A stretch of 64,000 bases of DNA from Streptomyces sp. Q6 (lineage in GTDB: Bacteria > Actinomycetota > Actinomycetes > Streptomycetales > Streptomycetaceae): NCBI RefSeq assembly GCF_036967205.1, contig NZ_CP146022.1, forward strand, positions 5,704,001 through 5,768,000, given 5' to 3'. The position numbers were made by a program, and so were the translations under genes. The notes below the pieces were generated by a model, which saw only the letters and a program-made list of their open reading frames with translations, ran no database searches and had not been told where the DNA came from. This document shows, one piece after another, positions 1-64,000 of the stretch (the stretch's first letter is position 1; the number at the start of each line of letters is the position of its first letter).

Positions 1-1
1 C

Positions 2-1756
2 ACCGACTCCGGTGCGGTGGACGCCCATTGGGCCGCCAACAAGGTCTACGGCTACTACAAGGACCACTTCGGCCGTAAGGGGCTCGACGACAAGGACGAG
101 TACATCTACTCGCTCGTCGGCGTCACGGCCAACGGCGGCCCGTACAACAACGCCTTCTGGGACGGCAGCAAGATGGTGTACGGCCAGGGAGGCGGCGACT
201 ACCGCACCTTCTCGGCGGACGCCGACGTCGTGGGCCACGAGATGACGCACGGCGTCACCGAGCACAGCGCGAACCTCGTGTACGTGGGCCAGTCCGGCGC
301 GATCAACGAGGCGATCTCGGACTACTTCGGCAACGCCATCGACCTGGAGTCGAGCGGTCAGTCGATGGACGACCCGGACTCGGGTCTGCTCGGCGAGGAC
401 CTGTGCACCACGCTGTCGCCGCGCGAGTGCGCGCTGCGCGACCTCAACAACGACATGACCACGCAGAAGGACTTCATCGGCGTCACCGCCCGCGGTGACA
501 GCGGCGGCGTGCACCTCAACTCGCCGATCTTCTCGGGCGCGCTGTGGGACATCCGCAAGAGCTTCGGCGGCGACTTCGCCGACCAGGTCGTCTACCGCGC
601 GCTGACCGCGTACATGACGCCGCTCGACGGCTTCACCGAGGGCCGCGCCGCCGTCCTCGCGGCCGCACAGGAGCTGGGCGCCACCAAGGCCCAGGTGCAG
701 ACCGTCGAGGACGCCTTCGCCCGGCACGGCATCGTGCCCGGCTGGGAGACCAAGCTCGGCGTCGACACGGACACCCTCCTGACCGCGGTCAACACGTCCT
801 CCACCAACGTCGGCGCGGGCGGCGGCAAGTACGCCGTCTCGCGCAGCAACGAGGACGGCAGCGAGCCGTACTCGGTGTGGGTGGGCGACACCTCCGGCAA
901 GGGCGCACCCCAGCAGGTGAGCCCCAACAACGGTGACTACAACGTCTACGCGAACACCGACGGCAAGACCGTGGTGTGGGCCGACTACAGCAGCAACGGC
1001 GTCTCCATCATGGCGCGCCCGGTCGGCGGCGGACTCGCCAAGCGGGTCGACGCCATCGGCAGCGACGTCTCCGGGCTCGTCGTGGACGGCGACTACGTCG
1101 CGTACACCGCGACCAACCCGCAGTACGGCGTGACGAACGTCCGGTACGTCAACATGAAGACCGGCGAGGTCGGCCTGGTCGACGGCGGCCGTCCCTACCG
1201 CATCTCGGGCCTGCCCTCCGTCAAGAACGGCAAGATCGCCTTCGCGGCGTTGACGCCCGACGCGAACGGCAACGCCGTGCTCGGCGTCAACGTCTTCGAC
1301 GCGGCGGCCGGCACCACCAAGGCGATGCCCGTCAGCAGCGGCGTGCAGAGCGTCGGCCAGACCGCCATCACCGACGACGGCGTCTTCTGGATCGAGGACA
1401 CGGACCTGACCGACGGCGGCAAGGCCATGGTGCGCCGCGCCGGCCTCGACGGCACGAACCCCCTCACCGTCACCCCGGAGTCCGGCACCGGCTCGCTGTA
1501 CGCGTACACGCTCACCGCCTCGGACGACGCGGTCACCGTCACCCAGCTGCCCCCGGCCACCACGTGGGCCAACGCGACGCTGCCGAAGCTGTACCAGGTC
1601 GCTCCCGACGGCAAGGGCGGCCCCAAGCGCGTCTCCTGCAACCGCGGCGACCAGGCCTACGCGGCCGCCGACACCGGACAGCGCGTGCTGTGGCTGGACG
1701 GCACCACCGGCTCCACGAACCTCGTGAAGCGCGACAGGCCGGCGGGCAAGTGCTGA
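2..1756 (+). CDS. Secreted M4 (thermolysin-family) metallopeptidase with C-terminal beta-propeller-like region, 5' partial
   Basis: The reading frame is open from the window edge, so the signal peptide, propeptide and first part of the catalytic domain are missing. The visible part starts in the thermolysin fold (AVDAHWAANKVYGYY, NNAFWDGSKMVYG). It has the zinc motif HEMTH near residues 79-83 of the visible frame, the third ligand Glu in NEAISD, and the catalytic-His region GGVHLNSPIFSG. After about residue 260 the protein continues for some 320 residues of repeated short blocks of the type VSGLVVDGDYVAYTA and QTAITDDGVFWIED. These resemble TolB/WD-type beta-propeller blades and are not part of a minimal M4 enzyme. 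It is inferred to be an extracellular endopeptidase. The gene ends at TGA and is followed by a strong hairpin terminator. The family call is secure; the role of the C-terminal region is inference. Confidence 0.93.
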   Translation, partial: TDSGAVDAHWAANKVYGYYKDHFGRKGLDDKDEYIYSLVGVTANGGPYNNAFWDGSKMVYGQGGGDYRTFSADADVVGHEMTHGVTEHSANLVYVGQSGAINEAISDYFGNAIDLESSGQSMDDPDSGLLGEDLCTTLSPRECALRDLNNDMTTQKDFIGVTARGDSGGVHLNSPIFSGALWDIRKSFGGDFADQVVYRALTAYMTPLDGFTEGRAAVLAAAQELGATKAQVQTVEDAFARHGIVPGWETKLGVDTDTLLTAVNTSSTNVGAGGGKYAVSRSNEDGSEPYSVWVGDTSGKGAPQQVSPNNGDYNVYANTDGKTVVWADYSSNGVSIMARPVGGGLAKRVDAIGSDVSGLVVDGDYVAYTATNPQYGVTNVRYVNMKTGEVGLVDGGRPYRISGLPSVKNGKIAFAALTPDANGNAVLGVNVFDAAAGTTKAMPVSSGVQSVGQTAITDDGVFWIEDTDLTDGGKAMVRRAGLDGTNPLTVTPESGTGSLYAYTLTASDDAVTVTQLPPATTWANATLPKLYQVAPDGKGGPKRVSCNRGDQAYAAADTGQRVLWLDGTTGSTNLVKRDRPAGKC

Positions 1757-1778
1757 GCTGAGCCCACCCCAGACGAAG

Positions 1779-1810
1779 GCGGCCGGTTCCGTGGGGGAAC
1801 CGGCCGCTTT
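1779..1810. terminator. Intrinsic terminator, 12-bp perfect stem
   Basis: Positions 1779-1790 (GCGGCCGGTTCC) pair perfectly with 1796-1807 across a 5-nt loop and are followed by TTT. The hairpin lies between the convergent M4 peptidase and GH25 lysozyme genes and could terminate both. Confidence 0.8.
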
Positions 1811-1852
1811 CTCCTGTCTGCCGTACGGGTCTGCCGTACGGGCGGGACCGGC

Positions 1853-2677
1853 TCAGCCGTTGGCGAGCGCCTGTACGCGGTCCAGGGCGCCGTTGAACTT
1901 GTTGTGATCGCCGACCGTCGGACCGGACGACGTGTACTGCCACATCGTGTAGTAGCCCCAGCCCGCGGGCAGCGTGCCCGGGTCGGCGGCGTAGCGGGCG
2001 ACCCACAGCGGGTTGGTGGCGCCGAAGGCCGAGGAGTTGCCGGTGCACTGCGTCCACCAGCTCGTCGCCGTGTAGATGACGGCGTCACGGCCGGTGCGGG
2101 CCTTGTACTGGTTCAGGAAGTCCCGGATCCAGGTCACCATCGCGCTCTGCGTCTTGCCGTAGCAGGCGGCGCCGTACGGGTTCCACTCGATGTCGAGCGC
2201 GCCCGGCAGGGTCTTGCCGTCCCGCGACCAGCCGCCCCCGTGGTCCACGAAGTAGTTGGCCTGCGTGGCGCCGCTCGTGGTGTCGGGGGTGGCGAAGTGG
2301 TACGAGCCGCGGATCATGCCCACGTTGTAGGAGCCGTTGTACTGCTGCGCGAAGTAGGGGTTCGTGTAGTACGTGCCCTCGGTGCCTTTGACGTAGGCCC
2401 ACTTCACGCCGCTGCCCCAGAGCGTGGACCAGGACACGTTGCCCTGGTGGCTGCTGACGTCGACGCCCTCGGTCTGGGTGGCCCGGGTGACGGGGCCCTG
2501 GCCGGTGTCGCCGTCGTGCGCCGCGACGCCCATGCCGAGGTAGGCCTCGCCGCGGGTGGGGGTGTCGGCGGCGTGCGCCGCGCTCGGCAGGGTGAGGAAG
2601 AGGGAGAGCGCTGCGAACAGGGCTCCGGCCGCGGTGGCGCGGGTGCGGCGGCTGGTTCCGGGTCTGTGCACGGGCAT
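1853..2677 (-). CDS. Secreted GH25 family lysozyme
   Basis: A 274-residue secreted muramidase expected to cleave the MurNAc-GlcNAc bond of peptidoglycan outside the cell. Residues 1-35 form a signal peptide (RTRATAAGALFAALSLF... ending AHAAD). The GH25 domain starts at EGVDVSSHQGNVSW and has the catalytic acidic motif ALDIEWNP, the WAYVKGTEG segment and the C-terminal WGYYTMWQYTSSG strand, so it fills the usual length of about 200 residues. The ATG at 2677 was chosen because GGAGG lies 6 nt upstream and the signal peptide begins right after it; an upstream extension would add 69 unlikely residues. It is convergent with the M4 peptidase and divergent from the MarR gene. Confidence 0.92.
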   Translation of the reverse strand: MPVHRPGTSRRTRATAAGALFAALSLFLTLPSAAHAADTPTRGEAYLGMGVAAHDGDTGQGPVTRATQTEGVDVSSHQGNVSWSTLWGSGVKWAYVKGTEGTYYTNPYFAQQYNGSYNVGMIRGSYHFATPDTTSGATQANYFVDHGGGWSRDGKTLPGALDIEWNPYGAACYGKTQSAMVTWIRDFLNQYKARTGRDAVIYTATSWWTQCTGNSSAFGATNPLWVARYAADPGTLPAGWGYYTMWQYTSSGPTVGDHNKFNGALDRVQALANG

Positions 2678-3015
2678 GTGAGTGCCTCCGAAGGCCTCGT
2701 GGGGGATCAGGGGTGCTGATCGATGACCTGTGCTGTGCTGACCTGTGCGGGTGCCGGCCTGCGGGGTGCCGGCCTGGACAGTGCGGGCCTGGTGCTGTGC
2801 CGTGGGGAAGTGCGCAGCGGCGACCTGTCGACATGTCGATGGTATGAACATGCCATCCGCGCTGTCGTGCATGACGCTACGCATGTAGACCAGGGCGAGG
2901 GAAGGGGGCCTGGATGCCGCCGTTGGTCTACTCCTGCGAAATACTGGCGGAGCTGCGGCGATGGCGGCGATTGGCGAAAACTTTCAGAATTCGGAAACCC
3001 GGGGAATCTCTGGCC
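2678..3015. other. Intergenic region between divergent lysozyme and MarR genes
   Basis: This stretch of 338 bases has no convincing gene. It has short direct repeats (GACCTGTGC twice; GTGCCGGCCTG twice) and a perfect 12-bp palindrome, TCGACATGTCGA, at 2828-2839. A locally AT-richer stretch at about 2968-3000 (GAAAACTTTCAGAATTCGG) precedes the MarR start and probably holds its promoter. I could not assign exact -10/-35 boxes. Confidence 0.5.
2828..2839. promoter_or_regulatory. 12-bp palindrome, candidate operator
   Basis: TCGACATGTCGA is a perfect palindrome lying upstream of both the lysozyme and the MarR gene. MarR proteins bind palindromes of about this size as dimers, so autoregulation is a reasonable guess. 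The link rests on position only. Confidence 0.35.
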
Positions 3016-3531
3016 ATGGGTGCTGACGTGCACGAAGACGGGAACGGCGAGCGGCGGAACGCGGAACGTGACGCGAACTCCGCCGCCGCGCCGACTGGTG
3101 TGGACCACGAATTCCTGTCCCTGGAGCGGGAGTTGACGGTCTTCCTGCGCCGCGCGCGGGCCTCCTCGGGGGAGATGGCCCGCGAGGTCCACCCGGACCT
3201 GGAACCGTCCGCGTACGGGCTCCTCGCCCGCCTGGACGAGTGCGGCGCGCAGCGGGCGACCACGCTCGCCGCGTACATCGGCGTCGGCAAGGCGACGATG
3301 AGCCGCCAGCTGCGCGCCCTGGAGGACCTCGGCCTGGTCTCCCGCGAACCCGACCCCGCGGACGGCCGCGCCTGGCTCGTCTCCCTCACCGGGCACGGCC
3401 GCGCCAACTGCCGCGAGGTGCGGGACGCGCGGCGGATGCGGTACGTGCGCCAGCTGGCGGGCTGGGACCGCCGTGAGGTCGCGGAACTGGCCCGGCTGCT
3501 GCACCAGTTGAACGCCGGAATCGAGGAGTGA
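3016..3531 (+). CDS. MarR family winged-helix transcriptional regulator
   Basis: A 171-residue protein. After a charged, probably disordered N-terminus (about 35 residues) comes a MarR core: dimerisation helix (EFLSLERELTVFLRRAR), winged-helix segment TTLAAYIGVGKATMSRQLRALEDLGLVSREPDPADGRAWLVSLT, and a C-terminal dimerisation helix. The recognition helix GVGKATMSRQLRAL and the D-x-R-A wing are typical. The ATG at 3016 has GGGGAA upstream and removes an unlikely N-terminal extension that would begin at 2914. It is a likely cytoplasmic repressor responsive to a small molecule. Target genes are unknown; the divergent lysozyme gene is the nearest candidate. Confidence 0.85.
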   Translation: MGADVHEDGNGERRNAERDANSAAAPTGVDHEFLSLERELTVFLRRARASSGEMAREVHPDLEPSAYGLLARLDECGAQRATTLAAYIGVGKATMSRQLRALEDLGLVSREPDPADGRAWLVSLTGHGRANCREVRDARRMRYVRQLAGWDRREVAELARLLHQLNAGIEE

Positions 3532-3569
3532 ACGGGCCCGCGGCCGTCACGCGCGGGGGCCCCGGGCCG

Positions 3570-4358
3570 TCACAGTTCCGCGAACACCACCGAGGCGTCG
3601 TCGTGGGTCTTGCTGCGGCGTAGGTGGGTCCGGGTGTGTTCGTCCGCGGTCTCCAGGGCGCGGACCCGGGACACCGTGCCCGAGGCGCCTTCCTTGCGGA
3701 CGAGGGCGAACAGGTCCGTCCAGTCGCCCTCGCCGAACGTGTCCACCCAGCGGGTCACGCCGTCCGTCATCGCCGCGAGGGCGCGGACGTCGGCGCGGGG
3801 GAGCGTGCCGGTCACCGCGCGGGACGCCACCGCCGGGTCGGCCGCCGCCGTGAAGAAGCCGCCCTCCTTGTTGCGCACGGTCGCGTCGGCCACCTCGTCC
3901 GAGACCAGGCAGGCGCGCGGGACCCGGGACAGGCGGTCGTCGAGGAGCGCGGTCACCGTGCCGTCCGGCGCCTCGACGAGCAACGCCGAGTCGGAGAGCA
4001 CCAGATGCTCGACCACGTCCGCGTCCCAGCGCGCGAGGACGACGGTTGCCTGAGGCGTGCGCGGGTGAGAAAGGTCACAGGTTCCGCGGTGGGTGTCGGC
4101 GGTCCGTGTGATGCCGGTGGAGAGGATGTCAAGCAGGGTCATATCCCGCCGCGTAGCGGACAGTTCGGACAGTGCGCCGCCGAGGTGGGCCGTGAACCAG
4201 GGGACGGAATGCAGACAGCCCGCGTCGCCGGACGGAGGGGTGACGCCGTCGAGGACGACGAGTGATCCGCCCTGTCCGGACGCCGGAACCGCGACGGATG
4301 CGTAGTCCTCGTTCGGGCGGGCGGGGTCACCGGGCTCGGTGGTCAGGTCGATGCGCAT
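3570..4358 (-). CDS. Protein phosphatase 2C-like protein
   Basis: A 262-residue soluble protein with scattered PP2C (PPM) metal-site motifs: PNEDYASV near the N-terminus, VVLDGVTPP, HLVLSDSALLVEA, AAMTDGVTRWVDTFG and a final SKTHDDASVVFAEL. Together these match the Asp residues that bind Mn/Mg in PP2C enzymes, so serine/threonine phosphatase activity is likely but not shown. The ATG at 4358 was picked because the domain begins immediately after it; an upstream extension would add 23 residues. The gene is convergent with MarR, with 38 bp between stops and an imperfect GC-rich hairpin in the gap. It is monocistronic in this window. Confidence 0.72.
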   Translation of the reverse strand: MRIDLTTEPGDPARPNEDYASVAVPASGQGGSLVVLDGVTPPSGDAGCLHSVPWFTAHLGGALSELSATRRDMTLLDILSTGITRTADTHRGTCDLSHPRTPQATVVLARWDADVVEHLVLSDSALLVEAPDGTVTALLDDRLSRVPRACLVSDEVADATVRNKEGGFFTAAADPAVASRAVTGTLPRADVRALAAMTDGVTRWVDTFGEGDWTDLFALVRKEGASGTVSRVRALETADEHTRTHLRRSKTHDDASVVFAEL

Positions 4359-4718
4359 CCGGCCAGTCTGCACGGCGTCTTCACAAGGTGGACGAATCGC
4401 GGGAGTTGGACCGTACCAGCAGGTCATGGTGGGGGGTTTGGGGCGGAATGATCAACTCCGGTGGACGGGTGGCGGGGCATCTTGCCAAAGCCTGTGAAGG
4501 ACGTCCAACCGGCTCTCCGGGAAAGGATGGTGAAGTCGAGCGGGGAACTTGCTCCTCAACTCCCGGTCGATGTTCACTCCTTCGGGTGGCGGGGCAGGTG
4601 ATGCACGCCCGCTGCTCACCGGCACTGGAATGGTCAGGAGCCATGCCAGAGGGGCACCTGTGTTGACGGACCGTCATCCGGCCCAGGGGTACGACGAGTC
4701 AGGAATGCGAGCACCAGG
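4359..4718. other. Intergenic region upstream of the conservon
   Basis: 360 bases lie between the divergent PP2C-like gene and cvnA. I find no gene with convincing coding character. A TTGACG hexamer at 4663-4668 could be a -35 box for the conservon, but no good -10 follows at 16-18 bp. Confidence 0.4.
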
Positions 4719-7349
4719 TTGCGTAACACCTCCGGCGGTAACGGGGACAGCGGTCTTGGCGCCCCACCCGTGATCGGGACCGGCAAACGCGCGCGCGTGC
4801 GCAACCGGCTGATCGTCGCGGTGGCCGTCGTGGCCGCCGCCATCGCGGGGGCGGGAGTCCCCTCCGTCGTCGCCGCGTCGGGCCGGCTCAGCGACACGCA
4901 GGAGCTGGTCGACGACGCCGCGCGCACCCAGCTCGCGCTCTCCCTGTCGCACGCCCTCGCCGACGAGCGCGACGAGGTCACCGTCTACATCGCCGCCGGG
5001 CGCCCCAAGGGCCAGGGGCTCACCGAGGCGCGCAGCGCGCGGGTCGACCGGCAGGTGCAGGAGCTGCGGGCCGACGCGCCCGGGACCCTGCGCCGCTCCA
5101 TCGACGAGATCGCCGCCGTGCGCCGCGCCGCCCTCACCGGCAAGGGCTCGGCCCTGGAGGCGCACACCGCGTACTCGAAGGCCATCGCCGAGCTGCACCG
5201 GCTCGCCGAGGACCTGGCGGACCGGATCCCGGCCCGCGCCGGCGCCGGCGCGCACGCCCTCGCCGACCTGGACCGCGCCGTCGAGCAGGCGTCGGCCGCA
5301 CGGGGGCTGCTGCTCGCCGCGTACGCCGTCCCGCGCTCCACGGACACCACGACCGTCGTCGACCCCGTCACGGGCCTGCCGAAGACCGTGGTGAGCGAGG
5401 ACTCCGCCGACAGCGGGCAGCGGGACGAGCTGAGCGCCGCGGCCCAGCTGGCCCGGGTGCGCGAGCGGGCCGCCCTCGACGACTTCCGCGAGTCCGCCCC
5501 GGCCGCCTCCGTGAACGCGTACGACTCGACGGTCACCGGACCCGACGCCGCCAAGGCCGACTCCTACCTGAAGCGGCTCACCGACGCGCCCACGCTCTCC
5601 GACGCCGAGCTCGGCTACAGGAGCAAGAGCGTCGACGCCGCCCTGACCGCCCGCATCGACCTCATGCGGGGCGCCGAGGCCGCCCTCGGCGACCAGCGCG
5701 TCAAGCGCCTGGAGCAGCTGCGCGACGACGACGTGACCGCCCTGGAGCTGCGGATCGCGCTCATCGGCGTCCTGCTCCTCTCGGCGGTGGGCGTGGCCAT
5801 GGGCGCCGCCCGCTCGCTGACCCGGCCGCTGGCCGTGCTGCGGATCGGCTCGGCCCGCGTCGCCGAGGCGCCGCTGACGGAGGAGCCGGTCAAGTTCACC
5901 GGCCGCAACGACGAGTTCGCCCAGGTCGTCCGCTCCGTCAACGCCCTGCACGCGCACGCCGTCGCCCTCAACGAGCGCCAGGCCACCCTGGAGTCCGACC
6001 GCAAGCACCTGATCGGCGAGCGCCAGCGGATGGCCGACGAGCGCGACGCGCTGCGCGCCGAACTGGCCGAGGCGGCTGTCCAGTTGGAGCGCGCCAGGCA
6101 CTCCATCCACGGCACGTTCGTCAACCTGGCCCTGCGCACCCTCGGCCTCGTCGAGCGCCAACTCGGCGTCATCGAGGGCCTGGAGGAGCGCGAGCAGGAC
6201 CCGGAGCGGCTCGCTACCCTCTTCAAGCTCGATCACTTCGCCACCGTCATGCGGCGCCACAGCGAGAACCTGCTGGTCCTCGCGGGCGCCGAGCACGGAC
6301 AGCAGCACGCCGGATCCGTCCCCCTCGTCGACGTCGCGCGCGCCGCCGTCTCCGAGATCGAGCGGTACGAGCGGGTACGCATCGCCGCGCTGCCGCCGCA
6401 CGCGCACATCGCCGGGTTCGCGGCCGACGACCTCAGCCACCTCGTGGCCGAACTCCTGGAGAACGCCACGTCGTTCTCGCCGCCGGACGCCGCCGTCGAG
6501 GTCTCCGGCTGGCTCCTGGAGAACGGCGAGGTGATGCTCTCCGTGCAGGACGAGGGCATCGGCATGGCCGAGGACCGGATGCGCGAGCTGAACGCCCGGC
6601 TCGCCGCCTTCAGCGCCGAGCAGGCGCACGACCCGGAGGACACCGACGGGCTCGGCCTCGGCCTGTACGTCGTCGCGCGCCTCGCCGCCCGGCACGGCCT
6701 GCGGGTCCGGCTGCGCGAGCAGAAGCAGGGCGGCATCGCGGCCGTCGTCGTCCTGCCCACCGCGCTGCTCGCCCCGGTCCCCGCGGCGGCCGTACCGCCC
6801 GCCGTACCCGTGCCCGGCGGCGCGCCCGCCGTACACCTGCCGGGCTCCGAGGCCGAGGCCAACTCCAACGTCCTCGACGGCCGTACGCTGCCCGCCCCCG
6901 GCGCCGCTGACCCGCTGATCCAGGCCGCCGAGCACGCCGTACGGGAGTCCGAGGCCGAGACGACGATGGAGCTCGTCGCGCCGCCGGCCCGCTACGACGC
7001 GGAGCCCGACACGCACGAGCGCACCGCGGACGAGAGCCCCGCCGAGCCGCCGGCGCCCGCTCCCGCCGCCGAGGTGCCGCCGCAGCGCACGCCCGCCGAG
7101 CCGCCCGCCCCCACCGGCGAGCGCCTCACCGACAAGGGCCTGCCCAAGCGCACCCCGAAGGTCACCGCCGCCGCCCCCGCTCCGAAGCCGCGCACCGGCT
7201 CCGTCGACGCGGACGCGCTGCGGCGCCGGCTCGGCGGCTTCCACCGCGGCGCCCAGGAGGGCCGCAGGGACGTGGAGGTCGAGCTGGCCGAGGACCCAGT
7301 ACTTAGTGGAGAAGCCAAGGGGGACACCGCCGAGGAGGCAAGCAGTTGA
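4719..7349 (+). CDS. cvnA: Conservon sensor histidine kinase (CvnA type) with nitrate/nitrite-sensor-like extracellular domain
   Basis: 876 residues. TM1 lies at about 24-52 (RLIVAVAVVAAAIAGAGV), followed by a long helical extracellular sensor of the NIT type (about 55-340), TM2 near 345-365, a HAMP-like linker, and an ATPase domain with N-box LLENATSFSP, G1 DEGIGM and G2 GLGLGLYVVARLAARHG. The last ~220 residues are Pro/Ala-rich and probably disordered. The start is uncertain: TTG at 4719 is the first start codon in frame and GTG at 4773 is an alternative, and neither has a good ribosome site. It is first of a four-gene conservon; in Streptomyces such complexes act like membrane-bound G-protein switches that affect development and secondary metabolism. 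Its stop overlaps the next start. Confidence 0.88.
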   Translation: MRNTSGGNGDSGLGAPPVIGTGKRARVRNRLIVAVAVVAAAIAGAGVPSVVAASGRLSDTQELVDDAARTQLALSLSHALADERDEVTVYIAAGRPKGQGLTEARSARVDRQVQELRADAPGTLRRSIDEIAAVRRAALTGKGSALEAHTAYSKAIAELHRLAEDLADRIPARAGAGAHALADLDRAVEQASAARGLLLAAYAVPRSTDTTTVVDPVTGLPKTVVSEDSADSGQRDELSAAAQLARVRERAALDDFRESAPAASVNAYDSTVTGPDAAKADSYLKRLTDAPTLSDAELGYRSKSVDAALTARIDLMRGAEAALGDQRVKRLEQLRDDDVTALELRIALIGVLLLSAVGVAMGAARSLTRPLAVLRIGSARVAEAPLTEEPVKFTGRNDEFAQVVRSVNALHAHAVALNERQATLESDRKHLIGERQRMADERDALRAELAEAAVQLERARHSIHGTFVNLALRTLGLVERQLGVIEGLEEREQDPERLATLFKLDHFATVMRRHSENLLVLAGAEHGQQHAGSVPLVDVARAAVSEIERYERVRIAALPPHAHIAGFAADDLSHLVAELLENATSFSPPDAAVEVSGWLLENGEVMLSVQDEGIGMAEDRMRELNARLAAFSAEQAHDPEDTDGLGLGLYVVARLAARHGLRVRLREQKQGGIAAVVVLPTALLAPVPAAAVPPAVPVPGGAPAVHLPGSEAEANSNVLDGRTLPAPGAADPLIQAAEHAVRESEAETTMELVAPPARYDAEPDTHERTADESPAEPPAPAPAAEVPPQRTPAEPPAPTGERLTDKGLPKRTPKVTAAAPAPKPRTGSVDADALRRRLGGFHRGAQEGRRDVEVELAEDPVLSGEAKGDTAEEASS

Positions 7350-7822
7350 CTGCGCCCACCCCTGCACTGAGTTCGGCAGCACGCAACCTGCACTGGCTGC
7401 TGACCAATCTGGTCGAGGAGGTGCCAGGGCTCCTCTCCGTCGCCGTCGTCTCGTCCGACGGACTGCTCCTGCTCTCCTCGGACCCGGGGAGGAACCGACA
7501 GACCCCGGCCGGCCACAGCGGCGGCCCCAAGGGATCGAGTGCCGACCTGGCCACCATCGTGTCCGGCGTCGGCTCCCTGACCATCGGCGCCGCCAAGCTG
7601 ATGGACGGCGGAGGCGTCAAGCAGACCATGGTCGCGATGGAAGAGGGCAGCCTCTTCGTCATGTCGATCAGTGACGGTTCCCTGCTCGGCGTGCACGCCA
7701 CCCCGGACTGCGACATGAGCGTCATCGCGTACCACATGGCGCTCTTCGTCGGCCGTGCCGGGCACGTCCTGACGCCCGAACTCCGCAGCGAACTGCGCCA
7801 GTCGATGGAGACCACCCGATGA
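7346..7822 (+). CDS. cvnB: Roadblock/LC7 domain protein (CvnB type)
   Basis: 158 residues. A single roadblock/LC7 fold is visible: LHWLLTNLVEEVPGLLSVAVVSSDGLLLLSS, TIVSGVGSLTIGAAKLMDGG, QTMVAMEEGSLFVMSISDGSLLGV. Conservon roadblock proteins are thought to regulate the nucleotide state of the partner GTPase. The TTG start overlaps the cvnA stop (TTGA) and is preceded by GAGGAGG, so translation is coupled. The stop overlaps the next ATG (ATGA). Confidence 0.9.
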   Translation: MTAPTPALSSAARNLHWLLTNLVEEVPGLLSVAVVSSDGLLLLSSDPGRNRQTPAGHSGGPKGSSADLATIVSGVGSLTIGAAKLMDGGGVKQTMVAMEEGSLFVMSISDGSLLGVHATPDCDMSVIAYHMALFVGRAGHVLTPELRSELRQSMETTR

Positions 7823-8238
7823 CAGCCGGCAGTACGAGCAGTACGAGCAAACTCCCCGTGCGCGGCGGGGGGCGCAGGCCCGCCCGTGTCCGCCCCTACT
7901 CCCTCACCGGCGGCCGGACCCGCTTCGGGCACGTGCTGCTCGTCGAGACGTTCGTGGCCGCGCTCGAACTCGAAGCGGCCGACGAGCGCCTCGAACTGGG
8001 CAAGGGCACCCTCGCGGGCGTCATGCCGGAGATGCGGGCCATCGTCGAGCTGTGCCGCCGCATGCGCACGGTCGCCGAGATCGCCGCGCTCCTCAAGATG
8101 CCCCTGGGCGTGGTCCGCGTGCTCCTCAGCGACCTCGCCGACCAGGGAAAGATCCGCGTGTACGGAACAGGTCACGGCCCGGGACAGCCGGACCGCGCGC
8201 TCCTGGAAAGGGTGCTGAGTGGACTCCGCCGTCTCTGA
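7819..8238 (+). CDS. cvnC: DUF742 protein (CvnC type)
   Basis: 139 residues. It matches the DUF742 family of conservons: VRPYSLTGGRTR near residues 24-35, a central helical segment and LCRRMRTVAEIAALLKMPLGVVRVLLSDLADQGKIRV, which looks like a winged-helix fold. The ATG overlaps the cvnB stop, and its 3' end overlaps the GTPase start by 20 bp. DNA binding by this family is suggested by the helix-turn-helix-like part but is not established by the sequence alone. Confidence 0.88.
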   Translation: MTAGSTSSTSKLPVRGGGRRPARVRPYSLTGGRTRFGHVLLVETFVAALELEAADERLELGKGTLAGVMPEMRAIVELCRRMRTVAEIAALLKMPLGVVRVLLSDLADQGKIRVYGTGHGPGQPDRALLERVLSGLRRL

Positions 8239-8848
8239 ACTCGTCGCGGGACTCCCCGGCGAGGACGAGCAGTTGCAGGCCTGGCAGACGGACCGGACCC
8301 GGGCCCCGATCGCCACGAAGATCGTCGTCGCGGGTGGCTTCGGCGTCGGCAAGACGACGCTGGTGACCGCCGTCTCGGAGATCCAGCCCCTCCAGACGGA
8401 GGCGCTGATGACCCGGGCGAGCGAGGACACCGACGACCTCACCGCGACGCCCGACAAGACGACCACCACGGTCGCCATGGACTTCGGCCGCATCACGCTC
8501 GACGACGACCTGGTGCTCTACCTCTTCGGTACGCCGGGCCAGCAGCGCTTCTGGTTCATGTGGGACGACCTGGTGCGCGGCGCGATCGGCGCCGTCGTGC
8601 TCGCCGACACCCGCCGCCTGTCCGACTGCTTCCCCGCGCTCGACTACTTCGAGAGCTGCGGACTGCCGTACGTCGTGGCCGTCAACCACTTCGACGGGAG
8701 CGAGGAGTTCGCGCCGGACGACGTGCGCGAGGCGCTCACCGTGCCGCCGCACGTGCCCGTCCTCGTGATGGACGCGCGCCGCCGGATCTCGGCGATCGAG
8801 ACGCTGCTCGCCCTGGTCGGCCACGCCCTGGACGCCACCCCCGAGTAG
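8219..8848 (+). CDS. cvnD: Conservon Ras-like GTPase (CvnD type)
   Basis: 209 residues. Walker A is GGFGVGKTTLV, the switch region contains TTTVAMDFGRI, G3 is FGTPGQQRF, and the G4 position reads VNHFDG instead of NKxD. This Asn-His-x-Asp variant is usual for the MglA/conservon ATP/GTP-binding family. It starts with GTG inside the end of cvnC, so the four genes form one translationally coupled operon. It is probably the output switch of the complex. Confidence 0.92.
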   Translation: MDSAVSELVAGLPGEDEQLQAWQTDRTRAPIATKIVVAGGFGVGKTTLVTAVSEIQPLQTEALMTRASEDTDDLTATPDKTTTTVAMDFGRITLDDDLVLYLFGTPGQQRFWFMWDDLVRGAIGAVVLADTRRLSDCFPALDYFESCGLPYVVAVNHFDGSEEFAPDDVREALTVPPHVPVLVMDARRRISAIETLLALVGHALDATPE

Positions 8849-8902
8849 CGCCGAAGTCCCCGTACCCATACGCCAGTTATCAGTGAGTTAGAGGCAGTCG
8901 AT

Positions 8903-10159
8903 ATGTCGCGGAAGATACTCGTCGTCGGAGCCGGTCAGTCCGGTCTCCAGCTCGCCCTGGGCCTCCAGTCCCACGGGTACGAGGTCACCCTGATGTCCAA
9001 CCGCACGGCCGACGAGATCCGCTCCGGGCGGGTCATGTCGACGCAGTGCATGTTCCACACCGCGCTCCAGCACGAGCGCGACCTCCAGCTCAACTTCTGG
9101 GAGTCGCAGGCCCCGAGGATCGAGGGCCTCGGCGTCTCCGTCGCCGCCCCCGGCTCGCACGACCCGGGCCCCACCCAGCGCGCCATCGACTGGGTCGGCA
9201 AGCTGGACGGCTTCGCGCAGTCCGTCGACCAGCGCGTGAAGATGGCCGGCTGGATGGAGACGTTCGCGCAGCGCGGCGGCCAGCTCGTCATCCACGGCGC
9301 GGCGGTCTCCGACCTCGACTACTTCTCGCGCACGTACGACCTGGTCCTCGTCTCCGCGGGCAAGGGCGAACTGGTGTCGATGTTCGGCCGCGACGCCGAG
9401 AAGTCCCCGTACAGCGAGCCGCAGCGCGCCCTCGCCGTCGCCTACGTCCACGGCCTGGGCGTACGCCCCGAGCACCCGGACATGGACGCGGTCCGCTGCA
9501 ACCTCGTCCCCGGCGTCGGCGAGCTCTTCGTCATGCCGACCCTCACCACCTCCGGCCGCGCCGACATCCTCTTCTGGGAGGGCGTCCCCGGCGGCCCGGT
9601 CGACGCGTTCAAGGGCGTCAAGGACCCCTCCGAGCACCTCGCGCTCACCCTGGAGCTGATGGAGAAGTTCACGCCCTGGGAGTACGCGCGCGCCACGAAG
9701 GTCGAACTGACCGACGCGAACGGCACGCTGGCGGGCCGCTACGCCCCCACCGTCCGCAACCCCATCGGCCGGCTGCCCGGCGGCGGCGCGGTCCTCGGTG
9801 TCGCCGACGTCGTCGTCGCCAACGACCCGATCACCGGCCAGGGCTCCAACTCGGCGTCCAAGTGCGCCGCCGCGTACCTCGCCGCGATCGTCGAGCACGG
9901 CGACAAGCCGTTCGACGAGGAGTGGATGCAGTCGGCGTTCGACCGCTACTGGGACACCGCGCAGCACGTCACCAAGTGGACGAACACCATGCTCCAGGCG
10001 CCGCCGGAGCACGTCCTCAACCTGATCGGCGCGGCCGGCCAGCTGCCGCCCGTCGCCGACCGGTTCGCGAACGGCTTCAACAACCCGGCCGACTTCGAGA
10101 ACTTCTTCTACGAGCCGGAGAAGACCGGCGCGTACCTGGCCTCCGTGTCCGGGTCGTAG
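8903..10159 (+). CDS. StyA-type FAD-dependent monooxygenase (styrene/indole monooxygenase large-subunit family)
   Basis: 418 residues. The N-terminal FAD Rossmann motif is ILVVGAGQSGLQLALGL, and the segments SNRTADEIRSGRVMSTQCMFHTAL and VADVVVANDPITGQGSNSASKCAAAYL match the StyA group. That group epoxidises styrene or indole using FADH2 delivered by a separate reductase (StyB). No StyB gene is present in the window. The gene lies 54 bp after cvnD in the same direction, so it may be the last gene of the conservon operon. Its 3' end overlaps the convergent polyprenyl synthase by 52 bp. The substrate is unknown; the adjacent terpenoid cluster makes a terpene alkene a possible substrate. Confidence 0.85.
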   Translation: MSRKILVVGAGQSGLQLALGLQSHGYEVTLMSNRTADEIRSGRVMSTQCMFHTALQHERDLQLNFWESQAPRIEGLGVSVAAPGSHDPGPTQRAIDWVGKLDGFAQSVDQRVKMAGWMETFAQRGGQLVIHGAAVSDLDYFSRTYDLVLVSAGKGELVSMFGRDAEKSPYSEPQRALAVAYVHGLGVRPEHPDMDAVRCNLVPGVGELFVMPTLTTSGRADILFWEGVPGGPVDAFKGVKDPSEHLALTLELMEKFTPWEYARATKVELTDANGTLAGRYAPTVRNPIGRLPGGGAVLGVADVVVANDPITGQGSNSASKCAAAYLAAIVEHGDKPFDEEWMQSAFDRYWDTAQHVTKWTNTMLQAPPEHVLNLIGAAGQLPPVADRFANGFNNPADFENFFYEPEKTGAYLASVSGS

Positions 10160-11210
10160 CCGAGGCCGCGGTCCACGGTCGCGACGGCCAGCTCCGCCAG
10201 CAGGTCCACGCCCCGCGGGCCGAGCCCGTCGCCCGCGACGGCCAGCGCGTCCAGGCAGCGGCGCCGCTCACGGGCGATCGCCTGCCGGGTCGCGTCGAGC
10301 GCCCGCTCGCGCGGACCCGGTCGGCGGCCGCCGCGGCCGGACCGGCCCGCGGGCCGTCGTGCCGGGCCAGGTCGAGCAGCAGCGGGCGCAGCCCCGGATC
10401 GTGGTGCAGCGCCCAGATCGTCGGGTACGTGTAGACGCCCTCGGCGAGATCGTGACCTGTCGGTTTGCCGAGGGCCGCCGAGTCCTCGGTGAGGTCCGTC
10501 AGGTCGTCGAGGAGCTGGTACGCGATGCCGAGGTGGTGGCCGAAGCGGCCGAGCGCGGCGCCGGTCGCGGCGTCGTACCCGGCGGCGAGCGCGCCCATCC
10601 GGCAGGACGCCTCGATCAGCGCCCCCGTCTTCCCGGCGATCGCGCTGAAGTAGGAGTGCGCGGAGCGGTCCGCGTCGAAGAGGTGCCCCGCCTCCTCGGC
10701 CTGCCCCTCGCAGAGCCGCACCAGGGTGCGGCCGACCAGCGCGGCGGCGTCGGCGCCCAGCCCGGCCGCCGCGGTGTACGCGTGGCCGAGCAGCACGTCA
10801 CCGGCGAGCAGGGCGCGGCCGGCACCGGCCCGCGCGCTGATCGTCGCGACCCCGTGCCGGGTCGCGGCGTCGTCCATGAGGTCGTCGTGCACGAGGCTCG
10901 CCAGGTGCAGCAGCTCCACCGCGCAGGCGCCGCCCACGGCCCTCTCCCGCAGCCGTGCGGCGCCGGTGCGGCCCGCCCACGCGGTGGCCAGCACGAACAG
11001 CGGGCGCAGCCGCTTGCCGCCGGAGAGGACCTCGGCCATGGCGGGCGGCACGGCCAGCGGGCTGCCGCGCACCGCGGCGCCGATCGCGTCCAGGACGGCC
11101 CGGAGGTCCGCGTCGAGGCCGGTCGCCCCCAGATGGCGGGCCAGCACCCCGTACGCCTCGGTCCGCGGCACCTGCGGCCGCGGCCTGATCATCGTCGTGT
11201 TCCCTGTCAT
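10108..11210 (-). pseudogene. Polyprenyl diphosphate synthase (GGPP synthase-like), apparent 1-bp frameshift near the 3' end
   Basis: The type I isoprenyl diphosphate synthase signature is clear: GGKRLRP, first Asp-rich motif HDDLMDD (residues 109-114), second motif LLDDLTD, and GKPTGHDLAEG. It should condense IPP with an allylic diphosphate, probably to GGPP, for the neighbouring terpene synthase. The frame breaks near 10302: the original frame runs into RASGRSTRPG, while one added base in the C-run at 10302-10304 (+ strand) restores RASGALDATRQAIARE followed by LAVATVDRGLGYD and a TAG stop at 10108. With that base the product is 367 residues, normal for the family. Either the assembly lost one base or the last ~65 residues are really scrambled. 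The start overlaps the upstream P450 stop (ATGA). Confidence 0.85.
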
Positions 11211-12592
11211 GACGCCACCGCCTCGTGTCGTGCCGTGTGGTCGACGGCGCCGCGGGCGCGCCGCTCGACCGTCATCGCAACCCGCCCCGCGCCCAGCGAC
11301 GCCCGCGCGAGGGGGCGTACCACGGTGCCCGGCACCGGCCGCAGCCGGAAACGGGCGGCGACCGCGGCGACCACCAGCGTCAGTTCGGTCAGCGCCACCT
11401 CGTCGCCGATGCACTTGCGGTTGCCCGCGCCGAAGGGCAGCAGCGCGGCCCGGGACATCGGCGACGGGTCGAGCCAGCGGTCCGGATCGAAGCGCAGGGG
11501 ATCGGGGAAGAGCGCCGGATCGTGGTGCAGCTGGTACGGGCTGAACAGCACCGTGGCCCCCCGTGCGAGCCGGTGCCCGCCCAGGGTGGTGTCCCGGGTG
11601 ACGGTCCGGCTGAGCAGCCAGGCGGGCGGGTAGCGGCGCAGCGTCTCCAGGATCACGCGCCGGGTCAGCTCCAGGTTCGGCAGCGCGTCGGGGCCGAGCG
11701 GCCCGGCGTGCGCGCGGGTGGCGTCGTCGATCTCGGCGTGCAGCGCGCGCTCGATCCGCGGGTGCGCGGCGAGCAGGTGGAACACCCAGGTCAGCGCGTC
11801 GCCCGGCGGTTCGGTCGCGCCGATCATCAGCGTCATCACCTGGTCGTGGATCTCCTGGTCGCTCAGCGCGTCGCCGTGGTCGTCGCGCGAACTCACCAGG
11901 ATCGACAGCACGTCCCCGTGGTCGCGGCCCGCCTCGCGGTAGGCGTGGACGGTGTCGCGGATGACGCGGTGCAGGGTGGCGCGGGCCCGTGCGAAGCGGC
12001 GGTTGGCGGGCAGCGGCAGCCGGTGCGCCCAGCCGGCCGGGACGAGCATGCGCTGGTAGACGCCCCGCATGATGACGGGCATGGAGTCGACGACCTCGGC
12101 GACGGCCCGCTCGCCGAGCTGCCCGCCGAACAGCGAGCGGGCGGCGATCCGCAGGGTCAGCCGGTGCATCTCGTGGCCCACGTCGACCGTCCGGCCCGGG
12201 TGCCAGTCGGCCAGCGTCGCGGCGGTCTCCTCGGCGACCGGCCGGGCGTGCGCCGGCAGCCGGGCCGAGGCGAACGCGGGCTGCATCAGCAGGCGTTGGC
12301 GGCGGTGCGTCACGAAGTCCGAGCTGACGAGTCCGTCGCCCACCAGCAGCCGGGCCTTCTCGAACAGCGGGCCGCCCTTGTCGAAGGTCCGCGGATCGTG
12401 CAGGACCGTCATCACCGCTTCGGGACCGCAGGCCAGGTAGGCGCGGGCGGGTCCCAGGCGGAGCGTCACCAGGCCCTCGTGGTGCGGCAGTTCGCGCAGG
12501 AAGGGGAGCGGGCGGCGCCACAGGTGCAGGGCGTGGCCGAGCAGCGGCAGCGCGTGCGGGGCCTCGGCGGGGCCCGGCCGGGCGGCGCTCAC
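11207..12592 (-). CDS. Cytochrome P450, pentalenene-oxygenase-like (second of pair)
   Basis: 461 residues. P450 landmarks in order: C-helix THRRQRLLMQP, I-helix MTLMIGATEPPGDALTW, ExxR in LETLRRYPP, and the haem loop LLPFGAGNRKCIGDEVALTE with the axial Cys. The I-helix reads GATEPPGD where the partner P450 has GGMETTAN, so its acid/alcohol pair is altered. It starts with a GTG overlapping the upstream P450 stop (GTGA) and its stop overlaps the synthase start. The sequence FDKGGPLFEKARLLVGDGL is typical of P450s that travel with bacterial terpene cyclases (PtlI-like). It probably oxidises the cluster's terpene scaffold. No electron-transfer partner is encoded nearby. Confidence 0.88.
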   Translation of the reverse strand: MSAARPGPAEAPHALPLLGHALHLWRRPLPFLRELPHHEGLVTLRLGPARAYLACGPEAVMTVLHDPRTFDKGGPLFEKARLLVGDGLVSSDFVTHRRQRLLMQPAFASARLPAHARPVAEETAATLADWHPGRTVDVGHEMHRLTLRIAARSLFGGQLGERAVAEVVDSMPVIMRGVYQRMLVPAGWAHRLPLPANRRFARARATLHRVIRDTVHAYREAGRDHGDVLSILVSSRDDHGDALSDQEIHDQVMTLMIGATEPPGDALTWVFHLLAAHPRIERALHAEIDDATRAHAGPLGPDALPNLELTRRVILETLRRYPPAWLLSRTVTRDTTLGGHRLARGATVLFSPYQLHHDPALFPDPLRFDPDRWLDPSPMSRAALLPFGAGNRKCIGDEVALTELTLVVAAVAARFRLRPVPGTVVRPLARASLGAGRVAMTVERRARGAVDHTARHEAVAS

Positions 12593-14013
12593 GCCGTGCC
12601 GCCCGTGTAGGGGCAGCGGCCGGTCTCGGCGGGGGCCGCCGTGCGGTGCGTCACCGTCCGCCGGCGCAGCACCATCGGCATCGGGCCGGGCCCGAGCGTC
12701 GCCTCCGGCAGCGGTGTGCGCTTCGCGTCCGGGACCGGGCGCAGCGTCCAGCGGGCGAGGATCGAGGCGATGACGAGCATCGCCTCGGTGAGCGCGAACT
12801 TGTCGCCGATGCACTTGCGGTTGCCCATGATGAACGGCTGCATGGCCGCCTCGGTGACATCGTCGACGCGCTCCGGCAGCCACCGGTCGGGGTCGAACGT
12901 CTCCGGGTCCGCGAACAGTTCCGGGTTGTGGTGCAGCAGATAGGGGCTGAGCAGCACGATGGCGCCCTCGGGGATCGGACGGCCGCCCAGCTCGGTGGCG
13001 TGGGTGGTCGTCCGCGTCAGGAGCCACACCGGCGGCCGCAGCCGCAGGGTCTCGTACAGCACCCGGTTGAGGTACGGGAGCCGGGGGATGTCCTCGAACG
13101 TCGCGGGCCGGCCGCCGAGCACCGTGTCGAGCTCCGCGCACAGCCTCCGTTCGACCTCCGGGTGCGTGGTGATCTGGTGCAGCGTCGAGCAGATGGCGTT
13201 CGCCGTGGTCTCCATGCCGCCGGCGAGCAGCGTCATGACCTGCTTGTGGATCTCCGTCTCGGACAGGCCGCGGCCCGTCTCCTCGTCCACGGCGCCGATC
13301 AGGATGGACATCAGGTCGCCGTGGTCCACGCCCGCGGCGCGGTACTGCCCGATGGTCTCGTCGACCACCACGCGCATCCGCTCGTGAGCGAGGGCGAACT
13401 CCCGGTTCTCGCGGGTCGGCAGCTTCTCCAGGAGGGCCGTGGGCGCGACCATGCGCTTGTAGACGCCGCGGTTGATGATCGGCATGCACTCCTGCACCTC
13501 GGCCGCGGCCCGCCCGCTGACCGGGTTGGTGAACATGGTGCGGGAGGCGATGCGCAGGGTCACCGTGTGCATCTCGTCGCGGACATCGCCCTGCTGCCCG
13601 TCGCTCCAGCCGTCGAGCAGCGCCGCGATCTCCTCCCGCATGACGGTCGCGTAGCCCGGCATCCGTGCCTGGTGGAAGCCCGGCTGCATCATCCGGCGCT
13701 GCCGGCGGTGCGGCTCCCAGGTCGCCGCGAACAGGCCGCTGCCGACCAGCTCCTCGGCCTTGTCGAAGAGCGGTCCGCCCTTGTCGAAGGTGCGCGGCTC
13801 GAGGAGTACGCGCTTGATCAGGTCCGGGTGGCACACCATGACGGCGGGCCTGCGGCCCAGCCGGACCTCGACCAGGTCCCCGTACCGCGGCAGCCCCGTC
13901 AGGAACTCCAGCGGCCGCCGGGCCAGCGGCACGGCGTGGCCGAGCAGGGGCAGCGCGCCGGGCGCGACGGCGTACCGCGCCGTGCGGGGCGGCGCGGGCG
14001 AGACGGTGGTCAT
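12589..14013 (-). CDS. Cytochrome P450, pentalenene-oxygenase-like (first of pair)
   Basis: 474 residues. C-helix PHRRQRRMMQPGFH, I-helix LLAGGMETTANAI with a canonical acid/Thr pair, ExxR in YETLRLRPP, haem loop MQPFIMGNRKCIGDKFALTE. It is clearly paralogous to the next P450 (shared FDKGGPLF, GVYKRM/GVYQRM, PxPxNR or PTREN), so the pair likely arose by duplication and then diverged. The ATG at 14013 has GAGGAG 7 nt upstream; the open frame extends further but without a ribosome site. Terpene hydroxylation or multi-step oxidation is inferred from context. Confidence 0.9.
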   Translation of the reverse strand: MTTVSPAPPRTARYAVAPGALPLLGHAVPLARRPLEFLTGLPRYGDLVEVRLGRRPAVMVCHPDLIKRVLLEPRTFDKGGPLFDKAEELVGSGLFAATWEPHRRQRRMMQPGFHQARMPGYATVMREEIAALLDGWSDGQQGDVRDEMHTVTLRIASRTMFTNPVSGRAAAEVQECMPIINRGVYKRMVAPTALLEKLPTRENREFALAHERMRVVVDETIGQYRAAGVDHGDLMSILIGAVDEETGRGLSETEIHKQVMTLLAGGMETTANAICSTLHQITTHPEVERRLCAELDTVLGGRPATFEDIPRLPYLNRVLYETLRLRPPVWLLTRTTTHATELGGRPIPEGAIVLLSPYLLHHNPELFADPETFDPDRWLPERVDDVTEAAMQPFIMGNRKCIGDKFALTEAMLVIASILARWTLRPVPDAKRTPLPEATLGPGPMPMVLRRRTVTHRTAAPAETGRCPYTGGTA

Positions 14014-14084
14014 GACACTCCTCGGTCGGCACGGGGCGGGCAGGGGTGTACGCGGCGGGCGGTCCCCGGGCGGAGCCGGGACGG

Positions 14085-15149
14085 TCACACGGAGACGGTG
14101 GCGCGGTCGTGCGCCGGGGCCGGGCGGAAGCGGGCCACCGGGGCGGTGAGGCTGATCCAGCCCGACGTCGAGCCGTCCCAGACCGCGCCGTCACCGAAGT
14201 AGCGGGGCGTCAGGTACTCGAACTCCTGGCTCCCGCCGATGAGATGGTCGAGTCCGCGCAGATACGCGCGCACGTCGGCGGAGCCTCCGTGCGGCCCCGC
14301 GAGCAGCCGGTCCCGCGCGGCGATGTAGGCCCGCTCGTGGTGCGCGACCAGTCCGCACAGCCGGTCGACGGCGTCCTGGAGCGCGAGACCCTCGTGCTCG
14401 CACAGCACCCGCACGGTCGTCATCGTGTCGCGCTCGGCGTACTCCTTGCGCCACGACAGCAGGTCGTTGACCACGATCAGCTGCCGCATGCCGTGGTGGT
14501 GGACCTCGTCGAACACGCCGGCGGCAACCGGTCCGCTCAGGTCGGCCTCGGCCGCGTACTCGGTGAACAGCTCCAGGAACGCGCAGCCGAAGCTGTCGTC
14601 CCGTACGCGCATGCAGCTCTCGAAGTCGGTCACCCGGCCGTCCAGTTTGCAGCGGATCTCCGCCGCGCAGCCCCGCAGGAAGGCCTCCAGGCTCGCCACC
14701 AGACGATCGACCTGCGCCGGGCTCATCCCGGCGGAGATCCGCCGCCACAGGTCCTGCGCGGCGCGCCCGTACACGGTGGTCGCCACCGCGCCCCGCTCGC
14801 CGTCCCGCAGGTCGCTGAGGACGGCGGCGAACGCCTCGCCCGCCGCGGCGTGGTCGCCGCCGAGGGCCGCCTCGTCGGACACGAAGCTGTCGATGACGGT
14901 GACGAACTGGTACCAGTCGGCGATGTTCTGGGCCCGCTCCGGCCGCGCGTGCGGCACCGTCAGCGGCCCGTACAGGCCGTTGCGCTGGCGCAGGAAGAAC
15001 AGGAGCGACTCCTCGGAGTCGAAGCAGGAGCCCAGCATCCGGCGCACCCAGCCGTTCGAGGTGATCTCGATCCGGGCGGCGTCGGGGTGGTAGCCCACGG
15101 GCAGCAGGCGCGGCAGCGGCGGCAGGAAGAACTCGTCGGCGGAGCTCAC
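14085..15149 (-). CDS. Class I terpene synthase
   Basis: 354 residues, the usual length for a bacterial class I terpene cyclase. N-terminal FFLPPLPRLLPVGYHPD matches the family opening. The Asp-rich region reads VIDSFVSDE (residues 86-93), so the usual second Asp is Ser. The NSE triad is intact: VVNDLLSWRKEYAERD. The C-terminal RY pair is in LTPRYFGDG. It should ionise an allylic diphosphate in an Mg-dependent manner. A GGPP-type synthase in the same operon suggests a diterpene product, but the substrate cannot be read from sequence. The start is a GTG with GGAGG 8 nt upstream. Its product is presumably oxidised by the two P450s and the dioxygenase. Confidence 0.87.
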   Translation of the reverse strand: MSSADEFFLPPLPRLLPVGYHPDAARIEITSNGWVRRMLGSCFDSEESLLFFLRQRNGLYGPLTVPHARPERAQNIADWYQFVTVIDSFVSDEAALGGDHAAAGEAFAAVLSDLRDGERGAVATTVYGRAAQDLWRRISAGMSPAQVDRLVASLEAFLRGCAAEIRCKLDGRVTDFESCMRVRDDSFGCAFLELFTEYAAEADLSGPVAAGVFDEVHHHGMRQLIVVNDLLSWRKEYAERDTMTTVRVLCEHEGLALQDAVDRLCGLVAHHERAYIAARDRLLAGPHGGSADVRAYLRGLDHLIGGSQEFEYLTPRYFGDGAVWDGSTSGWISLTAPVARFRPAPAHDRATVSV

Positions 15150-15183
15150 GGGCGGGCCTCCTTCGGCCTGGGGGACGGCCGGT

Positions 15184-16179
15184 TCAGGAGAAGACCTCGG
15201 CGAGCCGCGCGCCGAACCACTCGGCGGGCGTCGACGCCGTCTTGATCCGCTGCGAGGTGTGCGCGTTGCTGAACGGGAGGATCGGCTCGATCGTCGCGTC
15301 CGGGTTCGGGATGTGGAAGTACGGGATGCTGATCCGCGCCTCGCCCTCCTGTCCGGGCAGCGGATTGCGCACCCGGTGCATGGTCGAGACCCAGCGCCCG
15401 CCGGTCCAGAACTCCATCATGTCGCCGATGTTGATGACGAAACTGCCCCGCGTGTACGGGACGTCGCGCCAGCCGTGACCCTGCTGCTCGACCTGGAGTC
15501 CGCCCGCGCCGTCCTGGTGCAGGATCGTCAGGTTTCCCCAGTCGGCGTGCGGGCCCTTCCGCAATTGCCCGGCCATCGGCGGCTCGGTCAGCGGGTAGTA
15601 GTAGTTCGCCGAGATCGTCGACGACGCCTGGTCGGTCTTGTCGTCGAAGAAGTGCTCGTCGAGGCCGAGAGCGAGCGCGAAAAGGTGCAGGAGATCCTGC
15701 GAGAGTCTCTCCATCGCCGCGCTGTACTCGAGCCACACGGCACGGAAGTCGGCCGGTTCGGCGGGCCACTGGTTCACGGCTTCCCAGGGCAGCGTCAGCG
15801 CGTCGGCGCCCGCGGGCGGCGCGCTGTTGTCCCGGACGCTGGCGGCGAAGACCTCCTGGAGGTCGGGCAGGGACTCGATGCCGGAGCTCTTGGACCCGCA
15901 GCCGGCCTCGGCGTAGAAGCCGTTGGTGCCGGGGCCCACGCCGTGCGCGGCCTTCCGCTCGTCCGGCAGCGCGAAGAACGCGCGGCAGCTCTCGTACATG
16001 CGGTCCACGAGTTCCTCGTCCACACCGTGGCCTACGACGGTGAAGAAGCCGGACGTCTCACAGGCGGAGCCGATCGCCTTCGCGGCGAGCGCTTTTCCCT
16101 CGGGGGTGTCGGTACCGGACAGATCGATGACGGGTACGAAATCCTCCGCCACGGTGACGCCGTCGATCGCTGTGGACAT
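15184..16179 (-). CDS. Isopenicillin N synthase-family non-haem iron dioxygenase
   Basis: 331 residues. N-terminal VPVIDLSG and GFFTVVGHGV are hallmarks of the IPNS/2-oxoglutarate oxygenase fold. The iron ligands are His and Asp in HADWGNLTIL and the distal His in STMHRVRNP; the RxS cosubstrate motif is ARISIPYFH. It is first gene of the terpenoid operon, 34 bp upstream of the terpene synthase, with AAGGAG before its ATG. A tailoring role (hydroxylation, desaturation or ring change on the terpene, using 2-oxoglutarate and O2) is likely. A role in beta-lactam chemistry is not suggested by the neighbours. Confidence 0.88.
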   Translation of the reverse strand: MSTAIDGVTVAEDFVPVIDLSGTDTPEGKALAAKAIGSACETSGFFTVVGHGVDEELVDRMYESCRAFFALPDERKAAHGVGPGTNGFYAEAGCGSKSSGIESLPDLQEVFAASVRDNSAPPAGADALTLPWEAVNQWPAEPADFRAVWLEYSAAMERLSQDLLHLFALALGLDEHFFDDKTDQASSTISANYYYPLTEPPMAGQLRKGPHADWGNLTILHQDGAGGLQVEQQGHGWRDVPYTRGSFVINIGDMMEFWTGGRWVSTMHRVRNPLPGQEGEARISIPYFHIPNPDATIEPILPFSNAHTSQRIKTASTPAEWFGARLAEVFS

Positions 16180-16224
16180 CGGGGCTCCTTCCGTCGCATT
16201 CCCTTTCCGCGGAACGCCTGGAAG

Positions 16225-16253
16225 GTATGCCCCGGTCCTAAGGCCCGGGTTAA
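16225..16253 (-). promoter_or_regulatory. Candidate promoter of the terpenoid operon
   Basis: On the minus strand TTAACC (16253-16248) and GCATAC (16230-16225) are separated by 17 bp. They lie about 46 bp before the dioxygenase ATG, after the stop of the upstream NlpC/P60 gene. The boxes only partly match consensus. Confidence 0.4.
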
Positions 16254-16270
16254 GAGCCCCGAGGGTGCCC

Positions 16271-17404
16271 TCAGGTGGCCGGCGCCCCCGCGTCGCCGTA
16301 GCCCGCGTCCCCGCCCGTCCGGGCGCCCGGCGGCAGCTTCGGTGCCCGGTACCCCGTCATGGACCCGGAGCCCGGGTCCGGCCGCACCGCCCCGAGCAGC
16401 GGGTTCGCCGCGATCGGCGAGACCTTGACGCGGGCCCCGGGGCGCGGGGCCTGCACCACCATTCCGTCGCCCAGGTACATCGCGACGTGCGTGGCCTCGG
16501 GGAAGTACACGACGAGATCGCCGGGGCGCAGCTCGGACAGCGGTACGCGCGGCAGCGTCGCCCACTGCTCCTGCGAGGTGCGCGGGATCGGGCGCCCGGC
16601 GTGCGCCCAGGCCTGCGAGGTGAGCCCGGAGCAGTCGTACGCCTGCGGGCCCTGCGCGCCCCACACGTACGGCTTCCCGATCTGCCGCACCGCGTACGCG
16701 AGCGCCCGGTCGCCCTCCCGCGACGGCGACCGGCCGACCGAGCTGAGCGCCCCCGACGCCATGAACTTCCGCTGCGCGTCCGCCGTTCCGTCGTTCTCCA
16801 GGCGGGCGAGCTCGGCCAGCTGGTCCGTGGTCAGGGAGGCGAGCAGCTCCTCGACCTCCTTGAGGTGACCGTCGACCGCGTCGCGTTCCTTCTTCTGCTT
16901 CTCGGCGAGCTGCAACTGCTCGTCGAGCGCGGCCCGTGCCTTCGTCGCCAGGTCGTCGGCCGTCTTCTCGCCGCTCACCAGCCGGTCGACGGTGGCCTCC
17001 TGCTCCTTGGCCGCCCGGCGCAGCACATGCCCCTGGTCGAGCGCGTGCTGCGGATCACGGGCGAGGAGCAGCCGTACGTACGGGGCGATCTCGCTGCGTC
17101 CCTGGTACTGCTCGCGGGCGAGGCGCCCGGCGTCGGTACGGCTGTCGTGCAGCGCGCCCCGCGCCCTGGCGAGCTTCCCGGCGAGGTCGTCCGCCTCCTT
17201 GCGGCGCTTCTTGAGCTCCTCCGCGGTGGCGTTGTACGTCTCGCTGGCCTCCTCGGCCTCCCGGTACAGACGCTGAAGGTCCGTCAGGAGTTCGGCGACC
17301 GACTTGTCGCCGGCCGGCTCCGGTACCGCCCCCGCGGGTCCCGGCGCGAGCAGCGCCCCCGCGACCGCCGCCGTGCAAGCCCACCGCACCAGTCTGCCTG
17401 ACAC
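16271..17404 (-). CDS. Secreted NlpC/P60 peptidoglycan endopeptidase with coiled-coil N-terminal region
   Basis: 377 residues. Signal peptide (LVRWACTAAVAGALLAPGPAGAV), then about 200 residues of charged heptad-like helix (QRLYREAEEASETYNATAEEL and KQKKERDAVDGHLKEVEELL), then a C-terminal NlpC/P60 domain: ALAYAVRQIGKPYVWGAQGP, the catalytic Cys in YDCSGLTSQAW, and the His in EATHVAMYLGDG. This layout is common for actinobacterial cell-wall hydrolases that cut the stem peptide. The GTG at 17404 was chosen for its strong GGAGGT and the signal peptide that follows. A short stem sits just upstream of the ribosome site (17417-17438). Confidence 0.92.
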   Translation of the reverse strand: MSGRLVRWACTAAVAGALLAPGPAGAVPEPAGDKSVAELLTDLQRLYREAEEASETYNATAEELKKRRKEADDLAGKLARARGALHDSRTDAGRLAREQYQGRSEIAPYVRLLLARDPQHALDQGHVLRRAAKEQEATVDRLVSGEKTADDLATKARAALDEQLQLAEKQKKERDAVDGHLKEVEELLASLTTDQLAELARLENDGTADAQRKFMASGALSSVGRSPSREGDRALAYAVRQIGKPYVWGAQGPQAYDCSGLTSQAWAHAGRPIPRTSQEQWATLPRVPLSELRPGDLVVYFPEATHVAMYLGDGMVVQAPRPGARVKVSPIAANPLLGAVRPDPGSGSMTGYRAPKLPPGARTGGDAGYGDAGAPAT

Positions 17405-17416
17405 GTCATCACCTCC

Positions 17417-17438
17417 GGTGCGGGGCAGCCTTCGCACC
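17417..17438 (-). other. Leader hairpin next to the ribosome site of the NlpC/P60 gene
   Basis: GGTGCG (17417-17422) and CGCACC (17433-17438) form a 6-bp stem with a 10-nt loop directly before the GGAGGT of the NlpC/P60 gene. It could influence translation initiation. It is too short to assign to a known riboswitch. Confidence 0.35.
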
Positions 17439-17540
17439 CCACACCGTGAACATCAACAGACAGGCACCCGGTCCACTCGGCGGGCTGCTCGCTTCGGCCC
17501 AACTCCGCCACTCCTGCGGTGGACGCGCGGCGAGGCGCCT

Positions 17541-17801
17541 TTACGGCTTCGACCACGGCCACCGCACGGTGCGTCCGGCCTTCCCCTCGGGCGCGAACAC
17601 GTACCGCCACCGCACCAGCCGCACGGCCTTCTCGCCGGGCACGGGCTCCCGTACGTACACGAGCACGGTGTCGGGGCCGCCGTCCCGGTCGGGCACGGGC
17701 ACCCGGTAGACCTTGGGCGGGTTGCCGGTGGCGGTGGTCAGGACGGGCAGCACGCGGCCGTCGAGGGGTCCGCCGACGAACGGGATGTCTTGGCTCTTCA
17801 C
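17541..17801 (-). CDS. Small conserved hypothetical protein
   Basis: 86 residues starting with GTG (MKSQDIPFVGGPLDGRVLPV). No signal peptide or membrane segment; beta-rich and ending with RWRYVFAPEGKAGRTVRWPW. The GGPLDG opening is seen in small actinobacterial proteins of unknown function. It lies alone between TetR and NlpC/P60, all on the minus strand. No function is proposed. Confidence 0.6.
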   Translation of the reverse strand: MKSQDIPFVGGPLDGRVLPVLTTATGNPPKVYRVPVPDRDGGPDTVLVYVREPVPGEKAVRLVRWRYVFAPEGKAGRTVRWPWSKP

Positions 17802-17897
17802 GCTGGCCAGTGTCCCTGACGTGCCTCCCCGGACCGCGTCACCTCAGGTGTTCCGCCGCGGGCGGCGCGGGAGGTCCAGCGGGCGGACGCACCCCGG

Positions 17898-18623
17898 TCA
17901 CAGCAGGTGCGCCGCCTCGCCCACCACCGGCAGCACCCGGCGTGCCAGCTCGCCGACCGGCCCGTCCGGGGTCTCCAGGGCGAGGGCCTGCCGGACGACG
18001 TCCGCGGTCTGGGGGTCGCGGGCCGCCGTCGCCGTGAGGACCGCCATGAACTGGTCGACGAGGCCGTCGCGGAGTTCGTCCAGCGGGGGTTGCTTGTCCT
18101 CGTCGAGCCAGATCAGGGACGCCGCCTCGACGGCCGTGATCCACATGCGGACGGTCATGCGCAGCCGCGGTCCTGGTTCGGCGGCGGCCAGGTGGCTGAG
18201 GATGTGCTCGGCCGCCGCCCGGCGCACGCCGTCCACGATCGCCGTCGTACGGGACGTCTCGACGACGCTGCCGCCTTGCAGGAGCGCGGCGAACCCCATG
18301 TCGTGCTCGTCGACGAAGGCCAGGTAGCGGTCGAGCGCGCGGGTCAGTCGCGAGGTGAGGGAGCCCTCGGGCGGCTCCGCGAAGCACTGTTCGAGGACAT
18401 CCGCGGCGGAGCGCAGCGCGGCCTCGTACAACTGCTGCTTGCCGCCGGGGAAGTAGCGGTAGACCAGCGGCCGCGAGACACCGGCGGCCTCCGCGACGTC
18501 GTCGAGCGAGACCTCCTCCGGCGCCCGGTGCGCGAACAGCGACAGGGCCGCTTCGAGGAGCTGCGCCCGCCGCTCCTCCACGCTGAGCCGTCGGTAGGCG
18601 GGCGTGCCGGTTGCCGAGGTCAT
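17898..18623 (-). CDS. TetR family transcriptional regulator
   Basis: 241 residues. The N-terminal HTH is EERRAQLLEAALSLFAHRAPEEVSLDDVAEAAGVSRPLVYRYFPGGKQQLYEAAL, a textbook TetR DNA-binding domain, followed by an all-helical ligand domain. The ATG at 18623 follows a stretch that would be an unlikely extension (21 residues). It lies 35 bp downstream of the AurF-like gene in the same direction, so the two may be cotranscribed and the regulator may control the divergent diiron pair. Confidence 0.88.
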   Translation of the reverse strand: MTSATGTPAYRRLSVEERRAQLLEAALSLFAHRAPEEVSLDDVAEAAGVSRPLVYRYFPGGKQQLYEAALRSAADVLEQCFAEPPEGSLTSRLTRALDRYLAFVDEHDMGFAALLQGGSVVETSRTTAIVDGVRRAAAEHILSHLAAAEPGPRLRMTVRMWITAVEAASLIWLDEDKQPPLDELRDGLVDQFMAVLTATAARDPQTADVVRQALALETPDGPVGELARRVLPVVGEAAHLL

Positions 18624-18658
18624 GCCCGGAAGCGTAACCGGCACGCCCACCGGCGTCG

Positions 18659-19597
18659 TCAGGCCAGCAGTCCCGACGACTGCCACAGCTTGCGGCCCAC
18701 GCCGCGCAGGACGCCGATGTCGTCCAGGAAGTCGGTGAGGCGCTTCGCCCCGGTCTGCATGATCTCGCGGCGGTGGCCGGACGCCTTGACCTCGGCCATG
18801 GCCTGCCGCTTGTCGAGGCCGACGTTCGTGTAGACGTCGGGGTTGATGAAGGCCACCGAGAAGACGCGGGCGAACTCGCCGGAGGTGATGCGGGTGAACT
18901 CCTGGCTCCAGCGGGGCGCCGTCACCATCTGGCGCCGCAACTCCTCACGGGCGTACCGGACATGGCGCGCCTCCTCGACGACGTGGATGCGGGTCACGCC
19001 GCGCACCAGCGTCTGGACGCGCTCGTCCGGGAAGGTCAGGCGCTGCATCCAGTCGAGGATCTCCTCGCCGAGCAGCGTCGCCGTGAAGGAGCCCGGCGTC
19101 GTGGAGATGGTCTTGAAGAGGCGGCCCAGGTTGTGGTGGACGGGCGCCACCGGATAGTGCGGGGTCTCGCCGCGCGTGATCAGGCGCGCGAACATCTTCG
19201 AGTGCCGGCACTCGTCCTCGATCTCCGTGAGGGCGTACCGGACGTGCGCGCTCGTCGCCGCCTTGTCGTAGACGTGGCGCACGAGCAGCTGCATCAGGAT
19301 CAGTTCGAACCAGATGCCGAGGGACGCGAGCGCCGCCGCCTCGTGGCGGGAGAGGTCGATGCGCTGCTCCTCGCTCATCTTCTTCCAGAGCGGAGTGCCG
19401 TACAGGGACACGAGCTCCGGCGGCCAGAACCATTTGCCGTCCTCGAACGGCGCGTCCCAGTCCAGCTCCTTGTCCGGGTCGAAGGAGTGCTTGGCGGAAG
19501 AGTCGAGCAGCCGCTCGGCCACCTGCTCCCGGTCCTTGAGCAGACCGAGCGCGTCCCGCAGCCCCTCCAGGGCGTCGGCTTCCGTCATGGTCGTCAT
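18659..19597 (-). CDS. AurF-like diiron oxygenase
   Basis: 312 residues. Two carboxylate/His metal-binding segments are visible, EIEDECRHSKMF and HVVEEARHVRYAREE, in the spacing of the AurF (p-aminobenzoate N-oxygenase) diiron family. Members oxidise aryl-amines or other small substrates using O2. It starts at the first of two close ATGs with GGGGACAG upstream. It is divergent from a second diiron protein and followed by TetR, so the three form a compact regulated unit. No obvious biosynthetic genes adjoin it. Confidence 0.8.
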   Translation of the reverse strand: MTTMTEADALEGLRDALGLLKDREQVAERLLDSSAKHSFDPDKELDWDAPFEDGKWFWPPELVSLYGTPLWKKMSEEQRIDLSRHEAAALASLGIWFELILMQLLVRHVYDKAATSAHVRYALTEIEDECRHSKMFARLITRGETPHYPVAPVHHNLGRLFKTISTTPGSFTATLLGEEILDWMQRLTFPDERVQTLVRGVTRIHVVEEARHVRYAREELRRQMVTAPRWSQEFTRITSGEFARVFSVAFINPDVYTNVGLDKRQAMAEVKASGHRREIMQTGAKRLTDFLDDIGVLRGVGRKLWQSSGLLA

Positions 19598-19647
19598 TGG
19601 CTGTCCCCAGTCTCTGGTTACCGGCGGTCACGCTTGTCTTCCGTCTT

Positions 19648-19676
19648 ATGAGACTGCTTGTCAGCAAGGGCGTCAA
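19648..19676 (-). promoter_or_regulatory. Candidate promoter of the AurF-like gene with an adjacent inverted repeat
   Basis: On the minus strand TTGACG (19676-19671) and TCTCAT (19653-19648) are 17 bp apart, about 50 bp before the ATG. The spacer contains CTTGCTGACAAG, whose outer CTTG/CAAG are inverted, and GTCTTATGAGAC (+ strand) has GTCT/AGAC arms across the -10. These are plausible TetR contacts. Confidence 0.45.
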
Positions 19677-19730
19677 TCCCTTGTGCGCGACTTGTTGACC
19701 CCGCGTCTACCAACGTGTGAGCCTGCCGGT

Positions 19731-20837
19731 ATGGCGACGCATGAGCTGTACACCAGGGCACCGGACGAGCCCAACTGGCAGGTACCGTCAGCCAGTTCGG
19801 CCCGCTTCAGCTGGGAATACGACGACGGACGCGACCGTCTCCTGGCCCTCTACCAGAAGGGCAAGGACAAGCAGTGGGACGGCGCCAAGCGCATCGACTG
19901 GGATCTGGAGGTCGATCCGTACGACCCCCTCGGCACCCCCGACGAGGCGATGTCCCTGTACGGCACGCCCCACTGGGCGAAGATGACCGACAAGGACAAG
20001 GGGGAGCTGCGCAAGCACTACGCCTCCTGGCAGTTCAGCCAGTTCCTCCACGGTGAGCAGGGCGCGATGGTCTGCGCGGCCCGGATCGTGGAGTCCGTGC
20101 CGGACCTGGACGCCAAGTTCTACTCCGCCACCCAGACCATGGACGAGGCCCGGCACGCCGAGATCTACGGCCGCTTCCTGCACGAGAAGATCGGGCTGCT
20201 CTACCCGATCAACGACAACCTCCAGGCGCTGCTCGGCGACACCCTGCGCGACTCCCGCTGGGACATGCCCTACCTCGGCATGCAGGTCCTCATCGAAGGA
20301 CTCGCGCTCGCCGCGTTCGGCATGATCCGCGACACCACCGACAAGCCGCTGCCCCGGCAGATCCTGGCCTACATCATGCAGGACGAGGCCCGGCACGTGG
20401 CCTTCGGGCGGATGGCGCTGCGCGACTACTACAAGCAGCTCACCGACGCCGAGCTCCGCGAACGCGAGGAGTTCGTCATCGAGGGCTGCTACCTGATGCG
20501 CGACCGGCTGCGCGGCGTGGAGGTCCTGGAGGACTTCGGCATCCCCAAGGCACAGGCCGACGAGTACACGGAGCAGTCCGAGTTCCTGGCCCTGTTCCGG
20601 CAGTTGCTGTTCAGCCGGATCGTGCCGTGCGTCAAGGACATCGGCCTGTGGGGCAAGCGGCTCCAGCAGGCGTACGTCGACATGGGCGTCTTCGAGATGG
20701 GCGACTCCAACCTCGACCTGCTGATGGCGCAGGACGAGGAGATCGCCGAGAAGCTCGACGCCGAGCGGTTCGCGGCGGAGGAGCACGAGCGGGTCGCCGA
20801 GGTCGACGCGGCGATCCGGGCGGGCACCACCGGCTGA
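19731..20837 (+). CDS. Ferritin-like diiron domain protein
   Basis: 368 residues. The ferritin-like metal motifs are FLHGEQGAM, TQTMDEARHAEIYGRF, VLIEGLALAAFG and IMQDEARHVAFGRMAL, i.e. paired Glu and ExxH ligands like those in class I ribonucleotide reductase small subunits and diiron oxygenases. It is divergent from the AurF-like gene. The ATG at 19731 lacks a clear ribosome site but the homologous part begins near it. Catalytic role unknown; a partner oxidase or N-oxygenase-type reaction is possible. Confidence 0.82.
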   Translation: MATHELYTRAPDEPNWQVPSASSARFSWEYDDGRDRLLALYQKGKDKQWDGAKRIDWDLEVDPYDPLGTPDEAMSLYGTPHWAKMTDKDKGELRKHYASWQFSQFLHGEQGAMVCAARIVESVPDLDAKFYSATQTMDEARHAEIYGRFLHEKIGLLYPINDNLQALLGDTLRDSRWDMPYLGMQVLIEGLALAAFGMIRDTTDKPLPRQILAYIMQDEARHVAFGRMALRDYYKQLTDAELREREEFVIEGCYLMRDRLRGVEVLEDFGIPKAQADEYTEQSEFLALFRQLLFSRIVPCVKDIGLWGKRLQQAYVDMGVFEMGDSNLDLLMAQDEEIAEKLDAERFAAEEHERVAEVDAAIRAGTTG

Positions 20838-20862
20838 CCCGGGCGGGGCGGCGCCCATGCAG

Positions 20863-20868
20863 TAGCGT
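20863..20868 (+). promoter_or_regulatory. Candidate -10 box for a leaderless transcript
   Basis: TAGCGT ends 7 nt before the GTG at 20876, and no ribosome site precedes that start. This is the spacing seen for leaderless Streptomyces mRNAs. No strong -35 was found. Confidence 0.4.
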
Positions 20869-20875
20869 TCCCGAC

Positions 20876-21760
20876 GTGTCCACGCCACCGCCGCCCCAGC
20901 CCGGCCCGTACGAGCAGCAGCCGCAGCCCTACGGTGCCCCGCAGCCCCACGGCGCCCCGCAGTCCTACGGCGCCCCGCAGCCGCAGCCTCCGTATTACGG
21001 CCAACAGCCCGGCCCCTACGGCGGGCCGCCCGCCTACCCGGGCTTCCCGCAGCAGGGCGGTGCGCCGTACCCCGCGCCGTGGGGTGCTCCGCCGCCGCCC
21101 AAGAAGCGGACCGGGCTCATCATCGGCATCGTCGCCGGCGTCGTGGGCGTGGTCGTCGTCGGGATCGGCGCGCTCGCGTTCATCGGGTCGCGGGTCGAGG
21201 GATCGTTCCCCGAGGCCGAGTACCAGCTGGCGCTGCCGCAGAAGCTCCTCGACGGGAAGTACGAGCTCGCCGACGACATGTCGGACGGCCCGGAGGGGCA
21301 GCAGATCGAGGACGAGGCCGACGGCGCCTGGAACGCCAAGGACGCCACGGCCGTCGTCGCCCAGTACGCCCCCGACGGCGACGCGGGCAAGGGCGTCCTC
21401 GTCGTCTCCGGGATGTACGGCCGCTTCAAGGACACCGACGACTCCCGCGACAACATGATGAAGGGCGCCGCGAAGTCCGACGGCGCGAAGGTCGTCGTCG
21501 CGCCGCGCGACTTCCACCCGGCCGGTGCCGACACCACGATCACCTGCGAGGTGCTCACCAAGAACCAGGCGGGCACCGAGCTCACCATGGCGATGTGCGC
21601 CTGGGTCGACGACAACACCGGCGCCTCCGTCGGCGAGATCGACGCGGCGAACCTCAGCCCCGACCCGCAGGACATCGACCTGGAGGCGGCCGCCGAGACG
21701 GCCGCCAAGGTCCGCGCGGAACTCAGGAAGCCGGTGGGCCGAACGTCTTCCGCAGGGTGA
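20876..21760 (+). CDS. Membrane-anchored protein with Pro/Gln/Tyr-rich cytoplasmic N-terminus
   Basis: 294 residues. The first ~75 residues are low complexity, rich in P, Q, Y and G, with the repeated unit YGAPQP. A single TM helix follows (GLIIGIVAGVVGVVVVGIGALAFIG), then an extracytoplasmic domain of about 190 residues (EAEYQLALPQKLLDGKYELADD...). This architecture is common in Streptomyces proteins of unknown function. No catalytic motif is seen. Its 3' end overlaps the convergent DUF3291 gene by 38 bp. Confidence 0.75.
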   Translation: MSTPPPPQPGPYEQQPQPYGAPQPHGAPQSYGAPQPQPPYYGQQPGPYGGPPAYPGFPQQGGAPYPAPWGAPPPPKKRTGLIIGIVAGVVGVVVVGIGALAFIGSRVEGSFPEAEYQLALPQKLLDGKYELADDMSDGPEGQQIEDEADGAWNAKDATAVVAQYAPDGDAGKGVLVVSGMYGRFKDTDDSRDNMMKGAAKSDGAKVVVAPRDFHPAGADTTITCEVLTKNQAGTELTMAMCAWVDDNTGASVGEIDAANLSPDPQDIDLEAAAETAAKVRAELRKPVGRTSSAG

Positions 21761-22175
21761 AGGCGTGGTCGGTGGGGCCGTGCTCACGCAGCCGCGTGAG
21801 CCGGTCCTCCGCCTCCCGGACCGTGGGCCGGTGCCCGGCGGGCACCCACCACAGGGCCGTCACCGCCTCGCTCAGCCGCTCGAAGAACTCCCGTCTGCGG
21901 GCGAGGAGTTCACGGTGCGTGCCCTGGTACATGAACGCCTTCAGCGCCTCCGTGTCGCGCCACACCGACATGTTCACCAGCAGCCACTCGTCGCCGTAGA
22001 TCCGGAAGTCGGTCGCGTCGCCCGACTCGTCCTGGAGCCGCCACACGAAGCCGTCCGCCGCGTCGGCGACCGCGTTCACCGGCTCCAGATTGTTCGTGAA
22101 GTCCTTCATCTCCGGGGTGTCGAGCGGCGCCCGGAGGCGGCCTATGTTCACCTGCGCGAGTTCGTACGTCGTCAT
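21723..22175 (-). CDS. DUF3291 family protein
   Basis: 150 residues matching DUF3291 (alpha/beta-barrel monooxygenase-like fold): YELAQVNIGRLRAPLDTPEMKDF, DGFVWRLQDESGDAT, LLVNMSVWRDTEALKAFMYQGTHRELLARRREFF. It is a soluble cytoplasmic protein with no established function. The ATG at 22175 opens a complete domain. Confidence 0.78.
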   Translation of the reverse strand: MTTYELAQVNIGRLRAPLDTPEMKDFTNNLEPVNAVADAADGFVWRLQDESGDATDFRIYGDEWLLVNMSVWRDTEALKAFMYQGTHRELLARRREFFERLSEAVTALWWVPAGHRPTVREAEDRLTRLREHGPTDHAFTLRKTFGPPAS

Positions 22176-22250
22176 GATCGCGACGGTACGGGGCGGGCGG
22201 GGGCGCGCACAGGGCCACTCCGCGGAGTGGGACGGGGGCCACTTCCCGCC

Positions 22251-23723
22251 CTACGAGTCCGAGGAGTTGAGGACCGCCTCCATCACGGCGCGGGCGATCG
22301 GCGCCGCGCTGCCGCCGCCGCTGATGTCGTCCCGGTCCGCGGAGGCGTCCTCCACCACGACGGCCACCGCGACCTGCGGCTGCGAGGCGTCGTCCGCCTG
22401 CGCGTAGGAGATGAACCAGGCGTACGGGATGCCCTCGTTGTTCACGCCGTTCTGCGCGGTGCCGGTCTTGCCGCCGACCGTCGCGCCGGAGATCCGCGCG
22501 TTGGTGCCCGTGCCCTTCTCGACCACGTTCACCATCATCTGCTGCAACTGGGTCGCCGTGTAGGGGGACATGGCCTGCTTGTAGGTCTTGTCCCCGGTGG
22601 ACGAGACCGTGGTGCCGTCGTTCGTCGTCGTCCTGTCGACCAGGTGCGGCGACATCAGCGTCCCGCCGTTGGCCACGGCCGCCGCGACCATCGCCATCTG
22701 GAGCGGCGTGGCCGCCGTGTCGTACTGGCCGATCGAGGAGAGCGCCAGCTGCGACTTGTTCATGTCGGTGTCGAAGTTCGACTTGGCGGCGGTCATCGGC
22801 ACCCTGATGCCGGTGTCGTTGAAGCCGAAGTTCTCCGACATCTTCACCATGTCGGAGAGCCCCACCTGTACGCCGAGGTTGGCGAAGACGGTGTTGCAGG
22901 AGACCTGGAGCGCGTATTCGAGCGTCGCGTCCTCGCAGGCCGCCGACGCGGACTCGTTCGTCAGCTGTGTCGTCGTACCGGGCAGCGTGTACGGGGACGG
23001 GGTGTCGGTCGGCGTGCTGATGCCGTTCACGACGTTGTTCTCCAGGACCGCGGCGGCCGTGACGACCTTGAACGTCGAACCCGGCGGATACGTCTGCCGG
23101 ATCGCCCGGTTGAGCATCGGCTGGTCGGACGAGGCGTTCAGCCGTGACCACGCGTTCGTCGTGGAGCTGCCGGTCCCCGCGATGTCCCCCGGGTCGTACG
23201 AGGGGGTGGAGACCAGCGCCAGGATCTTCCCCGACGACGGATCGATCGCCGCGACCGCGCCCTTCTTGCCGCCGAGCCCGGAGTACGCGGCCTGCTGCGC
23301 GCTCGCGTCGATCGTGGTCACCACGTTGCCGCCGGGCTCCTGCGTCCGCGAGATCTCGTCCCAGAACGGGATCGGCGAGAGCATCGGATCGGTGCCGGAG
23401 AGGATGTCGTCCTCGGCGCTCTCCACGAACGTCGTCCCGTACGTCTGCGAGGCGTACCCGGTGACGGGGGAGTAGAGCGGCCCGTTCTTGTACGTGCGCT
23501 CGTAGCGCAGCGACTCCCCGGTGTCCTTCGATCCGGTGACCGGCTTGCCCTGGACGAGGATGTCGCCGCGCGGCTGGTCGTAGCGCTGGATGGTGGAGCG
23601 GCGGTTGGCCGCGTTGTCGTCGAGCGACTCGGCCTGGAAGACCTGGACGCGGGCCGCGTTGAGCAGCAGCGCGACCAGCAGGACCAGGCAGAAGACCGAG
23701 GCGCGGCGGATGTACTTGGTCAC
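22251..23723 (-). CDS. Penicillin-binding protein 2 (transpeptidase), PbpA-like
   Basis: 490 residues. N-terminal membrane anchor (VFCLVLLVALLLNAARVQVFQ), a short PBP dimer/pedestal region, and a transpeptidase domain with the active-site motif STFK in PPGSTFKVVT, SCN in LQVSCNTVFAN and KTG in GGKTGTAQN. It crosslinks peptidoglycan outside the membrane. The GTG start overlaps the FtsW-like stop (GTGA), so the SEDS glycosyltransferase and PBP are translationally coupled, as expected for a SEDS-bPBP pair. Shorter than FtsI and without a PASTA tail. Confidence 0.93.
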   Translation of the reverse strand: MTKYIRRASVFCLVLLVALLLNAARVQVFQAESLDDNAANRRSTIQRYDQPRGDILVQGKPVTGSKDTGESLRYERTYKNGPLYSPVTGYASQTYGTTFVESAEDDILSGTDPMLSPIPFWDEISRTQEPGGNVVTTIDASAQQAAYSGLGGKKGAVAAIDPSSGKILALVSTPSYDPGDIAGTGSSTTNAWSRLNASSDQPMLNRAIRQTYPPGSTFKVVTAAAVLENNVVNGISTPTDTPSPYTLPGTTTQLTNESASAACEDATLEYALQVSCNTVFANLGVQVGLSDMVKMSENFGFNDTGIRVPMTAAKSNFDTDMNKSQLALSSIGQYDTAATPLQMAMVAAAVANGGTLMSPHLVDRTTTNDGTTVSSTGDKTYKQAMSPYTATQLQQMMVNVVEKGTGTNARISGATVGGKTGTAQNGVNNEGIPYAWFISYAQADDASQPQVAVAVVVEDASADRDDISGGGSAAPIARAVMEAVLNSSDS

Positions 23724-25105
23724 TTGGCGCCCTCCGCCGGGTTCATGGGGGCCGCGGACAGCAGCCCGCCGCGTGCCTGGTCGCTGACCCGGATCAGGAT
23801 CGCGACGATGATCCAGTTGGTGACGAGGGACGAGCCGCCCTGCGCGAGGAACGGCATCGCCATGCCGGTCAGCGGGATCAGGCCCATCACGCCGCCCGCG
23901 ATCACGAAGACCTGGAGCGCGACGATCGAGGCGAGACCGATCGACAGGAGCCGCCCGAACGGGTCGCGCAGCGCGAGCCCCGCCCGGTAGCCCCGCTCCA
24001 CCAGCAGCGCGTACAGCAGGAAGATCGCGGTCAGTCCGACCAGGCCCAGCTCCTCGCCGGCGGTCGCCAGGATGAAGTCCGACTTGGCGGCGAAGCCGAT
24101 GAGGATCGAGTGGCCGAGCCCGAGCCCGGCGCCGAGCATGCCGCCCGCCGCGAACGCGAACAGCGACTGCGCGAGCTGGCTGGCGCCCTCACCCGCGTCG
24201 ATGGAGGCGAAGGGGTGCAGCCAGTCCTCGACGCGGCTGTGCACATGGGGTTCGAAGGAGGCGACGAGGACCGCGCCCGCCGCGGCGAGCACCAGCCCGA
24301 TCAGGATCCAGCTGCCGCGGCCCGTGGCCACGTACAGCATCACGATGAAGAGGCCGAAGAACAGCAGGGACGTACCGAGGTCGGTCTCCAGGACCAGGAC
24401 GCCCACGCTGATCAGCCAGATCGCGAGGATCGGCGCGAAGACGCGCATCGTCGGCAGCTGCAGTTTCCAGATCTTCTTGCCCGTGTATCTGAGGGCGTTG
24501 CGGTTCGCCGCCAGATAGCTGGCGAAGAAGATCGCGAGCAGGATCTTGGCGAACTCGCCGGGCTGGATGGAGAAGCCGCCGATGCGGATCCAGATCCGGG
24601 CGCCGTTCACGGCGGGGAAGAAGATCGGCAGGATCATCAGGATCAGCGCCGTGACGACCGACAGGTACGCGTAGCGCTGGAGCACGCGGTGGTCGCGCAG
24701 GAAGACCACGAACGCGATGAACAGACCCACGCCGAGCGTCGACCAGATCAGCTGGGTGGGGGCCGCCTCGTCGTTGGGGGTCTCCAGGTCGAGGCGGTAG
24801 ATGAGGACCAGGCCGAGGCCGTTGAGGAGCACGGCGATCGGCAGCAGCAGCGGATCCGCGTACGGGGCGCGGAACCGGACCGCGAGGTGGGCGAGGAGCG
24901 CGAGCACGCCGAGCCCGGCGCCGTAACCGGCGGCGCCGGGCGGGACGGAACCATTCTTCGCGAGCCCCACGTCGCAGTATCCGTAGACGCTGAGCAGGAC
25001 GGCCAGAACGATCAGGGCCAGTTCGGTGCCGCGCCTCTTCGGCACGCGGACCGCGGGTACCGAGGACGGTGCTGTTCTTCCCGTGGAGCCCGTTGATCCG
25101 GTCAT
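23720..25105 (-). CDS. FtsW/RodA/SpoVE (SEDS) family peptidoglycan glycosyltransferase
   Basis: 461 residues with about ten TM helices (for example LALIVLAVLLSVYGYC and VVTALILMILPIFFP). SEDS signatures include GARIWIRIGGFSIQPGEFAKI and the C-terminal GLIPLTGMAMPFLAQGGSSLVTNW. It polymerises glycan strands from lipid II together with the coupled PBP. Whether the pair serves division, elongation or sporulation cannot be told from sequence. Confidence 0.94.
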   Translation of the reverse strand: MTGSTGSTGRTAPSSVPAVRVPKRRGTELALIVLAVLLSVYGYCDVGLAKNGSVPPGAAGYGAGLGVLALLAHLAVRFRAPYADPLLLPIAVLLNGLGLVLIYRLDLETPNDEAAPTQLIWSTLGVGLFIAFVVFLRDHRVLQRYAYLSVVTALILMILPIFFPAVNGARIWIRIGGFSIQPGEFAKILLAIFFASYLAANRNALRYTGKKIWKLQLPTMRVFAPILAIWLISVGVLVLETDLGTSLLFFGLFIVMLYVATGRGSWILIGLVLAAAGAVLVASFEPHVHSRVEDWLHPFASIDAGEGASQLAQSLFAFAAGGMLGAGLGLGHSILIGFAAKSDFILATAGEELGLVGLTAIFLLYALLVERGYRAGLALRDPFGRLLSIGLASIVALQVFVIAGGVMGLIPLTGMAMPFLAQGGSSLVTNWIIVAILIRVSDQARGGLLSAAPMNPAEGAK

Positions 25106-25145
25106 GCCGGGAACGTAGCAAGCAAGTCCGCGATATCCGGTTATG

Positions 25146-25502
25146 TCAGCACCAGCGGGGCGCCGCGCCGATGTTGCTGATGTACTTCGCCGAACCCCAC
25201 GCCCAGGTGCCGTCGGTCAGCAGGTACCAGAGGTGGTTGCCCTCGACGTTGTCGCCGCCCGTCTTGCAGAAGATCGGGACGATCGCGTTGTACGGCTCGG
25301 TGCGGATCACGCGGCTGCCGCGCGTCGGGGCGTCCCGCAGCAGCAGCCCCGACTTGGCGGTGACGCGGCCCTTGTAGATCGGCGGGTGGTTGTTCGCGCC
25401 GTCGTCGGCGAGAGCGGGGGTCGCTGTCGCGGCGACTCCGAGGAACACCGTGGCGGCGGCGACGGCTATGCCGAGGCGGCTGGTGACGGTCCGTGCGCTC
25501 AT
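25146..25502 (-). CDS. Small secreted SH3-like protein
   Basis: 118 residues. Signal peptide (RLGIAVAAATVFLGVAATATPALAD) and one bacterial SH3-like domain (GRVTAKSGLLLRDAPTRGSRVIRTEPYNAIVPIFCKTGGDNVEGN, then WYLLTDGTWAWGSAKYISNI). Two Cys residues may form a disulfide. The ATG at 25502 has AGGAGG upstream. It likely binds cell wall or acts as a small extracellular factor; no catalytic motif. Confidence 0.82.
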   Translation of the reverse strand: MSARTVTSRLGIAVAAATVFLGVAATATPALADDGANNHPPIYKGRVTAKSGLLLRDAPTRGSRVIRTEPYNAIVPIFCKTGGDNVEGNHLWYLLTDGTWAWGSAKYISNIGAAPRWC

Positions 25503-25622
25503 GGAGGCCTCCTGAGGAGAGCTGGGTGCCGGGCCGGTACGGGCCCTGCCTCTCACCTAATGCGCCGGGCGGGGCATGCGCACGGCAGCGGGCTCCGCCA
25601 GGGTGACGGCGGTGACCTGGGG

Positions 25623-26897
25623 CTATCCCGGCCAGGCCACCGGCTCGTCGTACGGCAGCGTCAGCGTCGCCAGCGCTCCGCCGTCCTCGGGGGCCGAGAA
25701 CACGAGCCGGGCGCCCAGGACTTCGGCCTGCCCGAGCGCGATCGTCAGGCCGAGACCGTGGCCCTTCGCGCCGCCCTCGGTACGGAACCGCTGCGGGCCG
25801 TGCTCCACCAGGTACGCCGGATAGCCGTCGCCGTGGTCCCTGACCGTGATCACCGGACCGTTCACCGTGAGCACCACGGGCGGGCCGCCGTGCCGGTGGG
25901 CGTTGGCCACGAGATTGCCGAGGACCCGCTCCAGACGCCGCCGGTCGGTCATCACGCACACGTCCCGTACGACGACGACCTCGGTGACCGTGCCGGAGGC
26001 GCGCACCACCCGCTCGGCCACCGGGCCCAGCCAGTTCGCGTCCAGGTCGACGCGCTCGCTGCGCGCGTCCAGCCGGGAGATCTCCAGCAGGTCCTCGGTG
26101 AGCGTGCGCAGCGCGGCGACCCGGTCGCGGACCAGCTCGGTGGGGCGGCCCGGCGGCAGCAGCTCGGCCGCCGCGTGCAGACCGGTCAGCGGGGTGCGCA
26201 GCTCGTGCGCGACGTCCGCGGTGAAGCGCTGCTCGGTGAGGATCCGGGCCTGGAGCGAGGACGCCATGCTGTCCAGGGCGCCCGCCACCGCGGCGACCTC
26301 GTCCTGGTGGCGCGCGGGGTCCTTGGTCCGGGGGTCGTTGACCCGGGCGTCCAGCTCCCCGGCGCTGATCTTGCGCGCGACCCGGGCCGTCGTGTGCAGC
26401 CGCCGGGTCACACGGGTCACCGCGAACGCGCCGACCAGCAGCGTCGCCCCGATGGCGAGCACGGACGAGCCGAGGATCGCCTGGTCGAGGCCGTCGATGG
26501 TGCGCGAGCCCTGCGAGTAGTCGATCCGCACGGCGAGGGACCGGCCGCCCTCCGCCGGGCCCGCCGCCCACATCGTCGGCCGGGAGTCGTGGCGGCCGAC
26601 CTCGGTGCCGCGCCGCCCCTGCACCGCGAGCGCGTGCAGCGCGGCGGGCAGGTCCGGCGGATCGACGCCCGCGCCGGGCGGCAGCCGGCCCCCGGCCTCG
26701 TACCGCGCGGTCGCCTCGCCGAGCAGGGTCAGCGCCCGCTCGCGGGCCTGGCCCACCGTCTGGTTGGTGACCGAGACGTGCACGAGGATGCCGAGCAGCG
26801 CGGCCAGGGCGCAGCACATCACCGTGATGAACGCGGCCGCCTTCCAGGTCAGCGACGCGGTCCAGGACGGCAGCCGCGGCCGCTGCGCGGACGTCAT
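25623..26897 (-). CDS. Sensor histidine kinase without adjacent response regulator
   Basis: 424 residues. TM1 about 20-45 (AAAFITVMCCALAALLGILV), short extracytoplasmic domain, TM2 about 138-160, HAMP, then the phosphoacceptor His in FTADVAHELRTPLTGL and ATPase motifs NLVANAHRHGG, VRDHGDGYP and GHGLGLTIA. Complete and apparently active. The ATG overlaps the stop of the upstream lipoprotein gene (ATGA), so the two are cotranslated. No response regulator lies on either side, so its partner must be elsewhere. Confidence 0.9.
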   Translation of the reverse strand: MTSAQRPRLPSWTASLTWKAAAFITVMCCALAALLGILVHVSVTNQTVGQARERALTLLGEATARYEAGGRLPPGAGVDPPDLPAALHALAVQGRRGTEVGRHDSRPTMWAAGPAEGGRSLAVRIDYSQGSRTIDGLDQAILGSSVLAIGATLLVGAFAVTRVTRRLHTTARVARKISAGELDARVNDPRTKDPARHQDEVAAVAGALDSMASSLQARILTEQRFTADVAHELRTPLTGLHAAAELLPPGRPTELVRDRVAALRTLTEDLLEISRLDARSERVDLDANWLGPVAERVVRASGTVTEVVVVRDVCVMTDRRRLERVLGNLVANAHRHGGPPVVLTVNGPVITVRDHGDGYPAYLVEHGPQRFRTEGGAKGHGLGLTIALGQAEVLGARLVFSAPEDGGALATLTLPYDEPVAWPG

Positions 26898-27634
26898 GAG
26901 CGGCTCGGTGACGGCGTGCGGGACGGGCGGGGGGAGACCGTCGGGGTGACGGACGGGGTGGGGGACGCGTCGGGCGCCGGGGTGCGGGGCGGCCCGGTGC
27001 GGATGATCTCGTCGCGCGTCGGCAGTATCGCCTTCTGGTGCGTGTCGTACGACCAGGACGTCCGGTACTCGTATCCGGGCAGGTCGGCGGCGGAGCGCAC
27101 CACGACATTGCGCCCGGCGAGCTGGACGTTGATGACGGCGTCCTTGTCGTCCATGATCTGGATCAGCTTGCCGCCCGTGTACGTGTAGACCTGCGTGTAC
27201 AGCTGACGCTTGGGGGCGCGCACCGCGACCAGCAGATCGTCCTCGCCGTCGCCGCTCAGATCCCGGTAGTACGCCTTCAGGACCGGGCATGCCGCGGTCC
27301 GCCGGCCCGGGGCGCCGCAGTCGGCGACCGCGTCCACGATGTCCTTGTAGTCCTCGGGGTCGGCGCTCACGCGGGCCCGCACGACGGCCACCGGATCGAC
27401 CTCGCGCAGGTTCCCGTCCGGTACGTCGACGCCCTTGATCACGGCGGTCTCGCCCGCGCCGTAGTCGTCGGCGGCGCGGGAGGCGGGCGGCAGCGAGGGC
27501 CACAGCCGCTCCGGGCCCACCGCCGTCGGGGTCGCGCCCGCGCTGCGCAGACCGCCGGCGTCGCCGCAGCCCGCGAGGAGCGGGGCGGCGGCGCACACGG
27601 CGGCGGCCGCGACGGCGAGACGCCTGTTCGTCAC
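26894..27634 (-). CDS. Lipoprotein coupled to the histidine kinase
   Basis: 246 residues. The lipobox is LLAGCGD near residues 19-25 after a typical signal peptide, starting at a GTG with AGGAG upstream (an in-frame ATG at 27718 would bury the signal). The body contains VAVRAPKRQLYTQVYTYTGGKLIQIMDD and a Ser/Thr/Pro-rich tail. Position next to a kinase recalls the lipoprotein CseA of the sigE-cseABC system, which modulates a sensor kinase from outside the membrane, but sequence kinship is not claimed. Confidence 0.78.
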   Translation of the reverse strand: MTNRRLAVAAAAVCAAAPLLAGCGDAGGLRSAGATPTAVGPERLWPSLPPASRAADDYGAGETAVIKGVDVPDGNLREVDPVAVVRARVSADPEDYKDIVDAVADCGAPGRRTAACPVLKAYYRDLSGDGEDDLLVAVRAPKRQLYTQVYTYTGGKLIQIMDDKDAVINVQLAGRNVVVRSAADLPGYEYRTSWSYDTHQKAILPTRDEIIRTGPPRTPAPDASPTPSVTPTVSPRPSRTPSPSRS

Positions 27635-27671
27635 TGCGCTCCTGACTGCCGGGCCGCTCTCCGGCGTCGGC

Positions 27672-28301
27672 TCACTCGGTGCCTCCGACGAGGTCCGCGA
27701 AGAGGATGATGTTGTCACTGCGGTGACCGTCCACGATCGGGCCGCCGCAGGTCACGAGGCGCAACGTGGGCCGGTCGGTGCTCGCGTACACCTTATGGGT
27801 GGGGAATTCCTTTTTATTGACCTGCTGGATCTCGCGCACCTCGAACGTCGCCGTGCTGCCGTCCGCCCGCGGCACCTCGATCCGGTCGCCCGCCCGCACC
27901 TTCGCCACGTGACGCATCAGCGCCGGGCCCCCGGCCGTGTCGTAGTGCGCGACGAGGACGGAGGCGCCCGTCTGCCCCGGCGTCGGCGACCCGGTCCACC
28001 AGCCCGGCTCCCCGGCCTTCGCGACCGGCGGCACCTGGAGCGCGCGGTCCGCGTCGAGCCCGAGGCGCAGCATGGAGTGCGCGTCGACCCCGGCGGCGGG
28101 GATGCGCAGGCCGGTCGGGGCGCTGCGGTCCATCGCGGGGGCGTCCCGCGCCGCCCGCCCGGCCGGGGCGGTGGTGGCGTGGACGCTCACGTCGGGCGCC
28201 GGGCCGCCGCTGTTCGCGCCGCCCTGCCCGCAGGCGGTGACCCCGGCGGCCAGGGAGGCCGCGAGGAGCGCGGTCGCGGCGATACGGGCGTGGATCTTCA
28301 C
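27672..28301 (-). CDS. Class F sortase
   Basis: 209 residues. N-terminal signal/lipoprotein-like peptide (IAATALLAASLAAGVTACGQ), then a compact sortase domain with the catalytic His in VLVAHYDTAGGPALM, Cys in TLRLVTCGGP and a downstream Arg in DGHRSDNIILFADLV. The N-terminal LAAGVTACGQ could be a lipobox. The GTG at 28301 has GGAG upstream. It forms a pair with a small membrane protein 49 bp upstream. Class F sortases are common in actinomycetes with few known substrates. Confidence 0.85.
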   Translation of the reverse strand: MKIHARIAATALLAASLAAGVTACGQGGANSGGPAPDVSVHATTAPAGRAARDAPAMDRSAPTGLRIPAAGVDAHSMLRLGLDADRALQVPPVAKAGEPGWWTGSPTPGQTGASVLVAHYDTAGGPALMRHVAKVRAGDRIEVPRADGSTATFEVREIQQVNKKEFPTHKVYASTDRPTLRLVTCGGPIVDGHRSDNIILFADLVGGTE

Positions 28302-28350
28302 GGGTGCTCCAGAGGGGACGGGGAGAAGGGCCGGGGTGCGGGGGAGGGGC

Positions 28351-28602
28351 TCAGGCGTCGGCGCGCCCGCGCCGCACCGTGGAGTACACGAGCCCCGCGG
28401 CGCCCGCGGCGGCCATCCCACCGCCCGCCGCGAGGAAGAACGGGTTGGCCGACACGTCCTCCGGTGACTGCGCCGCGGGCTGCTCGTGGCCGGGTTCGGC
28501 CGGGGGCCGGCCGTCCGCGAACGCCGCGGTGGGCACGAGCACGGCACCGCCGACCGCGGCGGCGACGAGGGCGCTGCGCAGGAGAGTGAGGCGCGGGCGC
28601 AT
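28351..28602 (-). CDS. Small exported membrane protein next to sortase
   Basis: 83 residues. N-terminal signal peptide (LRSALVAAAVGGAVLVPTAAFAD), a short Pro/Glu-rich spacer, one TM segment (FFLAAGGGMAAAGAAGLVYS) and a basic tail (TVRRGRADA). This is the outline of a sortase substrate, but there is no LPxTG-like pentapeptide before the TM. A sortase partner or accessory protein is possible. Confidence 0.68.
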   Translation of the reverse strand: MRPRLTLLRSALVAAAVGGAVLVPTAAFADGRPPAEPGHEQPAAQSPEDVSANPFFLAAGGGMAAAGAAGLVYSTVRRGRADA

Positions 28603-28952
28603 GGGTGACTCCGTCCCTGTGAGGTGCGATGAGGTCGTGTGAGGACCCGTGACGAGCGGTCCTGTGGGTTCTCCGGCGCGAGGCCCCGTGAGGCGGGGTC
28701 CTCTGGCGTGCGGCCCCGATGACGTGGGGCCCTGTGATGTCCGGTGCGGCCTCTGGTGTGACCTGATGTGGTGCCTTCACCGTAAAAGTCGGGCATCACG
28801 GCACTTCGGCGACTGTGTAACAGCGAGCCCACGCTCTGCGCCCGATGTGGTTAATGCCGCCGGACCGAGGGGTTACGGGAGGCATGTCGCGCTTGCGGGC
28901 TTCTTGCCCTGCGGCGGCCCTTGCTGCTCCCATGGTCAGGAGGTGATGGGGC
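28603..28952. other. Intergenic region with three tandem hairpins
   Basis: 350 bases between divergent genes. Three similar stem-loops occur in a row: arms 28642-28647/28658-28663, 28682-28687/28695-28700 and 28712-28717/28726-28731, each with a GTGA- or ATGA-containing loop. They fall in the 5' leader region of the sortase operon on the minus strand. The remainder (28780-28950) likely holds both promoters; no gene was found. Confidence 0.5.
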
Positions 28953-29756
28953 ATGGACGGACTGCGCGTCGTACCGACCTGGCGGCACGGCCGGGAGCGG
29001 CTCTACGTGTGCGGGGGTGACGGCAGGAACGTCGCCTGGTACGACCGGGAGGCGGCCAGGGTCAACCTGCTCAGCGAGGCCGGCAGGGACGACGTCCTCG
29101 ACGCGCTCGGCCCCTTCCTCACCGGGCAGGTGACGGTCGGGCCGCCACCGGTGCCCACCCCCGTCGAGCTGGCCAGGCTCAGCCTCCACCCCGACGACGA
29201 CCTCGCGCCGAACCGGCCCGGCGAGGCCCTGGTGATCGCCCTCGACCGCGATCCGGGACCGCAGCGCAGGCTGCGCGTCGACCCGCGGCGCCGGGCGCTG
29301 GCCGCGCAGCAGCTCGTCGGCGAGATCCTCGACGGCCTGGAGGCGGCCGGGTGGCGGGTGCTGCACTCGGTGCCGCTGCCCGGCGGCTCGCACCTGCACC
29401 ACCTGCTGATCGGGCCCGGCGGTCTGTTCGCGCTGCACGACCTGCCCGCGCGCCGCCAGCGGGTCCGGGTGAGCGATCCGACGGTCTCGGTCGGCCGCGG
29501 AGAACCGGAGCCGCTGCTGCGCCGGGTGCGGGCCGACGCGTCCCGTGCCTCGTTCGCCCTCACCGCCGAAGTGCGGGCCGCGCTGGTGGTGACGGAGCCC
29601 GTCGCGGTGGACGTGCTCGCGCCGCCGCGCGACGTACGGATCCTGACGGCGCCCGACGTCTCGGGGCTCGCGCGCTCCGGCGGACTGCTGAAACCGGCCG
29701 ACGTGGAAGCCCTGCACGCGATGGCGAGGGACCGCGGGACATGGGCCCGCATATGA
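28953..29756 (+). CDS. NERD-like (nuclease-related domain) protein
   Basis: 267 residues, soluble. The central part GEILDGLEAAGWRVLHSVPLPGGSHLHHLLIGPGGLFALHDL has the pattern of the NERD domain, a restriction-endonuclease-like fold, including HLLIGPGGLFAL. The usual catalytic Asp is His-Leu-Leu here, so nuclease activity is doubtful. Excellent AGGAGGTGAT ribosome site before the ATG. Function unknown. Confidence 0.68.
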   Translation: MDGLRVVPTWRHGRERLYVCGGDGRNVAWYDREAARVNLLSEAGRDDVLDALGPFLTGQVTVGPPPVPTPVELARLSLHPDDDLAPNRPGEALVIALDRDPGPQRRLRVDPRRRALAAQQLVGEILDGLEAAGWRVLHSVPLPGGSHLHHLLIGPGGLFALHDLPARRQRVRVSDPTVSVGRGEPEPLLRRVRADASRASFALTAEVRAALVVTEPVAVDVLAPPRDVRILTAPDVSGLARSGGLLKPADVEALHAMARDRGTWARI

Positions 29757-29776
29757 ACCCGGGCACCGAATTATTT

Positions 29777-29829
29777 GCGTTATCGTCGCGCTCCTGCCGT
29801 TATGGAGCACACCCGTCCGCATGTATAGT
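29777..29829 (+). promoter_or_regulatory. Promoter of the SARP gene with direct repeats
   Basis: TATAGT at 29824-29829 is one mismatch from the consensus -10 and lies about 70 bp before the SARP start. CGTTAT occurs at 29778-29783 and 29798-29803, 20 bp apart, the second overlapping the -35 position. This resembles binding sites used by SARP-type activators, so autoregulation is possible. Confidence 0.5.
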
Positions 29830-29900
29830 CCAGTCGTTTGGGTGGTCGATGGGAGCAGCCGGATCAGCGGCTGGGGCCACCTCTGAGCTGGGGGATGTGC

Positions 29901-32825
29901 ATGGCTATGCGGAACGGTCCGGTGTATCGAATTCTCGGTCCGCTCGAAGTCGCCTTCGAGACGGTGCCGGAGAGCCGGGTGCCGCGTGGCCGAAAACAGA
30001 CGGTTCTGGCCGCCCTGCTCCTCGAAGCGAATCGTGTAGTCAGCACAGAGTCCCTGATGGAGGCGGTGTGGGGGGAATCTCCGCCCCTTACCGCGCGGAC
30101 ACAGATACAGACGTGCATCTCTGGCCTGCGGACGTTGCTGGGGGAAAGTGGGCGCCCTTCGAGCATCGTCACGAAAGGCCCCGGCTACATGATTCAGGTT
30201 TCCGAAGGGGAGCTTGACAGCCAGGTTCTTCTTTCCGGAATTTCCGAAGCACGCGCACTTCTCAGGGAAAACCGCACCGACGAGGCGCAGGAGATTCTCC
30301 GCTCCGTCCTTTCCCTGTGGCGCGGCCCCGCAATGAGCGGTACGGGGAGCGAACTCCTCAGGCTGCGCGCCCAGCACCTGGAGGAGGCCCGCCTCACCGC
30401 CCTGGAGACGTACGCGGGGCTGCGGCTCGACGCGGGACGCCACACCGAACTGGTCGGCGAGCTCAGGACCTTGCTCGCCGAGCACCCGCTGCGCGAGCGC
30501 ATACGGGGCCAGCTGATGCTCGCCCTGCACCGCTCGGGACGCACCGCCGAGGCGCTGGAGGCCTACCGCACCGGGCGCCGGCTCGCCGTGGAGGAGCTGG
30601 GCCTCGAACCCGGCGACGAGCTGAAGGAGATCCAGCTCGCCATCCTCTCCGGCGAGGCCGGGGTCGTCGCGCCCGCCGCGGCGCCGGGACCGCCGCCGCC
30701 CGTCGCCGCCGAGCCCGCCGCGGTCGCGGACGTGATCGTGGACCCCGATCCGTCCGAAGCGGCCGACGCCCCGCTCGTGCCGCGCCAACTGCCGCCGGAC
30801 GTCGTGGGGTTCGTCGGCCGGACCGAGCGGCTCAGGACCGTCGAGGAACTGCTCACCGGACCCGGCGACTCGGGCGTCCGCGCGGTCGCCCTCACCGGAC
30901 CGCCCGGCATCGGCAAGAGCGCCCTCGCGCTGCACGCCGCCCACCGGATCGCCCACGAGTTCCCCGACGGGCAGCTCTACTGCGACCTGGGCGGAGCGCC
31001 CGGCAGCAGGCTGACCGCGAGCGACGTGCTCGGCCGGTTCCTGCGGGCGCTCGGCGTACCGGGCGAGGCGATCCCCGCGTCCTGCGACGAACGTGCCGCG
31101 CTCTACCGGCAGTTGCTCGCCGGACGGCGCATGCTCGTCGTCCTCGACGACGTGACGGGCGAGGCGCAGCTCGGCCCGCTGCTGCCGGGCCCTGGACCCG
31201 GCGCGGTCCTCGTCACCGGCAGCCCCCGGGCGGCCGGTCTGCCCGGCGTACGGGCACTGACCGTGGACGTGCTGGAGGACGACGAGGTGCTGCGGATGCT
31301 CGCCGCCGTCGTCGGCGAGAAGCGGGTGTCGTGCGAGGCGCAGGCCGCCGAGACGCTGGGCCGCATCGTGGGCCGGCTGCCCCTGGCGCTGCGTATCGTC
31401 GCGGCCCGGCTCGCCGCCCGCCCGCACTGGTCGCTCGCGTGGATGGTCGAGCGGCTCTCCGACGAACACCGCCGCCTGGACGAACTGGCCTACGGGGACC
31501 TGGCGATCCGCACCGGGATCGCCCTGTCCTACGAGGCGCTGGACGACAGCGCCCGCCGCCTGCTGCGTCTGCTGAGCCTGCCGGACGGGCCCTGGACCGG
31601 CGGCTGGGTCGCCGCCGCCCTGCTCGACGTGGACCTCTTCCAGGCGGTCGACCTCCTCGACCAGCTGGTGGAGGCGCAACTCCTCGAAGTGGTGGGCAAC
31701 GACCCGACGTCCAGCCCCCGGTACCGGCTGCCCGGACTGATCCGGCTGTTCGCCCGCGAGGAGCTGGAGCGGCACCGGGACGCCGACGGCGGCGACGCCG
31801 CCCTGGAGCGGGTGGTCGGCGGCTGGCTCAGCCTCGTCGACGAGGCGCACCGACGGATCTACGGCGGCGACTTCACCGTCCTGCACGGCCCCGCGCCGCG
31901 CCGCCGCCCGGCCGGACTCGCCCTGGACCGGGTCCTCGCCGACCCGCTGGGCTGGCTGGAGTCCGAGCGCGCCAACGTGTGCGCGGCCGTCGGCCTCGCG
32001 GCCCGCACCGGACAGGTGGAGGCCTGCTGGGACCTGGCCACCGGACTGGTCTCGCTGTTCGAGGCGCGCTGCTACTTCGAGGACTGGGAGCGCACGCACC
32101 TCCAGGCGCTCGACAGCGTGCGGGACGCCGGCGCCGACCGGGGCCGCGCGGCGCTGCTGTGCTCGCTCGGCTCGCTGCACCTGAGCCGCTCGCAGCTCAA
32201 GGCGGCACGCCAGCGCCTGGTGCCCGCACTGGAGTTGTTCATCGGCCTCGGCGACGTGCACGGCTGCGCGCTGGCCCGGCGCAATCTCGCCCTCCTGGAG
32301 GCGCGCAACCGCAACCTGGAGGCCGCCCTCGGCCGCTTCTGGGTGGCGCTCGGCGAGTTCCGGGAGGCGGGCGACCAGGTGGGCGCGGCCAGCGTGCTGG
32401 TCCATATGGCCCGGCTCGAGGGCGACCGCGGCAACTGGAGCACCGCGGGCGGCTATCTGCACGAGGCCCTTGAGATCTGCCAGGGCGCCGGCAGCCGCCG
32501 CGTCGAGCTACAGGTGCGCTATGTGCTCAGTGATCTGATGCAGCGTCAGGGGCGGTACGAGGAGGCCGAGGACGTACTCACCGACCTGCTGCGGCAGGTG
32601 CGGGAGCGGCGGGACGTGGCGGGGGAGTCGCGGGTGCTCCAGCGGCTCGGCGGCGTCAGCGCCCGGCTCGGCCGCAACGACGACGCCCAGCGCCTGCTGC
32701 GGGCCGCCATCGCGACCAGGGAACGCATCATGGACCGGGTGGGCGCGGCCGAAGTGCGTCTGGAACTGGCCCAGTTGGAGGTCGCCCTGGAGGACAGGGT
32801 GACGCCGTCCGGGTCCGGCGGCTAG
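29901..32825 (+). CDS. SARP-family pathway regulator with NB-ARC and TPR domains (AfsR-like)
   Basis: 974 residues. An OmpR-type winged helix (about 5-95: RILGPLEVAFETVPESRVPRGRKQTVLAALLLEANRVVS, LRTLLGESG) is followed by the bacterial transcriptional activator domain (about 100-245), a nucleotide-binding NB-ARC domain with Walker A GPPGIGKSALAL, and C-terminal TPR-like helices. It should activate transcription by binding direct repeats next to the -35 region. Such repeats are present upstream of the NRPS operon 500 bp downstream, so this is the likely cluster activator. ATG at 29901 follows GGGGG by 6 nt; ATG at 29895 is an alternative. The first ~430 bp have distinctly lower third-position GC than the rest. 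Confidence 0.9.
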   Translation: MAMRNGPVYRILGPLEVAFETVPESRVPRGRKQTVLAALLLEANRVVSTESLMEAVWGESPPLTARTQIQTCISGLRTLLGESGRPSSIVTKGPGYMIQVSEGELDSQVLLSGISEARALLRENRTDEAQEILRSVLSLWRGPAMSGTGSELLRLRAQHLEEARLTALETYAGLRLDAGRHTELVGELRTLLAEHPLRERIRGQLMLALHRSGRTAEALEAYRTGRRLAVEELGLEPGDELKEIQLAILSGEAGVVAPAAAPGPPPPVAAEPAAVADVIVDPDPSEAADAPLVPRQLPPDVVGFVGRTERLRTVEELLTGPGDSGVRAVALTGPPGIGKSALALHAAHRIAHEFPDGQLYCDLGGAPGSRLTASDVLGRFLRALGVPGEAIPASCDERAALYRQLLAGRRMLVVLDDVTGEAQLGPLLPGPGPGAVLVTGSPRAAGLPGVRALTVDVLEDDEVLRMLAAVVGEKRVSCEAQAAETLGRIVGRLPLALRIVAARLAARPHWSLAWMVERLSDEHRRLDELAYGDLAIRTGIALSYEALDDSARRLLRLLSLPDGPWTGGWVAAALLDVDLFQAVDLLDQLVEAQLLEVVGNDPTSSPRYRLPGLIRLFAREELERHRDADGGDAALERVVGGWLSLVDEAHRRIYGGDFTVLHGPAPRRRPAGLALDRVLADPLGWLESERANVCAAVGLAARTGQVEACWDLATGLVSLFEARCYFEDWERTHLQALDSVRDAGADRGRAALLCSLGSLHLSRSQLKAARQRLVPALELFIGLGDVHGCALARRNLALLEARNRNLEAALGRFWVALGEFREAGDQVGAASVLVHMARLEGDRGNWSTAGGYLHEALEICQGAGSRRVELQVRYVLSDLMQRQGRYEEAEDVLTDLLRQVRERRDVAGESRVLQRLGGVSARLGRNDDAQRLLRAAIATRERIMDRVGAAEVRLELAQLEVALEDRVTPSGSGG

Positions 32826-32867
32826 GGCCTGTCCGGCGGAGCGGAACCGGCTCCTGCACCAACAGCG

Positions 32868-32895
32868 CGGGGCCCGGTCCATGGACCGGGCCCCG
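32868..32895. terminator. Bidirectional terminator, 13-bp stem
   Basis: 32868-32880 (CGGGGCCCGGTCC) and 32883-32895 are perfect inverted repeats between the convergent SARP and DTPWP-peptide genes. No T-run follows, but the stem is very stable. Confidence 0.7.
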
Positions 32896-32902
32896 TGACG
32901 TG

Positions 32903-33121
32903 TCAGCCCAGCGGCCACGGGGTGTCGTCGGTGGTGGCCGTCGTTCCGGTGCCGGTACCCGGGCCCGGCCACGGCGTGTCCAGCGGGGTCGCCGCCGCAC
33001 TCACGCTCCGGTCGCTGGGGGAAGGCCAGGGGGTGTCGGCGGCAGCCTGCCCGCTGAGCGCCACCGGGAGGACGGCCGCTGCTACCAGGGAGGTCACCGC
33101 GATCGAGAGGGTCTTCCGCAC
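32903..33121 (-). CDS. Small secreted peptide precursor with three DTPWP motifs
   Basis: 72 residues starting at GTG. The first ~28 residues are a signal peptide (SIAVTSLVAAAVLPVALSGQAAA). The remaining ~44 residues carry the motif DTPWP three times: DTPWPSPSD directly after the predicted cleavage site, DTPWPGPGTG in the middle and DTPWPLG at the very end. It contains no Cys. The gene lies between the SARP and the NRPS operon and its 5' end faces the SARP-type operator, so it may be coregulated. I do not recognise the family. Possibilities are an extracellular structural or signal peptide, or a precursor processed at the repeats. Confidence 0.62.
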   Translation of the reverse strand: MRKTLSIAVTSLVAAAVLPVALSGQAAADTPWPSPSDRSVSAAATPLDTPWPGPGTGTGTTATTDDTPWPLG

Positions 33122-33181
33122 GTCTGCTCGCTTTCCGAAGCCGATGAGTCGGCCGAGTAACTGGTTGCTCGGTGCAGCGAT

Positions 33182-33249
33182 GCTATGCAGCCCCGCTATC
33201 GACTCGCTATCGCTGCGCCTATCACCGCGCTACCCGCCCCCGATATACG
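33182..33249 (+). promoter_or_regulatory. SARP-type operator and promoter of the NRPS/PKS operon
   Basis: GCTAT-like units start at 33182, 33195, 33206, 33218 (CCTAT) and 33229 (GCTAC), with steps of 13, 11, 12 and 11 bp. The last heptad (GCTACCC, 33229-33235) ends exactly 8 bp before a -10-like TATACG (33244-33249). SARP activators are known to bind heptads repeated every 11 bp with the 3' copy 8 bp upstream of the -10. The NRPS start at 33344 is about 90 bp downstream. Confidence 0.65.
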
Positions 33250-33343
33250 GCCGAAAGCGCACCGGTAGGAGCCCTCCCCAGGATGGGCCGCGGCGGTGAC
33301 CGAAACCCGGTGACCGTGTCGATCCGCACCTGGAGGATGGTCC

Positions 33344-35077
33344 GTGGACGCCCAGTACGGCACGCACCCCCCGTCGATCGCAGCGCGCTTCGCGCGGCAG
33401 GCGTCCCTCGCCCCCGAGCGGACCGCCGTGCGCGGCGAGGACGCCGAGCTGACCTATGGGGAGCTCGACCGCCGCTCCGACCACCTGGCCCGGCACTTGC
33501 AGGACAGGGGAGTACGGCCCGGCGACGTGGTCGCCCTCGACGCCGACCGCCGCGCGGCGACCGTCGTCGCCCTCCTCGGCATCCTCAAGGCCGGCGCCGC
33601 CTATCTCGCCCTGGAGCGGCGCTACCCGGCCGAGCGCCGCCGGGTCGTGCTCGCCGACAGCGGCGCGAGCGTCGTCCTGACCCGCGACGACCTCGACACC
33701 GTGCCCGAGGGCCCGGCCCCGGACCCTGTCACGAGCGGCCCCGACGACGTCGCGTACGTCGCCTACACCTCGGGATCGACCGGCACCCCCAAGGGGGTCC
33801 GGGTGCCGCACCGCGCGGTCCTGCGGCTCGTCGTGGACGCCGACTTCCTCACCATCGGGCCCGACGACGTCGTCCTCCAGTACGCGCCCGTCGCCTTCGA
33901 CGCCTCCACCCTGGAGATCTGGGGGCCGCTCCTCAACGGCGCCCGCCTCGACATCGCCCCCGACCGCGACCTCGCCGTCGGCGAACTGACCAAGCACATA
34001 GGCCACTTCGGCATCACCGTGCTCTGGCTCACCGCCGGTCTCTTCCAGCAGGTCGTGGAGTACGGCCTCGACGACCTCGGTGGCGTACGGGTCCTGCTGG
34101 CCGGCGGCGACGTCCTGTCGCCGCCGCACGTCAACCAGGCCCTCGCGGCGCTGCCCGGCCTCACCCTCGTCAACGGCTACGGGCCCACCGAGAACACCAC
34201 GTTCACCTGCTGCCACACGATCACCGGCCCCGTGGACGGCGCCGTGCCGATCGGCCGCCCGATCCGCGGCACCGGGGTGCACATCCTCGACGCCGACCTG
34301 CGCCCGGTGCCCGACGGCGAGAGAGGCGAGCTGTACGCGACCGGCGACGGGCTCGCCCTCGACTACCTGGGCCACCCCGAGCAGACCGCCCGCGTCTTCC
34401 TGCCCGACCCCTTCGACGAGCGGCCCGGCGCCCGGATGTACCGCACCGGCGACCTGGTCAGCCGCCGCGCCGACGGCGTCCTGGAATACCACGGCCGCGC
34501 CGACCGCCAGGTGAAGATCCGGGGCTTCCGGATCGAGCCCGGCGAGATCGAGGCCGCGCTCGCCGCCCGCGACGACATCGCCGAGGCCGCCGTCGTCGCC
34601 CAGCCCCAACCGGGCGGCGGCAAGCGGCTCGTGGCCTTCGTGACCGGCCGCGGCGGTGCCCGGCCCGCCACCCTCGCGCTCCGGCGCGAACTGGGCGAGG
34701 TGCTGCCCTCGTACACCGTCCCCTCGCAGATCCGGGTCGTCGACGCGCTGCCGCTGACCGACAACGGGAAGGTCGACCGGGCCGCTCTCGCCACCGACAC
34801 CTCACCGGCCAGGCCCGAGCTGAACGCCGAGTACCGCGCCCCCGCCCCCGGCATCGAGGCCGCCGTCGCCGGACTGTGGAGCGACCACCTCGGCATCGAG
34901 GGGATCGGCGCGGACGACGACTTCTTCGAGCTGGGCGGTCACTCGCTGGTCGGCGTGCGCATCACCGCCGACCTGGAGCGCGAGTACGGCGTGCAGATCT
35001 CCCCGGTCACCTTCTACCTCGCTCCCACCCCGGCGGGTCTCGCCGAGGCCGTCGCGCAGGCCGGGGGCGACCGATGA
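33344..35077 (+). CDS. NRPS: adenylation-peptidyl carrier protein didomain (valine-like code)
   Basis: 577 residues. A domain about 10-500 with A3 YTSGSTGTPKG, A5 NGYGPTEN, A7 YRTGDL, A8 GRADRQVKIRGFRIEPGEIE and A10 NGKVD; carrier domain about 510-575 with the phosphopantetheine Ser in FFELGGHSLVG. Manual alignment of the pocket gives approximately D-A-L-W-L-A-G-T-F-K, close to valine codes (DALWxGGTFK). There is no condensation domain. The next genes are a P450 and a thioesterase, so the cassette resembles those that beta-hydroxylate a carrier-bound amino acid (NikP1/NikQ, NovH/NovI). The GTG has GGAGGA upstream. Substrate is a prediction. Confidence 0.9.
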   Translation: MDAQYGTHPPSIAARFARQASLAPERTAVRGEDAELTYGELDRRSDHLARHLQDRGVRPGDVVALDADRRAATVVALLGILKAGAAYLALERRYPAERRRVVLADSGASVVLTRDDLDTVPEGPAPDPVTSGPDDVAYVAYTSGSTGTPKGVRVPHRAVLRLVVDADFLTIGPDDVVLQYAPVAFDASTLEIWGPLLNGARLDIAPDRDLAVGELTKHIGHFGITVLWLTAGLFQQVVEYGLDDLGGVRVLLAGGDVLSPPHVNQALAALPGLTLVNGYGPTENTTFTCCHTITGPVDGAVPIGRPIRGTGVHILDADLRPVPDGERGELYATGDGLALDYLGHPEQTARVFLPDPFDERPGARMYRTGDLVSRRADGVLEYHGRADRQVKIRGFRIEPGEIEAALAARDDIAEAAVVAQPQPGGGKRLVAFVTGRGGARPATLALRRELGEVLPSYTVPSQIRVVDALPLTDNGKVDRAALATDTSPARPELNAEYRAPAPGIEAAVAGLWSDHLGIEGIGADDDFFELGGHSLVGVRITADLEREYGVQISPVTFYLAPTPAGLAEAVAQAGGDR

Positions 35078-36327
35078 GGATCGCCGGTGCCCCCGTCGCC
35101 GGCCAGGCCGTGGACCCGGCCGCCGCCGACCTGTTCGACCCGGAGTTCCACGCGAGCGGCGACCCGCACGCCCTCTGGGCCCATCTGCGCGAGCACGCCC
35201 CGCTGCACCGCCAAGTCCTGCCCGACGGGCGGTGGTTCTGGTCGGTGACCCGCTACGACGACGTGTGCCGGGTGCTCGGCGACCACCGCGAGTTCACCTC
35301 CGAGCGCGGCTCCGTGCTCACCCAGCTCGGCCACGACGACGTGTCCTCGGGCAAGATGCTGGTCTCCACCGACCCGCCGCGCCACAGCGAACTGCGCCGC
35401 CCCATGAACCGCAAGGTCACCGCCCGCGCCCTCGCCGACTGGGAGGACCGGATTCGCCGGGCGGTCACCGAGTTCCTCGCCCCCGCGCTCGACGGCGGGG
35501 CCTGGGACGTGGCCGAGCGCGCCTACCGGCTGCCCATGACCGTGGCCGGCGCCCTCATGGGCGTACCGGAGAAGGACTGGGACGACCTCGTGCGCTGGAC
35601 GGCGATGGCCGCGGCGCCCGACGACGCGGAGTTCCGCATCGGCAGCCCCGCCGCCACCCTCGCCGTCGCCCACCACCAGACCTTCGAGTACTTCGCCGCG
35701 CAGGTCCGCGAGCGCAGGAAGCGGTCCGGCGAAGGACCGGCCGAGGACCTCATCGGGCATCTGATGACGATGAGCGCGGGCGACGCCCCGCTCACCGACG
35801 AAGAGGTCATCTACAACTGCTACAGCATCCTGCTGGGCGCCAACGCGACCACCCCGCACACCGTCTCGGGCACGCTGCTCGCCCTGAGCGAGCACCCCGA
35901 CCAGCTGCGCAAGGCGGCCGGTGACCCCGACGCGGTGATCCCCTCCCTGGTGGAGGAGGGCCTGCGCTGGACGTCGCCCGCCAGCAGCTTCCTGCGCTAC
36001 GCCGTCCAGGACACCGAACTGGCCGGCGGCCGGGTGGCCGCCGGGGACGCCGTCGCCGTCTGGGTCGGCTCGGCCAACCGCGACGAACGCGTCTTCGCCG
36101 ACCCGTACCGCTTCGACGTGCTGCGCGACGACAACCGGCACATCGCCTTCGGCTACGGCCCGCACTACTGCCTGGGCGCCCCGCTCGCCCGGATCACCTT
36201 CCGCGTCCTGTTCGACGAGTTCTTCCGCGCGTTCCGGTCGGTCGAGACCGCCGGGCCCGCCCGCCATCTGCGCTCGGTGTTCATCGCCGGGCTCACCCAC
36301 CTGCCCGTGGTGACCGCACCGCGCTGA
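35074..36327 (+). CDS. Cytochrome P450 acting with the A-PCP (predicted amino-acid beta-hydroxylase)
   Basis: 417 residues. The haem loop is FGYGPHYCLGAPLAR and ExxR lies in EEGLRWTSP. The I-helix reads LLGANATTPHTV, so the usual acidic residue before Thr is Ala-Thr. C-helix PRHSELRRPMNRKVT. The ATG overlaps the A-PCP stop (ATGA), strong evidence of a working pair. In NikQ/NovI-type systems the P450 hydroxylates the aminoacyl-S-PCP at C-beta; beta-hydroxyvaline or a related residue would follow here. No ferredoxin is encoded in the cluster. Confidence 0.9.
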   Translation: MRIAGAPVAGQAVDPAAADLFDPEFHASGDPHALWAHLREHAPLHRQVLPDGRWFWSVTRYDDVCRVLGDHREFTSERGSVLTQLGHDDVSSGKMLVSTDPPRHSELRRPMNRKVTARALADWEDRIRRAVTEFLAPALDGGAWDVAERAYRLPMTVAGALMGVPEKDWDDLVRWTAMAAAPDDAEFRIGSPAATLAVAHHQTFEYFAAQVRERRKRSGEGPAEDLIGHLMTMSAGDAPLTDEEVIYNCYSILLGANATTPHTVSGTLLALSEHPDQLRKAAGDPDAVIPSLVEEGLRWTSPASSFLRYAVQDTELAGGRVAAGDAVAVWVGSANRDERVFADPYRFDVLRDDNRHIAFGYGPHYCLGAPLARITFRVLFDEFFRAFRSVETAGPARHLRSVFIAGLTHLPVVTAPR

Positions 36328-36388
36328 CCCGCGCCCCGGCCCCCTTCCCTCGCCCCGCCACCCCACACGATTGCGAGACGGATCACCC

Positions 36389-37147
36389 ATGTCCGCCGGC
36401 ACCGCCCTGCCCCACTCCCGCTGGCTGCTGCGCAAACCCGCAGCCGACGCCACCGCCCGCGTCTTCTGCTTCCCCTACTCGGGCGTCGGCGCGTCCATGT
36501 TCAACGCCTGGCCCAAGCGGCTCGGACCCGACGACGGCATCGAGGTGTGCTCCGTCCAACTCCCCGGCCGTGAGGGCCGGCTGCGAGAGCCGCACTACGG
36601 CACCTACGAGCAGCTCGCCGAGCAGCTCGTCGACGCCCTCGCCCCGCACCTGGACCGGCCCTTCGTCTTCTTCGGGCACTGCGCCGGCTCGCTGCCCGCC
36701 TTCGAGACGGCGCGGCTGCTCGCGGAGCGGGGACTGCCGCTGCCCGAGCGGGTCTTCGTCTCCGCCCAGGTCGCGCCGCACCACTGCCCCCACGACCGTT
36801 TCCTCGACATGACGGACGCGGAGCTGCGCGCCGAACTGGAGGAGCTGACGCTGCTGCGGGGCGGCATCGCCCACCCCCAGCTGCTCGACCTCGCGCTCGC
36901 CGTCCTCAAGGAGGACCTCGACGCCAACCGGGTCTACCGCAGGCAGGCCCCCACACCGGTGCCGTTCCCGATCGGCGTGCTGCACTGGGACGATGACCCG
37001 GAGGTCACCCAGGACCAGCTGAAGGGCTGGCAGGAGTACGCCGACGACGTCACGTTCCCGGTGCTGCCCGGCGGCCACTACGCCTTCCTGAACGCGCCCG
37101 GCGCACTCCTCGACACCCTCGGCGCCGCGCTGGCGGCCCGCCCGTGA
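36389..37147 (+). CDS. Type II thioesterase with Cys nucleophile (GHCAG)
   Basis: 252 residues of alpha/beta-hydrolase fold: VFCFPYSGVGASMFNAWPKRL, oxyanion region and the nucleophile elbow FFGHCAGSLPA, in which Cys98 replaces the usual Ser of GHSxG. The catalytic His is in GGHYAFLN. Type II thioesterases hydrolyse acyl or aminoacyl groups from carrier proteins; here it may release the beta-hydroxylated amino acid, as NikP2 does. Cys thioesterases are rarer and in some NRPS systems serve transfer or strained-ring formation. The next gene overlaps its stop (GTGA). Confidence 0.87.
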   Translation: MSAGTALPHSRWLLRKPAADATARVFCFPYSGVGASMFNAWPKRLGPDDGIEVCSVQLPGREGRLREPHYGTYEQLAEQLVDALAPHLDRPFVFFGHCAGSLPAFETARLLAERGLPLPERVFVSAQVAPHHCPHDRFLDMTDAELRAELEELTLLRGGIAHPQLLDLALAVLKEDLDANRVYRRQAPTPVPFPIGVLHWDDDPEVTQDQLKGWQEYADDVTFPVLPGGHYAFLNAPGALLDTLGAALAARP

Positions 37148-38388
37148 CCGACCTCACGAGCCGGCCCGCCCCCGTCTCCGTCATGAAGCTGCCGGGCTTC
37201 CTGCGGCTGCTCACCGGACGCTCCCTGTCGTTCCTCGCCACCGCCCTGGTGCCCACCGCCCTCACCCTCGCCGTCATCGAGGCCACCGGCAGCGCCACCG
37301 ACCTCGGCCTGGTGCTCGCCGCCGAACTCGTGCCGCAGCTCGCACTGCTGCCCATCGGCGGGGTCGTCGCCGACCGGTTCCCCGCCCAGCGGGTCGCCTT
37401 CGTCGCCGACCTGATCCGCGGTATCGCCCAACTCGCCATCGGCGCCGAGCTGCTGGCGGGATCCGTCCGCATCGTCGACCTGGCCGTACTGTCCGCCGTC
37501 ACCGGCGCCGCCATCGCCTTCGGTACGCCCACGATGTCGCCGCTCGTCGCGGCCACCGTGCCGCAGGAGTCCCGGATGCAGGCCAACGGCCACCTCGGGG
37601 TGGCCCGCGGTATCGCGCTGGTCGCGGGCCCCGGCGTGGCCGGTGTCCTGGTCGTCGCCGTCGGCGCGGGCTGGGCGTTCCTCGCCACCGCCGCCGTGTT
37701 CGGCTGCGCCGCCGTCACCCTCGGCGGACTGCCCTCGGTCACCCCCGCCCGCGACGGGCGCCCCGGCTTCTTCCGCCAGCTCGCCGACGGCTGGCAGGAA
37801 GTGCGCAGCCGCCCCTGGTTCTGGTCCAACCTCATCGGCCACGGCGTCTCCAACCTGGCCGCCGGCGTCCTGATGACCCTCGGCCCGCTGATCGCCGTGG
37901 AACGGCTCGGCGGGGAGTTCGCCTGGGTGGTCGTCTACCAGGCGGGCATGGCGGGCATGCTGATCGGCGCGTTCGTCGCGCCCCGCCTGAACGTCCGGCG
38001 GCCGCTGGTGGTGACGTCGCTGTGCGGCGCCCTGTTCGCGCTGCCGCTGATCACCTTCGCCGCGCGCTGGCCGACCTGGACCGACGCGCTGGCGTACGGC
38101 ATCGCCATGCTCGGCATCGGCGTGCTCAACACGCTGTGGCAGACCACCATGCAGCGGCACTTCCCGGCCGAGGCGCTGGCCCGCGCGGACTCCTACGACG
38201 CCCTGCTGTCGTTCGCCGCCCGGCCGCTGGGTCTCGCGGTCGCGGCGCCCGTAGCGGCCCTGACCGGCGAGGCGCTGCCGCTGCTGATCGCGGCGGTCCT
38301 GGTCGTCGTCGCCAACCTCGCCGTGATCGCGCTGCCGGACGCCCGCGCCCTCACCGCCCGCGCCCCTCAAGACGTCAACCCTCGCTGA
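37144..38388 (+). CDS. MFS transporter, probable exporter of the cluster product
   Basis: 414 residues with about 11-12 TM helices. It opens with LPGFLRLLTGRSLSFLATALVPTALTLAVI and has VADRFPAQRVAFVADLIRG, the cytoplasmic loop 2-3 motif A of the major facilitator superfamily. It is translationally coupled to the thioesterase (GTGA). Location inside the operon suggests export and self-resistance. Confidence 0.88.
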   Translation: MTDLTSRPAPVSVMKLPGFLRLLTGRSLSFLATALVPTALTLAVIEATGSATDLGLVLAAELVPQLALLPIGGVVADRFPAQRVAFVADLIRGIAQLAIGAELLAGSVRIVDLAVLSAVTGAAIAFGTPTMSPLVAATVPQESRMQANGHLGVARGIALVAGPGVAGVLVVAVGAGWAFLATAAVFGCAAVTLGGLPSVTPARDGRPGFFRQLADGWQEVRSRPWFWSNLIGHGVSNLAAGVLMTLGPLIAVERLGGEFAWVVVYQAGMAGMLIGAFVAPRLNVRRPLVVTSLCGALFALPLITFAARWPTWTDALAYGIAMLGIGVLNTLWQTTMQRHFPAEALARADSYDALLSFAARPLGLAVAAPVAALTGEALPLLIAAVLVVVANLAVIALPDARALTARAPQDVNPR

Positions 38389-38404
38389 AGAGGCAGGCTC
38401 CCCC

Positions 38405-41400
38405 ATGGCCCACCCCGCCACCCCCGACCGACTCGCCGTGATCGGCGTCGCGTTCGAGTTCCCCGAAGCCGACGACTGGACCGCGCTGACCGCGCTGCTG
38501 CGCGGCGCGGGACACACCATGCGCCCGATGCCCGAGCGGCGCGTGCAGGACACCGGCCTCACGCCGACCCCCGAGGACCGGGCGGGCGGCTGGATCGAGG
38601 ACATCACCGGGTTCGACCACCGCCGCTTCGGGCTCTCCCGCGCCGAAGCCGAACTCGTCGACCCGCGCCAGCGGCGCATGCTCCAGCTCGCGGTGCGCGC
38701 GATCGGCGCCGCCGGATACGCCCCCGCCGAGCTGGCCGGCACCAACACGGCCGTCCTCGTGGGCGGTTACGGCGCCCCGCACCCCAGCCTGTTCAACCTG
38801 CTGCCGCCCGAGGAGCAGCGCGGCGGCCCCGCCACCACCGGCAGCCTGCACGCCTACGCCGCCGGACGCATCTCGTACCACCTCGATCTGCGCGGCCCCG
38901 CCCAGGTCGTCGACACGTCCTGCTCCTCGTTCCTGGTGGCGCTGCACGAGGCCCGCTGGAAGCTGGCCAGGGGCGAGAGCGACCTCGCGCTCGTCGGTGG
39001 CTACGAGCTGGTGCTCGGCGCCGTGCCCCGGCACAGCGCCGCCGCCGACGACGGGCTCGGCGTGCTCTCCGCGACCGACCGCTGCCGCCCCTTCGACGCC
39101 GCCGCCGACGGCACCACGCACGGCGAGGGCGGCGGGTTCGTCCTGGTCAAGCGGCTCGCCGATGCCCTGCGCGACGGCGACACCGTGCACGCGGTGATCC
39201 GCGGCAGCGCCGTCAACCAGGACGCGGGCCGCAGCACGGGACTGACCGCGCCCAGCCCGCTCGCCCAGGGCGAGGTCGTCGCCGCCGCGTGGCGCGACGC
39301 CGGGGTGACCCCGTCCGACATCGGGTACGTCGAGGCGCACGGCACCGGCACGAAGATCGGCGACCCCATCGAGATCCAGGGCCTCGCCGCCGCGTTCGGC
39401 CCCGACTTCACCGGCGTACGACCGCTGTCCTCCGTCAAGGCCAACCTCGGGCACCTCGGGTGCATGGCGTCCTTCGCCGGACTCGTACGCGTCCTCGCCC
39501 AGTTCCGGGCCGGCGAGGTCTTCCCCACCGCCCACTTCACCGAGCCCTCCGAACTGCTCGCCCTGGACACCACCCCGCTGCGCGTCGCCGACCGCGTCGA
39601 GCCGTGGCCCGCGACGGACGGCACCCGCGTCGCCGGACTCAGCAGCTTCGGCCTCAGCGGGACCAACGCGCACCTGGTCGTCGAGCAGGGCCCCGTCCCG
39701 GCACGCCCCGACGACGAGCCCGCCGCCGAACGCCCCGTGGTCCTGTCTGCCCCCACCGAGCAGGGCCTGCGCGACCAACTGCGCGCCCTGCGCGACGTGG
39801 TGGCCGCCGACGTGAGCGGATTCGACCTGGCCGCGGCGAGCGAGACGCTCACCGTGGGCCGCGAGCACGCCGCCCACCGGTACGCGACGGCGGTCCACGA
39901 CGGGGCCGGACTCCTCGACCGGCTCGACGCCGTGCTGCACGGCAAGGGCGCCGAGCCGGTGAAGCCCGGCGCGCTGGTGCTCGCCGTCGGCGACCTGCGC
40001 GACGCCGACCTCGACGCCCTGCGCCGACAGGCGCTGACGTCCCCGCGGTTCGCCGACGCGCTCGCCGCCGCCGAGGCGCATCTGCCGTCCGACACGTGGA
40101 ACCCGGCGCAGCGCGCGCTGATGTGGCTCGTGGGCGCGCAGGCCGTCCTCGCCGCGGCCGGTGTCGCGGCCGACCTCGTCCTCGCGCACGGCCTCGGCAA
40201 GGCCGCGGCACGTGTGGCCGGCGGAGTGCCCGTCGCGGCCGAACTCGACGCGCTGACCGAGCCCGGCCCGGCGGTCGCGCCCCGGACGCGGCGGCGCTCG
40301 ACGCGGCGCTCGCGTCCCGGGGCGAGCACCTCCTCGTCGTCGACCTCGCGCCGGGCAGCGCGCTGTCCACCCTGCTCGCCGGACGCGCCGCCGCCGTGGC
40401 GACCACCCCGGCCGAGGCCCTGTGCCACGTCTACGAGCAGGGCCGCGACGTCGACTGGGCCACGCTCCTCGGCCGCGCCCCGCGCCGCCGCGTGGAACTC
40501 CCCACGGCGGCCCCGGCCCAGGAACACTGCTGGCCGCGCACGGCCGCCGCTGCCCCGCAGCCCGCGCCCGCAGCGACCGGGACCGCCGCGCCCGCGCTCG
40601 GGGTCGACGACACGGTCCTCGCCTTCGCGCGTGATGTCCTGAAGGAGCCGGGGCTCGAGCTGTCCGACGACTTCTTCGACGCGGGCGGCAACTCTCTCAA
40701 CGGTGGCCAGTTGGTGGCGCGTCTCAATGAGCGCTACGGCACGGAGATCGAGGTCCTCGACCTCTTCGACCTCCCGGACCTCGCCGCGCTCGCCGCGCAC
40801 GTGACCGAACTCGCCCCTGAGCCGGTCGCCGCGCCCGCGCTCGGGGTCGACGACACGGTCCTCGCCTTCGCGCGTGATGTCCTGAAGGAGCCGGGGCTCG
40901 AGCTGCCCGACGACTTCTTCGACGCGGGCGGCAATTCCCTCAACGGTGGCCAGTTGGTGGCGCGTCTCAATGAGCGCTACGGCACGGAGATCGAGGTCCT
41001 CGACCTCTTCGACCTCCCGGACCTCGCCGCGCTCGCCGCGCACGTGGCCTCACTCATCCCCGTACCGGAGGAGTCGACGACTCCCGTCGAGACGGTGAGC
41101 AGGTCGGCCGACGCGGCCGGGAGCGGGCCGCTCTCCGGTGCGCAGACCGCCATCTGGGCCGCGGACCGGCTCGACCCCGACACCGGCGCCTACAACGTGC
41201 CCGCCGCCTTCCTGCTCGACCGGCCCGGCGACCCGCACGACCTCGCCGCGCGCCTGGCCGCCCTGGTGCACCGGCACCCGATGCTCCGCACCCACCTCCA
41301 GGACACCGACGACGGGCCGCACCAGCACGTCGTGCCCGAGGAGCGGGCGCACATCCCGCTGGAACGGCTCGACTGGGACCTCACCGCGCACACCGCCGCC

Positions 41401-43986
41401 GACGGGCACGAGACGCTGCTCGACCGGCTGCGCGCCGAGGTCGCGCGACCGCTCGACCCGTACGCGGAACTGCCCGCACGCCACCAGCTGATCCGGGTCG
41501 GGTTCGCCGACGCCGAGCGGGACGTGCTGCTCCTCACCCACCACCACCTCTTCGTCGACGGCTGGTCGTGGCGGATCCTCTTCGCCGACCTGGCGGGGGA
41601 GCCCGGCACCGACACCGACCGCACCTTCCTCGACCACGTCGACGACCAGCGGGCGCTCCTCGACTCGCCCAAGGGCGACGAACTCACCGCGTTCTGGTCC
41701 CGCTACCTCGCCGGCGCCCCGCAGACCGACCTGCCGGGCCCCACCGGTGACGGCGGACGGACCGAACTCGCCCTGGGCGACCGGCTCGTCGGCAGCCTGC
41801 GCGAGGTGGCGAGCACCGAGCGGTGCACCCCGCACATGGTCCTGCTCGCCGCCTGGGTGGCGCTCCAGTGGCGGATCACCGGCGAGCGCGACATCACCGT
41901 CGCCGTGCCGTCCGCCGGACGGGCCGCCGCCGACGAACCCGTCGTCGGCAACTACGCCAACACGCTCGTCGTCCGCGTCGAGGTGCGCCCCGACGAGCCG
42001 TTCAGCGCCCTGCTCGGCGCCGTCCGCGAGGCGTCCCTGACCACCCTCGCCCACCAGGGCCTGCCCACCGACCGGATCCGGCGCCTCGCCAGGCCCGGCT
42101 CGGCACGCCCCCTCGCCACCACGATGTTCGGCTTCAACAGCGACGTCGAGCCGCTGCGGGCGCTCGCCGACGGCGGCCCCGGCGTCGAACTCCTCGACGT
42201 AGGCCAGGGCGCCGCCACCTTCCCCGTCCAGCTCTCCGTCCTGGAGTACGGGGCACAGGTGCTGGCCACCGCCCAGTACGCCCCCGGCGGCCCGGCGGGC
42301 GACAGCGTGCGCGGCTGGCTCGACGACTACCGCGCGCTGCTCGACCGGATCGCCGCACAGGGCCCGGCCGTCCGCACCGCCGCGCTCTGCGCCGAACAAG
42401 CCGCCCAGGTCGCGCCGCGCACGGAACTCGAAAGCGTCCTCGCGCGGTTGTGGGCCAAGCACCTCAAGCGGGAGAGCGTCGGCGTCACCGAGGACTTCTT
42501 CGACCTCGGCGGCGACTCGCTCGTCGCCATCGCCATCGCCTCCCAGGCCGAGCGCCTCGGCCACTCCGTGCGCCCCCGCGCCATCCTGGACGGCCGCACC
42601 GTCGAAGCGGTGGCCGCCGCCGCGTCCCGCGCACCCGCCCCGCGCGCCGACACCGGCACAGCCGGTGACGTCGACGAGACGCTCGTACGGGAAGCGGCCG
42701 GACCCGACGGGCCCGCCGAACTCACCCCGCCACAAAGGGAGTTCCTCGCACGCGGCGCCAAGAACCCCGACCACTGGAACCACGGCGTCAGCTACGGGCT
42801 CGGCCGCACGGTCACCCTGGCCGAGGCCCGCCGCGCCCTCGACACCCTCGCCGCCCGCCACCCCGCGCTGCGCACCCGCCTCGCCGAGCACGACGGCGGC
42901 ACGCTGCGCCAGTACGCCGCCGAACAGGCCCCGGACGTCGTCGAGTTCGACCTGCGCCTGCTGAGTGCCGGCGAAGCGCTCGACGCGCTCGACGAGCGGG
43001 CCACCGCTCTGCACGAGACGCTCGACCTGTACGAGGGCCCCGTGACCCGGGCCGCCCTCGTCCGGATGCCCGAGGCGCAGGGCGACCGGCTGCTGCTCGT
43101 CGTCCACCACCTGGCCGTCGACCTGTACTCCTGGAACGTCCTCACCGAGGAGCTCGACGCGCTGCTGCGCGACGGCGACGACCGGGCGCTCGGCACCCCG
43201 GGCCCGTCCTGCTTCCAGTGGGCGGACCGGCTCGGCCACTGGGCCCGCACCCGCCCCGACGCCCTCGACGGCGGCTACTGGCTCGACCGGGCCTGGGGCG
43301 AGGACGCCCAGCGCGCCACCGTCCCCGACGGGCCGCGCGGCGTCGAGGGCAACACCCGCGAACTCACCACCCACCACCCGCTGCCGGCCACCGCCGGACA
43401 CACCCTCTACGAGGTGCTGCTCAGCGGACTCGCAAGCGCCTTCCAGACCTGGCTCGGCGCCCGCGGCGGCGAGGTCGCCGTGCAACTCGTCGCGCACGGA
43501 CGCGAAGACCTCTTCGACGACCTCGAACTGGGCCGCACCGTCGGCTACTTCAACACCACCTACCCGTTCGCCCTGGCCCTGCCGGGCCGCCGCGACCGGG
43601 CCGCCCACCGCGCCCACATCGCCACCGAACTGCGCGCCGTGCCGCGCAGCGGCTTCGACTTCGAGGTGCTGCGCCACCACCACCCCGACGCCCGGCTGCG
43701 CCGCGCGCTCGGCGACATCCCGGTGCCCGGCGTCCTGTTCTCCTTCTGGGGCGCGCCCGCCTTCCGGACCAGCGACGGAGTGCTGCGCGACGTGGACACC
43801 GACCGCGTCGGCCGGGACCGCCCGGCCGACATGGAGCGGCCCTGCCCGCTGGAGGTCTACCCGAGCGTCGACGGCGACCGCCTCGCCGTCCTGTGGCGCT
43901 ACAGCGGCGAACTGTTCGACGGCGACCGGATCGCCCGCCTCGCGGACGCCTACGGCACCGCCCTCACCGACCGCCCGGGGGCCTGA
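38405..43986 (+). pseudogene. Hybrid PKS/NRPS megasynthase KS-AT(degenerate)-ACP-ACP-C-PCP-E, apparent 1-bp frameshift
   Basis: Restoring one base in the C-run 40280-40283 gives a continuous protein of 1860 residues. KS about 1-430 with Cys173 in VDTSCSSF, His in VEAHGTGT and NLGHLG. AT remnant about 445-690: the nucleophile site reads VLAHGLGKAAARVAGG, i.e. Ser to Gly, and much of the domain is lost. Two nearly identical ACPs (about 727-800 and 808-880, GGNSL). Condensation domain about 908-1320 with HHHLFVDGWSW. PCP about 1340-1405 (FFDLGGDSLVA). Epimerisation-like domain about 1430-1855 with HHLAVDLYSW and VAHGRE. There is no A domain, so an amino acid must be loaded in trans, and malonyl must come from a trans-AT. 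No terminal TE. The frame break splits a key gene and may be an assembly error. Confidence 0.86.
40584..41046 (+). repeat. 243-bp tandem duplication encoding the two ACP domains
   Basis: Copy 1 (40584-40803 plus a short linker) and copy 2 (40827-41046) are offset by 243 bp and differ at only three bases over about 220 nt that I compared by eye: TCC/CCC, and AAC TCT/AAT TCC. Only one amino acid changes (Ser/Pro before DDFF). The duplication is very recent or is kept identical by gene conversion. Confidence 0.9.
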
Positions 43987-44045
43987 TGCCCCCGGGGAAC
44001 CACCCGATCCAGCCCCGCACCGCACGCAACGAGGAGCCCCCGCAC

Positions 44046-45524
44046 ATGAACGCGAGATCCCGGCGCACGCCGAGCCGTCTGCGGACACTGGCCGCCCTGG
44101 CGGCCGGCGCCGTCATCCTTCCGCTGGCCGCGTCCGCCCCGGCCGGCGCCGAGACCACGGCCATCCCCGCGGACGCCCTGGCCCGCGCCATGTCCAGCGA
44201 CGTCACCGGCGCCAACACGTACAAGCGCCTGGAGGCGATCCAGCAGGCCACGGTCGACAACGGCGGCACCCGCGTCTCCGGCGGCGCCGGCTACGACGCC
44301 TCCGCCGACTACATCACCCGCACCCTGACCAGGGCCGGATACCAGGTCAAGAAGCAGCCGTTCGAGTTCCTCGACTACGACATCCTGTCGGAGAAGGGCT
44401 CCGAGGCCTCGCCCACCGCCCGCGAACTCCACCCCGTCATCGCCCGGTTCTCCGTCTCCACCCCCGACGGCGGCCTGCACGCCGAACTCGCCCAGCCCGC
44501 GGGCAAGAGCACCGGCTGCACCGCCGACGACTACGCCGGACAGGACGTCAAGGGGAAGATCGTCCTCGTCGACGTCGGCACCGACTGCTTCATCACGCAG
44601 AAGCAGCTGGTCCTCTCCGAGCTCGGCGCCTCCGCGATGCTGATGAACGTCAACTCGCCCAACGCGGACCTGAACCTGCGCTACCGCATGGTCCCGCCGA
44701 GCGACGCGCGCATCCCCACCGCGACCCTGACCCGCGCCGAGACCGAGGCGCTGCGCGCCGACGCGGCGAGCGGCCCGGTCACCCTCGACCTGGACCTGCG
44801 CGGCAACAACAAGATGACGAAGACGTACAACCTGATCGCGGACACCCCCACGGGCAGCGCGGACCACACCGTCGTCATGGGCGCCCACCTCGACACCGTC
44901 GACACCACCTCCGGCGCCAACGACAACGGCGCGGCCGCCGCCGCCGTCCTGGAGACCGCCGTCCAGCTCGCCCGGCACACACCGCAGGTGAAGAACCGCG
45001 TGCGGTTCGCGTGGTGGGCCGCGGAGGAGAAGGGCCTGGCCGGCTCGCAGTTCTACGTCGACCAGCTCACCGCCGACGAGAAGGCGAAGACGGCGCTCTA
45101 CCTCAACCTGGAGATGATCGCCTCGCCGAACTTCGCCCGCCAGGTCTACAACGGGCAGACCGCGACCGGCGCCGCGCCCGCCGGCTCCACGCGCATCAGC
45201 GACCTCGTCAACGGCTACTTCGCGAAGCAGAAGCTGCCCACCGTCGGCCTGGTCCTCGACGGCCGCTCCGACCACTCGGCGTTCATCAACGCGGGCATCC
45301 CCGCGGGCGGTGTCAACGCGGGCTCCGACACCGTCAAGTCCCAGGCGTGGGCCGACCTGTTCGGCGGCACCGCAGGCCAGATGCTCGACCCCTGCTACCA
45401 CCAGGCCTGCGACGTCCTGAGCGCGGTCAACAAGACCATCCTCGACCAGAACACGCGCGCCATGGCCTGGGCGATCGGCCGGTTCGCCGTCGACACCTCC
45501 GACATCGGGGCCGCGGCCCGCTAG
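44046..45524 (+). CDS. Secreted M28 family zinc aminopeptidase
   Basis: 492 residues. Signal peptide (LRTLAALAAGAVILPLAASAPAGAE), PA-type insert domain about 115-250, then the M28 catalytic core: metal ligands in MGAHLDTVDTTSGANDNGAAA, the catalytic Glu in WWAAEEKGLAGS and DHSAF near the C-terminus. The segment usually reading NLDM is NLEMI. Strong GAGGAG ribosome site; 60 bp after the megasynthase. A peptidase inside an NRPS cluster may mature a pro-compound outside the cell, degrade the product for self-protection, or process the DTPWP peptide. Only the family is sure. Confidence 0.88.
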   Translation: MNARSRRTPSRLRTLAALAAGAVILPLAASAPAGAETTAIPADALARAMSSDVTGANTYKRLEAIQQATVDNGGTRVSGGAGYDASADYITRTLTRAGYQVKKQPFEFLDYDILSEKGSEASPTARELHPVIARFSVSTPDGGLHAELAQPAGKSTGCTADDYAGQDVKGKIVLVDVGTDCFITQKQLVLSELGASAMLMNVNSPNADLNLRYRMVPPSDARIPTATLTRAETEALRADAASGPVTLDLDLRGNNKMTKTYNLIADTPTGSADHTVVMGAHLDTVDTTSGANDNGAAAAAVLETAVQLARHTPQVKNRVRFAWWAAEEKGLAGSQFYVDQLTADEKAKTALYLNLEMIASPNFARQVYNGQTATGAAPAGSTRISDLVNGYFAKQKLPTVGLVLDGRSDHSAFINAGIPAGGVNAGSDTVKSQAWADLFGGTAGQMLDPCYHQACDVLSAVNKTILDQNTRAMAWAIGRFAVDTSDIGAAAR

Positions 45525-45556
45525 CCGCACCCCGCGACGCACACCGCACCGCACAC

Positions 45557-45584
45557 GAGCCGGGGGCCTCCCCGCCCCCGGCTC
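45557..45584 (+). terminator. Intergenic hairpin between M28 peptidase and KAS III genes
   Basis: GAGCCGGGGGC (45557-45567) pairs with 45574-45584 across a 6-nt loop. No T-run. It sits just before the KAS III ribosome site and may reduce read-through or protect processed mRNA. Confidence 0.5.
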
Positions 45585-45601
45585 CCCGGGAAGGACGAGA
45601 C

Positions 45602-46618
45602 ATGTCATTCGGGATCGTGGCCCAAGGGCACGCCCTGGGCCGCCCCGTCACGGTGGCGGAGGCCGCCGAGCGATACGGCGCCGACCCACAGCGACTGGCC
45701 GGGCTCGGCTACCGCAGGCTGCACCGCGCCGACGACGGCGAGGGCCTGACCGACCTGGCGCTGCGCGCCGCCGAGTCCGCGCTGCGCAAGGCCCAGGTGG
45801 CCGCCGCGGACCTGGACCTGCTCGTGCTCGCGCTGCCCGACGTCCCCGAGTACCTGTACTGGGACGCGGCCGCCGCCCTCCAGGGACGGCTCGGCGCCAC
45901 CGGCGCCGAGGCCGTCCTGATCGCCCAGGCCTGCGGCGGCGGCGTCACCGCCTTCGACACCGTCGCGGGCCGCCTCGCCACCCACCCCGGCTACGGCACG
46001 GCCCTGGTCGTCGCCGCCAACCGGATCACGGAGGCGTACTGGGACCGCACCGCCACCGGCACCTCGCTCTCCTCCGACGGCGCCGCCGCCGCGGTCCTGC
46101 GGCGCGGCCACGGCTCCGGCGCCTGGCTCGCCACCGAGACGATCAGCGACGGCCGGTACGCCGACTTCATGCGCATGGAGACCGGCGGCGCGGCCCGCCC
46201 CTTCGACGCCGAGCACCCCGAACCGGCCGTCATCGCCCCGCTGATCGAGCGGATGGACACGTTCTTCGCGGGCGACGGCAGAGCCACGTACGACTTCATG
46301 ACCCTGCTGCACGACCGCACCCGCGAGGTCCTCGAACGGGCCTGCGCGCGCGTCGGGCTGACCCCCGGCGCCCTGGAGCGGGTGCTCTACCTGCACGACA
46401 ACATCGGTGCCTTCCGCGACCTGGCCAAGAACCTAGGCATCCCGCTGGAAGCCACCAACGCCGAACTCGCCATGACCCTGGGCCACTTCGGCCCGGCCGA
46501 CCAACTCCTCAGCCTGGAACGGCTGTCGGCGGCCGGAGAACTCGTCGAGGGCGACACCGTGGCCCTCCTGAGCATGGGCACCGGCATGCACTGGACCTGC
46601 ACGCTGCTGCGCGTCTGA
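45602..46618 (+). CDS. KAS III-like ketosynthase of glyceryl/tetronate type
   Basis: 338 residues of FabH fold. The nucleophile Cys111 lies in LIAQACGGGVTAFD. The usual HQAN segment is YLHDNIG, and the usual GNTS segment is GHFGPADQ, so the triad is rearranged relative to FabH. It is directly followed by FkbH-like and ACP genes, the same order as AbyA1-A2-A3 in abyssomicin. In tetronate clusters this enzyme joins glyceryl-S-ACP to a beta-ketoacyl thioester. The E2-like acyltransferase and hydrolase that finish a tetronate ring are absent in this window, so the final chemistry may differ. GGAAGG precedes the ATG. Confidence 0.85.
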   Translation: MSFGIVAQGHALGRPVTVAEAAERYGADPQRLAGLGYRRLHRADDGEGLTDLALRAAESALRKAQVAAADLDLLVLALPDVPEYLYWDAAAALQGRLGATGAEAVLIAQACGGGVTAFDTVAGRLATHPGYGTALVVAANRITEAYWDRTATGTSLSSDGAAAAVLRRGHGSGAWLATETISDGRYADFMRMETGGAARPFDAEHPEPAVIAPLIERMDTFFAGDGRATYDFMTLLHDRTREVLERACARVGLTPGALERVLYLHDNIGAFRDLAKNLGIPLEATNAELAMTLGHFGPADQLLSLERLSAAGELVEGDTVALLSMGTGMHWTCTLLRV

Positions 46619-46645
46619 ACCCCCCTGGAAGGACCCCCACACCCG

Positions 46646-48556
46646 ATGGCTGACGACGACCTGCTGACCCGGGCCAGGCGCCTGACCGAACCCGGTGCCG
46701 CCGCCGACCCGGGCCTCACGGCCCGCCTTGCCGACCGCTTCGACACCCCCGTGGCCCGCGAGGCCGGCCGGATCCTGGCGGCCGTGGACCCGCGCCTGCT
46801 GTGCGCCCCCGGCCACGAGCCGCGCCCGCTGCGGGTGGCGCTCGCGCCCTCGTTCACCGCCGACCAGATGGCCGCCCCGCTGCGCGTCGCGCTGCTCGCC
46901 TCCGGCTTCGCCCCCGAGTTCCAGATCGCCGCCCCGGACCAGCAACTGCTGCGCCTGGGCGGGGCGGTGGCCGACCTCGACGCGTTCGGCGCCGACCTGA
47001 CCCTGTGCCCGGTGCACGAGGAGGTCTTCCTGCCCCGCGACCTCGACCCCGGCGACCTCGACGCGCTGCGCGCCGCGGTCGACGAGCGCTGGGAGCGGTT
47101 CGCCGCCGCCGTCGGCTCCTACGCCGCGCGCACCACGGGCACCGTGCTCCTGAACACCGTGCCGCTGCCCGCCTCCGTGCTGCGCGGCGTCGTCCCGCAC
47201 CGCGGCCGGGCCGCCCTCGCCCGACTCTGGCGCGAGCTGAACCTGCGCCTCCTCGACCTCGCCGAACAGGCCGACCGGGTGGACGTCGTCGACCTGGAGA
47301 CGCTGCTCGCCGAACACCCGGGACCGCTGCGCGACGGGCGGCTGCACGCCTTCGCGCAGATGGCCTGGGCACCCGGCGTCGAGGACCGCTACGCCGCCGA
47401 AGTCGCCGCCTACACCCGGGCGTTCACCGGACGCGGCAAGAAGTGCCTGGTCCTCGACCTGGACAACACCCTGTGGGGCGGTGTCCTCGGCGACGACGGC
47501 CCGGAGAACATCCAGCTCGGCCCGCTCTACCCGGGCAACGCCTACGTCGCCGTGCAGCGCGCCGCCCTCGCCCTGCGCCGCCAGGGCGTGCTCCTCGCCG
47601 TCGCCAGCAAGAACGACCCCGACCTGGTCGCCCGCGTCCTCGACGAACACCCCGGACTCGTGCTGCGCGCCACCGACTTCGTCGCCGTGGAGGCGGGCTG
47701 GGGGCCCAAGGACGACAGCATCCGGCGGATCGCGGAGCAGCTCAACATCGGCCTCGACAGCATCGTCTTCGCCGACGACTCCGCCTTCGAGTGCGACCTC
47801 GTACGGCACTCCCTGCCCGAGGTCACCGTGATCCACCTGGCGGGCGACCCGGCCGACCACGCGGCGGCCCTCCTCGCCGGGGGCGGCTTCGACGCGCTCA
47901 CCACGACCGACACCGACAAGGAACGCACCGGCCTGTACCGGGCGCGCGCCCAGCGGCACCGCTTCAGCGCCGACCAGTCCTCGCCCGAGGACTACCTGCA
48001 CGGCCTCGGCCTGCGGGTCACGCTGCGCGCCGCCGACGCGTACACGCTGCCCCGGATCGTCCAGCTCGGCGGCCGCACCAACCAGTTCAACCTCATCGGC
48101 GGCTGCCACTCCGAGGCCGACACCCGCCGCATGGCCGACTCTCCCGAGCACGCCCTGTACGCCTTCGAGGTCGCCGACCGGTTCGGCGACGAGGGTGTCG
48201 TGGGCGCCCTGTGGATCGCCCGCCACCACGACCACTGGGTCCTGGAGAACGCGGTGATGAGCTGCCGCGTCTTCGCCCGCGGCGTGGAGCACGCGGTCCT
48301 CGGCGCCGTCGCCGACCACGCCCGCGCCGCGGGCGCCGCCCGCCTGGAGGCCGACCTGCGCCGCACCCCGCGCAACGGGCCCGCCGCCCGCTTCCTGGAC
48401 GAGGCCGGGTTCGCCCTCGCCGAGCCCGGCGCCGACGGCACCGAGCGCCGGGTCCTCGCCCTGGACCCGGGCCCCGCCGCCACCGCCCCGTGGATCACCG
48501 TCACCGTCACCGCCCCGGCCGCCGCCGGCTCCCGAGAAGGACACCTCATCGCATGA
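46646..48556 (+). CDS. FkbH-like glyceryl-ACP synthase (HAD superfamily)
   Basis: 636 residues. N-terminal region about 1-260, HAD core from about 265 with KKCLVLDLDNTLWGGVLGDDG, second HAD motif VASKN, third IVFADDSAFECDLV, and a C-terminal GNAT-like region (NQFNLIGG...ALWIARHHDHWVLEN). FkbH enzymes dephosphorylate 1,3-bisphosphoglycerate and load the D-glyceryl unit on an ACP. The enzymes that convert glyceryl-ACP to methoxymalonyl-ACP (dehydrogenases, methyltransferase) are not present, so the glyceryl unit is probably used directly. Its stop overlaps the ACP start (ATGA). Confidence 0.93.
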   Translation: MADDDLLTRARRLTEPGAAADPGLTARLADRFDTPVAREAGRILAAVDPRLLCAPGHEPRPLRVALAPSFTADQMAAPLRVALLASGFAPEFQIAAPDQQLLRLGGAVADLDAFGADLTLCPVHEEVFLPRDLDPGDLDALRAAVDERWERFAAAVGSYAARTTGTVLLNTVPLPASVLRGVVPHRGRAALARLWRELNLRLLDLAEQADRVDVVDLETLLAEHPGPLRDGRLHAFAQMAWAPGVEDRYAAEVAAYTRAFTGRGKKCLVLDLDNTLWGGVLGDDGPENIQLGPLYPGNAYVAVQRAALALRRQGVLLAVASKNDPDLVARVLDEHPGLVLRATDFVAVEAGWGPKDDSIRRIAEQLNIGLDSIVFADDSAFECDLVRHSLPEVTVIHLAGDPADHAAALLAGGGFDALTTTDTDKERTGLYRARAQRHRFSADQSSPEDYLHGLGLRVTLRAADAYTLPRIVQLGGRTNQFNLIGGCHSEADTRRMADSPEHALYAFEVADRFGDEGVVGALWIARHHDHWVLENAVMSCRVFARGVEHAVLGAVADHARAAGAARLEADLRRTPRNGPAARFLDEAGFALAEPGADGTERRVLALDPGPAATAPWITVTVTAPAAAGSREGHLIA

Positions 48557-48816
48557 GCGAGCACCTCGCCGCCTCGGCCCCCACCGCCCTGGCCGACGTC
48601 ATCTCCACCGTCACCGACGTCCCCGCCGCACAGCTCACCAAAGACACCCGGTTCGACTCGCTCGGCCACTGGAACAGCTTCGCCGCGCTGCGCCTGCTCA
48701 CCGCCGTGGAGGAGCACTTCGGCATCAAGCTCGACCTGCGCACCTACCTCGGCACCGAGACGGTCGACGGCCTCGCGGCCCTGATCGACACCGCGACCGC
48801 CGGACGGCAGCGGTGA
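48553..48816 (+). CDS. Discrete acyl carrier protein for the glyceryl unit
   Basis: 87 residues. The carrier motif is RFDSLGHWNSFAALRLL; by alignment with standard ACPs the phosphopantetheine Ser is Ser42 in WNSF. Coupled to fkbH-like upstream (ATGA) and to the second A-PCP gene downstream. Confidence 0.9.
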   Translation: MSEHLAASAPTALADVISTVTDVPAAQLTKDTRFDSLGHWNSFAALRLLTAVEEHFGIKLDLRTYLGTETVDGLAALIDTATAGRQR

Positions 48817-48860
48817 CCGCCGCGACCGCGTCCGCCTCGACCCACCGAACGGAGCACCCG

Positions 48861-50672
48861 ATGACCAGCACCACCGCGACCCCGCGCACGGCGGCCCACG
48901 TCTTCGCGGCCACGGCACGCGACGCCGCCGCCCGCCCGGCCCTGCGCCAGAACGAGGAACGGCTGACCTACGCGGAGCTGGCGGCCGCCGCGGGCGAGAG
49001 CGCCGAGTGGCTGCGCGCCCAGGGCGTCGGCCGCGGCGACATCGTCGCGACCCTGATGGACCGCTCGCACCGCTGCATGATCGGCGTTCTCGCCGCCTGG
49101 GCCGTCGGCGCCGCCTACGTCCACATCGAGGCCACCGACCCGGACCACCGCGTCGCCACCCTGCTCGGCACCACCAAGGCCGCCGCCGTCCTCACCGACG
49201 CCCGCAACCGGCCCCGCCTCGCCGACGCCGCCGCGCCGGTGCGCACCGTCACCACCGACGGCCCCGGCGCCCCGTACACCGTCGACCCGGGCCTGCACCC
49301 CGACGACACCGCCTACCTGGTGTGCACCTCCGGGTCCACCGGCACCCCCAAGGCCGTCGAGGTGCAGCACCGGGCGCTGCTCAACTACTGCGCCGCGTTC
49401 GAGGAGCGGGTGAGCGCCACCGGCCTCGACAGCTACGGCCTCGCCACCACCTTCGCCGCCGACCTCGGCAAGGTGTCGGTGTACGGCGCGCTGCTCTCCG
49501 GGGCCCGGCTCGACGTCTACCCGCGCGACACCACGCTCGACCCGCGGGCACTCGCCGCCGACCTCGCCGCGCACCCCGCCGACGTCCTCACGTACACCCC
49601 GTCGCAGCTGGCCGCGCTCGCCGCCGAGGGCGACCTCGCCGCGCTGCTGCCGCGCCGGGTGCTCGTCGTGGCGGGGGAGGCGTTCCCGCCGCGCCTCGCC
49701 GAGCAGATCCTGCGCGTCCGCCCCGACCTGGAGGTGCACAACGGCTACGGCCCCTCCGAGGCGACCATCCTCGCCACCATGCACCGGGTGCGGCCCGGCG
49801 ACACCATGGGCCCGCGCCTGTCCATCGGCACCCCGCTGGCCGGCGTCGAGGCCCGCGTCCTCGACGAGCGGCTCGCACCCGTGCCCGACGGCAGCCCCGG
49901 CATCCTCTACCTCGGCGGCGCCTGTGTCGCCGCCGGATACCGCGGCGAAGCGGGCCTGACCCAGGCCAAGTTCGTCGAACTGGACGGGCCCGGCGCGGGC
50001 GTCCACTACTGCACCGACGACCTCGTCATACGCGAGACGGACGGCACCCTCGACTATCTCGGGCGCGCCGACCGCCAGTTGAAGATCCGCGGCAACCGCG
50101 TCGAGCCCGGCGAGGTCGAGGCGGCGCTGCTCGCCCGCGCCGGCGTGCGCCAGGCCGTAGTCACCGGTGAACGCCCCACGCCGGACGCCCCGTTGGAGCT
50201 CGTCGCCTACCTCGTGGGCGACGCCGACCCGCGCGCGCTCGTGGCCGACCTGCGGGCCACGCTGCCCTCCGCGCTGGTGCCCGGCGCCGTGCACACCGTC
50301 GCCGCGATCCCGACGAACCTCAACGGCAAGACCGACTTCGCCGCGCTGCGCGAGACCGTACGCGCCGCCGCGACCGCACCGGCCGTGGCGCCCGCGCAGG
50401 CGCCGCGCGAAGGCACCGAGCAGCTCATCGCCGGGATCTGGGAAGAGGCGCTCGGCCGTACCGGCATCGGCCGCGACGAGCGCTTCCTCGACATCGGCGG
50501 CGACTCCTTCAAGGCGCTCACCGTCTTCGCCCGACTGCGCCGCCACCACCCCGACCTGGTCATCGCGCAGCTGTACGCGCACGCGACCGTCGCCGAACTG
50601 GCCGCCGCGCTGACCGGCGTCCAGGAACCGGCACAGGCCGAGCCCGCCCGGGTCACGGTGATCGACCTGTGA
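48861..50672 (+). CDS. NRPS: second adenylation-carrier didomain with non-standard A-domain core
   Basis: 603 residues. A3 VCTSGSTGTPKAVEV, A5 NGYGPSEAT, A8 GRADRQLKIRGNRVEPGEVE, A10 NLNGKTDF, and a C-terminal carrier with IGGDSFKAL. The core A4 region reads TTFAADLGKVSVYGALL instead of the common FDxSxxE pattern: two extra residues and no aligned Asp235. The Asp that anchors the alpha-amino group may be displaced, so an unusual or non-alpha-amino substrate is possible; no amino acid is assigned. ATG at 48861 has GGAG 6 nt upstream; a GTG at 48813, overlapping the ACP stop, is the alternative start. Confidence 0.88.
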   Translation: MTSTTATPRTAAHVFAATARDAAARPALRQNEERLTYAELAAAAGESAEWLRAQGVGRGDIVATLMDRSHRCMIGVLAAWAVGAAYVHIEATDPDHRVATLLGTTKAAAVLTDARNRPRLADAAAPVRTVTTDGPGAPYTVDPGLHPDDTAYLVCTSGSTGTPKAVEVQHRALLNYCAAFEERVSATGLDSYGLATTFAADLGKVSVYGALLSGARLDVYPRDTTLDPRALAADLAAHPADVLTYTPSQLAALAAEGDLAALLPRRVLVVAGEAFPPRLAEQILRVRPDLEVHNGYGPSEATILATMHRVRPGDTMGPRLSIGTPLAGVEARVLDERLAPVPDGSPGILYLGGACVAAGYRGEAGLTQAKFVELDGPGAGVHYCTDDLVIRETDGTLDYLGRADRQLKIRGNRVEPGEVEAALLARAGVRQAVVTGERPTPDAPLELVAYLVGDADPRALVADLRATLPSALVPGAVHTVAAIPTNLNGKTDFAALRETVRAAATAPAVAPAQAPREGTEQLIAGIWEEALGRTGIGRDERFLDIGGDSFKALTVFARLRRHHPDLVIAQLYAHATVAELAAALTGVQEPAQAEPARVTVIDL

Positions 50673-51496
50673 GGCGCCGACAACTGACCTCTCTGATCTG
50701 GGAGTTCACCGAACCGAAGACAGAACCGGCGACCGCCCCCGTAGCGGCGCAGGCGTCGCCGTCGCGCACCTTCGTCCTCGCCCCGTTCGGCGGCGGCAGC
50801 GCGTACGCCGTCGGTGACTGGCTGTCCGACCTGCGCGCCCCGGGGGAGCGGGTCCTCGCGCTCCAGTACCCCGGGCGCGGCCCCCGCTCCGCCGAACCGC
50901 ACGCCACCGACCTGATGGCCCTGGCGCGGACCGCCGCCGAGGAGATCGCCGACCACACCGAGGGCCCGCTCGTCCTGGTCGGCCACAGCCTCGGCGCCGT
51001 CCTCGGCTACGAGATCGCCCACCGCCTCGAACTCCTCGGCAAGGACGTCGAGTTGGTCGCCGTGTCCGCGGCCCGCCCGCCGGACCTGCAACGCCTCGAC
51101 CCGGCCGTCGTGCTCTCCATGACCCGGGGCGACTGGATCGAGGAGCTCGCCACGGGCGGCAACGCGGGCCTCGGCGCCTCCCCCCTCGCCGACGTCGCCG
51201 ACCTCGCGATCCCCGTCCTGCGCGCCGACTACCTGCTCCTGGCCCGCTACCGCCCCGGCCCGCCGCGCCCCCTCGACTGCCCCCTGCTCGCCCTCGGCGG
51301 CACCGCCGACCCCTGGGTGGAACGCCCCCACCTCGACGCCTGGCGATCCTGGACCACCGGCCCGTTCGCCGCGGCCGTGCTGCCCGGCGACCACTTCTAC
51401 TACCGGGGCGCCACCGCCGAGTTCGGCGGCCTGATCCGCTCCCGCCTGCGCCACCCGGCCCCTGCCGTCGCCCTCACCCCCGGAAGGCACCTGTGA
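50669..51496 (+). CDS. Type II thioesterase (Ser nucleophile)
   Basis: 275 residues. FVLAPFGGGSAYAVGDWL opens the alpha/beta-hydrolase fold; the nucleophile is Ser107 in LVGHSLGAVLGYE; Asp in GGTADPW and His in PGDHFYYR complete the triad. Expected to clear mis-primed carrier domains or release intermediates. The GTG start overlaps the A-PCP stop, so it is part of the same coupled operon. This second thioesterase is canonical, unlike the Cys enzyme at 36.4 kb. Confidence 0.88.
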   Translation: MRRRQLTSLIWEFTEPKTEPATAPVAAQASPSRTFVLAPFGGGSAYAVGDWLSDLRAPGERVLALQYPGRGPRSAEPHATDLMALARTAAEEIADHTEGPLVLVGHSLGAVLGYEIAHRLELLGKDVELVAVSAARPPDLQRLDPAVVLSMTRGDWIEELATGGNAGLGASPLADVADLAIPVLRADYLLLARYRPGPPRPLDCPLLALGGTADPWVERPHLDAWRSWTTGPFAAAVLPGDHFYYRGATAEFGGLIRSRLRHPAPAVALTPGRHL

Positions 51497-52776
51497 TGCC
51501 CCGCAAAACCCTCGTCGTCGTGTACGCGGACGGCGCCGCGCACCCCGGTGACATCGCCGTCGGCCTCGCCTCCTGGGCCGACTGCGTCTTCGTCGCCGAA
51601 CCCGACGCGCACACCCGCGCGATGGAGCCGCTGCTCGCCCAGTTCGGTCCCGTCGTGCTCACCGACTCGGTGCCGCAGGCCGCCGAGCGGCTGCGCGCCC
51701 ACGCCCCCGACGGCATCGTCACGTACAGCGAACGCGCCCTGCACCTGGCCGCCGCGCTCGCCGAGCAGCTCGCCCTGCCCTTCCACGACCGGCGCACCAT
51801 CGGACTGCTCACCGACAAGTGGCAGCAGCGCGCCGCCCTGTCGGCCGCCGGCGTCGACGTCGTGCGCTGCCGCCGCGTCGAGCGCCTCGCCGACTGGGAC
51901 GAGGCCGTCGCCGAGACCGGCCTGCCCGCCGTCCTCAAGCCCGCGCACGGCGGCGGCAGCCGCAACACCTTCTACGTCACCGACGCCGACGAGGGCCGCG
52001 AACTGGCCCGCACCCTGCTCGGCGACGAGCGGCCCGGCCTCGTCACGGGCGGCACCCTCGTCCTGGAGGAGTACCTGCGGGGCAGGGACTGCGGCCCGTT
52101 CGGCGACTACGTGTCCGTCGAGGCCGTCGTCCAGGGCGGCACCGTCACCGACCTCGCCGTCACCGGCAAGTTCCCGATGGTGCCCCCGTTCCGCGAGACC
52201 GGACGGTTCTGGCCCTCGCCGTTCACCGCCGACGAGGACGACGTCTGCCGCGACCTGGCCCGCCGGGCCGTCGAGGCGCTCGGGGTGCGCGACGGACTCA
52301 CCCACACCGAGATCAAGCTGACCCCCGCGGGCCCGCGGCTCATCGAGGTCAACGGCCGGCTCGGCGGCGGCATCAACGAACTGTCCGTACGCGCCCAGAA
52401 GTTCGACCTGATCGAACTCGGCGGCCGCGTCGCCCTCGGCGAACGGCCCGAGCTGCCCGCCCCCTACACGGGCCGCGCCTACTTCCAGCTGTTCCACCCG
52501 GCGCCCCGCACCCCCGGCACCCTGCTGGGCATCGACGGCGCCGACGCGGTCAAGCGGCTGCCCGGCGTCACGCTCTACCGCCCGTACGCGCGGCCGGGCA
52601 CCCCGCTGCCCGGCGGCGTGCAGACCCTGGAGCTGGACATCGTCATGGGCGAGGCCGACGACGTCGCCGAACTGGCCGCCATCGCCAAGGACGTCGACGC
52701 CACCCTGCGCTACCGCTTCGCCTTCGACGCCGAGGACCCCCGCGAGGTCACCGGCGCGGACCTGGGCGCGCTGTGA
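51496..52776 (+). CDS. ATP-grasp ligase
   Basis: 426 residues. ATP-grasp landmarks: DKWQQRAALSAAGVDVVRCRRV, the Lys-containing strand LPAVLKPAHGGGSRNTF with a Gly-rich loop, LVLEEYLRGRDC, and the metal-binding THTEIKLTPAGPRLIEVNGRLGGGI. The family includes L-amino-acid ligases (BacD-like) that join a carboxylate to an amine via an acyl phosphate. In this cluster it probably forms an amide bond outside the assembly line. ATG at 51496 overlaps the upstream stop (TGATG) and has GGAAGG. Confidence 0.88.
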   Translation: MPRKTLVVVYADGAAHPGDIAVGLASWADCVFVAEPDAHTRAMEPLLAQFGPVVLTDSVPQAAERLRAHAPDGIVTYSERALHLAAALAEQLALPFHDRRTIGLLTDKWQQRAALSAAGVDVVRCRRVERLADWDEAVAETGLPAVLKPAHGGGSRNTFYVTDADEGRELARTLLGDERPGLVTGGTLVLEEYLRGRDCGPFGDYVSVEAVVQGGTVTDLAVTGKFPMVPPFRETGRFWPSPFTADEDDVCRDLARRAVEALGVRDGLTHTEIKLTPAGPRLIEVNGRLGGGINELSVRAQKFDLIELGGRVALGERPELPAPYTGRAYFQLFHPAPRTPGTLLGIDGADAVKRLPGVTLYRPYARPGTPLPGGVQTLELDIVMGEADDVAELAAIAKDVDATLRYRFAFDAEDPREVTGADLGAL

Positions 52777-52844
52777 CCGCGTAACGCCGCGCCCACCCGT
52801 ACACCACCGAGCACCACGAGCATCACCGAGAGGGACACACCGCG

Positions 52845-54410
52845 ATGAACGACAGCTCCACGACCCTGGCTCCCGAGGTCCTGCTCGCCGAGATCTGGAA
52901 GGACATCCTCGGCGCCGACGAGGTCGGCCCCGACGACGACTTCTTCTCGCTGGGCGGCGACTCCCTGCTCGCCCTGCAAGTCATCGGCGCCGCCCAGGAA
53001 CAGGGCCTGACCCTGTCGCTGCTCGACCTGTTCCGCAACCCGACGCCGCGCGGCGCCTGCCAGGCCCTCGCCGACGCGGGCCCCGCCGCCCAGGGCCGCG
53101 CCACCGACCTGCTCAGCCCGCTCGACCGGGCCCGCGTGCCCGACGACGCCGAGGACGCCTTTCCCGCCGCCCGCCTCCAGCTCGGCCTGATCTACGAGAG
53201 CCTGGTCAGCGACGGCGCGTTCTACCTCGACGTCATCTCCCGCACCGTCAACCGCCCGCTCGACGCCGACGTGCTGCGCTCCGCCCTCGACCGGCTGTCG
53301 CGCCGCCACCCCACCCTGCGCACCCGCTTCGACCTCGGCACGTTCAGCGAACCGATGCAGCTCGTGCTGCGCGACGCCCCGATCCCGCTCACCCTCGACG
53401 ACCACGAGGGCCTCGACGAGGAGAGCGCCGCCGCACGCTACGAGGAGGCGATGGCGGAGCTCGGCCGCCCCTTCGACGCGGAGCGCGCCCCGCTCCTGCG
53501 GGTGCACGCGGCCCGCCTGGACGCCGACCGCTTCCGGCTCTCGTACTCCTTCCACCACGCGATCCTCGACGGGTGGAGCGAGGCGGTCTTCTTCAACGAG
53601 CTCGTCCGCGGATACGCCGCCCTGCTCGCCGGCGAGGAGCTCGCGCTGCCCGAGCCCGTGCCCTACGCCGAGTTCGTCCGCCTGGAGCGGGAGGCCGTCG
53701 CCGACCCCGCCTGCGCCCGGCACTTCGAAGGGCTCAAGGAGCTGCTCCCCGCGCAGCGCAGCACGAGCGTCGAGGCCCCCGACCACCACAAGGTCAGCGC
53801 CACCGTCCCCGCCGACGACGCCCGCCGCCTCGACGAGCTGGCCGCCGCGTCGGGCCTGCCCGTCAAGAGCCTGCTGTTCGCCGCCGCCTGCGCCGCCGTC
53901 GGCGCGGCCTGGGAGACGCCCACACCGGTCGTCGGCCTGCTCCTGAACGGGCGGCCCGAGCGCACCGGCGCCGACGTCACCCTCGGCCTGTTCCTCAACC
54001 AGCTCCCGGTCCGCCTCGACCTCACCGGCGCCGACTGGCGCACCGCGGGCCGGCTCGCCCTGGACGCCGAGAACGACCTGCTGCCGCACCGCCGCTTCCC
54101 GCACTCGGAGGTGCGCCGACTGCTCGGGCACAACCCGTTCGAGGTGACGTTCAACTACGTACGCTTCCACCCGCGCGACGAACTGCTCACCGCCGGACTG
54201 CTCGCGGTCGAGGAGGACATGCGCGACCACACCAGCCTGCCCGTGCGCATCGAGGCGCTGAACGAGACGGCAGGCTCGGGCCTGAGCCTGCACGTCACGG
54301 CCGATGTGAACCGGTGCGGCGACGACCTGCCCGGCGACCTGCTCGCCAAGCTGCTCGGCGCGGTGCACGCGCTGGTCACCACCCCCGACGGGCCGGTCGG
54401 CGTCCGGTGA
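52845..54410 (+). CDS. NRPS: carrier-condensation (PCP-C) didomain
   Basis: 521 residues. The N-terminal PCP is about 8-75 (DDDFFSLGGDSLLALQ), followed by a complete condensation domain about 100-515 with HHxxxDG in SFHHAILDGWSEA. No A domain is present, so the PCP must be loaded in trans, for example by an A-PCP gene of the operon. Such units often perform the last condensation or a release onto a free amine. It starts 68 bp after the ATP-grasp gene. Confidence 0.88.
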   Translation: MNDSSTTLAPEVLLAEIWKDILGADEVGPDDDFFSLGGDSLLALQVIGAAQEQGLTLSLLDLFRNPTPRGACQALADAGPAAQGRATDLLSPLDRARVPDDAEDAFPAARLQLGLIYESLVSDGAFYLDVISRTVNRPLDADVLRSALDRLSRRHPTLRTRFDLGTFSEPMQLVLRDAPIPLTLDDHEGLDEESAAARYEEAMAELGRPFDAERAPLLRVHAARLDADRFRLSYSFHHAILDGWSEAVFFNELVRGYAALLAGEELALPEPVPYAEFVRLEREAVADPACARHFEGLKELLPAQRSTSVEAPDHHKVSATVPADDARRLDELAAASGLPVKSLLFAAACAAVGAAWETPTPVVGLLLNGRPERTGADVTLGLFLNQLPVRLDLTGADWRTAGRLALDAENDLLPHRRFPHSEVRRLLGHNPFEVTFNYVRFHPRDELLTAGLLAVEEDMRDHTSLPVRIEALNETAGSGLSLHVTADVNRCGDDLPGDLLAKLLGAVHALVTTPDGPVGVR

Positions 54411-55090
54411 TGCGGGGGCTCCTGCCGGCCTGGGTGGCGGTGGCCGAGAGCGACGGCGGTGCGGGCCCGCGACAGCCGCCCGCCTTCCCGGAGGAGCTGG
54501 ACCACATCGCGCACGCGGTCCCGGCGCGGCGCGCGGAGTTCCTCCAGGTACGGCACTGCGCCCGGCGCGCCCTGACGGCGGCCGGGTTCCAGGCGGGCCC
54601 GCTGCTGCCCGGACCCGACCGGGCGCCGCGCTGGCCGGCCGGCGCGGTGGGCAGCATGACCCACTGCACGGGCTACCGGGCGGCGGCCGTCGCGGCGGCG
54701 GGCCGGGTCCGCGCCGTGGGCATCGACGCCGAACCGCACGAGGCGCTGCCGCCCGAGGTCCGCACGCTCGTCGCGGACCCCGAGGAGCAGGCCGCGCTGC
54801 GGCGGCTGGAGCGGCTGCATCCGCGGGTGCACTGGGACCGGCTGCTGTTCTCCGCGAAGGAGAGCGTCTTCAAGGCGTGGTACCCGCTCACCGGGCAGTG
54901 GCTGGACTTCCACGACGCGCGGGTGACGATCCACCCGGGCGACGGCGGGTTCACCGCGCGGCTCGCCACGACCGAGCTGCACGGCCGCTGGGCGGCGACA
55001 CCCCGGCTGCTCACGACGGCCGTCACGCTGCCCGCTCAGCGGAACCTGACCGGCTCGGCCGAGAACGCGCCGTGCCGCGTCGAACGCTGA
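54410..55090 (+). CDS. Sfp/EntD-type 4'-phosphopantetheinyl transferase
   Basis: 226 residues. Diagnostic motifs are GSMTHCTGY, VGIDAEPHEALP and FSAKESVFKAWYP, which bind CoA and Mg. It activates the carrier domains of the cluster by transferring the phosphopantetheine arm to the conserved Ser. The ATG overlaps the PCP-C stop (TGATG), so it is the last gene of the operon. Its 3' end overlaps the convergent DNA ligase gene by 55 bp. Confidence 0.93.
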   Translation: MRGLLPAWVAVAESDGGAGPRQPPAFPEELDHIAHAVPARRAEFLQVRHCARRALTAAGFQAGPLLPGPDRAPRWPAGAVGSMTHCTGYRAAAVAAAGRVRAVGIDAEPHEALPPEVRTLVADPEEQAALRRLERLHPRVHWDRLLFSAKESVFKAWYPLTGQWLDFHDARVTIHPGDGGFTARLATTELHGRWAATPRLLTTAVTLPAQRNLTGSAENAPCRVER

Positions 55091-55926
55091 CGCACCTCCA
55101 GGGTCAACTCCGGCTCCTGTGCCAGGAGTTCGTACGTCACCTCGCCCACGCCCACCGCCGTGACGACGGCGCTCTCCCCGGTGGGCGCGGGCAGCAGTCG
55201 CGCCGCCTCGGCGCGCAGCGCGGCGGGCAGCGGCGTGGTGAGGATCGGCGAGCCGTCGCCCGGCAGCGCGACGACCAGCGCGCGCGGCCCGGTCGGCGGC
55301 CCGGTGAAGCCGACGACCAGCGCGTCCCGGGTGTCGCTGTGCCGCACCTTCAGCCAGGCCCGCCGCCCGCCCGCGTACCGTCCGTCGAGCCGCTTGGCGA
55401 CCAGCCCCTCGACGCCGGTCGCGGGCAGGGCCTCGTACCAGGTCAGAGCCGTGTCGCGGTCGGTCGTGGACGGGACGGCCTGGAGCGGCGGGCCCACCGG
55501 CGCGAGCAGGGCGACCAGGCGGTCCCGCCGCTCGGCGTACGGCAGCCGGCGCAGGTCGCTCCCGTCCTCGGCGAGCAGGTCGAAGGCGGCGTACGAGGCG
55601 GGCAGCTCGCGGGCCAGGACCCGCGCCCTGGCCGCCGACGCGGCGGCCGCCCGGCGCTGCACCGCCGCGAAGTCGGTGCGGCCGCCGTGCCAGACGACGA
55701 CCTCGCCGTCCAGGACCGTCCCCGCGGGCAGCGCGAGCGCCGCGTCGACGAGATCGGGGAACGCGCGGCCCACCAGCCGCCCGGACCGGGCCTGGAGCAC
55801 CACCCCGGCGTCCTCCCTGACGATCACCATGCGGTGCCCGTCGAACTTCGGCTCGTAGGCCCAGCCGCCCCCGTCCGGCAGGGCGTCGACGGCCTCCGCC
55901 AGGGCGACCTCGACCGGCACCCTCAC
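55036..55926 (-). CDS. ATP-dependent DNA ligase (LigD-type ligase domain, stand-alone)
   Basis: 296 residues. Nucleotidyltransferase motif I is YEPKFDGHRM with the adenylated Lys27, motif III FDLLAEDG, motif IV GVEGLVAKRLDG, motif V WLKVRH, plus a C-terminal OB-like region. It corresponds to the ligase part of LigD in bacterial non-homologous end joining. GTG start overlaps the stop of the polymerase-domain gene, forming an operon divergent from Ku. Confidence 0.9.
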   Translation of the reverse strand: MRVPVEVALAEAVDALPDGGGWAYEPKFDGHRMVIVREDAGVVLQARSGRLVGRAFPDLVDAALALPAGTVLDGEVVVWHGGRTDFAAVQRRAAAASAARARVLARELPASYAAFDLLAEDGSDLRRLPYAERRDRLVALLAPVGPPLQAVPSTTDRDTALTWYEALPATGVEGLVAKRLDGRYAGGRRAWLKVRHSDTRDALVVGFTGPPTGPRALVVALPGDGSPILTTPLPAALRAEAARLLPAPTGESAVVTAVGVGEVTYELLAQEPELTLEVRQRSTRHGAFSAEPVRFR

Positions 55927-56804
55927 GGCAGCCGCCCGGCCTGGTCGGCAGCGAGCAGCGGCGCGAGCAGATCCCCGTGGAGCCGGAGCCGCGCAGCGAG
56001 GTCGTCGGCGAGGAACACCAGGTCAGCGGCGTGCTCGCAGTGCTCCACCTCGTCCCAGGTGACCGGCGTCGACACGGTCGGTTCGGGGCGGGCGCGCAGT
56101 GTGTAGGGCGCGGCGGTGGTCTTGGCCGCCGCGTTCTGGCTGTGGTCCACGAACACCTTGCCCGGCCGCAGGGCCTTCGCCATCCGGTGCACCACGAGCC
56201 GCGGCAGCTCCCGCTCGGCCTCCTGCGCCAGCCCCTTCGCGTACGCGCTGACCTGCTCGGACGGTGTCGGCTCCAGGGGCACGAGCAGATGCAGGCCCTT
56301 GGACCCGGACGTCTTCGCGTACGCGCGCAGCCCGTCCGCGGCGAGCCGCTCCCGCAGCCATACGCCGACCTCGCAGCACTGCACGATGTCGGCGGGCGCC
56401 CCGGGGTCGAGGTCGAGGACGAGCCGGTCGGCCCGCGCCGGGGCATCGGTCCGCCACTGCGGTGTGTGGAACTCGGTGACGAGGTTCGCCGCCCACATCA
56501 GCGTCGGGAGGTCCTGCACCAGGATCTGCCGCGAGACGCCGTCCGACCGGGTGACCTGGGCGGTCGTCACCCAGGCGGGTGTCCCGGGCGGCACGTTCTT
56601 GGTGAAGAACCGCTGGCCCTCGGGGCCGTCCGGGTAGCGCAGGAAGGAGACCGGCCGGTCGCGCAGGTGCGGGAGCAGCACCTCGGCCGTCGTCGCGTAG
56701 TAGTGCAGCAGCTCGCCCTTGGTGAATCCGGTGGCCGGGTGGAGCACCTTGTCCAGATTGCTGAGGGGGATCCGCCGCCCCTCGACTTCTGTGATGGGCG
56801 TCAT
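55923..56804 (-). CDS. LigD-type primase-polymerase domain protein (NHEJ)
   Basis: 293 residues. Opening SNLDKVLHPATGFTKGELLHYY and the motifs ADRLVLDLDPG (metal-binding Asp pair), KTSGSKGLHLLVPL and HRMAKALRPGKVFVDHSQN are those of the archaeo-eukaryotic primase-like PolDom of LigD. It fills gaps at DNA ends. In Streptomyces the LigD activities are often split into separate genes, as here. Confidence 0.92.
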   Translation of the reverse strand: MTPITEVEGRRIPLSNLDKVLHPATGFTKGELLHYYATTAEVLLPHLRDRPVSFLRYPDGPEGQRFFTKNVPPGTPAWVTTAQVTRSDGVSRQILVQDLPTLMWAANLVTEFHTPQWRTDAPARADRLVLDLDPGAPADIVQCCEVGVWLRERLAADGLRAYAKTSGSKGLHLLVPLEPTPSEQVSAYAKGLAQEAERELPRLVVHRMAKALRPGKVFVDHSQNAAAKTTAAPYTLRARPEPTVSTPVTWDEVEHCEHAADLVFLADDLAARLRLHGDLLAPLLAADQAGRLP

Positions 56805-56871
56805 ACGGTAATACTCTGGCGATCAGGGCATCACACGCATATCCGGCCATACGGGAACCGGGAGGTCCACC

Positions 56872-57903
56872 GTGCGCTCCATATGGAACGGCGCCATCTC
56901 CTTCGGCCTGGTCAGCATCCCGATCAAGCTGGTCAACGCCACCGAGAACCACTCCATCTCGTTCCGCCAGATCCACCTGGAGGACGGCGGGCGCATCCGC
57001 TACCGCAAGGTGTGCGAGCTGGAGGACAAGGAGGTCACCACCGCCGAGATCGGCAAGGGGTACGAGGACGCCGACGGCTCGATCATCCCGATCACCGAGG
57101 ACGACCTGGCCTCCCTCCCGATCCCCACGGCCAGGACCATCGAGATCGTCGCCTTCGTCCCCGCGGACCGGATCGACCCGCTCCAGATGGACACGGCGTA
57201 CTACCTCTCGGCGAACGGCGTCCCCGCCGCCAAGCCGTACACGCTCCTGCGGGAGGCTCTCAAGCGCAGCAAGAATGTCGCCATCGCCAAGTTCGCGCTG
57301 CGCGGCCGCGAACGCCTCGGCATGCTGCGCGTCGTCGACGACGTCATCGCGATGCACGGGCTGCTGTGGCCGGACGAGATCCGCGCGCCCGACGAGGCGG
57401 CACCCGACACCCACGTCACGGTCCGCGACGCCGAACTCGACCTGGCGGACGCCCTGATGGACACGCTCGGCGAGGTCGACATGGACTCGCTGCACGACGA
57501 CTACCGGGACGCGGTCGAGGAGATGATCACCGCGAAGACGTCCGGTGAGGAGTCGTCGCAGACCCCCGCCGCACCCGCCGCCGAGGGCGGCAAGGTCATC
57601 GACCTGATGGCCGCGCTGGAGAGCAGCGTGCGCGCGGCGAAGGAGGCGCGCGGCGAGTCGGGCCCCGACGACGTCGCCGAGGTCACCCACCTCGCCGGCC
57701 GGACCCGCAAGAAGACGGCGAAGGCCGCGCCGAAGAAGAAGACCGCGGCCACGTCGACGTCCGCGAAGAGCGGCTCGGCGTCGAAGACGGCCGCCAAGAA
57801 GTCGACGGCCAAGAAGACGGCCGCCACGAAGAAGACGGCCTCCGCCAAGAAGACGACCTCGGCCAGGAAGACGACGACCCCGAGGAAGCGCGCCTCCGCC
57901 TGA
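56872..57903 (+). CDS. ku: Ku protein of bacterial non-homologous end joining
   Basis: 343 residues. Core Ku domain from RSIWNGAISFGLVSIPIKLVNA to about residue 250 (RKVCELEDKEVT, MDTAYYLSANG). The last ~90 residues are a Lys/Ala/Thr-rich tail (KKTAKAAPKKK-type repeats), which extends DNA contact in actinobacterial Ku. GTG start with GGGAGG upstream; divergent from the LigD-domain operon with a 67-bp shared promoter region. Confidence 0.95.
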   Translation: MRSIWNGAISFGLVSIPIKLVNATENHSISFRQIHLEDGGRIRYRKVCELEDKEVTTAEIGKGYEDADGSIIPITEDDLASLPIPTARTIEIVAFVPADRIDPLQMDTAYYLSANGVPAAKPYTLLREALKRSKNVAIAKFALRGRERLGMLRVVDDVIAMHGLLWPDEIRAPDEAAPDTHVTVRDAELDLADALMDTLGEVDMDSLHDDYRDAVEEMITAKTSGEESSQTPAAPAAEGGKVIDLMAALESSVRAAKEARGESGPDDVAEVTHLAGRTRKKTAKAAPKKKTAATSTSAKSGSASKTAAKKSTAKKTAATKKTASAKKTTSARKTTTPRKRASA

Positions 57904-57919
57904 GCACCGGGACGCGCCG

Positions 57920-58468
57920 TCAGCGCCCGCGCCCGGCGCCACCGGCAGGGCCCCGCAGGACATCGGCGACCAGGCTCCTGGCCAGCCGCGCGCCCAGCGC
58001 CTGACCGCTCAGGCCGGTCCGCGCGGCGACCCCGTCCCCCAGGGCGAGCCAGGCCGCGCGGATCCGCCGGGCGTCCTCGGGATGCGGCGACGACGGCGCG
58101 GCCGCCGCCAGGTGCAGGAGCAGCAGGACGACCTCCCGCCGCTGTGCCAGGAGACCGGCGCAGGCCACGTCGACGGCGGCCAGCGCCGGTGCGCCGCGCA
58201 GCCCCCGGCACGCCCGCTCCAGGGTGTCCGCCAGCACGCCGAAGCAGTGCTCGGCCGCCGCCGCGAACAGGGCCCGCTTGTCCGGGAACAGCCGGTAGAG
58301 ATACGGCTGCGAGACGCCCACGCGCCCGGCGATCCCCGCCGTGGTCGCCCCGTGGAAGCCGCCCGCCGCGAACTCGGCGACGGCGGCGGCGACGACCTGC
58401 TCACGCCGGTCCCCGGCCGGACCCGGCACGTCCCCGGCCGGCCTACGCGAGCGCGCCGCGGTCGGCAC
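57920..58468 (-). CDS. TetR family regulator
   Basis: About 182 residues. HTH: DRREQVVAAAVAEFAAGGFHGATTAGIAGRVGVSQPYLYRLFPDKRALFAAA. The helical C-terminal ligand domain follows. Start is uncertain: GTG at 58468 overlaps the end of the oxidoreductase gene by 26 bp, GTG at 58429 would start after it; neither has a clear ribosome site. Cotranscription with the oxidoreductase and malonyltransferase suggests control of the type II PKS cluster. Confidence 0.82.
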   Translation of the reverse strand: MPTAARSRRPAGDVPGPAGDRREQVVAAAVAEFAAGGFHGATTAGIAGRVGVSQPYLYRLFPDKRALFAAAAEHCFGVLADTLERACRGLRGAPALAAVDVACAGLLAQRREVVLLLLHLAAAAPSSPHPEDARRIRAAWLALGDGVAARTGLSGQALGARLARSLVADVLRGPAGGAGRGR

Positions 58469-60101
58469 GCGACACGGCCAGCGGGTCCCAGTCCCGCGGC
58501 CGCTCCGGCAGCAGGGACGGATCGCCGAGCACGGCACCCGTGTGCACCTCGTGCATCAGGCGGCGGCCGAGGATCTGCCCCGCGCAGGCGATACCGCTGA
58601 CCGCGGACCCGGTGATGCCGTTGCCGTACTTGCTGTCGGCGCCCGCCGTGTACAGGCCCTCGATGAACGTGGCGGTGTCCGGACGCGCGCCCGGCGCACC
58701 CCACCGCGCCATGCCGAAGGGCGTGCCGCCGCTGGAGCGCGTGTACCGCTCGTGGGTGAGCGGCGTCGCCGCCTCCAGGTGTGTCAGGTGCCCGCGCAGC
58801 GGACCGAGGAGTTCCTCCGCCGTGTCGAGCACGTCCTCGACGAGCCGCGCCTTGTGCCTGCGGTACGCGGGACTGTCCCGGTACGCCTCGCCCTCGGCCA
58901 CGCCCCAGTGCTCGAACCCGGGCGGACAGAGCGTCATCAGCTGGAAGTTGGAGTGCCCCGGCGGGCAGATCCGGTGGGTCTGCGGGTCCTTGCCGGAGGC
59001 GAACGACGCGAACAGGAAGTCCGTGCCGCCGTGCACGGTGCCCGCGCGCAGCCGCTCGTAGAACTTCTCGATGTCGCCGTCGCGGTACCACCACAGGTTG
59101 GCGCGCTGCCCGACGTCCCGGTCGAGCGCCACGTAGACCGCGGCCCACGGCAGCGCCATCCGGGCCTCGCGGGTCTTGGTGGCGAGCCTGCGCGGCAGCC
59201 GCTCGGCGCCGACGAGGTCCAGCGTGGTGCGCCGGTAGTCCGCGTTCGACACCACCACGTCGGCCCGCACCGACGTGCCGTCGGCGAACGCGACACCGCG
59301 CGCCCGCGCGCCCTCGGTCTCGATCCGGGTGACCCGGCAGCGGGTGCGCAGCGCGCCGCCGTGGGCGCGGATCACCTCCAGCAGGCCCGCCGCCAGCATC
59401 TGCCCGCCGCCGCGCGGATAGGCGGCGCCCCGCAGATAGTGGTCGGTGACCGTGGCGTGCAGCGCGACCGTGGCCTCGTCGGGCGCCATCCCGTAGTTCG
59501 GGGACTGGGCGGCGAGCAGCGTACGGGCCAGCGGCGAGAGCCCGCAGTGGTCGAAGAGTTCGGCCAGCGTGCGCCGCCCCCACGCCACCGACCGCGGCGC
59601 GTGCTCCGGGAGGTCGGCCATCGGCACGTCCTCGGCGGCCACGATCGCGTCCCGCCGCTCCGCCCCGAGACCGGCCACCACGTCGAGGAACGCGGCGATC
59701 CCCGGCGCGTCCCCGGCCGGACACGCCGCCTGGACCCGGGTGCGGTACGCGTCCCAGTCCGCCGGCACGTCCACGGTCGCGCCCGGTACGACGACACGGT
59801 CGAAGCCGTCCGGGTCCATCGGCCGGTACTCGATCCGGTCCGCGAGACCCAGGCCGTCCAGGATCGCGGGCAGCAGCCCGCCGGGCCCGCAGTCACCGAG
59901 ATAGTGCACGCCCACGTCGAACTCGTAGGCCCGACGCCTGCGGAACACATGGCTGTTGCCGCCCGCGACGCCCGACTGCTCGACGACCAGGACCCGCTTC
60001 CCGGCCACGGCGAGGTACGCCGCGCACACCAGGCCGCCGATCCCGGAGCCGATGACGACGGCGTCCCAGCACCGCGCGCCGCCCGCCGCCCGCCCCGTCA
60101 C
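58443..60101 (-). CDS. CrtI/CrtISO-like FAD-dependent oxidoreductase of the type II PKS cluster
   Basis: 552 residues. FAD motif AVVIGSGIGGLVCAAYLAVAGKRVLVVEQ near the N-terminus, RRRAYEFDVGVHYLG, and the C-terminal FAD-binding segment FIEGLYTAGADSKYGNGITGSAVSG are those of phytoene desaturases and carotenoid isomerases. No phytoene synthase is nearby. Phytoene-dehydrogenase-like enzymes occur in clusters of highly reducing type II PKSs, where they act on polyene chains (for example in cinnamoyl ring formation), which fits the adjacent KS/CLF genes. GTG start overlaps the malonyltransferase stop (GTGA). Confidence 0.85.
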   Translation of the reverse strand: MTGRAAGGARCWDAVVIGSGIGGLVCAAYLAVAGKRVLVVEQSGVAGGNSHVFRRRRAYEFDVGVHYLGDCGPGGLLPAILDGLGLADRIEYRPMDPDGFDRVVVPGATVDVPADWDAYRTRVQAACPAGDAPGIAAFLDVVAGLGAERRDAIVAAEDVPMADLPEHAPRSVAWGRRTLAELFDHCGLSPLARTLLAAQSPNYGMAPDEATVALHATVTDHYLRGAAYPRGGGQMLAAGLLEVIRAHGGALRTRCRVTRIETEGARARGVAFADGTSVRADVVVSNADYRRTTLDLVGAERLPRRLATKTREARMALPWAAVYVALDRDVGQRANLWWYRDGDIEKFYERLRAGTVHGGTDFLFASFASGKDPQTHRICPPGHSNFQLMTLCPPGFEHWGVAEGEAYRDSPAYRRHKARLVEDVLDTAEELLGPLRGHLTHLEAATPLTHERYTRSSGGTPFGMARWGAPGARPDTATFIEGLYTAGADSKYGNGITGSAVSGIACAGQILGRRLMHEVHTGAVLGDPSLLPERPRDWDPLAVSRADRGALA

Positions 60102-61078
60102 GCCACGCTCCGCACCGGCGTCGACGGCACCGGCGACGGCACGGCGGGCAACTGGCCCGGCTCGCTCACCGTGAGCCGCGAGACCTGCGGCGCGATCTTG
60201 CGGGCCAGACCCGTCAGCGTCCGGCCGGGCCCGATCTCCACGAACATGTCGCAGTGCAGCTCGTCGGCCATGGCGCGCACCGACTCCGTCCACCGCACCG
60301 GCGCCGTCACCTGCTCCTTGAGCAGGCCCCGCCAGTCGTCGGCGCCGCGCCGCGGCCGCGCGTCGACGTTCGCCACCACCGGCGCGAAACCGTGCAGCAG
60401 CTCGGTCCCGGCCAGGGCCGCGGTGAGGGACCGCGCGGCCGGCGCCATCAGCGGCGTGTGGAAGGCGCCGCCGACCGGGATCGGCAGCACCCGCGCCGCG
60501 CCCCGCTCCTCGGCGAGCTCGGCGCACCGGGCCACCCCGTCCACGGAGCCCGAAAGCACCGTCTGCTGCGGCGAGTTGAGGTTCGCCACCCACACCTGCC
60601 CGCCCTCGGCGCGGACCTCGTCGGCGGCCCGCTCCAGCTCGGCGGCCGGCAGCCCGAGGACGACGGCCATGGTGCCCGGTCGGGCCGCGCAGGCCGCGCG
60701 CATCGCCTCGCCGCGCGCCGTCACCAGGCGCACCCCGTCGGCGAAACCGAGCACACCGGCCGCGACGAGGGCCGCGTACTCGCCGAGGCTGTGCCCCGCG
60801 CAGACCGTCGGCCGGCCCGCCGCGGGGAGCGCCTGCCGCAGCTCGGTGAGGATCACCATCTCCAGGACGAACGTGGCGAGTTGGGCGTTGTCGGTGCGGC
60901 GCAGCTGCTCCGCGTCGGCGCGCAGCAGCAGCTCCTCGACGTCGCGCCCGGACACCTCGCTCGCCCGCTCCGCGAGGAACCAGCCGGGACGGCCCGCCCA
61001 GGGGCGTCCCATCCCGGGCTGCTGCGCTCCTTGACCGGGAAACACCAGTGCCAGGCGTGGACCGTTCATGTCGTTCAT
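60098..61078 (-). CDS. Discrete malonyl-CoA:ACP acyltransferase (FabD-like)
   Basis: 326 residues. LALVFPGQGAQQPGMG opens the domain, the nucleophile is Ser97 in CAGHSLGEYAAL, and the catalytic His is in VGGAFHTPLM; the QVTAPVRW and VEIGPGRTLTGL segments complete the family pattern. It loads malonyl on an ACP. It is divergent from the ACP/KS/CLF genes. Besides the local ACP it could in principle serve the AT-deficient megasynthase at 38-44 kb. ATG at 61078 has AAGAGG upstream; a second ATG lies three codons later. Confidence 0.93.
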   Translation of the reverse strand: MNDMNGPRLALVFPGQGAQQPGMGRPWAGRPGWFLAERASEVSGRDVEELLLRADAEQLRRTDNAQLATFVLEMVILTELRQALPAAGRPTVCAGHSLGEYAALVAAGVLGFADGVRLVTARGEAMRAACAARPGTMAVVLGLPAAELERAADEVRAEGGQVWVANLNSPQQTVLSGSVDGVARCAELAEERGAARVLPIPVGGAFHTPLMAPAARSLTAALAGTELLHGFAPVVANVDARPRRGADDWRGLLKEQVTAPVRWTESVRAMADELHCDMFVEIGPGRTLTGLARKIAPQVSRLTVSEPGQLPAVPSPVPSTPVRSVA

Positions 61079-61296
61079 CGACCTCTTCCCTGCTCTTCCC
61101 TGCCGCGAGTTCCAGCGGAGTGCGGACGGGCCGATGGTCACAGGCGCCTTTGAAAGGCCGATCGAGCGCGGATGGAAGCCGGGGCAATCCCCGGTCGAAG
61201 CGTGTTTTATCCGCCCTCGACCCGCCTTTCACCCGGCGCTCCTACCGTCCATCAGGTCCGGCCGGTTGGGGTCGGCAGGCGAGGAGAGGAACGGAC

Positions 61297-61572
61297 ATGA
61301 CCGCGCAGACCGTACGGACCGAGCAGGACCTCCACGAGCGGGTGAGCCGGATCGTCATCGAGGAACTGGAACTGGAGGACGGCGAACTCACCGAGGGCGG
61401 CCACTTCATCGACGACTACGAGAGCGACTCGCTCTCCCTCATCACGGTGGTCTCCCGCATCGAGAAGGAACTCGGTGTGGCCATCCCCAAGACCGAACTC
61501 GGCGACCTGGTGAACCTGCGCCTGCTGGTCGCCGCCGTCGCCCAGCACAGCGCCGGGAACGCGGATGCCTGA
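61297..61572 (+). CDS. Acyl carrier protein of the type II PKS
   Basis: 91 residues. Carrier motif DDYESDSLSLITVVSRIEKEL with the phosphopantetheine Ser45. GAGGAGAGG ribosome site before the ATG. It overlaps the KS start by 8 bp, so ACP, KS and CLF form one coupled unit. Confidence 0.93.
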   Translation: MTAQTVRTEQDLHERVSRIVIEELELEDGELTEGGHFIDDYESDSLSLITVVSRIEKELGVAIPKTELGDLVNLRLLVAAVAQHSAGNADA

Positions 61573-62782
61573 GGGCCGCCGCGTCGTCATCACCGGACTC
61601 GGCGCGGTGTCGCCCGTCGGCATCGGCGCCGACGTCTTCGCCGACGCCGTACGGGCGGGCACCGGCGGCACCGGGCCCATCGAGAGCTTCGACGCGAGCG
61701 CGTTCCCGCGGGCCAACGCCGGTGAGGTCCTCGACTTCGACCCGGCGGACCACCTCAAGCGGCTCGACCCGGCGCGCTGGGGCCGCAGCGGGCTGCTCGC
61801 CGCGGCCGCCGCCCGGCTCGCCGTCGCCGACGCCGGCATCGACGAGGAGCAGCTCACCGCCGCCGGCGCCGGCGCCGTCCTCGGCACCACCAGCGGCGAG
61901 TCCGCCGTCGTACAGGCCCTCGCCGAGCAGTGGGTGGCGGACGGCCTGTCCGCCGTCGACGGCGAACTGGCCGGACAGACCCCGGCCTCCCGGATCGCCA
62001 ACGCCGTCAGCGCCGAACTGCGCCTCACCGGCGAGACGCAGACCATCCCGACGGCCTGCTCGGCCTCCAACTACGCCCTCGGCTACGCCTACGACCTGGT
62101 GCGCAGCGGCGAGGCCGACGTGATGCTCGCGGGCGGCGCCGACGCCGTCAACCGCCTCACGCACGCCGGGTTCTACGCGCTCGGCGCCATGGCCGAGGAC
62201 GTGCCCCGGCCGTTCGCCGCCGACCGCTCCGGCATCGTCACCGGCGAGGGCGGCGCCGTCCTCGTCCTGGAGACGTACGAGGGCGCGACGGCGCGCGGCG
62301 CCCGGATCTACGCCGAGGTGCTCGGGTACGCCGCGAACTGCGACGCCGCCCACATGGTGCACCCCGACGCCACCAGCATCGCCGCGTGCATCACGGCCGC
62401 GCACCGGGCGGCCGGCGTCGACCCGGAGCAGATCGACTACATCTGCGCCCACGGCACCGGCACGCCGACCAACGACACGACCGAGGTCGCCGCCGCCCGC
62501 GCGGTGTTCGGCGACCGGATCCCGCCGATCAGCTCGATCAAGTCGATGCTCGGCCACACCATGGGCGCGGCCTCCGGCTTCGGCGCGATCGCCTGCTGCA
62601 AGGCCCTGGAGCAGGACTTCCTGCCGCCCACCGCCCACGTCGAGGTCCCCGACCCGGCGCTCGGCGACGGCGTGGACTGCGTGCCGGGCACCGGCCGCCC
62701 GGCCCGCCTGGACATCGTGCAGAACCACGGCTTCGCGTTCGGCGGCAACAACGTCATCACCATCCTGGGGAGGGTCTCGTGA
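61565..62782 (+). CDS. Type II PKS ketosynthase (KS-alpha)
   Basis: 405 residues of FabF fold. Active Cys165 in IPTACSASNYALG, the two His residues in YICAHGTGTPTND and MLGHTMGAASG, and GFAFGGNN near the C-terminus. It extends the chain on the local ACP. Directly coupled to the CLF-like partner (GTGA). Confidence 0.93.
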   Translation: MPEGRRVVITGLGAVSPVGIGADVFADAVRAGTGGTGPIESFDASAFPRANAGEVLDFDPADHLKRLDPARWGRSGLLAAAAARLAVADAGIDEEQLTAAGAGAVLGTTSGESAVVQALAEQWVADGLSAVDGELAGQTPASRIANAVSAELRLTGETQTIPTACSASNYALGYAYDLVRSGEADVMLAGGADAVNRLTHAGFYALGAMAEDVPRPFAADRSGIVTGEGGAVLVLETYEGATARGARIYAEVLGYAANCDAAHMVHPDATSIAACITAAHRAAGVDPEQIDYICAHGTGTPTNDTTEVAAARAVFGDRIPPISSIKSMLGHTMGAASGFGAIACCKALEQDFLPPTAHVEVPDPALGDGVDCVPGTGRPARLDIVQNHGFAFGGNNVITILGRVS

Positions 62783-63885
62783 CCACCGTGACGGCCGTAC
62801 GGGCCCGTCCCGCCGCGCCCGTCGAGCCGCTGTACATCACCGGCGCCGGGGTCATCACCGCCGCCGGTGACGGCCTCGCGGCGCTCGCCGAACACCTCGG
62901 CGGGGGCGGCGCGTCGCCGTCGGCGCCGGTCGGCGACGACGCGGCCGACTACCCGGGGCGCCCGGTCCGCGCCGTACGCGACTTCGACGTGAAGGCGCGG
63001 CTCGGCCGCAAGGGCACCAAGTACCTGGACCGGCTCACCTCGTTCGGCCTGGTGGCCTGCAAGGAACTCCTGGAGGCGGACCCGGGGGACGCCGCACCGG
63101 ACCGCACCGGCGTCGTCCTCGCCACCAACACCGGATCGGTCTCCACGCACAGCACCCTGCTGTACGACACCCTCACCATGGAGAAGCCGTATCTGGTCAA
63201 CCCGGGCCGCTTCCCGAACACGGTGATGAACAGCACCTCCGGCCAGATCGCCATCCGCAACGGGCTGCGCGGCCTCAACGCCACGGTCGCCGGCGGCCAG
63301 AGCGCCTCGCTCCTCGCGTTCCGGCACGCCCGGCTCGCCCTCACCCTCGGCCGCGCCGACCGGCTGCTCGTCGGCGGCGTGGAGGAGCTGAGCGCGCCCG
63401 CCGCCTGGGCCTGGCACCGCACCGGCGTGCTGCGCGAGGGCGCGGCGCTCGGGGAGGGCGCCGCCGTCTTCACCGTCCAGCGGGAGCGGCCCACCGGCCC
63501 CGTCCTCGCCGAACTCCTCGCCTGCGAGGTCCGTTTCACACCGGACCCGCGGTCGTACGCGGACGGCCTCGCCGACGCGGTGACGCGTGCCCTGGGCCGC
63601 AGCGGTGTCACGGCGGCGGACATCGCGGCGGTCTCGCTCGGCGCGGGCCACCACCGCGGTCTGGGCCGGGTCGAGGAGCGCGGCCTGCGCCGGGCGCTCG
63701 GCGGTGCGCTGCCGGCCGAGGTGATCCGGGTCGCGGACACGCTCGGCGAGACGTACAGCGCGAGCGGCGCCCTGCAACTGGCGGCGCTGCTGGCCCGCCG
63801 CCCGGCCGGGGGCGACCTGGGCCTGGTCACGTCGGTCGGCCGCGACGGCAACGCGGCGGCGATGGTGGTCCGCCGCCCGTCCTGA
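62779..63885 (+). CDS. Chain-length-factor-like partner (KS-beta)
   Basis: 368 residues of the same thiolase fold as the KS, but the nucleophile position is Gln174 in VAGGQSASLLAF, the hallmark Cys-to-Gln change of chain length factors. The active-site His motifs are also lost (SLGAGHHRG in place of AHGTGT). It should dimerise with the KS and set the chain length. The rest of the cluster (ketoreductase, dehydratase) is expected beyond the window. Confidence 0.9.
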   Translation: MTTVTAVRARPAAPVEPLYITGAGVITAAGDGLAALAEHLGGGGASPSAPVGDDAADYPGRPVRAVRDFDVKARLGRKGTKYLDRLTSFGLVACKELLEADPGDAAPDRTGVVLATNTGSVSTHSTLLYDTLTMEKPYLVNPGRFPNTVMNSTSGQIAIRNGLRGLNATVAGGQSASLLAFRHARLALTLGRADRLLVGGVEELSAPAAWAWHRTGVLREGAALGEGAAVFTVQRERPTGPVLAELLACEVRFTPDPRSYADGLADAVTRALGRSGVTAADIAAVSLGAGHHRGLGRVEERGLRRALGGALPAEVIRVADTLGETYSASGALQLAALLARRPAGGDLGLVTSVGRDGNAAAMVVRRPS

Positions 63886-63903
63886 GCACCGGCCCCGTTC
63901 CGC

Positions 63904-63937
63904 GACGGCGCCCAGGGGCACTGCCCCGGGCGCCGTC
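63904..63937 (+). terminator. Hairpin terminator after the KS/CLF genes
   Basis: GACGGCGCCC (63904-63913) pairs with 63928-63937, with an inner GGGGC/GCCCC stem. It lies 19 bp after the CLF stop. No T-run follows directly. Confidence 0.6.
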
Positions 63938-63944
63938 CGCGTGT

Positions 63945-64000
63945 CCCCAGCCCCGGGGCTCCGCCCCGGCCCGCCGCTCCTCAATCGCCGGAGGGGCTTT
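63945..64000. repeat. Streptomyces-type GC-rich extragenic repeat, cut by the window end
   Basis: The segment with AGCCCCGGGGCT, GCTCCGCCCC and CTCAATCGCCGGAGGGGC matches, from memory, a repeat found in many intergenic regions of Streptomyces genomes. It can fold on itself and ends in TTT at the window edge, so it may add to termination. Confidence 0.55.

Follow-up and report, generated by a model that had tools for sequence, protein, structure and literature searches.

What do the NRPS and PKS genes lying together in Streptomyces sp. Q6 make, and do they form a single pathway? An earlier note on the window (the whole stretch of 64,000 nucleotides analyzed here) had described a hybrid cluster with a combination of enzymes that its author knew from no pathway. 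In keeping with that description, a search of published papers, with MIBiG outside its scope, found no described pathway with the same gene set. We read the locus as a conserved biosynthetic gene cluster for a small NRPS/PKS product; its gene content, gene order, conservation, and active-site residues are established here, and the chemistry is predicted.

A conserved cluster in two genera

Twelve core genes of the cluster occur in identical order in seven genomes, four of Streptomyces and three of Nocardia. Because the window shares these genes and their order with six other genomes, the cluster is more than a chance assembly; it is real and is conserved across the two genera. Pfam and NCBIfam matches place every enzyme class of the earlier note at the coordinates given in the sections below, and domain matches confirm both NRPS and PKS genes, as expected of a hybrid. 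The MFS exporter, M28 peptidase, and SARP regulator, missing from the original list, also belong to the cluster. The genes form an operon-like run. Seven of 13 junctions overlap by 1 to 4 nt (megasynthase counted as one gene), and a gap of 59 nt precedes the M28 gene (start 44046). The PPTase is a loose neighbor that adjoins the cluster only in the window and in genome G461, and we rejected it as a core member.

About 29838 to 32825, forward strand: SARP-type regulator (Trans_reg_C, BTAD, NB-ARC, and TPR by Pfam; start codon uncertain)
37144 to 38388, forward strand: MFS exporter (Pfam; 7 of 7 clusters)
54410 to 55090, forward strand: PPTase (Pfam/NCBIfam; adjacent in 2 of 7 clusters)

The SARP is likely the pathway regulator. 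It is conserved next to the cluster in the four Streptomyces genomes (homologs at 84% in S. rhizoryzae and NRRL F-4489 and 65% in G461), and the flanks of the Nocardia clusters contain no match to it. Terpene-type genes at 10 to 20 kb in the window have no match in the flanks of the relatives and were rejected as cluster members. A scan of genome contigs returned 10 loci, with the cluster in 5 and absent from 5 (L042 to L046).

A predicted valine-derived residue and its probable dehydration

33344 to 35077, forward strand: A1, stand-alone A-PCP (Pfam); code read as DALWLGGTFK, valine-like; 7 of 7 clusters
35074 to 36327, forward strand: cytochrome P450 (Pfam; 7 of 7 clusters)
36371 to 37147, forward strand: TE1, type II thioesterase (Pfam); Cys nucleophile, GHCAG
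48813 to 50672, forward strand: A2, stand-alone A-PCP (Pfam); code read as DLVTVAGILK
50669 to 51496, forward strand: TE2, type II thioesterase (Pfam); Ser nucleophile, GHSLG
52845 to 54410, forward strand: PCP-C, a PCP without A domain (GGDSL) and a CmodAA-like C domain; 7 of 7 clusters

The valine-like residue proposed earlier is supported by the A1 code, which is kept across all seven clusters (first nine positions invariant; Lys at A10 in the six checked; numbering as in GrsA). The P450 is the predicted beta-hydroxylase of PCP-bound valine. Its best PDB matches are 8vxg (CYP125MRCA, 271.6 bits) and then 4l0e (250.7 bits; with 4pwv and 4pxh), which we take to be P450sky; that the nearest chain, CYP125MRCA, is not a PCP-acting enzyme counts against the dehydrovaline cassette proposed below. 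TE1, in which the Cys nucleophile is kept in all seven clusters, is predicted to be an aminoacyl shuttle or else an editing hydrolase: a role of the LgnA type would rest on the nucleophile and the context, and the nearest PDB relative, the editing TEII RifR, counts against the shuttle reading. The A2 code is likewise invariant at its first nine positions (7/7), and we know of no match to it, a point against the explanation favored here. TE2 is confined to the four Streptomyces clusters and absent from the three of Nocardia. Pfam detected no MbtH protein among the scanned cluster-region proteins, which counts against the explanation favored here.

These enzymes could also be read as a nikkomycin/vancomycin-like supply, in which A1, the P450, and TE1 release free beta-hydroxyvaline, A2 re-activates it, PCP-C condenses as any ordinary didomain would, and beta-hydroxyvaline is retained in the product, as in the earlier note. 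Triads of A-PCP, P450, and TE are known elsewhere (NikP1/NikQ/NikP2 and BpsD/OxyD/Bhp), and the closeness of TE1 to editing TEIIs fits this supply. On the other hand, the A2 code is unlike that of A1, and a loader would still be needed for the A-less PCPs.

The C domain of PCP-C bears on both readings. The best of the 41 PDB matches of PCP-C are McyA (8jbr, 194.7 bits, at a C domain that we infer to be the microcystin CmodAA domain) and AmbE (7r9x, 163.1 bits), followed by two stretches at about 134 bits, so that its closest sequence relatives in this search are CmodAA domains. In the search with the megasynthase, its C domain serving as the control, AmbE is not among the 37 PDB matches and the best McyA stretch is the PCP, at a cut-off of 1e-10 compared with 1e-8 for PCP-C. 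The published CmodAA signature includes the DG of HHxxxDG, the Lys/Arg of [K/R]SVLLAAH, and Arg-Arg at C6; PCP-C keeps the DG, the Lys, and the Arg-Arg in all seven clusters (HHAILDG, KSLL, and RRFP). The His of [K/R]SVLLAAH, present in 48 of 50 members of the published set, is replaced by Ala or Asn in 7/7, which counts against dehydration and is why we call the domain CmodAA-like.

Given that the nearest relatives of this C domain are in McyA and AmbE, we regard A1, the P450, the Cys-type TEII, and PCP-C as a putative dehydrovaline cassette. Judged from sequence, the valine-derived residue is more likely to be dehydrated than kept as beta-hydroxyvaline, so the beta-hydroxylated residue that had been predicted in the product is disfavored. 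The lost consensus His favors a free beta-hydroxyvaline supply and the nearest relatives of PCP-C speak against it; overall we consider that supply rather unlikely.

A megasynthase probably fed in trans

38405 to 40281, forward strand: megasynthase N part, a KS with intact Cys-His-His and an AT-like remnant without GHSxG
40282 to 43986, forward strand: megasynthase C part, comprising the end of the AT remnant, ACP, ACP, C (HHLFVDG), PCP without A domain, and an E-like domain (HHLAVDL)

The KS-AT(degenerate)-ACP-ACP-C-PCP-E enzyme of the earlier note is present domain by domain, but it occupies two frames here, its tandem ACPs occur in only two of the seven clusters, and its E domain lacks the usual Glu. 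The frame break, near 40,281 in the window assembly, puts the KS and the ACP-ACP-C-PCP-E part in different frames; the megasynthase reads through in all six relatives. The window copy may be inactive through this frameshift, a point against the favored explanation. Named strains carry copies with a read-through megasynthase, which makes a search for the product feasible. The second ACP directly duplicates the first (242 nt, spacing 243, 95%; tandem duplicate at 40584 to 41068).

The KS retains Cys-His-His in all seven clusters without an intact AT: the window protein has no PF00698 match, and HG.G stands in place of GHSxG in 7/7. In lacking an intact cis AT, the module fits the trans-AT type. 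No dedicated trans-AT was found among the cluster proteins, which counts against the favored explanation; the genome has four PF00698 matches, the nearest in a gene at window positions 60098 to 61078. The claim that every carrier apart from the A-PCPs must be loaded in trans is supported by the lack of cis loading domains.

In epimerization domains, which carry HHxxxDG, the Glu of EGHGRE has a catalytic role. The E-like domain has HHxxxDL and V(A/G)HGRE in 7/7, compared with HHLVVDG and EGHGRE in PvdL and BacC; in the window, the Glu is replaced by Val. It is therefore probably not an epimerase, contrary to its first annotation.

A predicted glyceryl unit

45602 to 46618, forward strand: KAS III-like acyltransferase (Cys; His-Asp in GHFGPAD)
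46646 to 48556, forward strand: FkbH (HAD IIIC); LDLDNTLWGG in 7 of 7 clusters
48553 to 48816, forward strand: discrete ACP (Pfam; 7 of 7 clusters)

FkbH, a predicted glyceryl transferase/phosphatase, scores 306.3 bits against TIGR01686 (NCBIfam cut-off, 146.65), and the discrete ACP, the predicted glyceryl carrier, lies alongside it in all seven clusters; the glyceryl unit forecast in the earlier note is thus supported at the level of its forming enzyme. The KAS III-like protein has Cys-His-Asp in 7/7, like ChlB3/CerJ, and its nearest PDB chain is ChlB3 (7eqi). Aligned with 2ebd, it has Leu at the FabH catalytic His, as expected of ChlB3/CerJ-type acyltransferases, and a His one place further on. 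Because of this triad, it probably transfers glyceryl, with the FkbH-made unit as cargo, rather than condensing.

The same neighborhood of FkbH, ACP, and KAS III is found in tetronate clusters (e.g., tetromadurin), and an aminoacyl tetronate or a related lactone might instead arise if the KAS III joined glyceryl-ACP to a thioester of the beta-ketoacyl or aminoacyl-malonyl type. We consider this quite unlikely, given the acyltransferase triad, the Leu in place of the FabH His, and the absence of an acetyltransferase/eliminase pair among the scanned proteins.

When 246 congeneric genomes were sampled for the KAS III, 19 had a match: the genome of the window itself and 18 others, these all at no more than 52% identity. 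The gene set is absent near these 18 matches, as judged from 16 stretches of 18 to 20 kb in 15 genomes and from 3 to 4 kb in G028, G142, and G076. S. rhizoryzae and G461 were not among the matches in the sample of 246; a later sample of 392 genomes matched both.

Possible masking and unmasking

44046 to 45524, forward strand: M28 metallopeptidase with PA domain (Pfam); signal-like N terminus
51493 to 52776, forward strand: ATP-grasp ligase, related to BacD/L-amino-acid ligases; 7 of 7 clusters

The nearest relative of the ATP-grasp ligase is BacD. The M28 motifs are present in 7/7, as are signal-like N termini (judged by eye), and the peptidase is a predicted unmasking enzyme. Together, the ligase, the exporter, and the peptidase suggest a scheme of masking, export, and unmasking. 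An M28 gene is no rarity in this genome, where nine matches occur, and this counts against the unmasking role. BacD-like ligases require an amine acceptor, and an N-acylated product would leave such a ligase without a free amine, a point against the favored explanation.

This difficulty would be avoided if glyceryl were a decoration that the KAS III places on a peptide hydroxyl or amine while the KS extended the A2 amino acid, so that a free amine remained for capping by the ATP-grasp ligase. The substrate that CerJ acylates is a sugar hydroxyl, and at two loci (L024 and L025) KAS III and FkbH occur without NRPS-gene matches. However, the KAS III triad is found beside a hybrid KS/NRPS line in L021 and beside C-PCP genes in L042, and we regard decoration as distinctly unlikely.

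A proposed pathway

In the explanation that we favor, A1 would put valine on its own PCP, the P450 would hydroxylate C-beta, and the Cys-type TE1 would move beta-hydroxyvaline to an A-less PCP. Glyceryl-S-ACP from FkbH would be handed on by the KAS III-like enzyme, most likely to the megasynthase as a starter. The KS with its AT remnant would add a trans-loaded malonyl unit, and the C domain would join the malonyl chain to beta-hydroxyvaline. The PCP-C condensation domain would then turn beta-hydroxyvaline into dehydrovaline and join or release the chain with the A2-bound residue. Finally, the ATP-grasp ligase would add an amino-acid cap, the MFS protein would export the product, and the secreted M28 peptidase would take the cap off. 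The first and fourth of these steps are best supported and the fifth next; the acceptor in the second and the order of the third and fourth are guesses. We give the whole explanation (conserved cluster, dehydrovaline cassette, glyceryl starter, and mask-export-unmask scheme) a probability of roughly 45%. Doubtful is its fullest form: a self-masked dehydrovaline antimetabolite built in a convergent line on megasynthase carriers that are all fed in trans (beta-hydroxyvaline by the Cys-TEII, glyceryl starter from FkbH/ACP by the KAS III). In this form the nonepimerizing E-like domain would have taken on a new role, structural or catalytic, and the ATP-grasp cap would be removed after export by a secreted M28 enzyme.

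The cluster defines an orphan family conserved across two genera. It raises testable questions about dehydrovaline formation by a CmodAA-like domain without the consensus His and glyceryl transfer by a KAS III to an NRPS/PKS line, and further ones about an E-like domain kept in 7/7 without the usual Glu and possible self-protection by a ligase and a secreted peptidase.

Comparison with known systems

Solanimycin was rejected: the SolG/SolI NCBIfam matches are far below cut-off and spread over several proteins, the gene table in PMC9765074 lists no FkbH, KAS III, ATP-grasp, or M28, and the window lacks the set of PKS SolA, NRPSs SolF to SolH, and aminotransferase SolC found there. The sol architecture differs (PMC9765074, PMC10204066) and is not the same pathway. 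Foxicin, also rejected, shares FkbH, A, C, and PCP-TE but has two full PKS modules, and the portion of its description covered makes no mention of P450, ATP-grasp, or ketoacyl. The dob/nin diazo clusters of N. ninae belong to hydrazone pathways and were set aside at the level of the pathway type.

ChlB3 and CerJ (PMC9573744) share the fold family and Cys-His-Asp triad of the KAS III but act on 6-methylsalicylyl or malonyl groups; the KAS III of the present cluster is paired with FkbH. For the masking scheme, bacilysin BacD and tabtoxin TblF/TabP (PMC3927611) offer an amino-acid ligase and, in tabtoxin, a zinc metallopeptidase thought to free the active form. Their warheads are different, and the peptidase here is an M28 enzyme with a signal-like N terminus; the pairing is an analogy.

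For the dehydrovaline cassette, AmbB/AmbE of the AMB pathway (PMC10880069) likewise combine a C domain that dehydrates a beta-hydroxylated residue with an aminoacyl-masked product; AMB is Glu derived, with two nonheme oxygenases and a mask added by the NRPS, and the four enzymes that the source lists as required include neither a PKS nor a glyceryl enzyme. The proposal for the cryopeptin crp cluster (PMC12181424) is, as here, that valine is hydroxylated and then dehydrated to dehydrovaline by a modified-AA C domain, but with a hydroxylase of the metallo-beta-lactamase family, in a Pedobacter lipopeptide with a conserved crpA-C core. Legonmycin LgnA/LgnB/LgnD (PMC8748450) resemble our cluster in having a stand-alone A-T, a type II TE, and an A-less T that precedes a dehydrating C domain (predicted to be one in our cluster). 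There Thr becomes dehydrobutyrine, and no P450, KS, FkbH, KAS III, ATP-grasp, or peptidase is named in the portion covered; the Cys nucleophile of TE1 may be a further difference. By analogy, a stand-alone A-T and a TEII that feed an A-less T ahead of a dehydrating C domain, as predicted here, follow the logic of legonmycin.

Cluster content and conservation

We conclude that the orphan hybrid NRPS/PKS cluster of the window is real and conserved, and that its trans-loading parts form an unusual combination. The genome is 8.95 Mb in two contigs, with the window at 5,704,001-5,768,000. Every enzyme class listed for this cluster in an earlier note, made from sequence alone, was found at its coordinates (Pfam and NCBIfam), but that list omitted an MFS exporter, an M28 peptidase, and an upstream SARP regulator. 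The gene order is A1 (a stand-alone A-PCP protein), P450, TE1 (a Cys-type type II thioesterase), MFS exporter, and KS plus an AT-like remnant, continuing in a different frame with ACP-ACP-C-PCP-E (together, the megasynthase), then M28 peptidase with a PA domain, KAS III, FkbH, ACP, A2 (the second A-PCP protein), TE2 (a Ser-type type II thioesterase), ATP-grasp, PCP-C (an A-less PCP plus a condensation domain), and PPTase. With the megasynthase taken as one gene, overlaps of 1-4 nt occur at 7 of 13 junctions (12 computed; the 59-nt gap before the M28 gene was measured by hand). No pathway with this gene set was found in the literature searched for identity and mechanism, in line with the earlier note; because this scope excludes MIBiG and most subscription papers, an "unknown" product means "not found here."

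A single contig scan with the KAS III, able to pick up only close relatives, yielded 10 loci, of which five carry the gene set.

Clusters with the gene set located by the KAS III scan
L037, Streptomyces rhizoryzae
L041, Streptomyces sp. NRRL F-4489
L038, Nocardia colli
L039, N. suismassiliense
L040, N. ninae

A PCP-C search of 392 congeneric genomes matched three. One is the genome of the window and another, G418, is S. rhizoryzae once more; the third, G461, is an additional relative with the full gene set. The KAS III search of the genus Nocardia matched 3 of 150 genomes, all already among the known clusters, so that seven clusters are available here, counting the window; A1 and the cluster boundaries of the relatives were taken from flanking stretches. 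Twelve genes (A1, P450, TE1, MFS, megasynthase, M28, KAS III, FkbH, ACP, A2, ATP-grasp, and PCP-C) keep a single order and strand in all seven. The core proteins share about 80-93% identity with those of the window in S. rhizoryzae and NRRL F-4489, 61-81% in G461, and 48-74% in Nocardia. TE2 and an adjoining SARP gene are each limited to the four Streptomyces clusters. The PPTase, previously counted as an operon member, adjoins the cluster in the window and G461 but not in the other five: in S. rhizoryzae and NRRL F-4489 the closest homologues are encoded on different contigs (56%), in N. suismassiliense at a distant site of the same contig (48%), and the search in N. colli and N. ninae covered the flanks. 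The G+C content of the Nocardia clusters is 0.68-0.69, versus 0.66-0.68 in fetched flank stretches that take in a few kilobases of cluster.

Beyond SARP and PCP-C/PPTase, no gene order common to the window and its relatives was found in the fetched flanks, where matches are weak (25-36%) and confined to adenylate-forming or P450 paralogues. We therefore place the cluster limits at about 29,838 to 54,410 or 55,090.

Neighboring features of the window
10077-20837, terpene-type group: polyprenyl synthetase, two P450s, terpene synthase, 2OG oxygenase, NlpC/P60 protein, TetR, two AurF-like proteins
20876-21757, called ORF of 294 aa, no Pfam match
26894-27634, called ORF of 246 aa, no Pfam match
28953-29756, called ORF of 267 aa, no Pfam match
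55036-57903, end-joining set: Ku gene next to LigD ligase-like and LigD polymerase-like domains, each in its own ORF
60098-63885, an ACP and two paired KS genes, with a discrete acyltransferase oriented divergently from them

None of the terpene-type genes matched anything in the fetched stretches flanking the relatives' clusters. The group at 60098-63885 is the start of another PKS locus, and its acyltransferase is the nearest candidate trans-AT.

Megasynthase

The domains of the megasynthase, described earlier as one enzyme, are all present, but KS and the downstream domains lie in different frames in the window. Coding bias shifts frame in 180-nt segments starting between 40,160 and 40,280, and a one-base difference from two aligned relatives maps to a C-rich run near 40,281. 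The gene is a single ORF in S. rhizoryzae (1785 codons), NRRL F-4489 (1786), N. colli (2024), N. suismassiliense (1850), and N. ninae (1907, stop to stop), and the G461 stretch is open from KS into the C domain. The break may be either an assembly error or a genuine mutation. The two window ACPs (40584-41068) form a direct repeat of 242 nt, spacing 243, with 95% identity; N. colli also has two (88% identity over 75 residues), and the other five clusters have one each. The tandem duplication apparently arose separately in the window and N. colli.

The KS active-site Cys, His, and His are kept in all seven clusters. Pfam gave no PF00698 (AT) match in the window megasynthase protein; in 7/7 an HG.G stretch takes the place of GHSxG. 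Conservation of the remnant extends to both genera in the five sequences compared (those other than the window and G461). The E-like domain reads HHxxxDL and V(A/G)HGRE, versus HHLVVDG and EGHGRE in PvdL and BacC. Since the Glu of EGHGRE, the catalytic residue according to TycA/GrsA work, is replaced, epimerase activity is doubtful. The earlier description stands as that of a hybrid cluster, corrected for the added genes, the frame break, PPTase adjacency, and the E domain.

Predicted glyceryl group

In KAS III, the Cys of QACGGG and the GHFGPAD motif are kept in 7/7, and the latter aligns with GHLGASD of ChlB3, whose triad is given as Cys113-His296-Asp301 (PMC9573744). Aligned with the FabH-type KAS III 2ebd, the window protein has Leu at the FabH His and a His one place on. 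The triad points to an enzyme that would transfer rather than condense. FkbH with its ACP is expected to yield glyceryl-S-ACP; here they would form it, and KAS III would then pass the glyceryl group on.

Delivery to an assembly line is favored because other KAS III/FkbH/ACP sets adjoin such proteins: at L021 one with C-A-PCP-KS and another with AT/C/carrier/reductase domains, and at L042 one composed of C and carrier domains. Transfer to a small molecule is favored by L024 and L025, where KAS III and FkbH are accompanied by an ATP-grasp ligase and a Met-tRNA-synthetase-like protein (identified by Pfam at L025, by similarity and N terminus at L024) and no NRPS-gene match lies within 20 kb. L025 also has an N-hydroxylase-like ORF (by N terminus), and both loci resemble hydrazine-forming clusters. 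Two KAS III homologues, 51-52% identical to the window's, are encoded in a single Streptomyces genome (G047), at L021 and L022; their genes, ~15 kb apart on opposite strands, flank a hybrid NRPS/PKS that terminates in a reductase.

Predicted valine-derived residue

A1 carries the code DALWLGGTFK, which is valine-like by specificity-code tables; positions one to nine are identical in 7/7, and the Lys in the six clusters checked. The A2 code, DLVTVAGILK, is likewise invariant and is not known to match a described code; A2 has FAADLG where an FDxS motif is usual. TE1 has GHCAG in 7/7.

The closest PDB match of the PCP-C condensation domain is McyA (8jbr; 194.7 bits for that stretch), followed by AmbE (7r9x; 163.1), PvdL (~134 for two stretches), and LgrA (113, PCP included). 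In a control search with the megasynthase ACP-C-PCP-E part, at a stricter cut-off than the PCP-C search, AmbE was absent from the 37 matches and the best McyA stretch was the PCP. According to a review, the CmodAA clade was small and made up by microcystin and bleomycin C domains, the AmbE, AlbB, and LgnD domains of the group dehydrate beta-hydroxy residues, and GGDSI is the motif reported where a T domain precedes an E, DCL, or dehydrating domain (PMC10880069); the donor PCP motif in PCP-C is GGDSL. The signature given in the corallorazine paper is a kept DG, [K/R]SVLLAAH, and Arg-Arg at C6 (PMC11342130). We label the PCP-C domain CmodAA-like because DG, Lys, and Arg-Arg are kept but the consensus His is replaced by Ala or Asn, each in 7/7. 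In the simplest reading, A1, P450, TE1, and PCP-C would turn a valine-derived residue into dehydrovaline. The product predicted earlier (beta-hydroxylated valine-like residue, malonate-derived unit, and glyceryl unit) is refined rather than proven.

Comparison with known systems

The nearest match of the ATP-grasp enzyme is BacD. Predicted M28 metal-site motifs are kept in 7/7, and the N termini look signal-peptide-like by eye in 7/7. The window genome has nine M28 matches, so such a gene is not rare as such; that of the cluster ranks second best. The co-occurrence of an ATP-grasp ligase, an exporter, and a predicted secreted M28 peptidase suggests a mask-export-unmask scheme. By analogy, TblF and TabP are thought to mask and unmask tabtoxin (PMC3927611), and such a scheme is proposed for Ala-AMB in the review (PMC10880069). 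For cryopeptins, valine hydroxylation followed by a modified-amino-acid C domain giving dehydrovaline is a proposal (PMC12181424). In legonmycin, a stand-alone A-T didomain and the type II thioesterase LgnA load an A-less T domain ahead of a dehydrating C domain (PMC8748450). The window has adjoining A1, P450, and TE1 genes and two A-less PCPs, one within PCP-C, and so resembles legonmycin in its stand-alone A-PCP, type II thioesterase, and A-less PCP of PCP-C.
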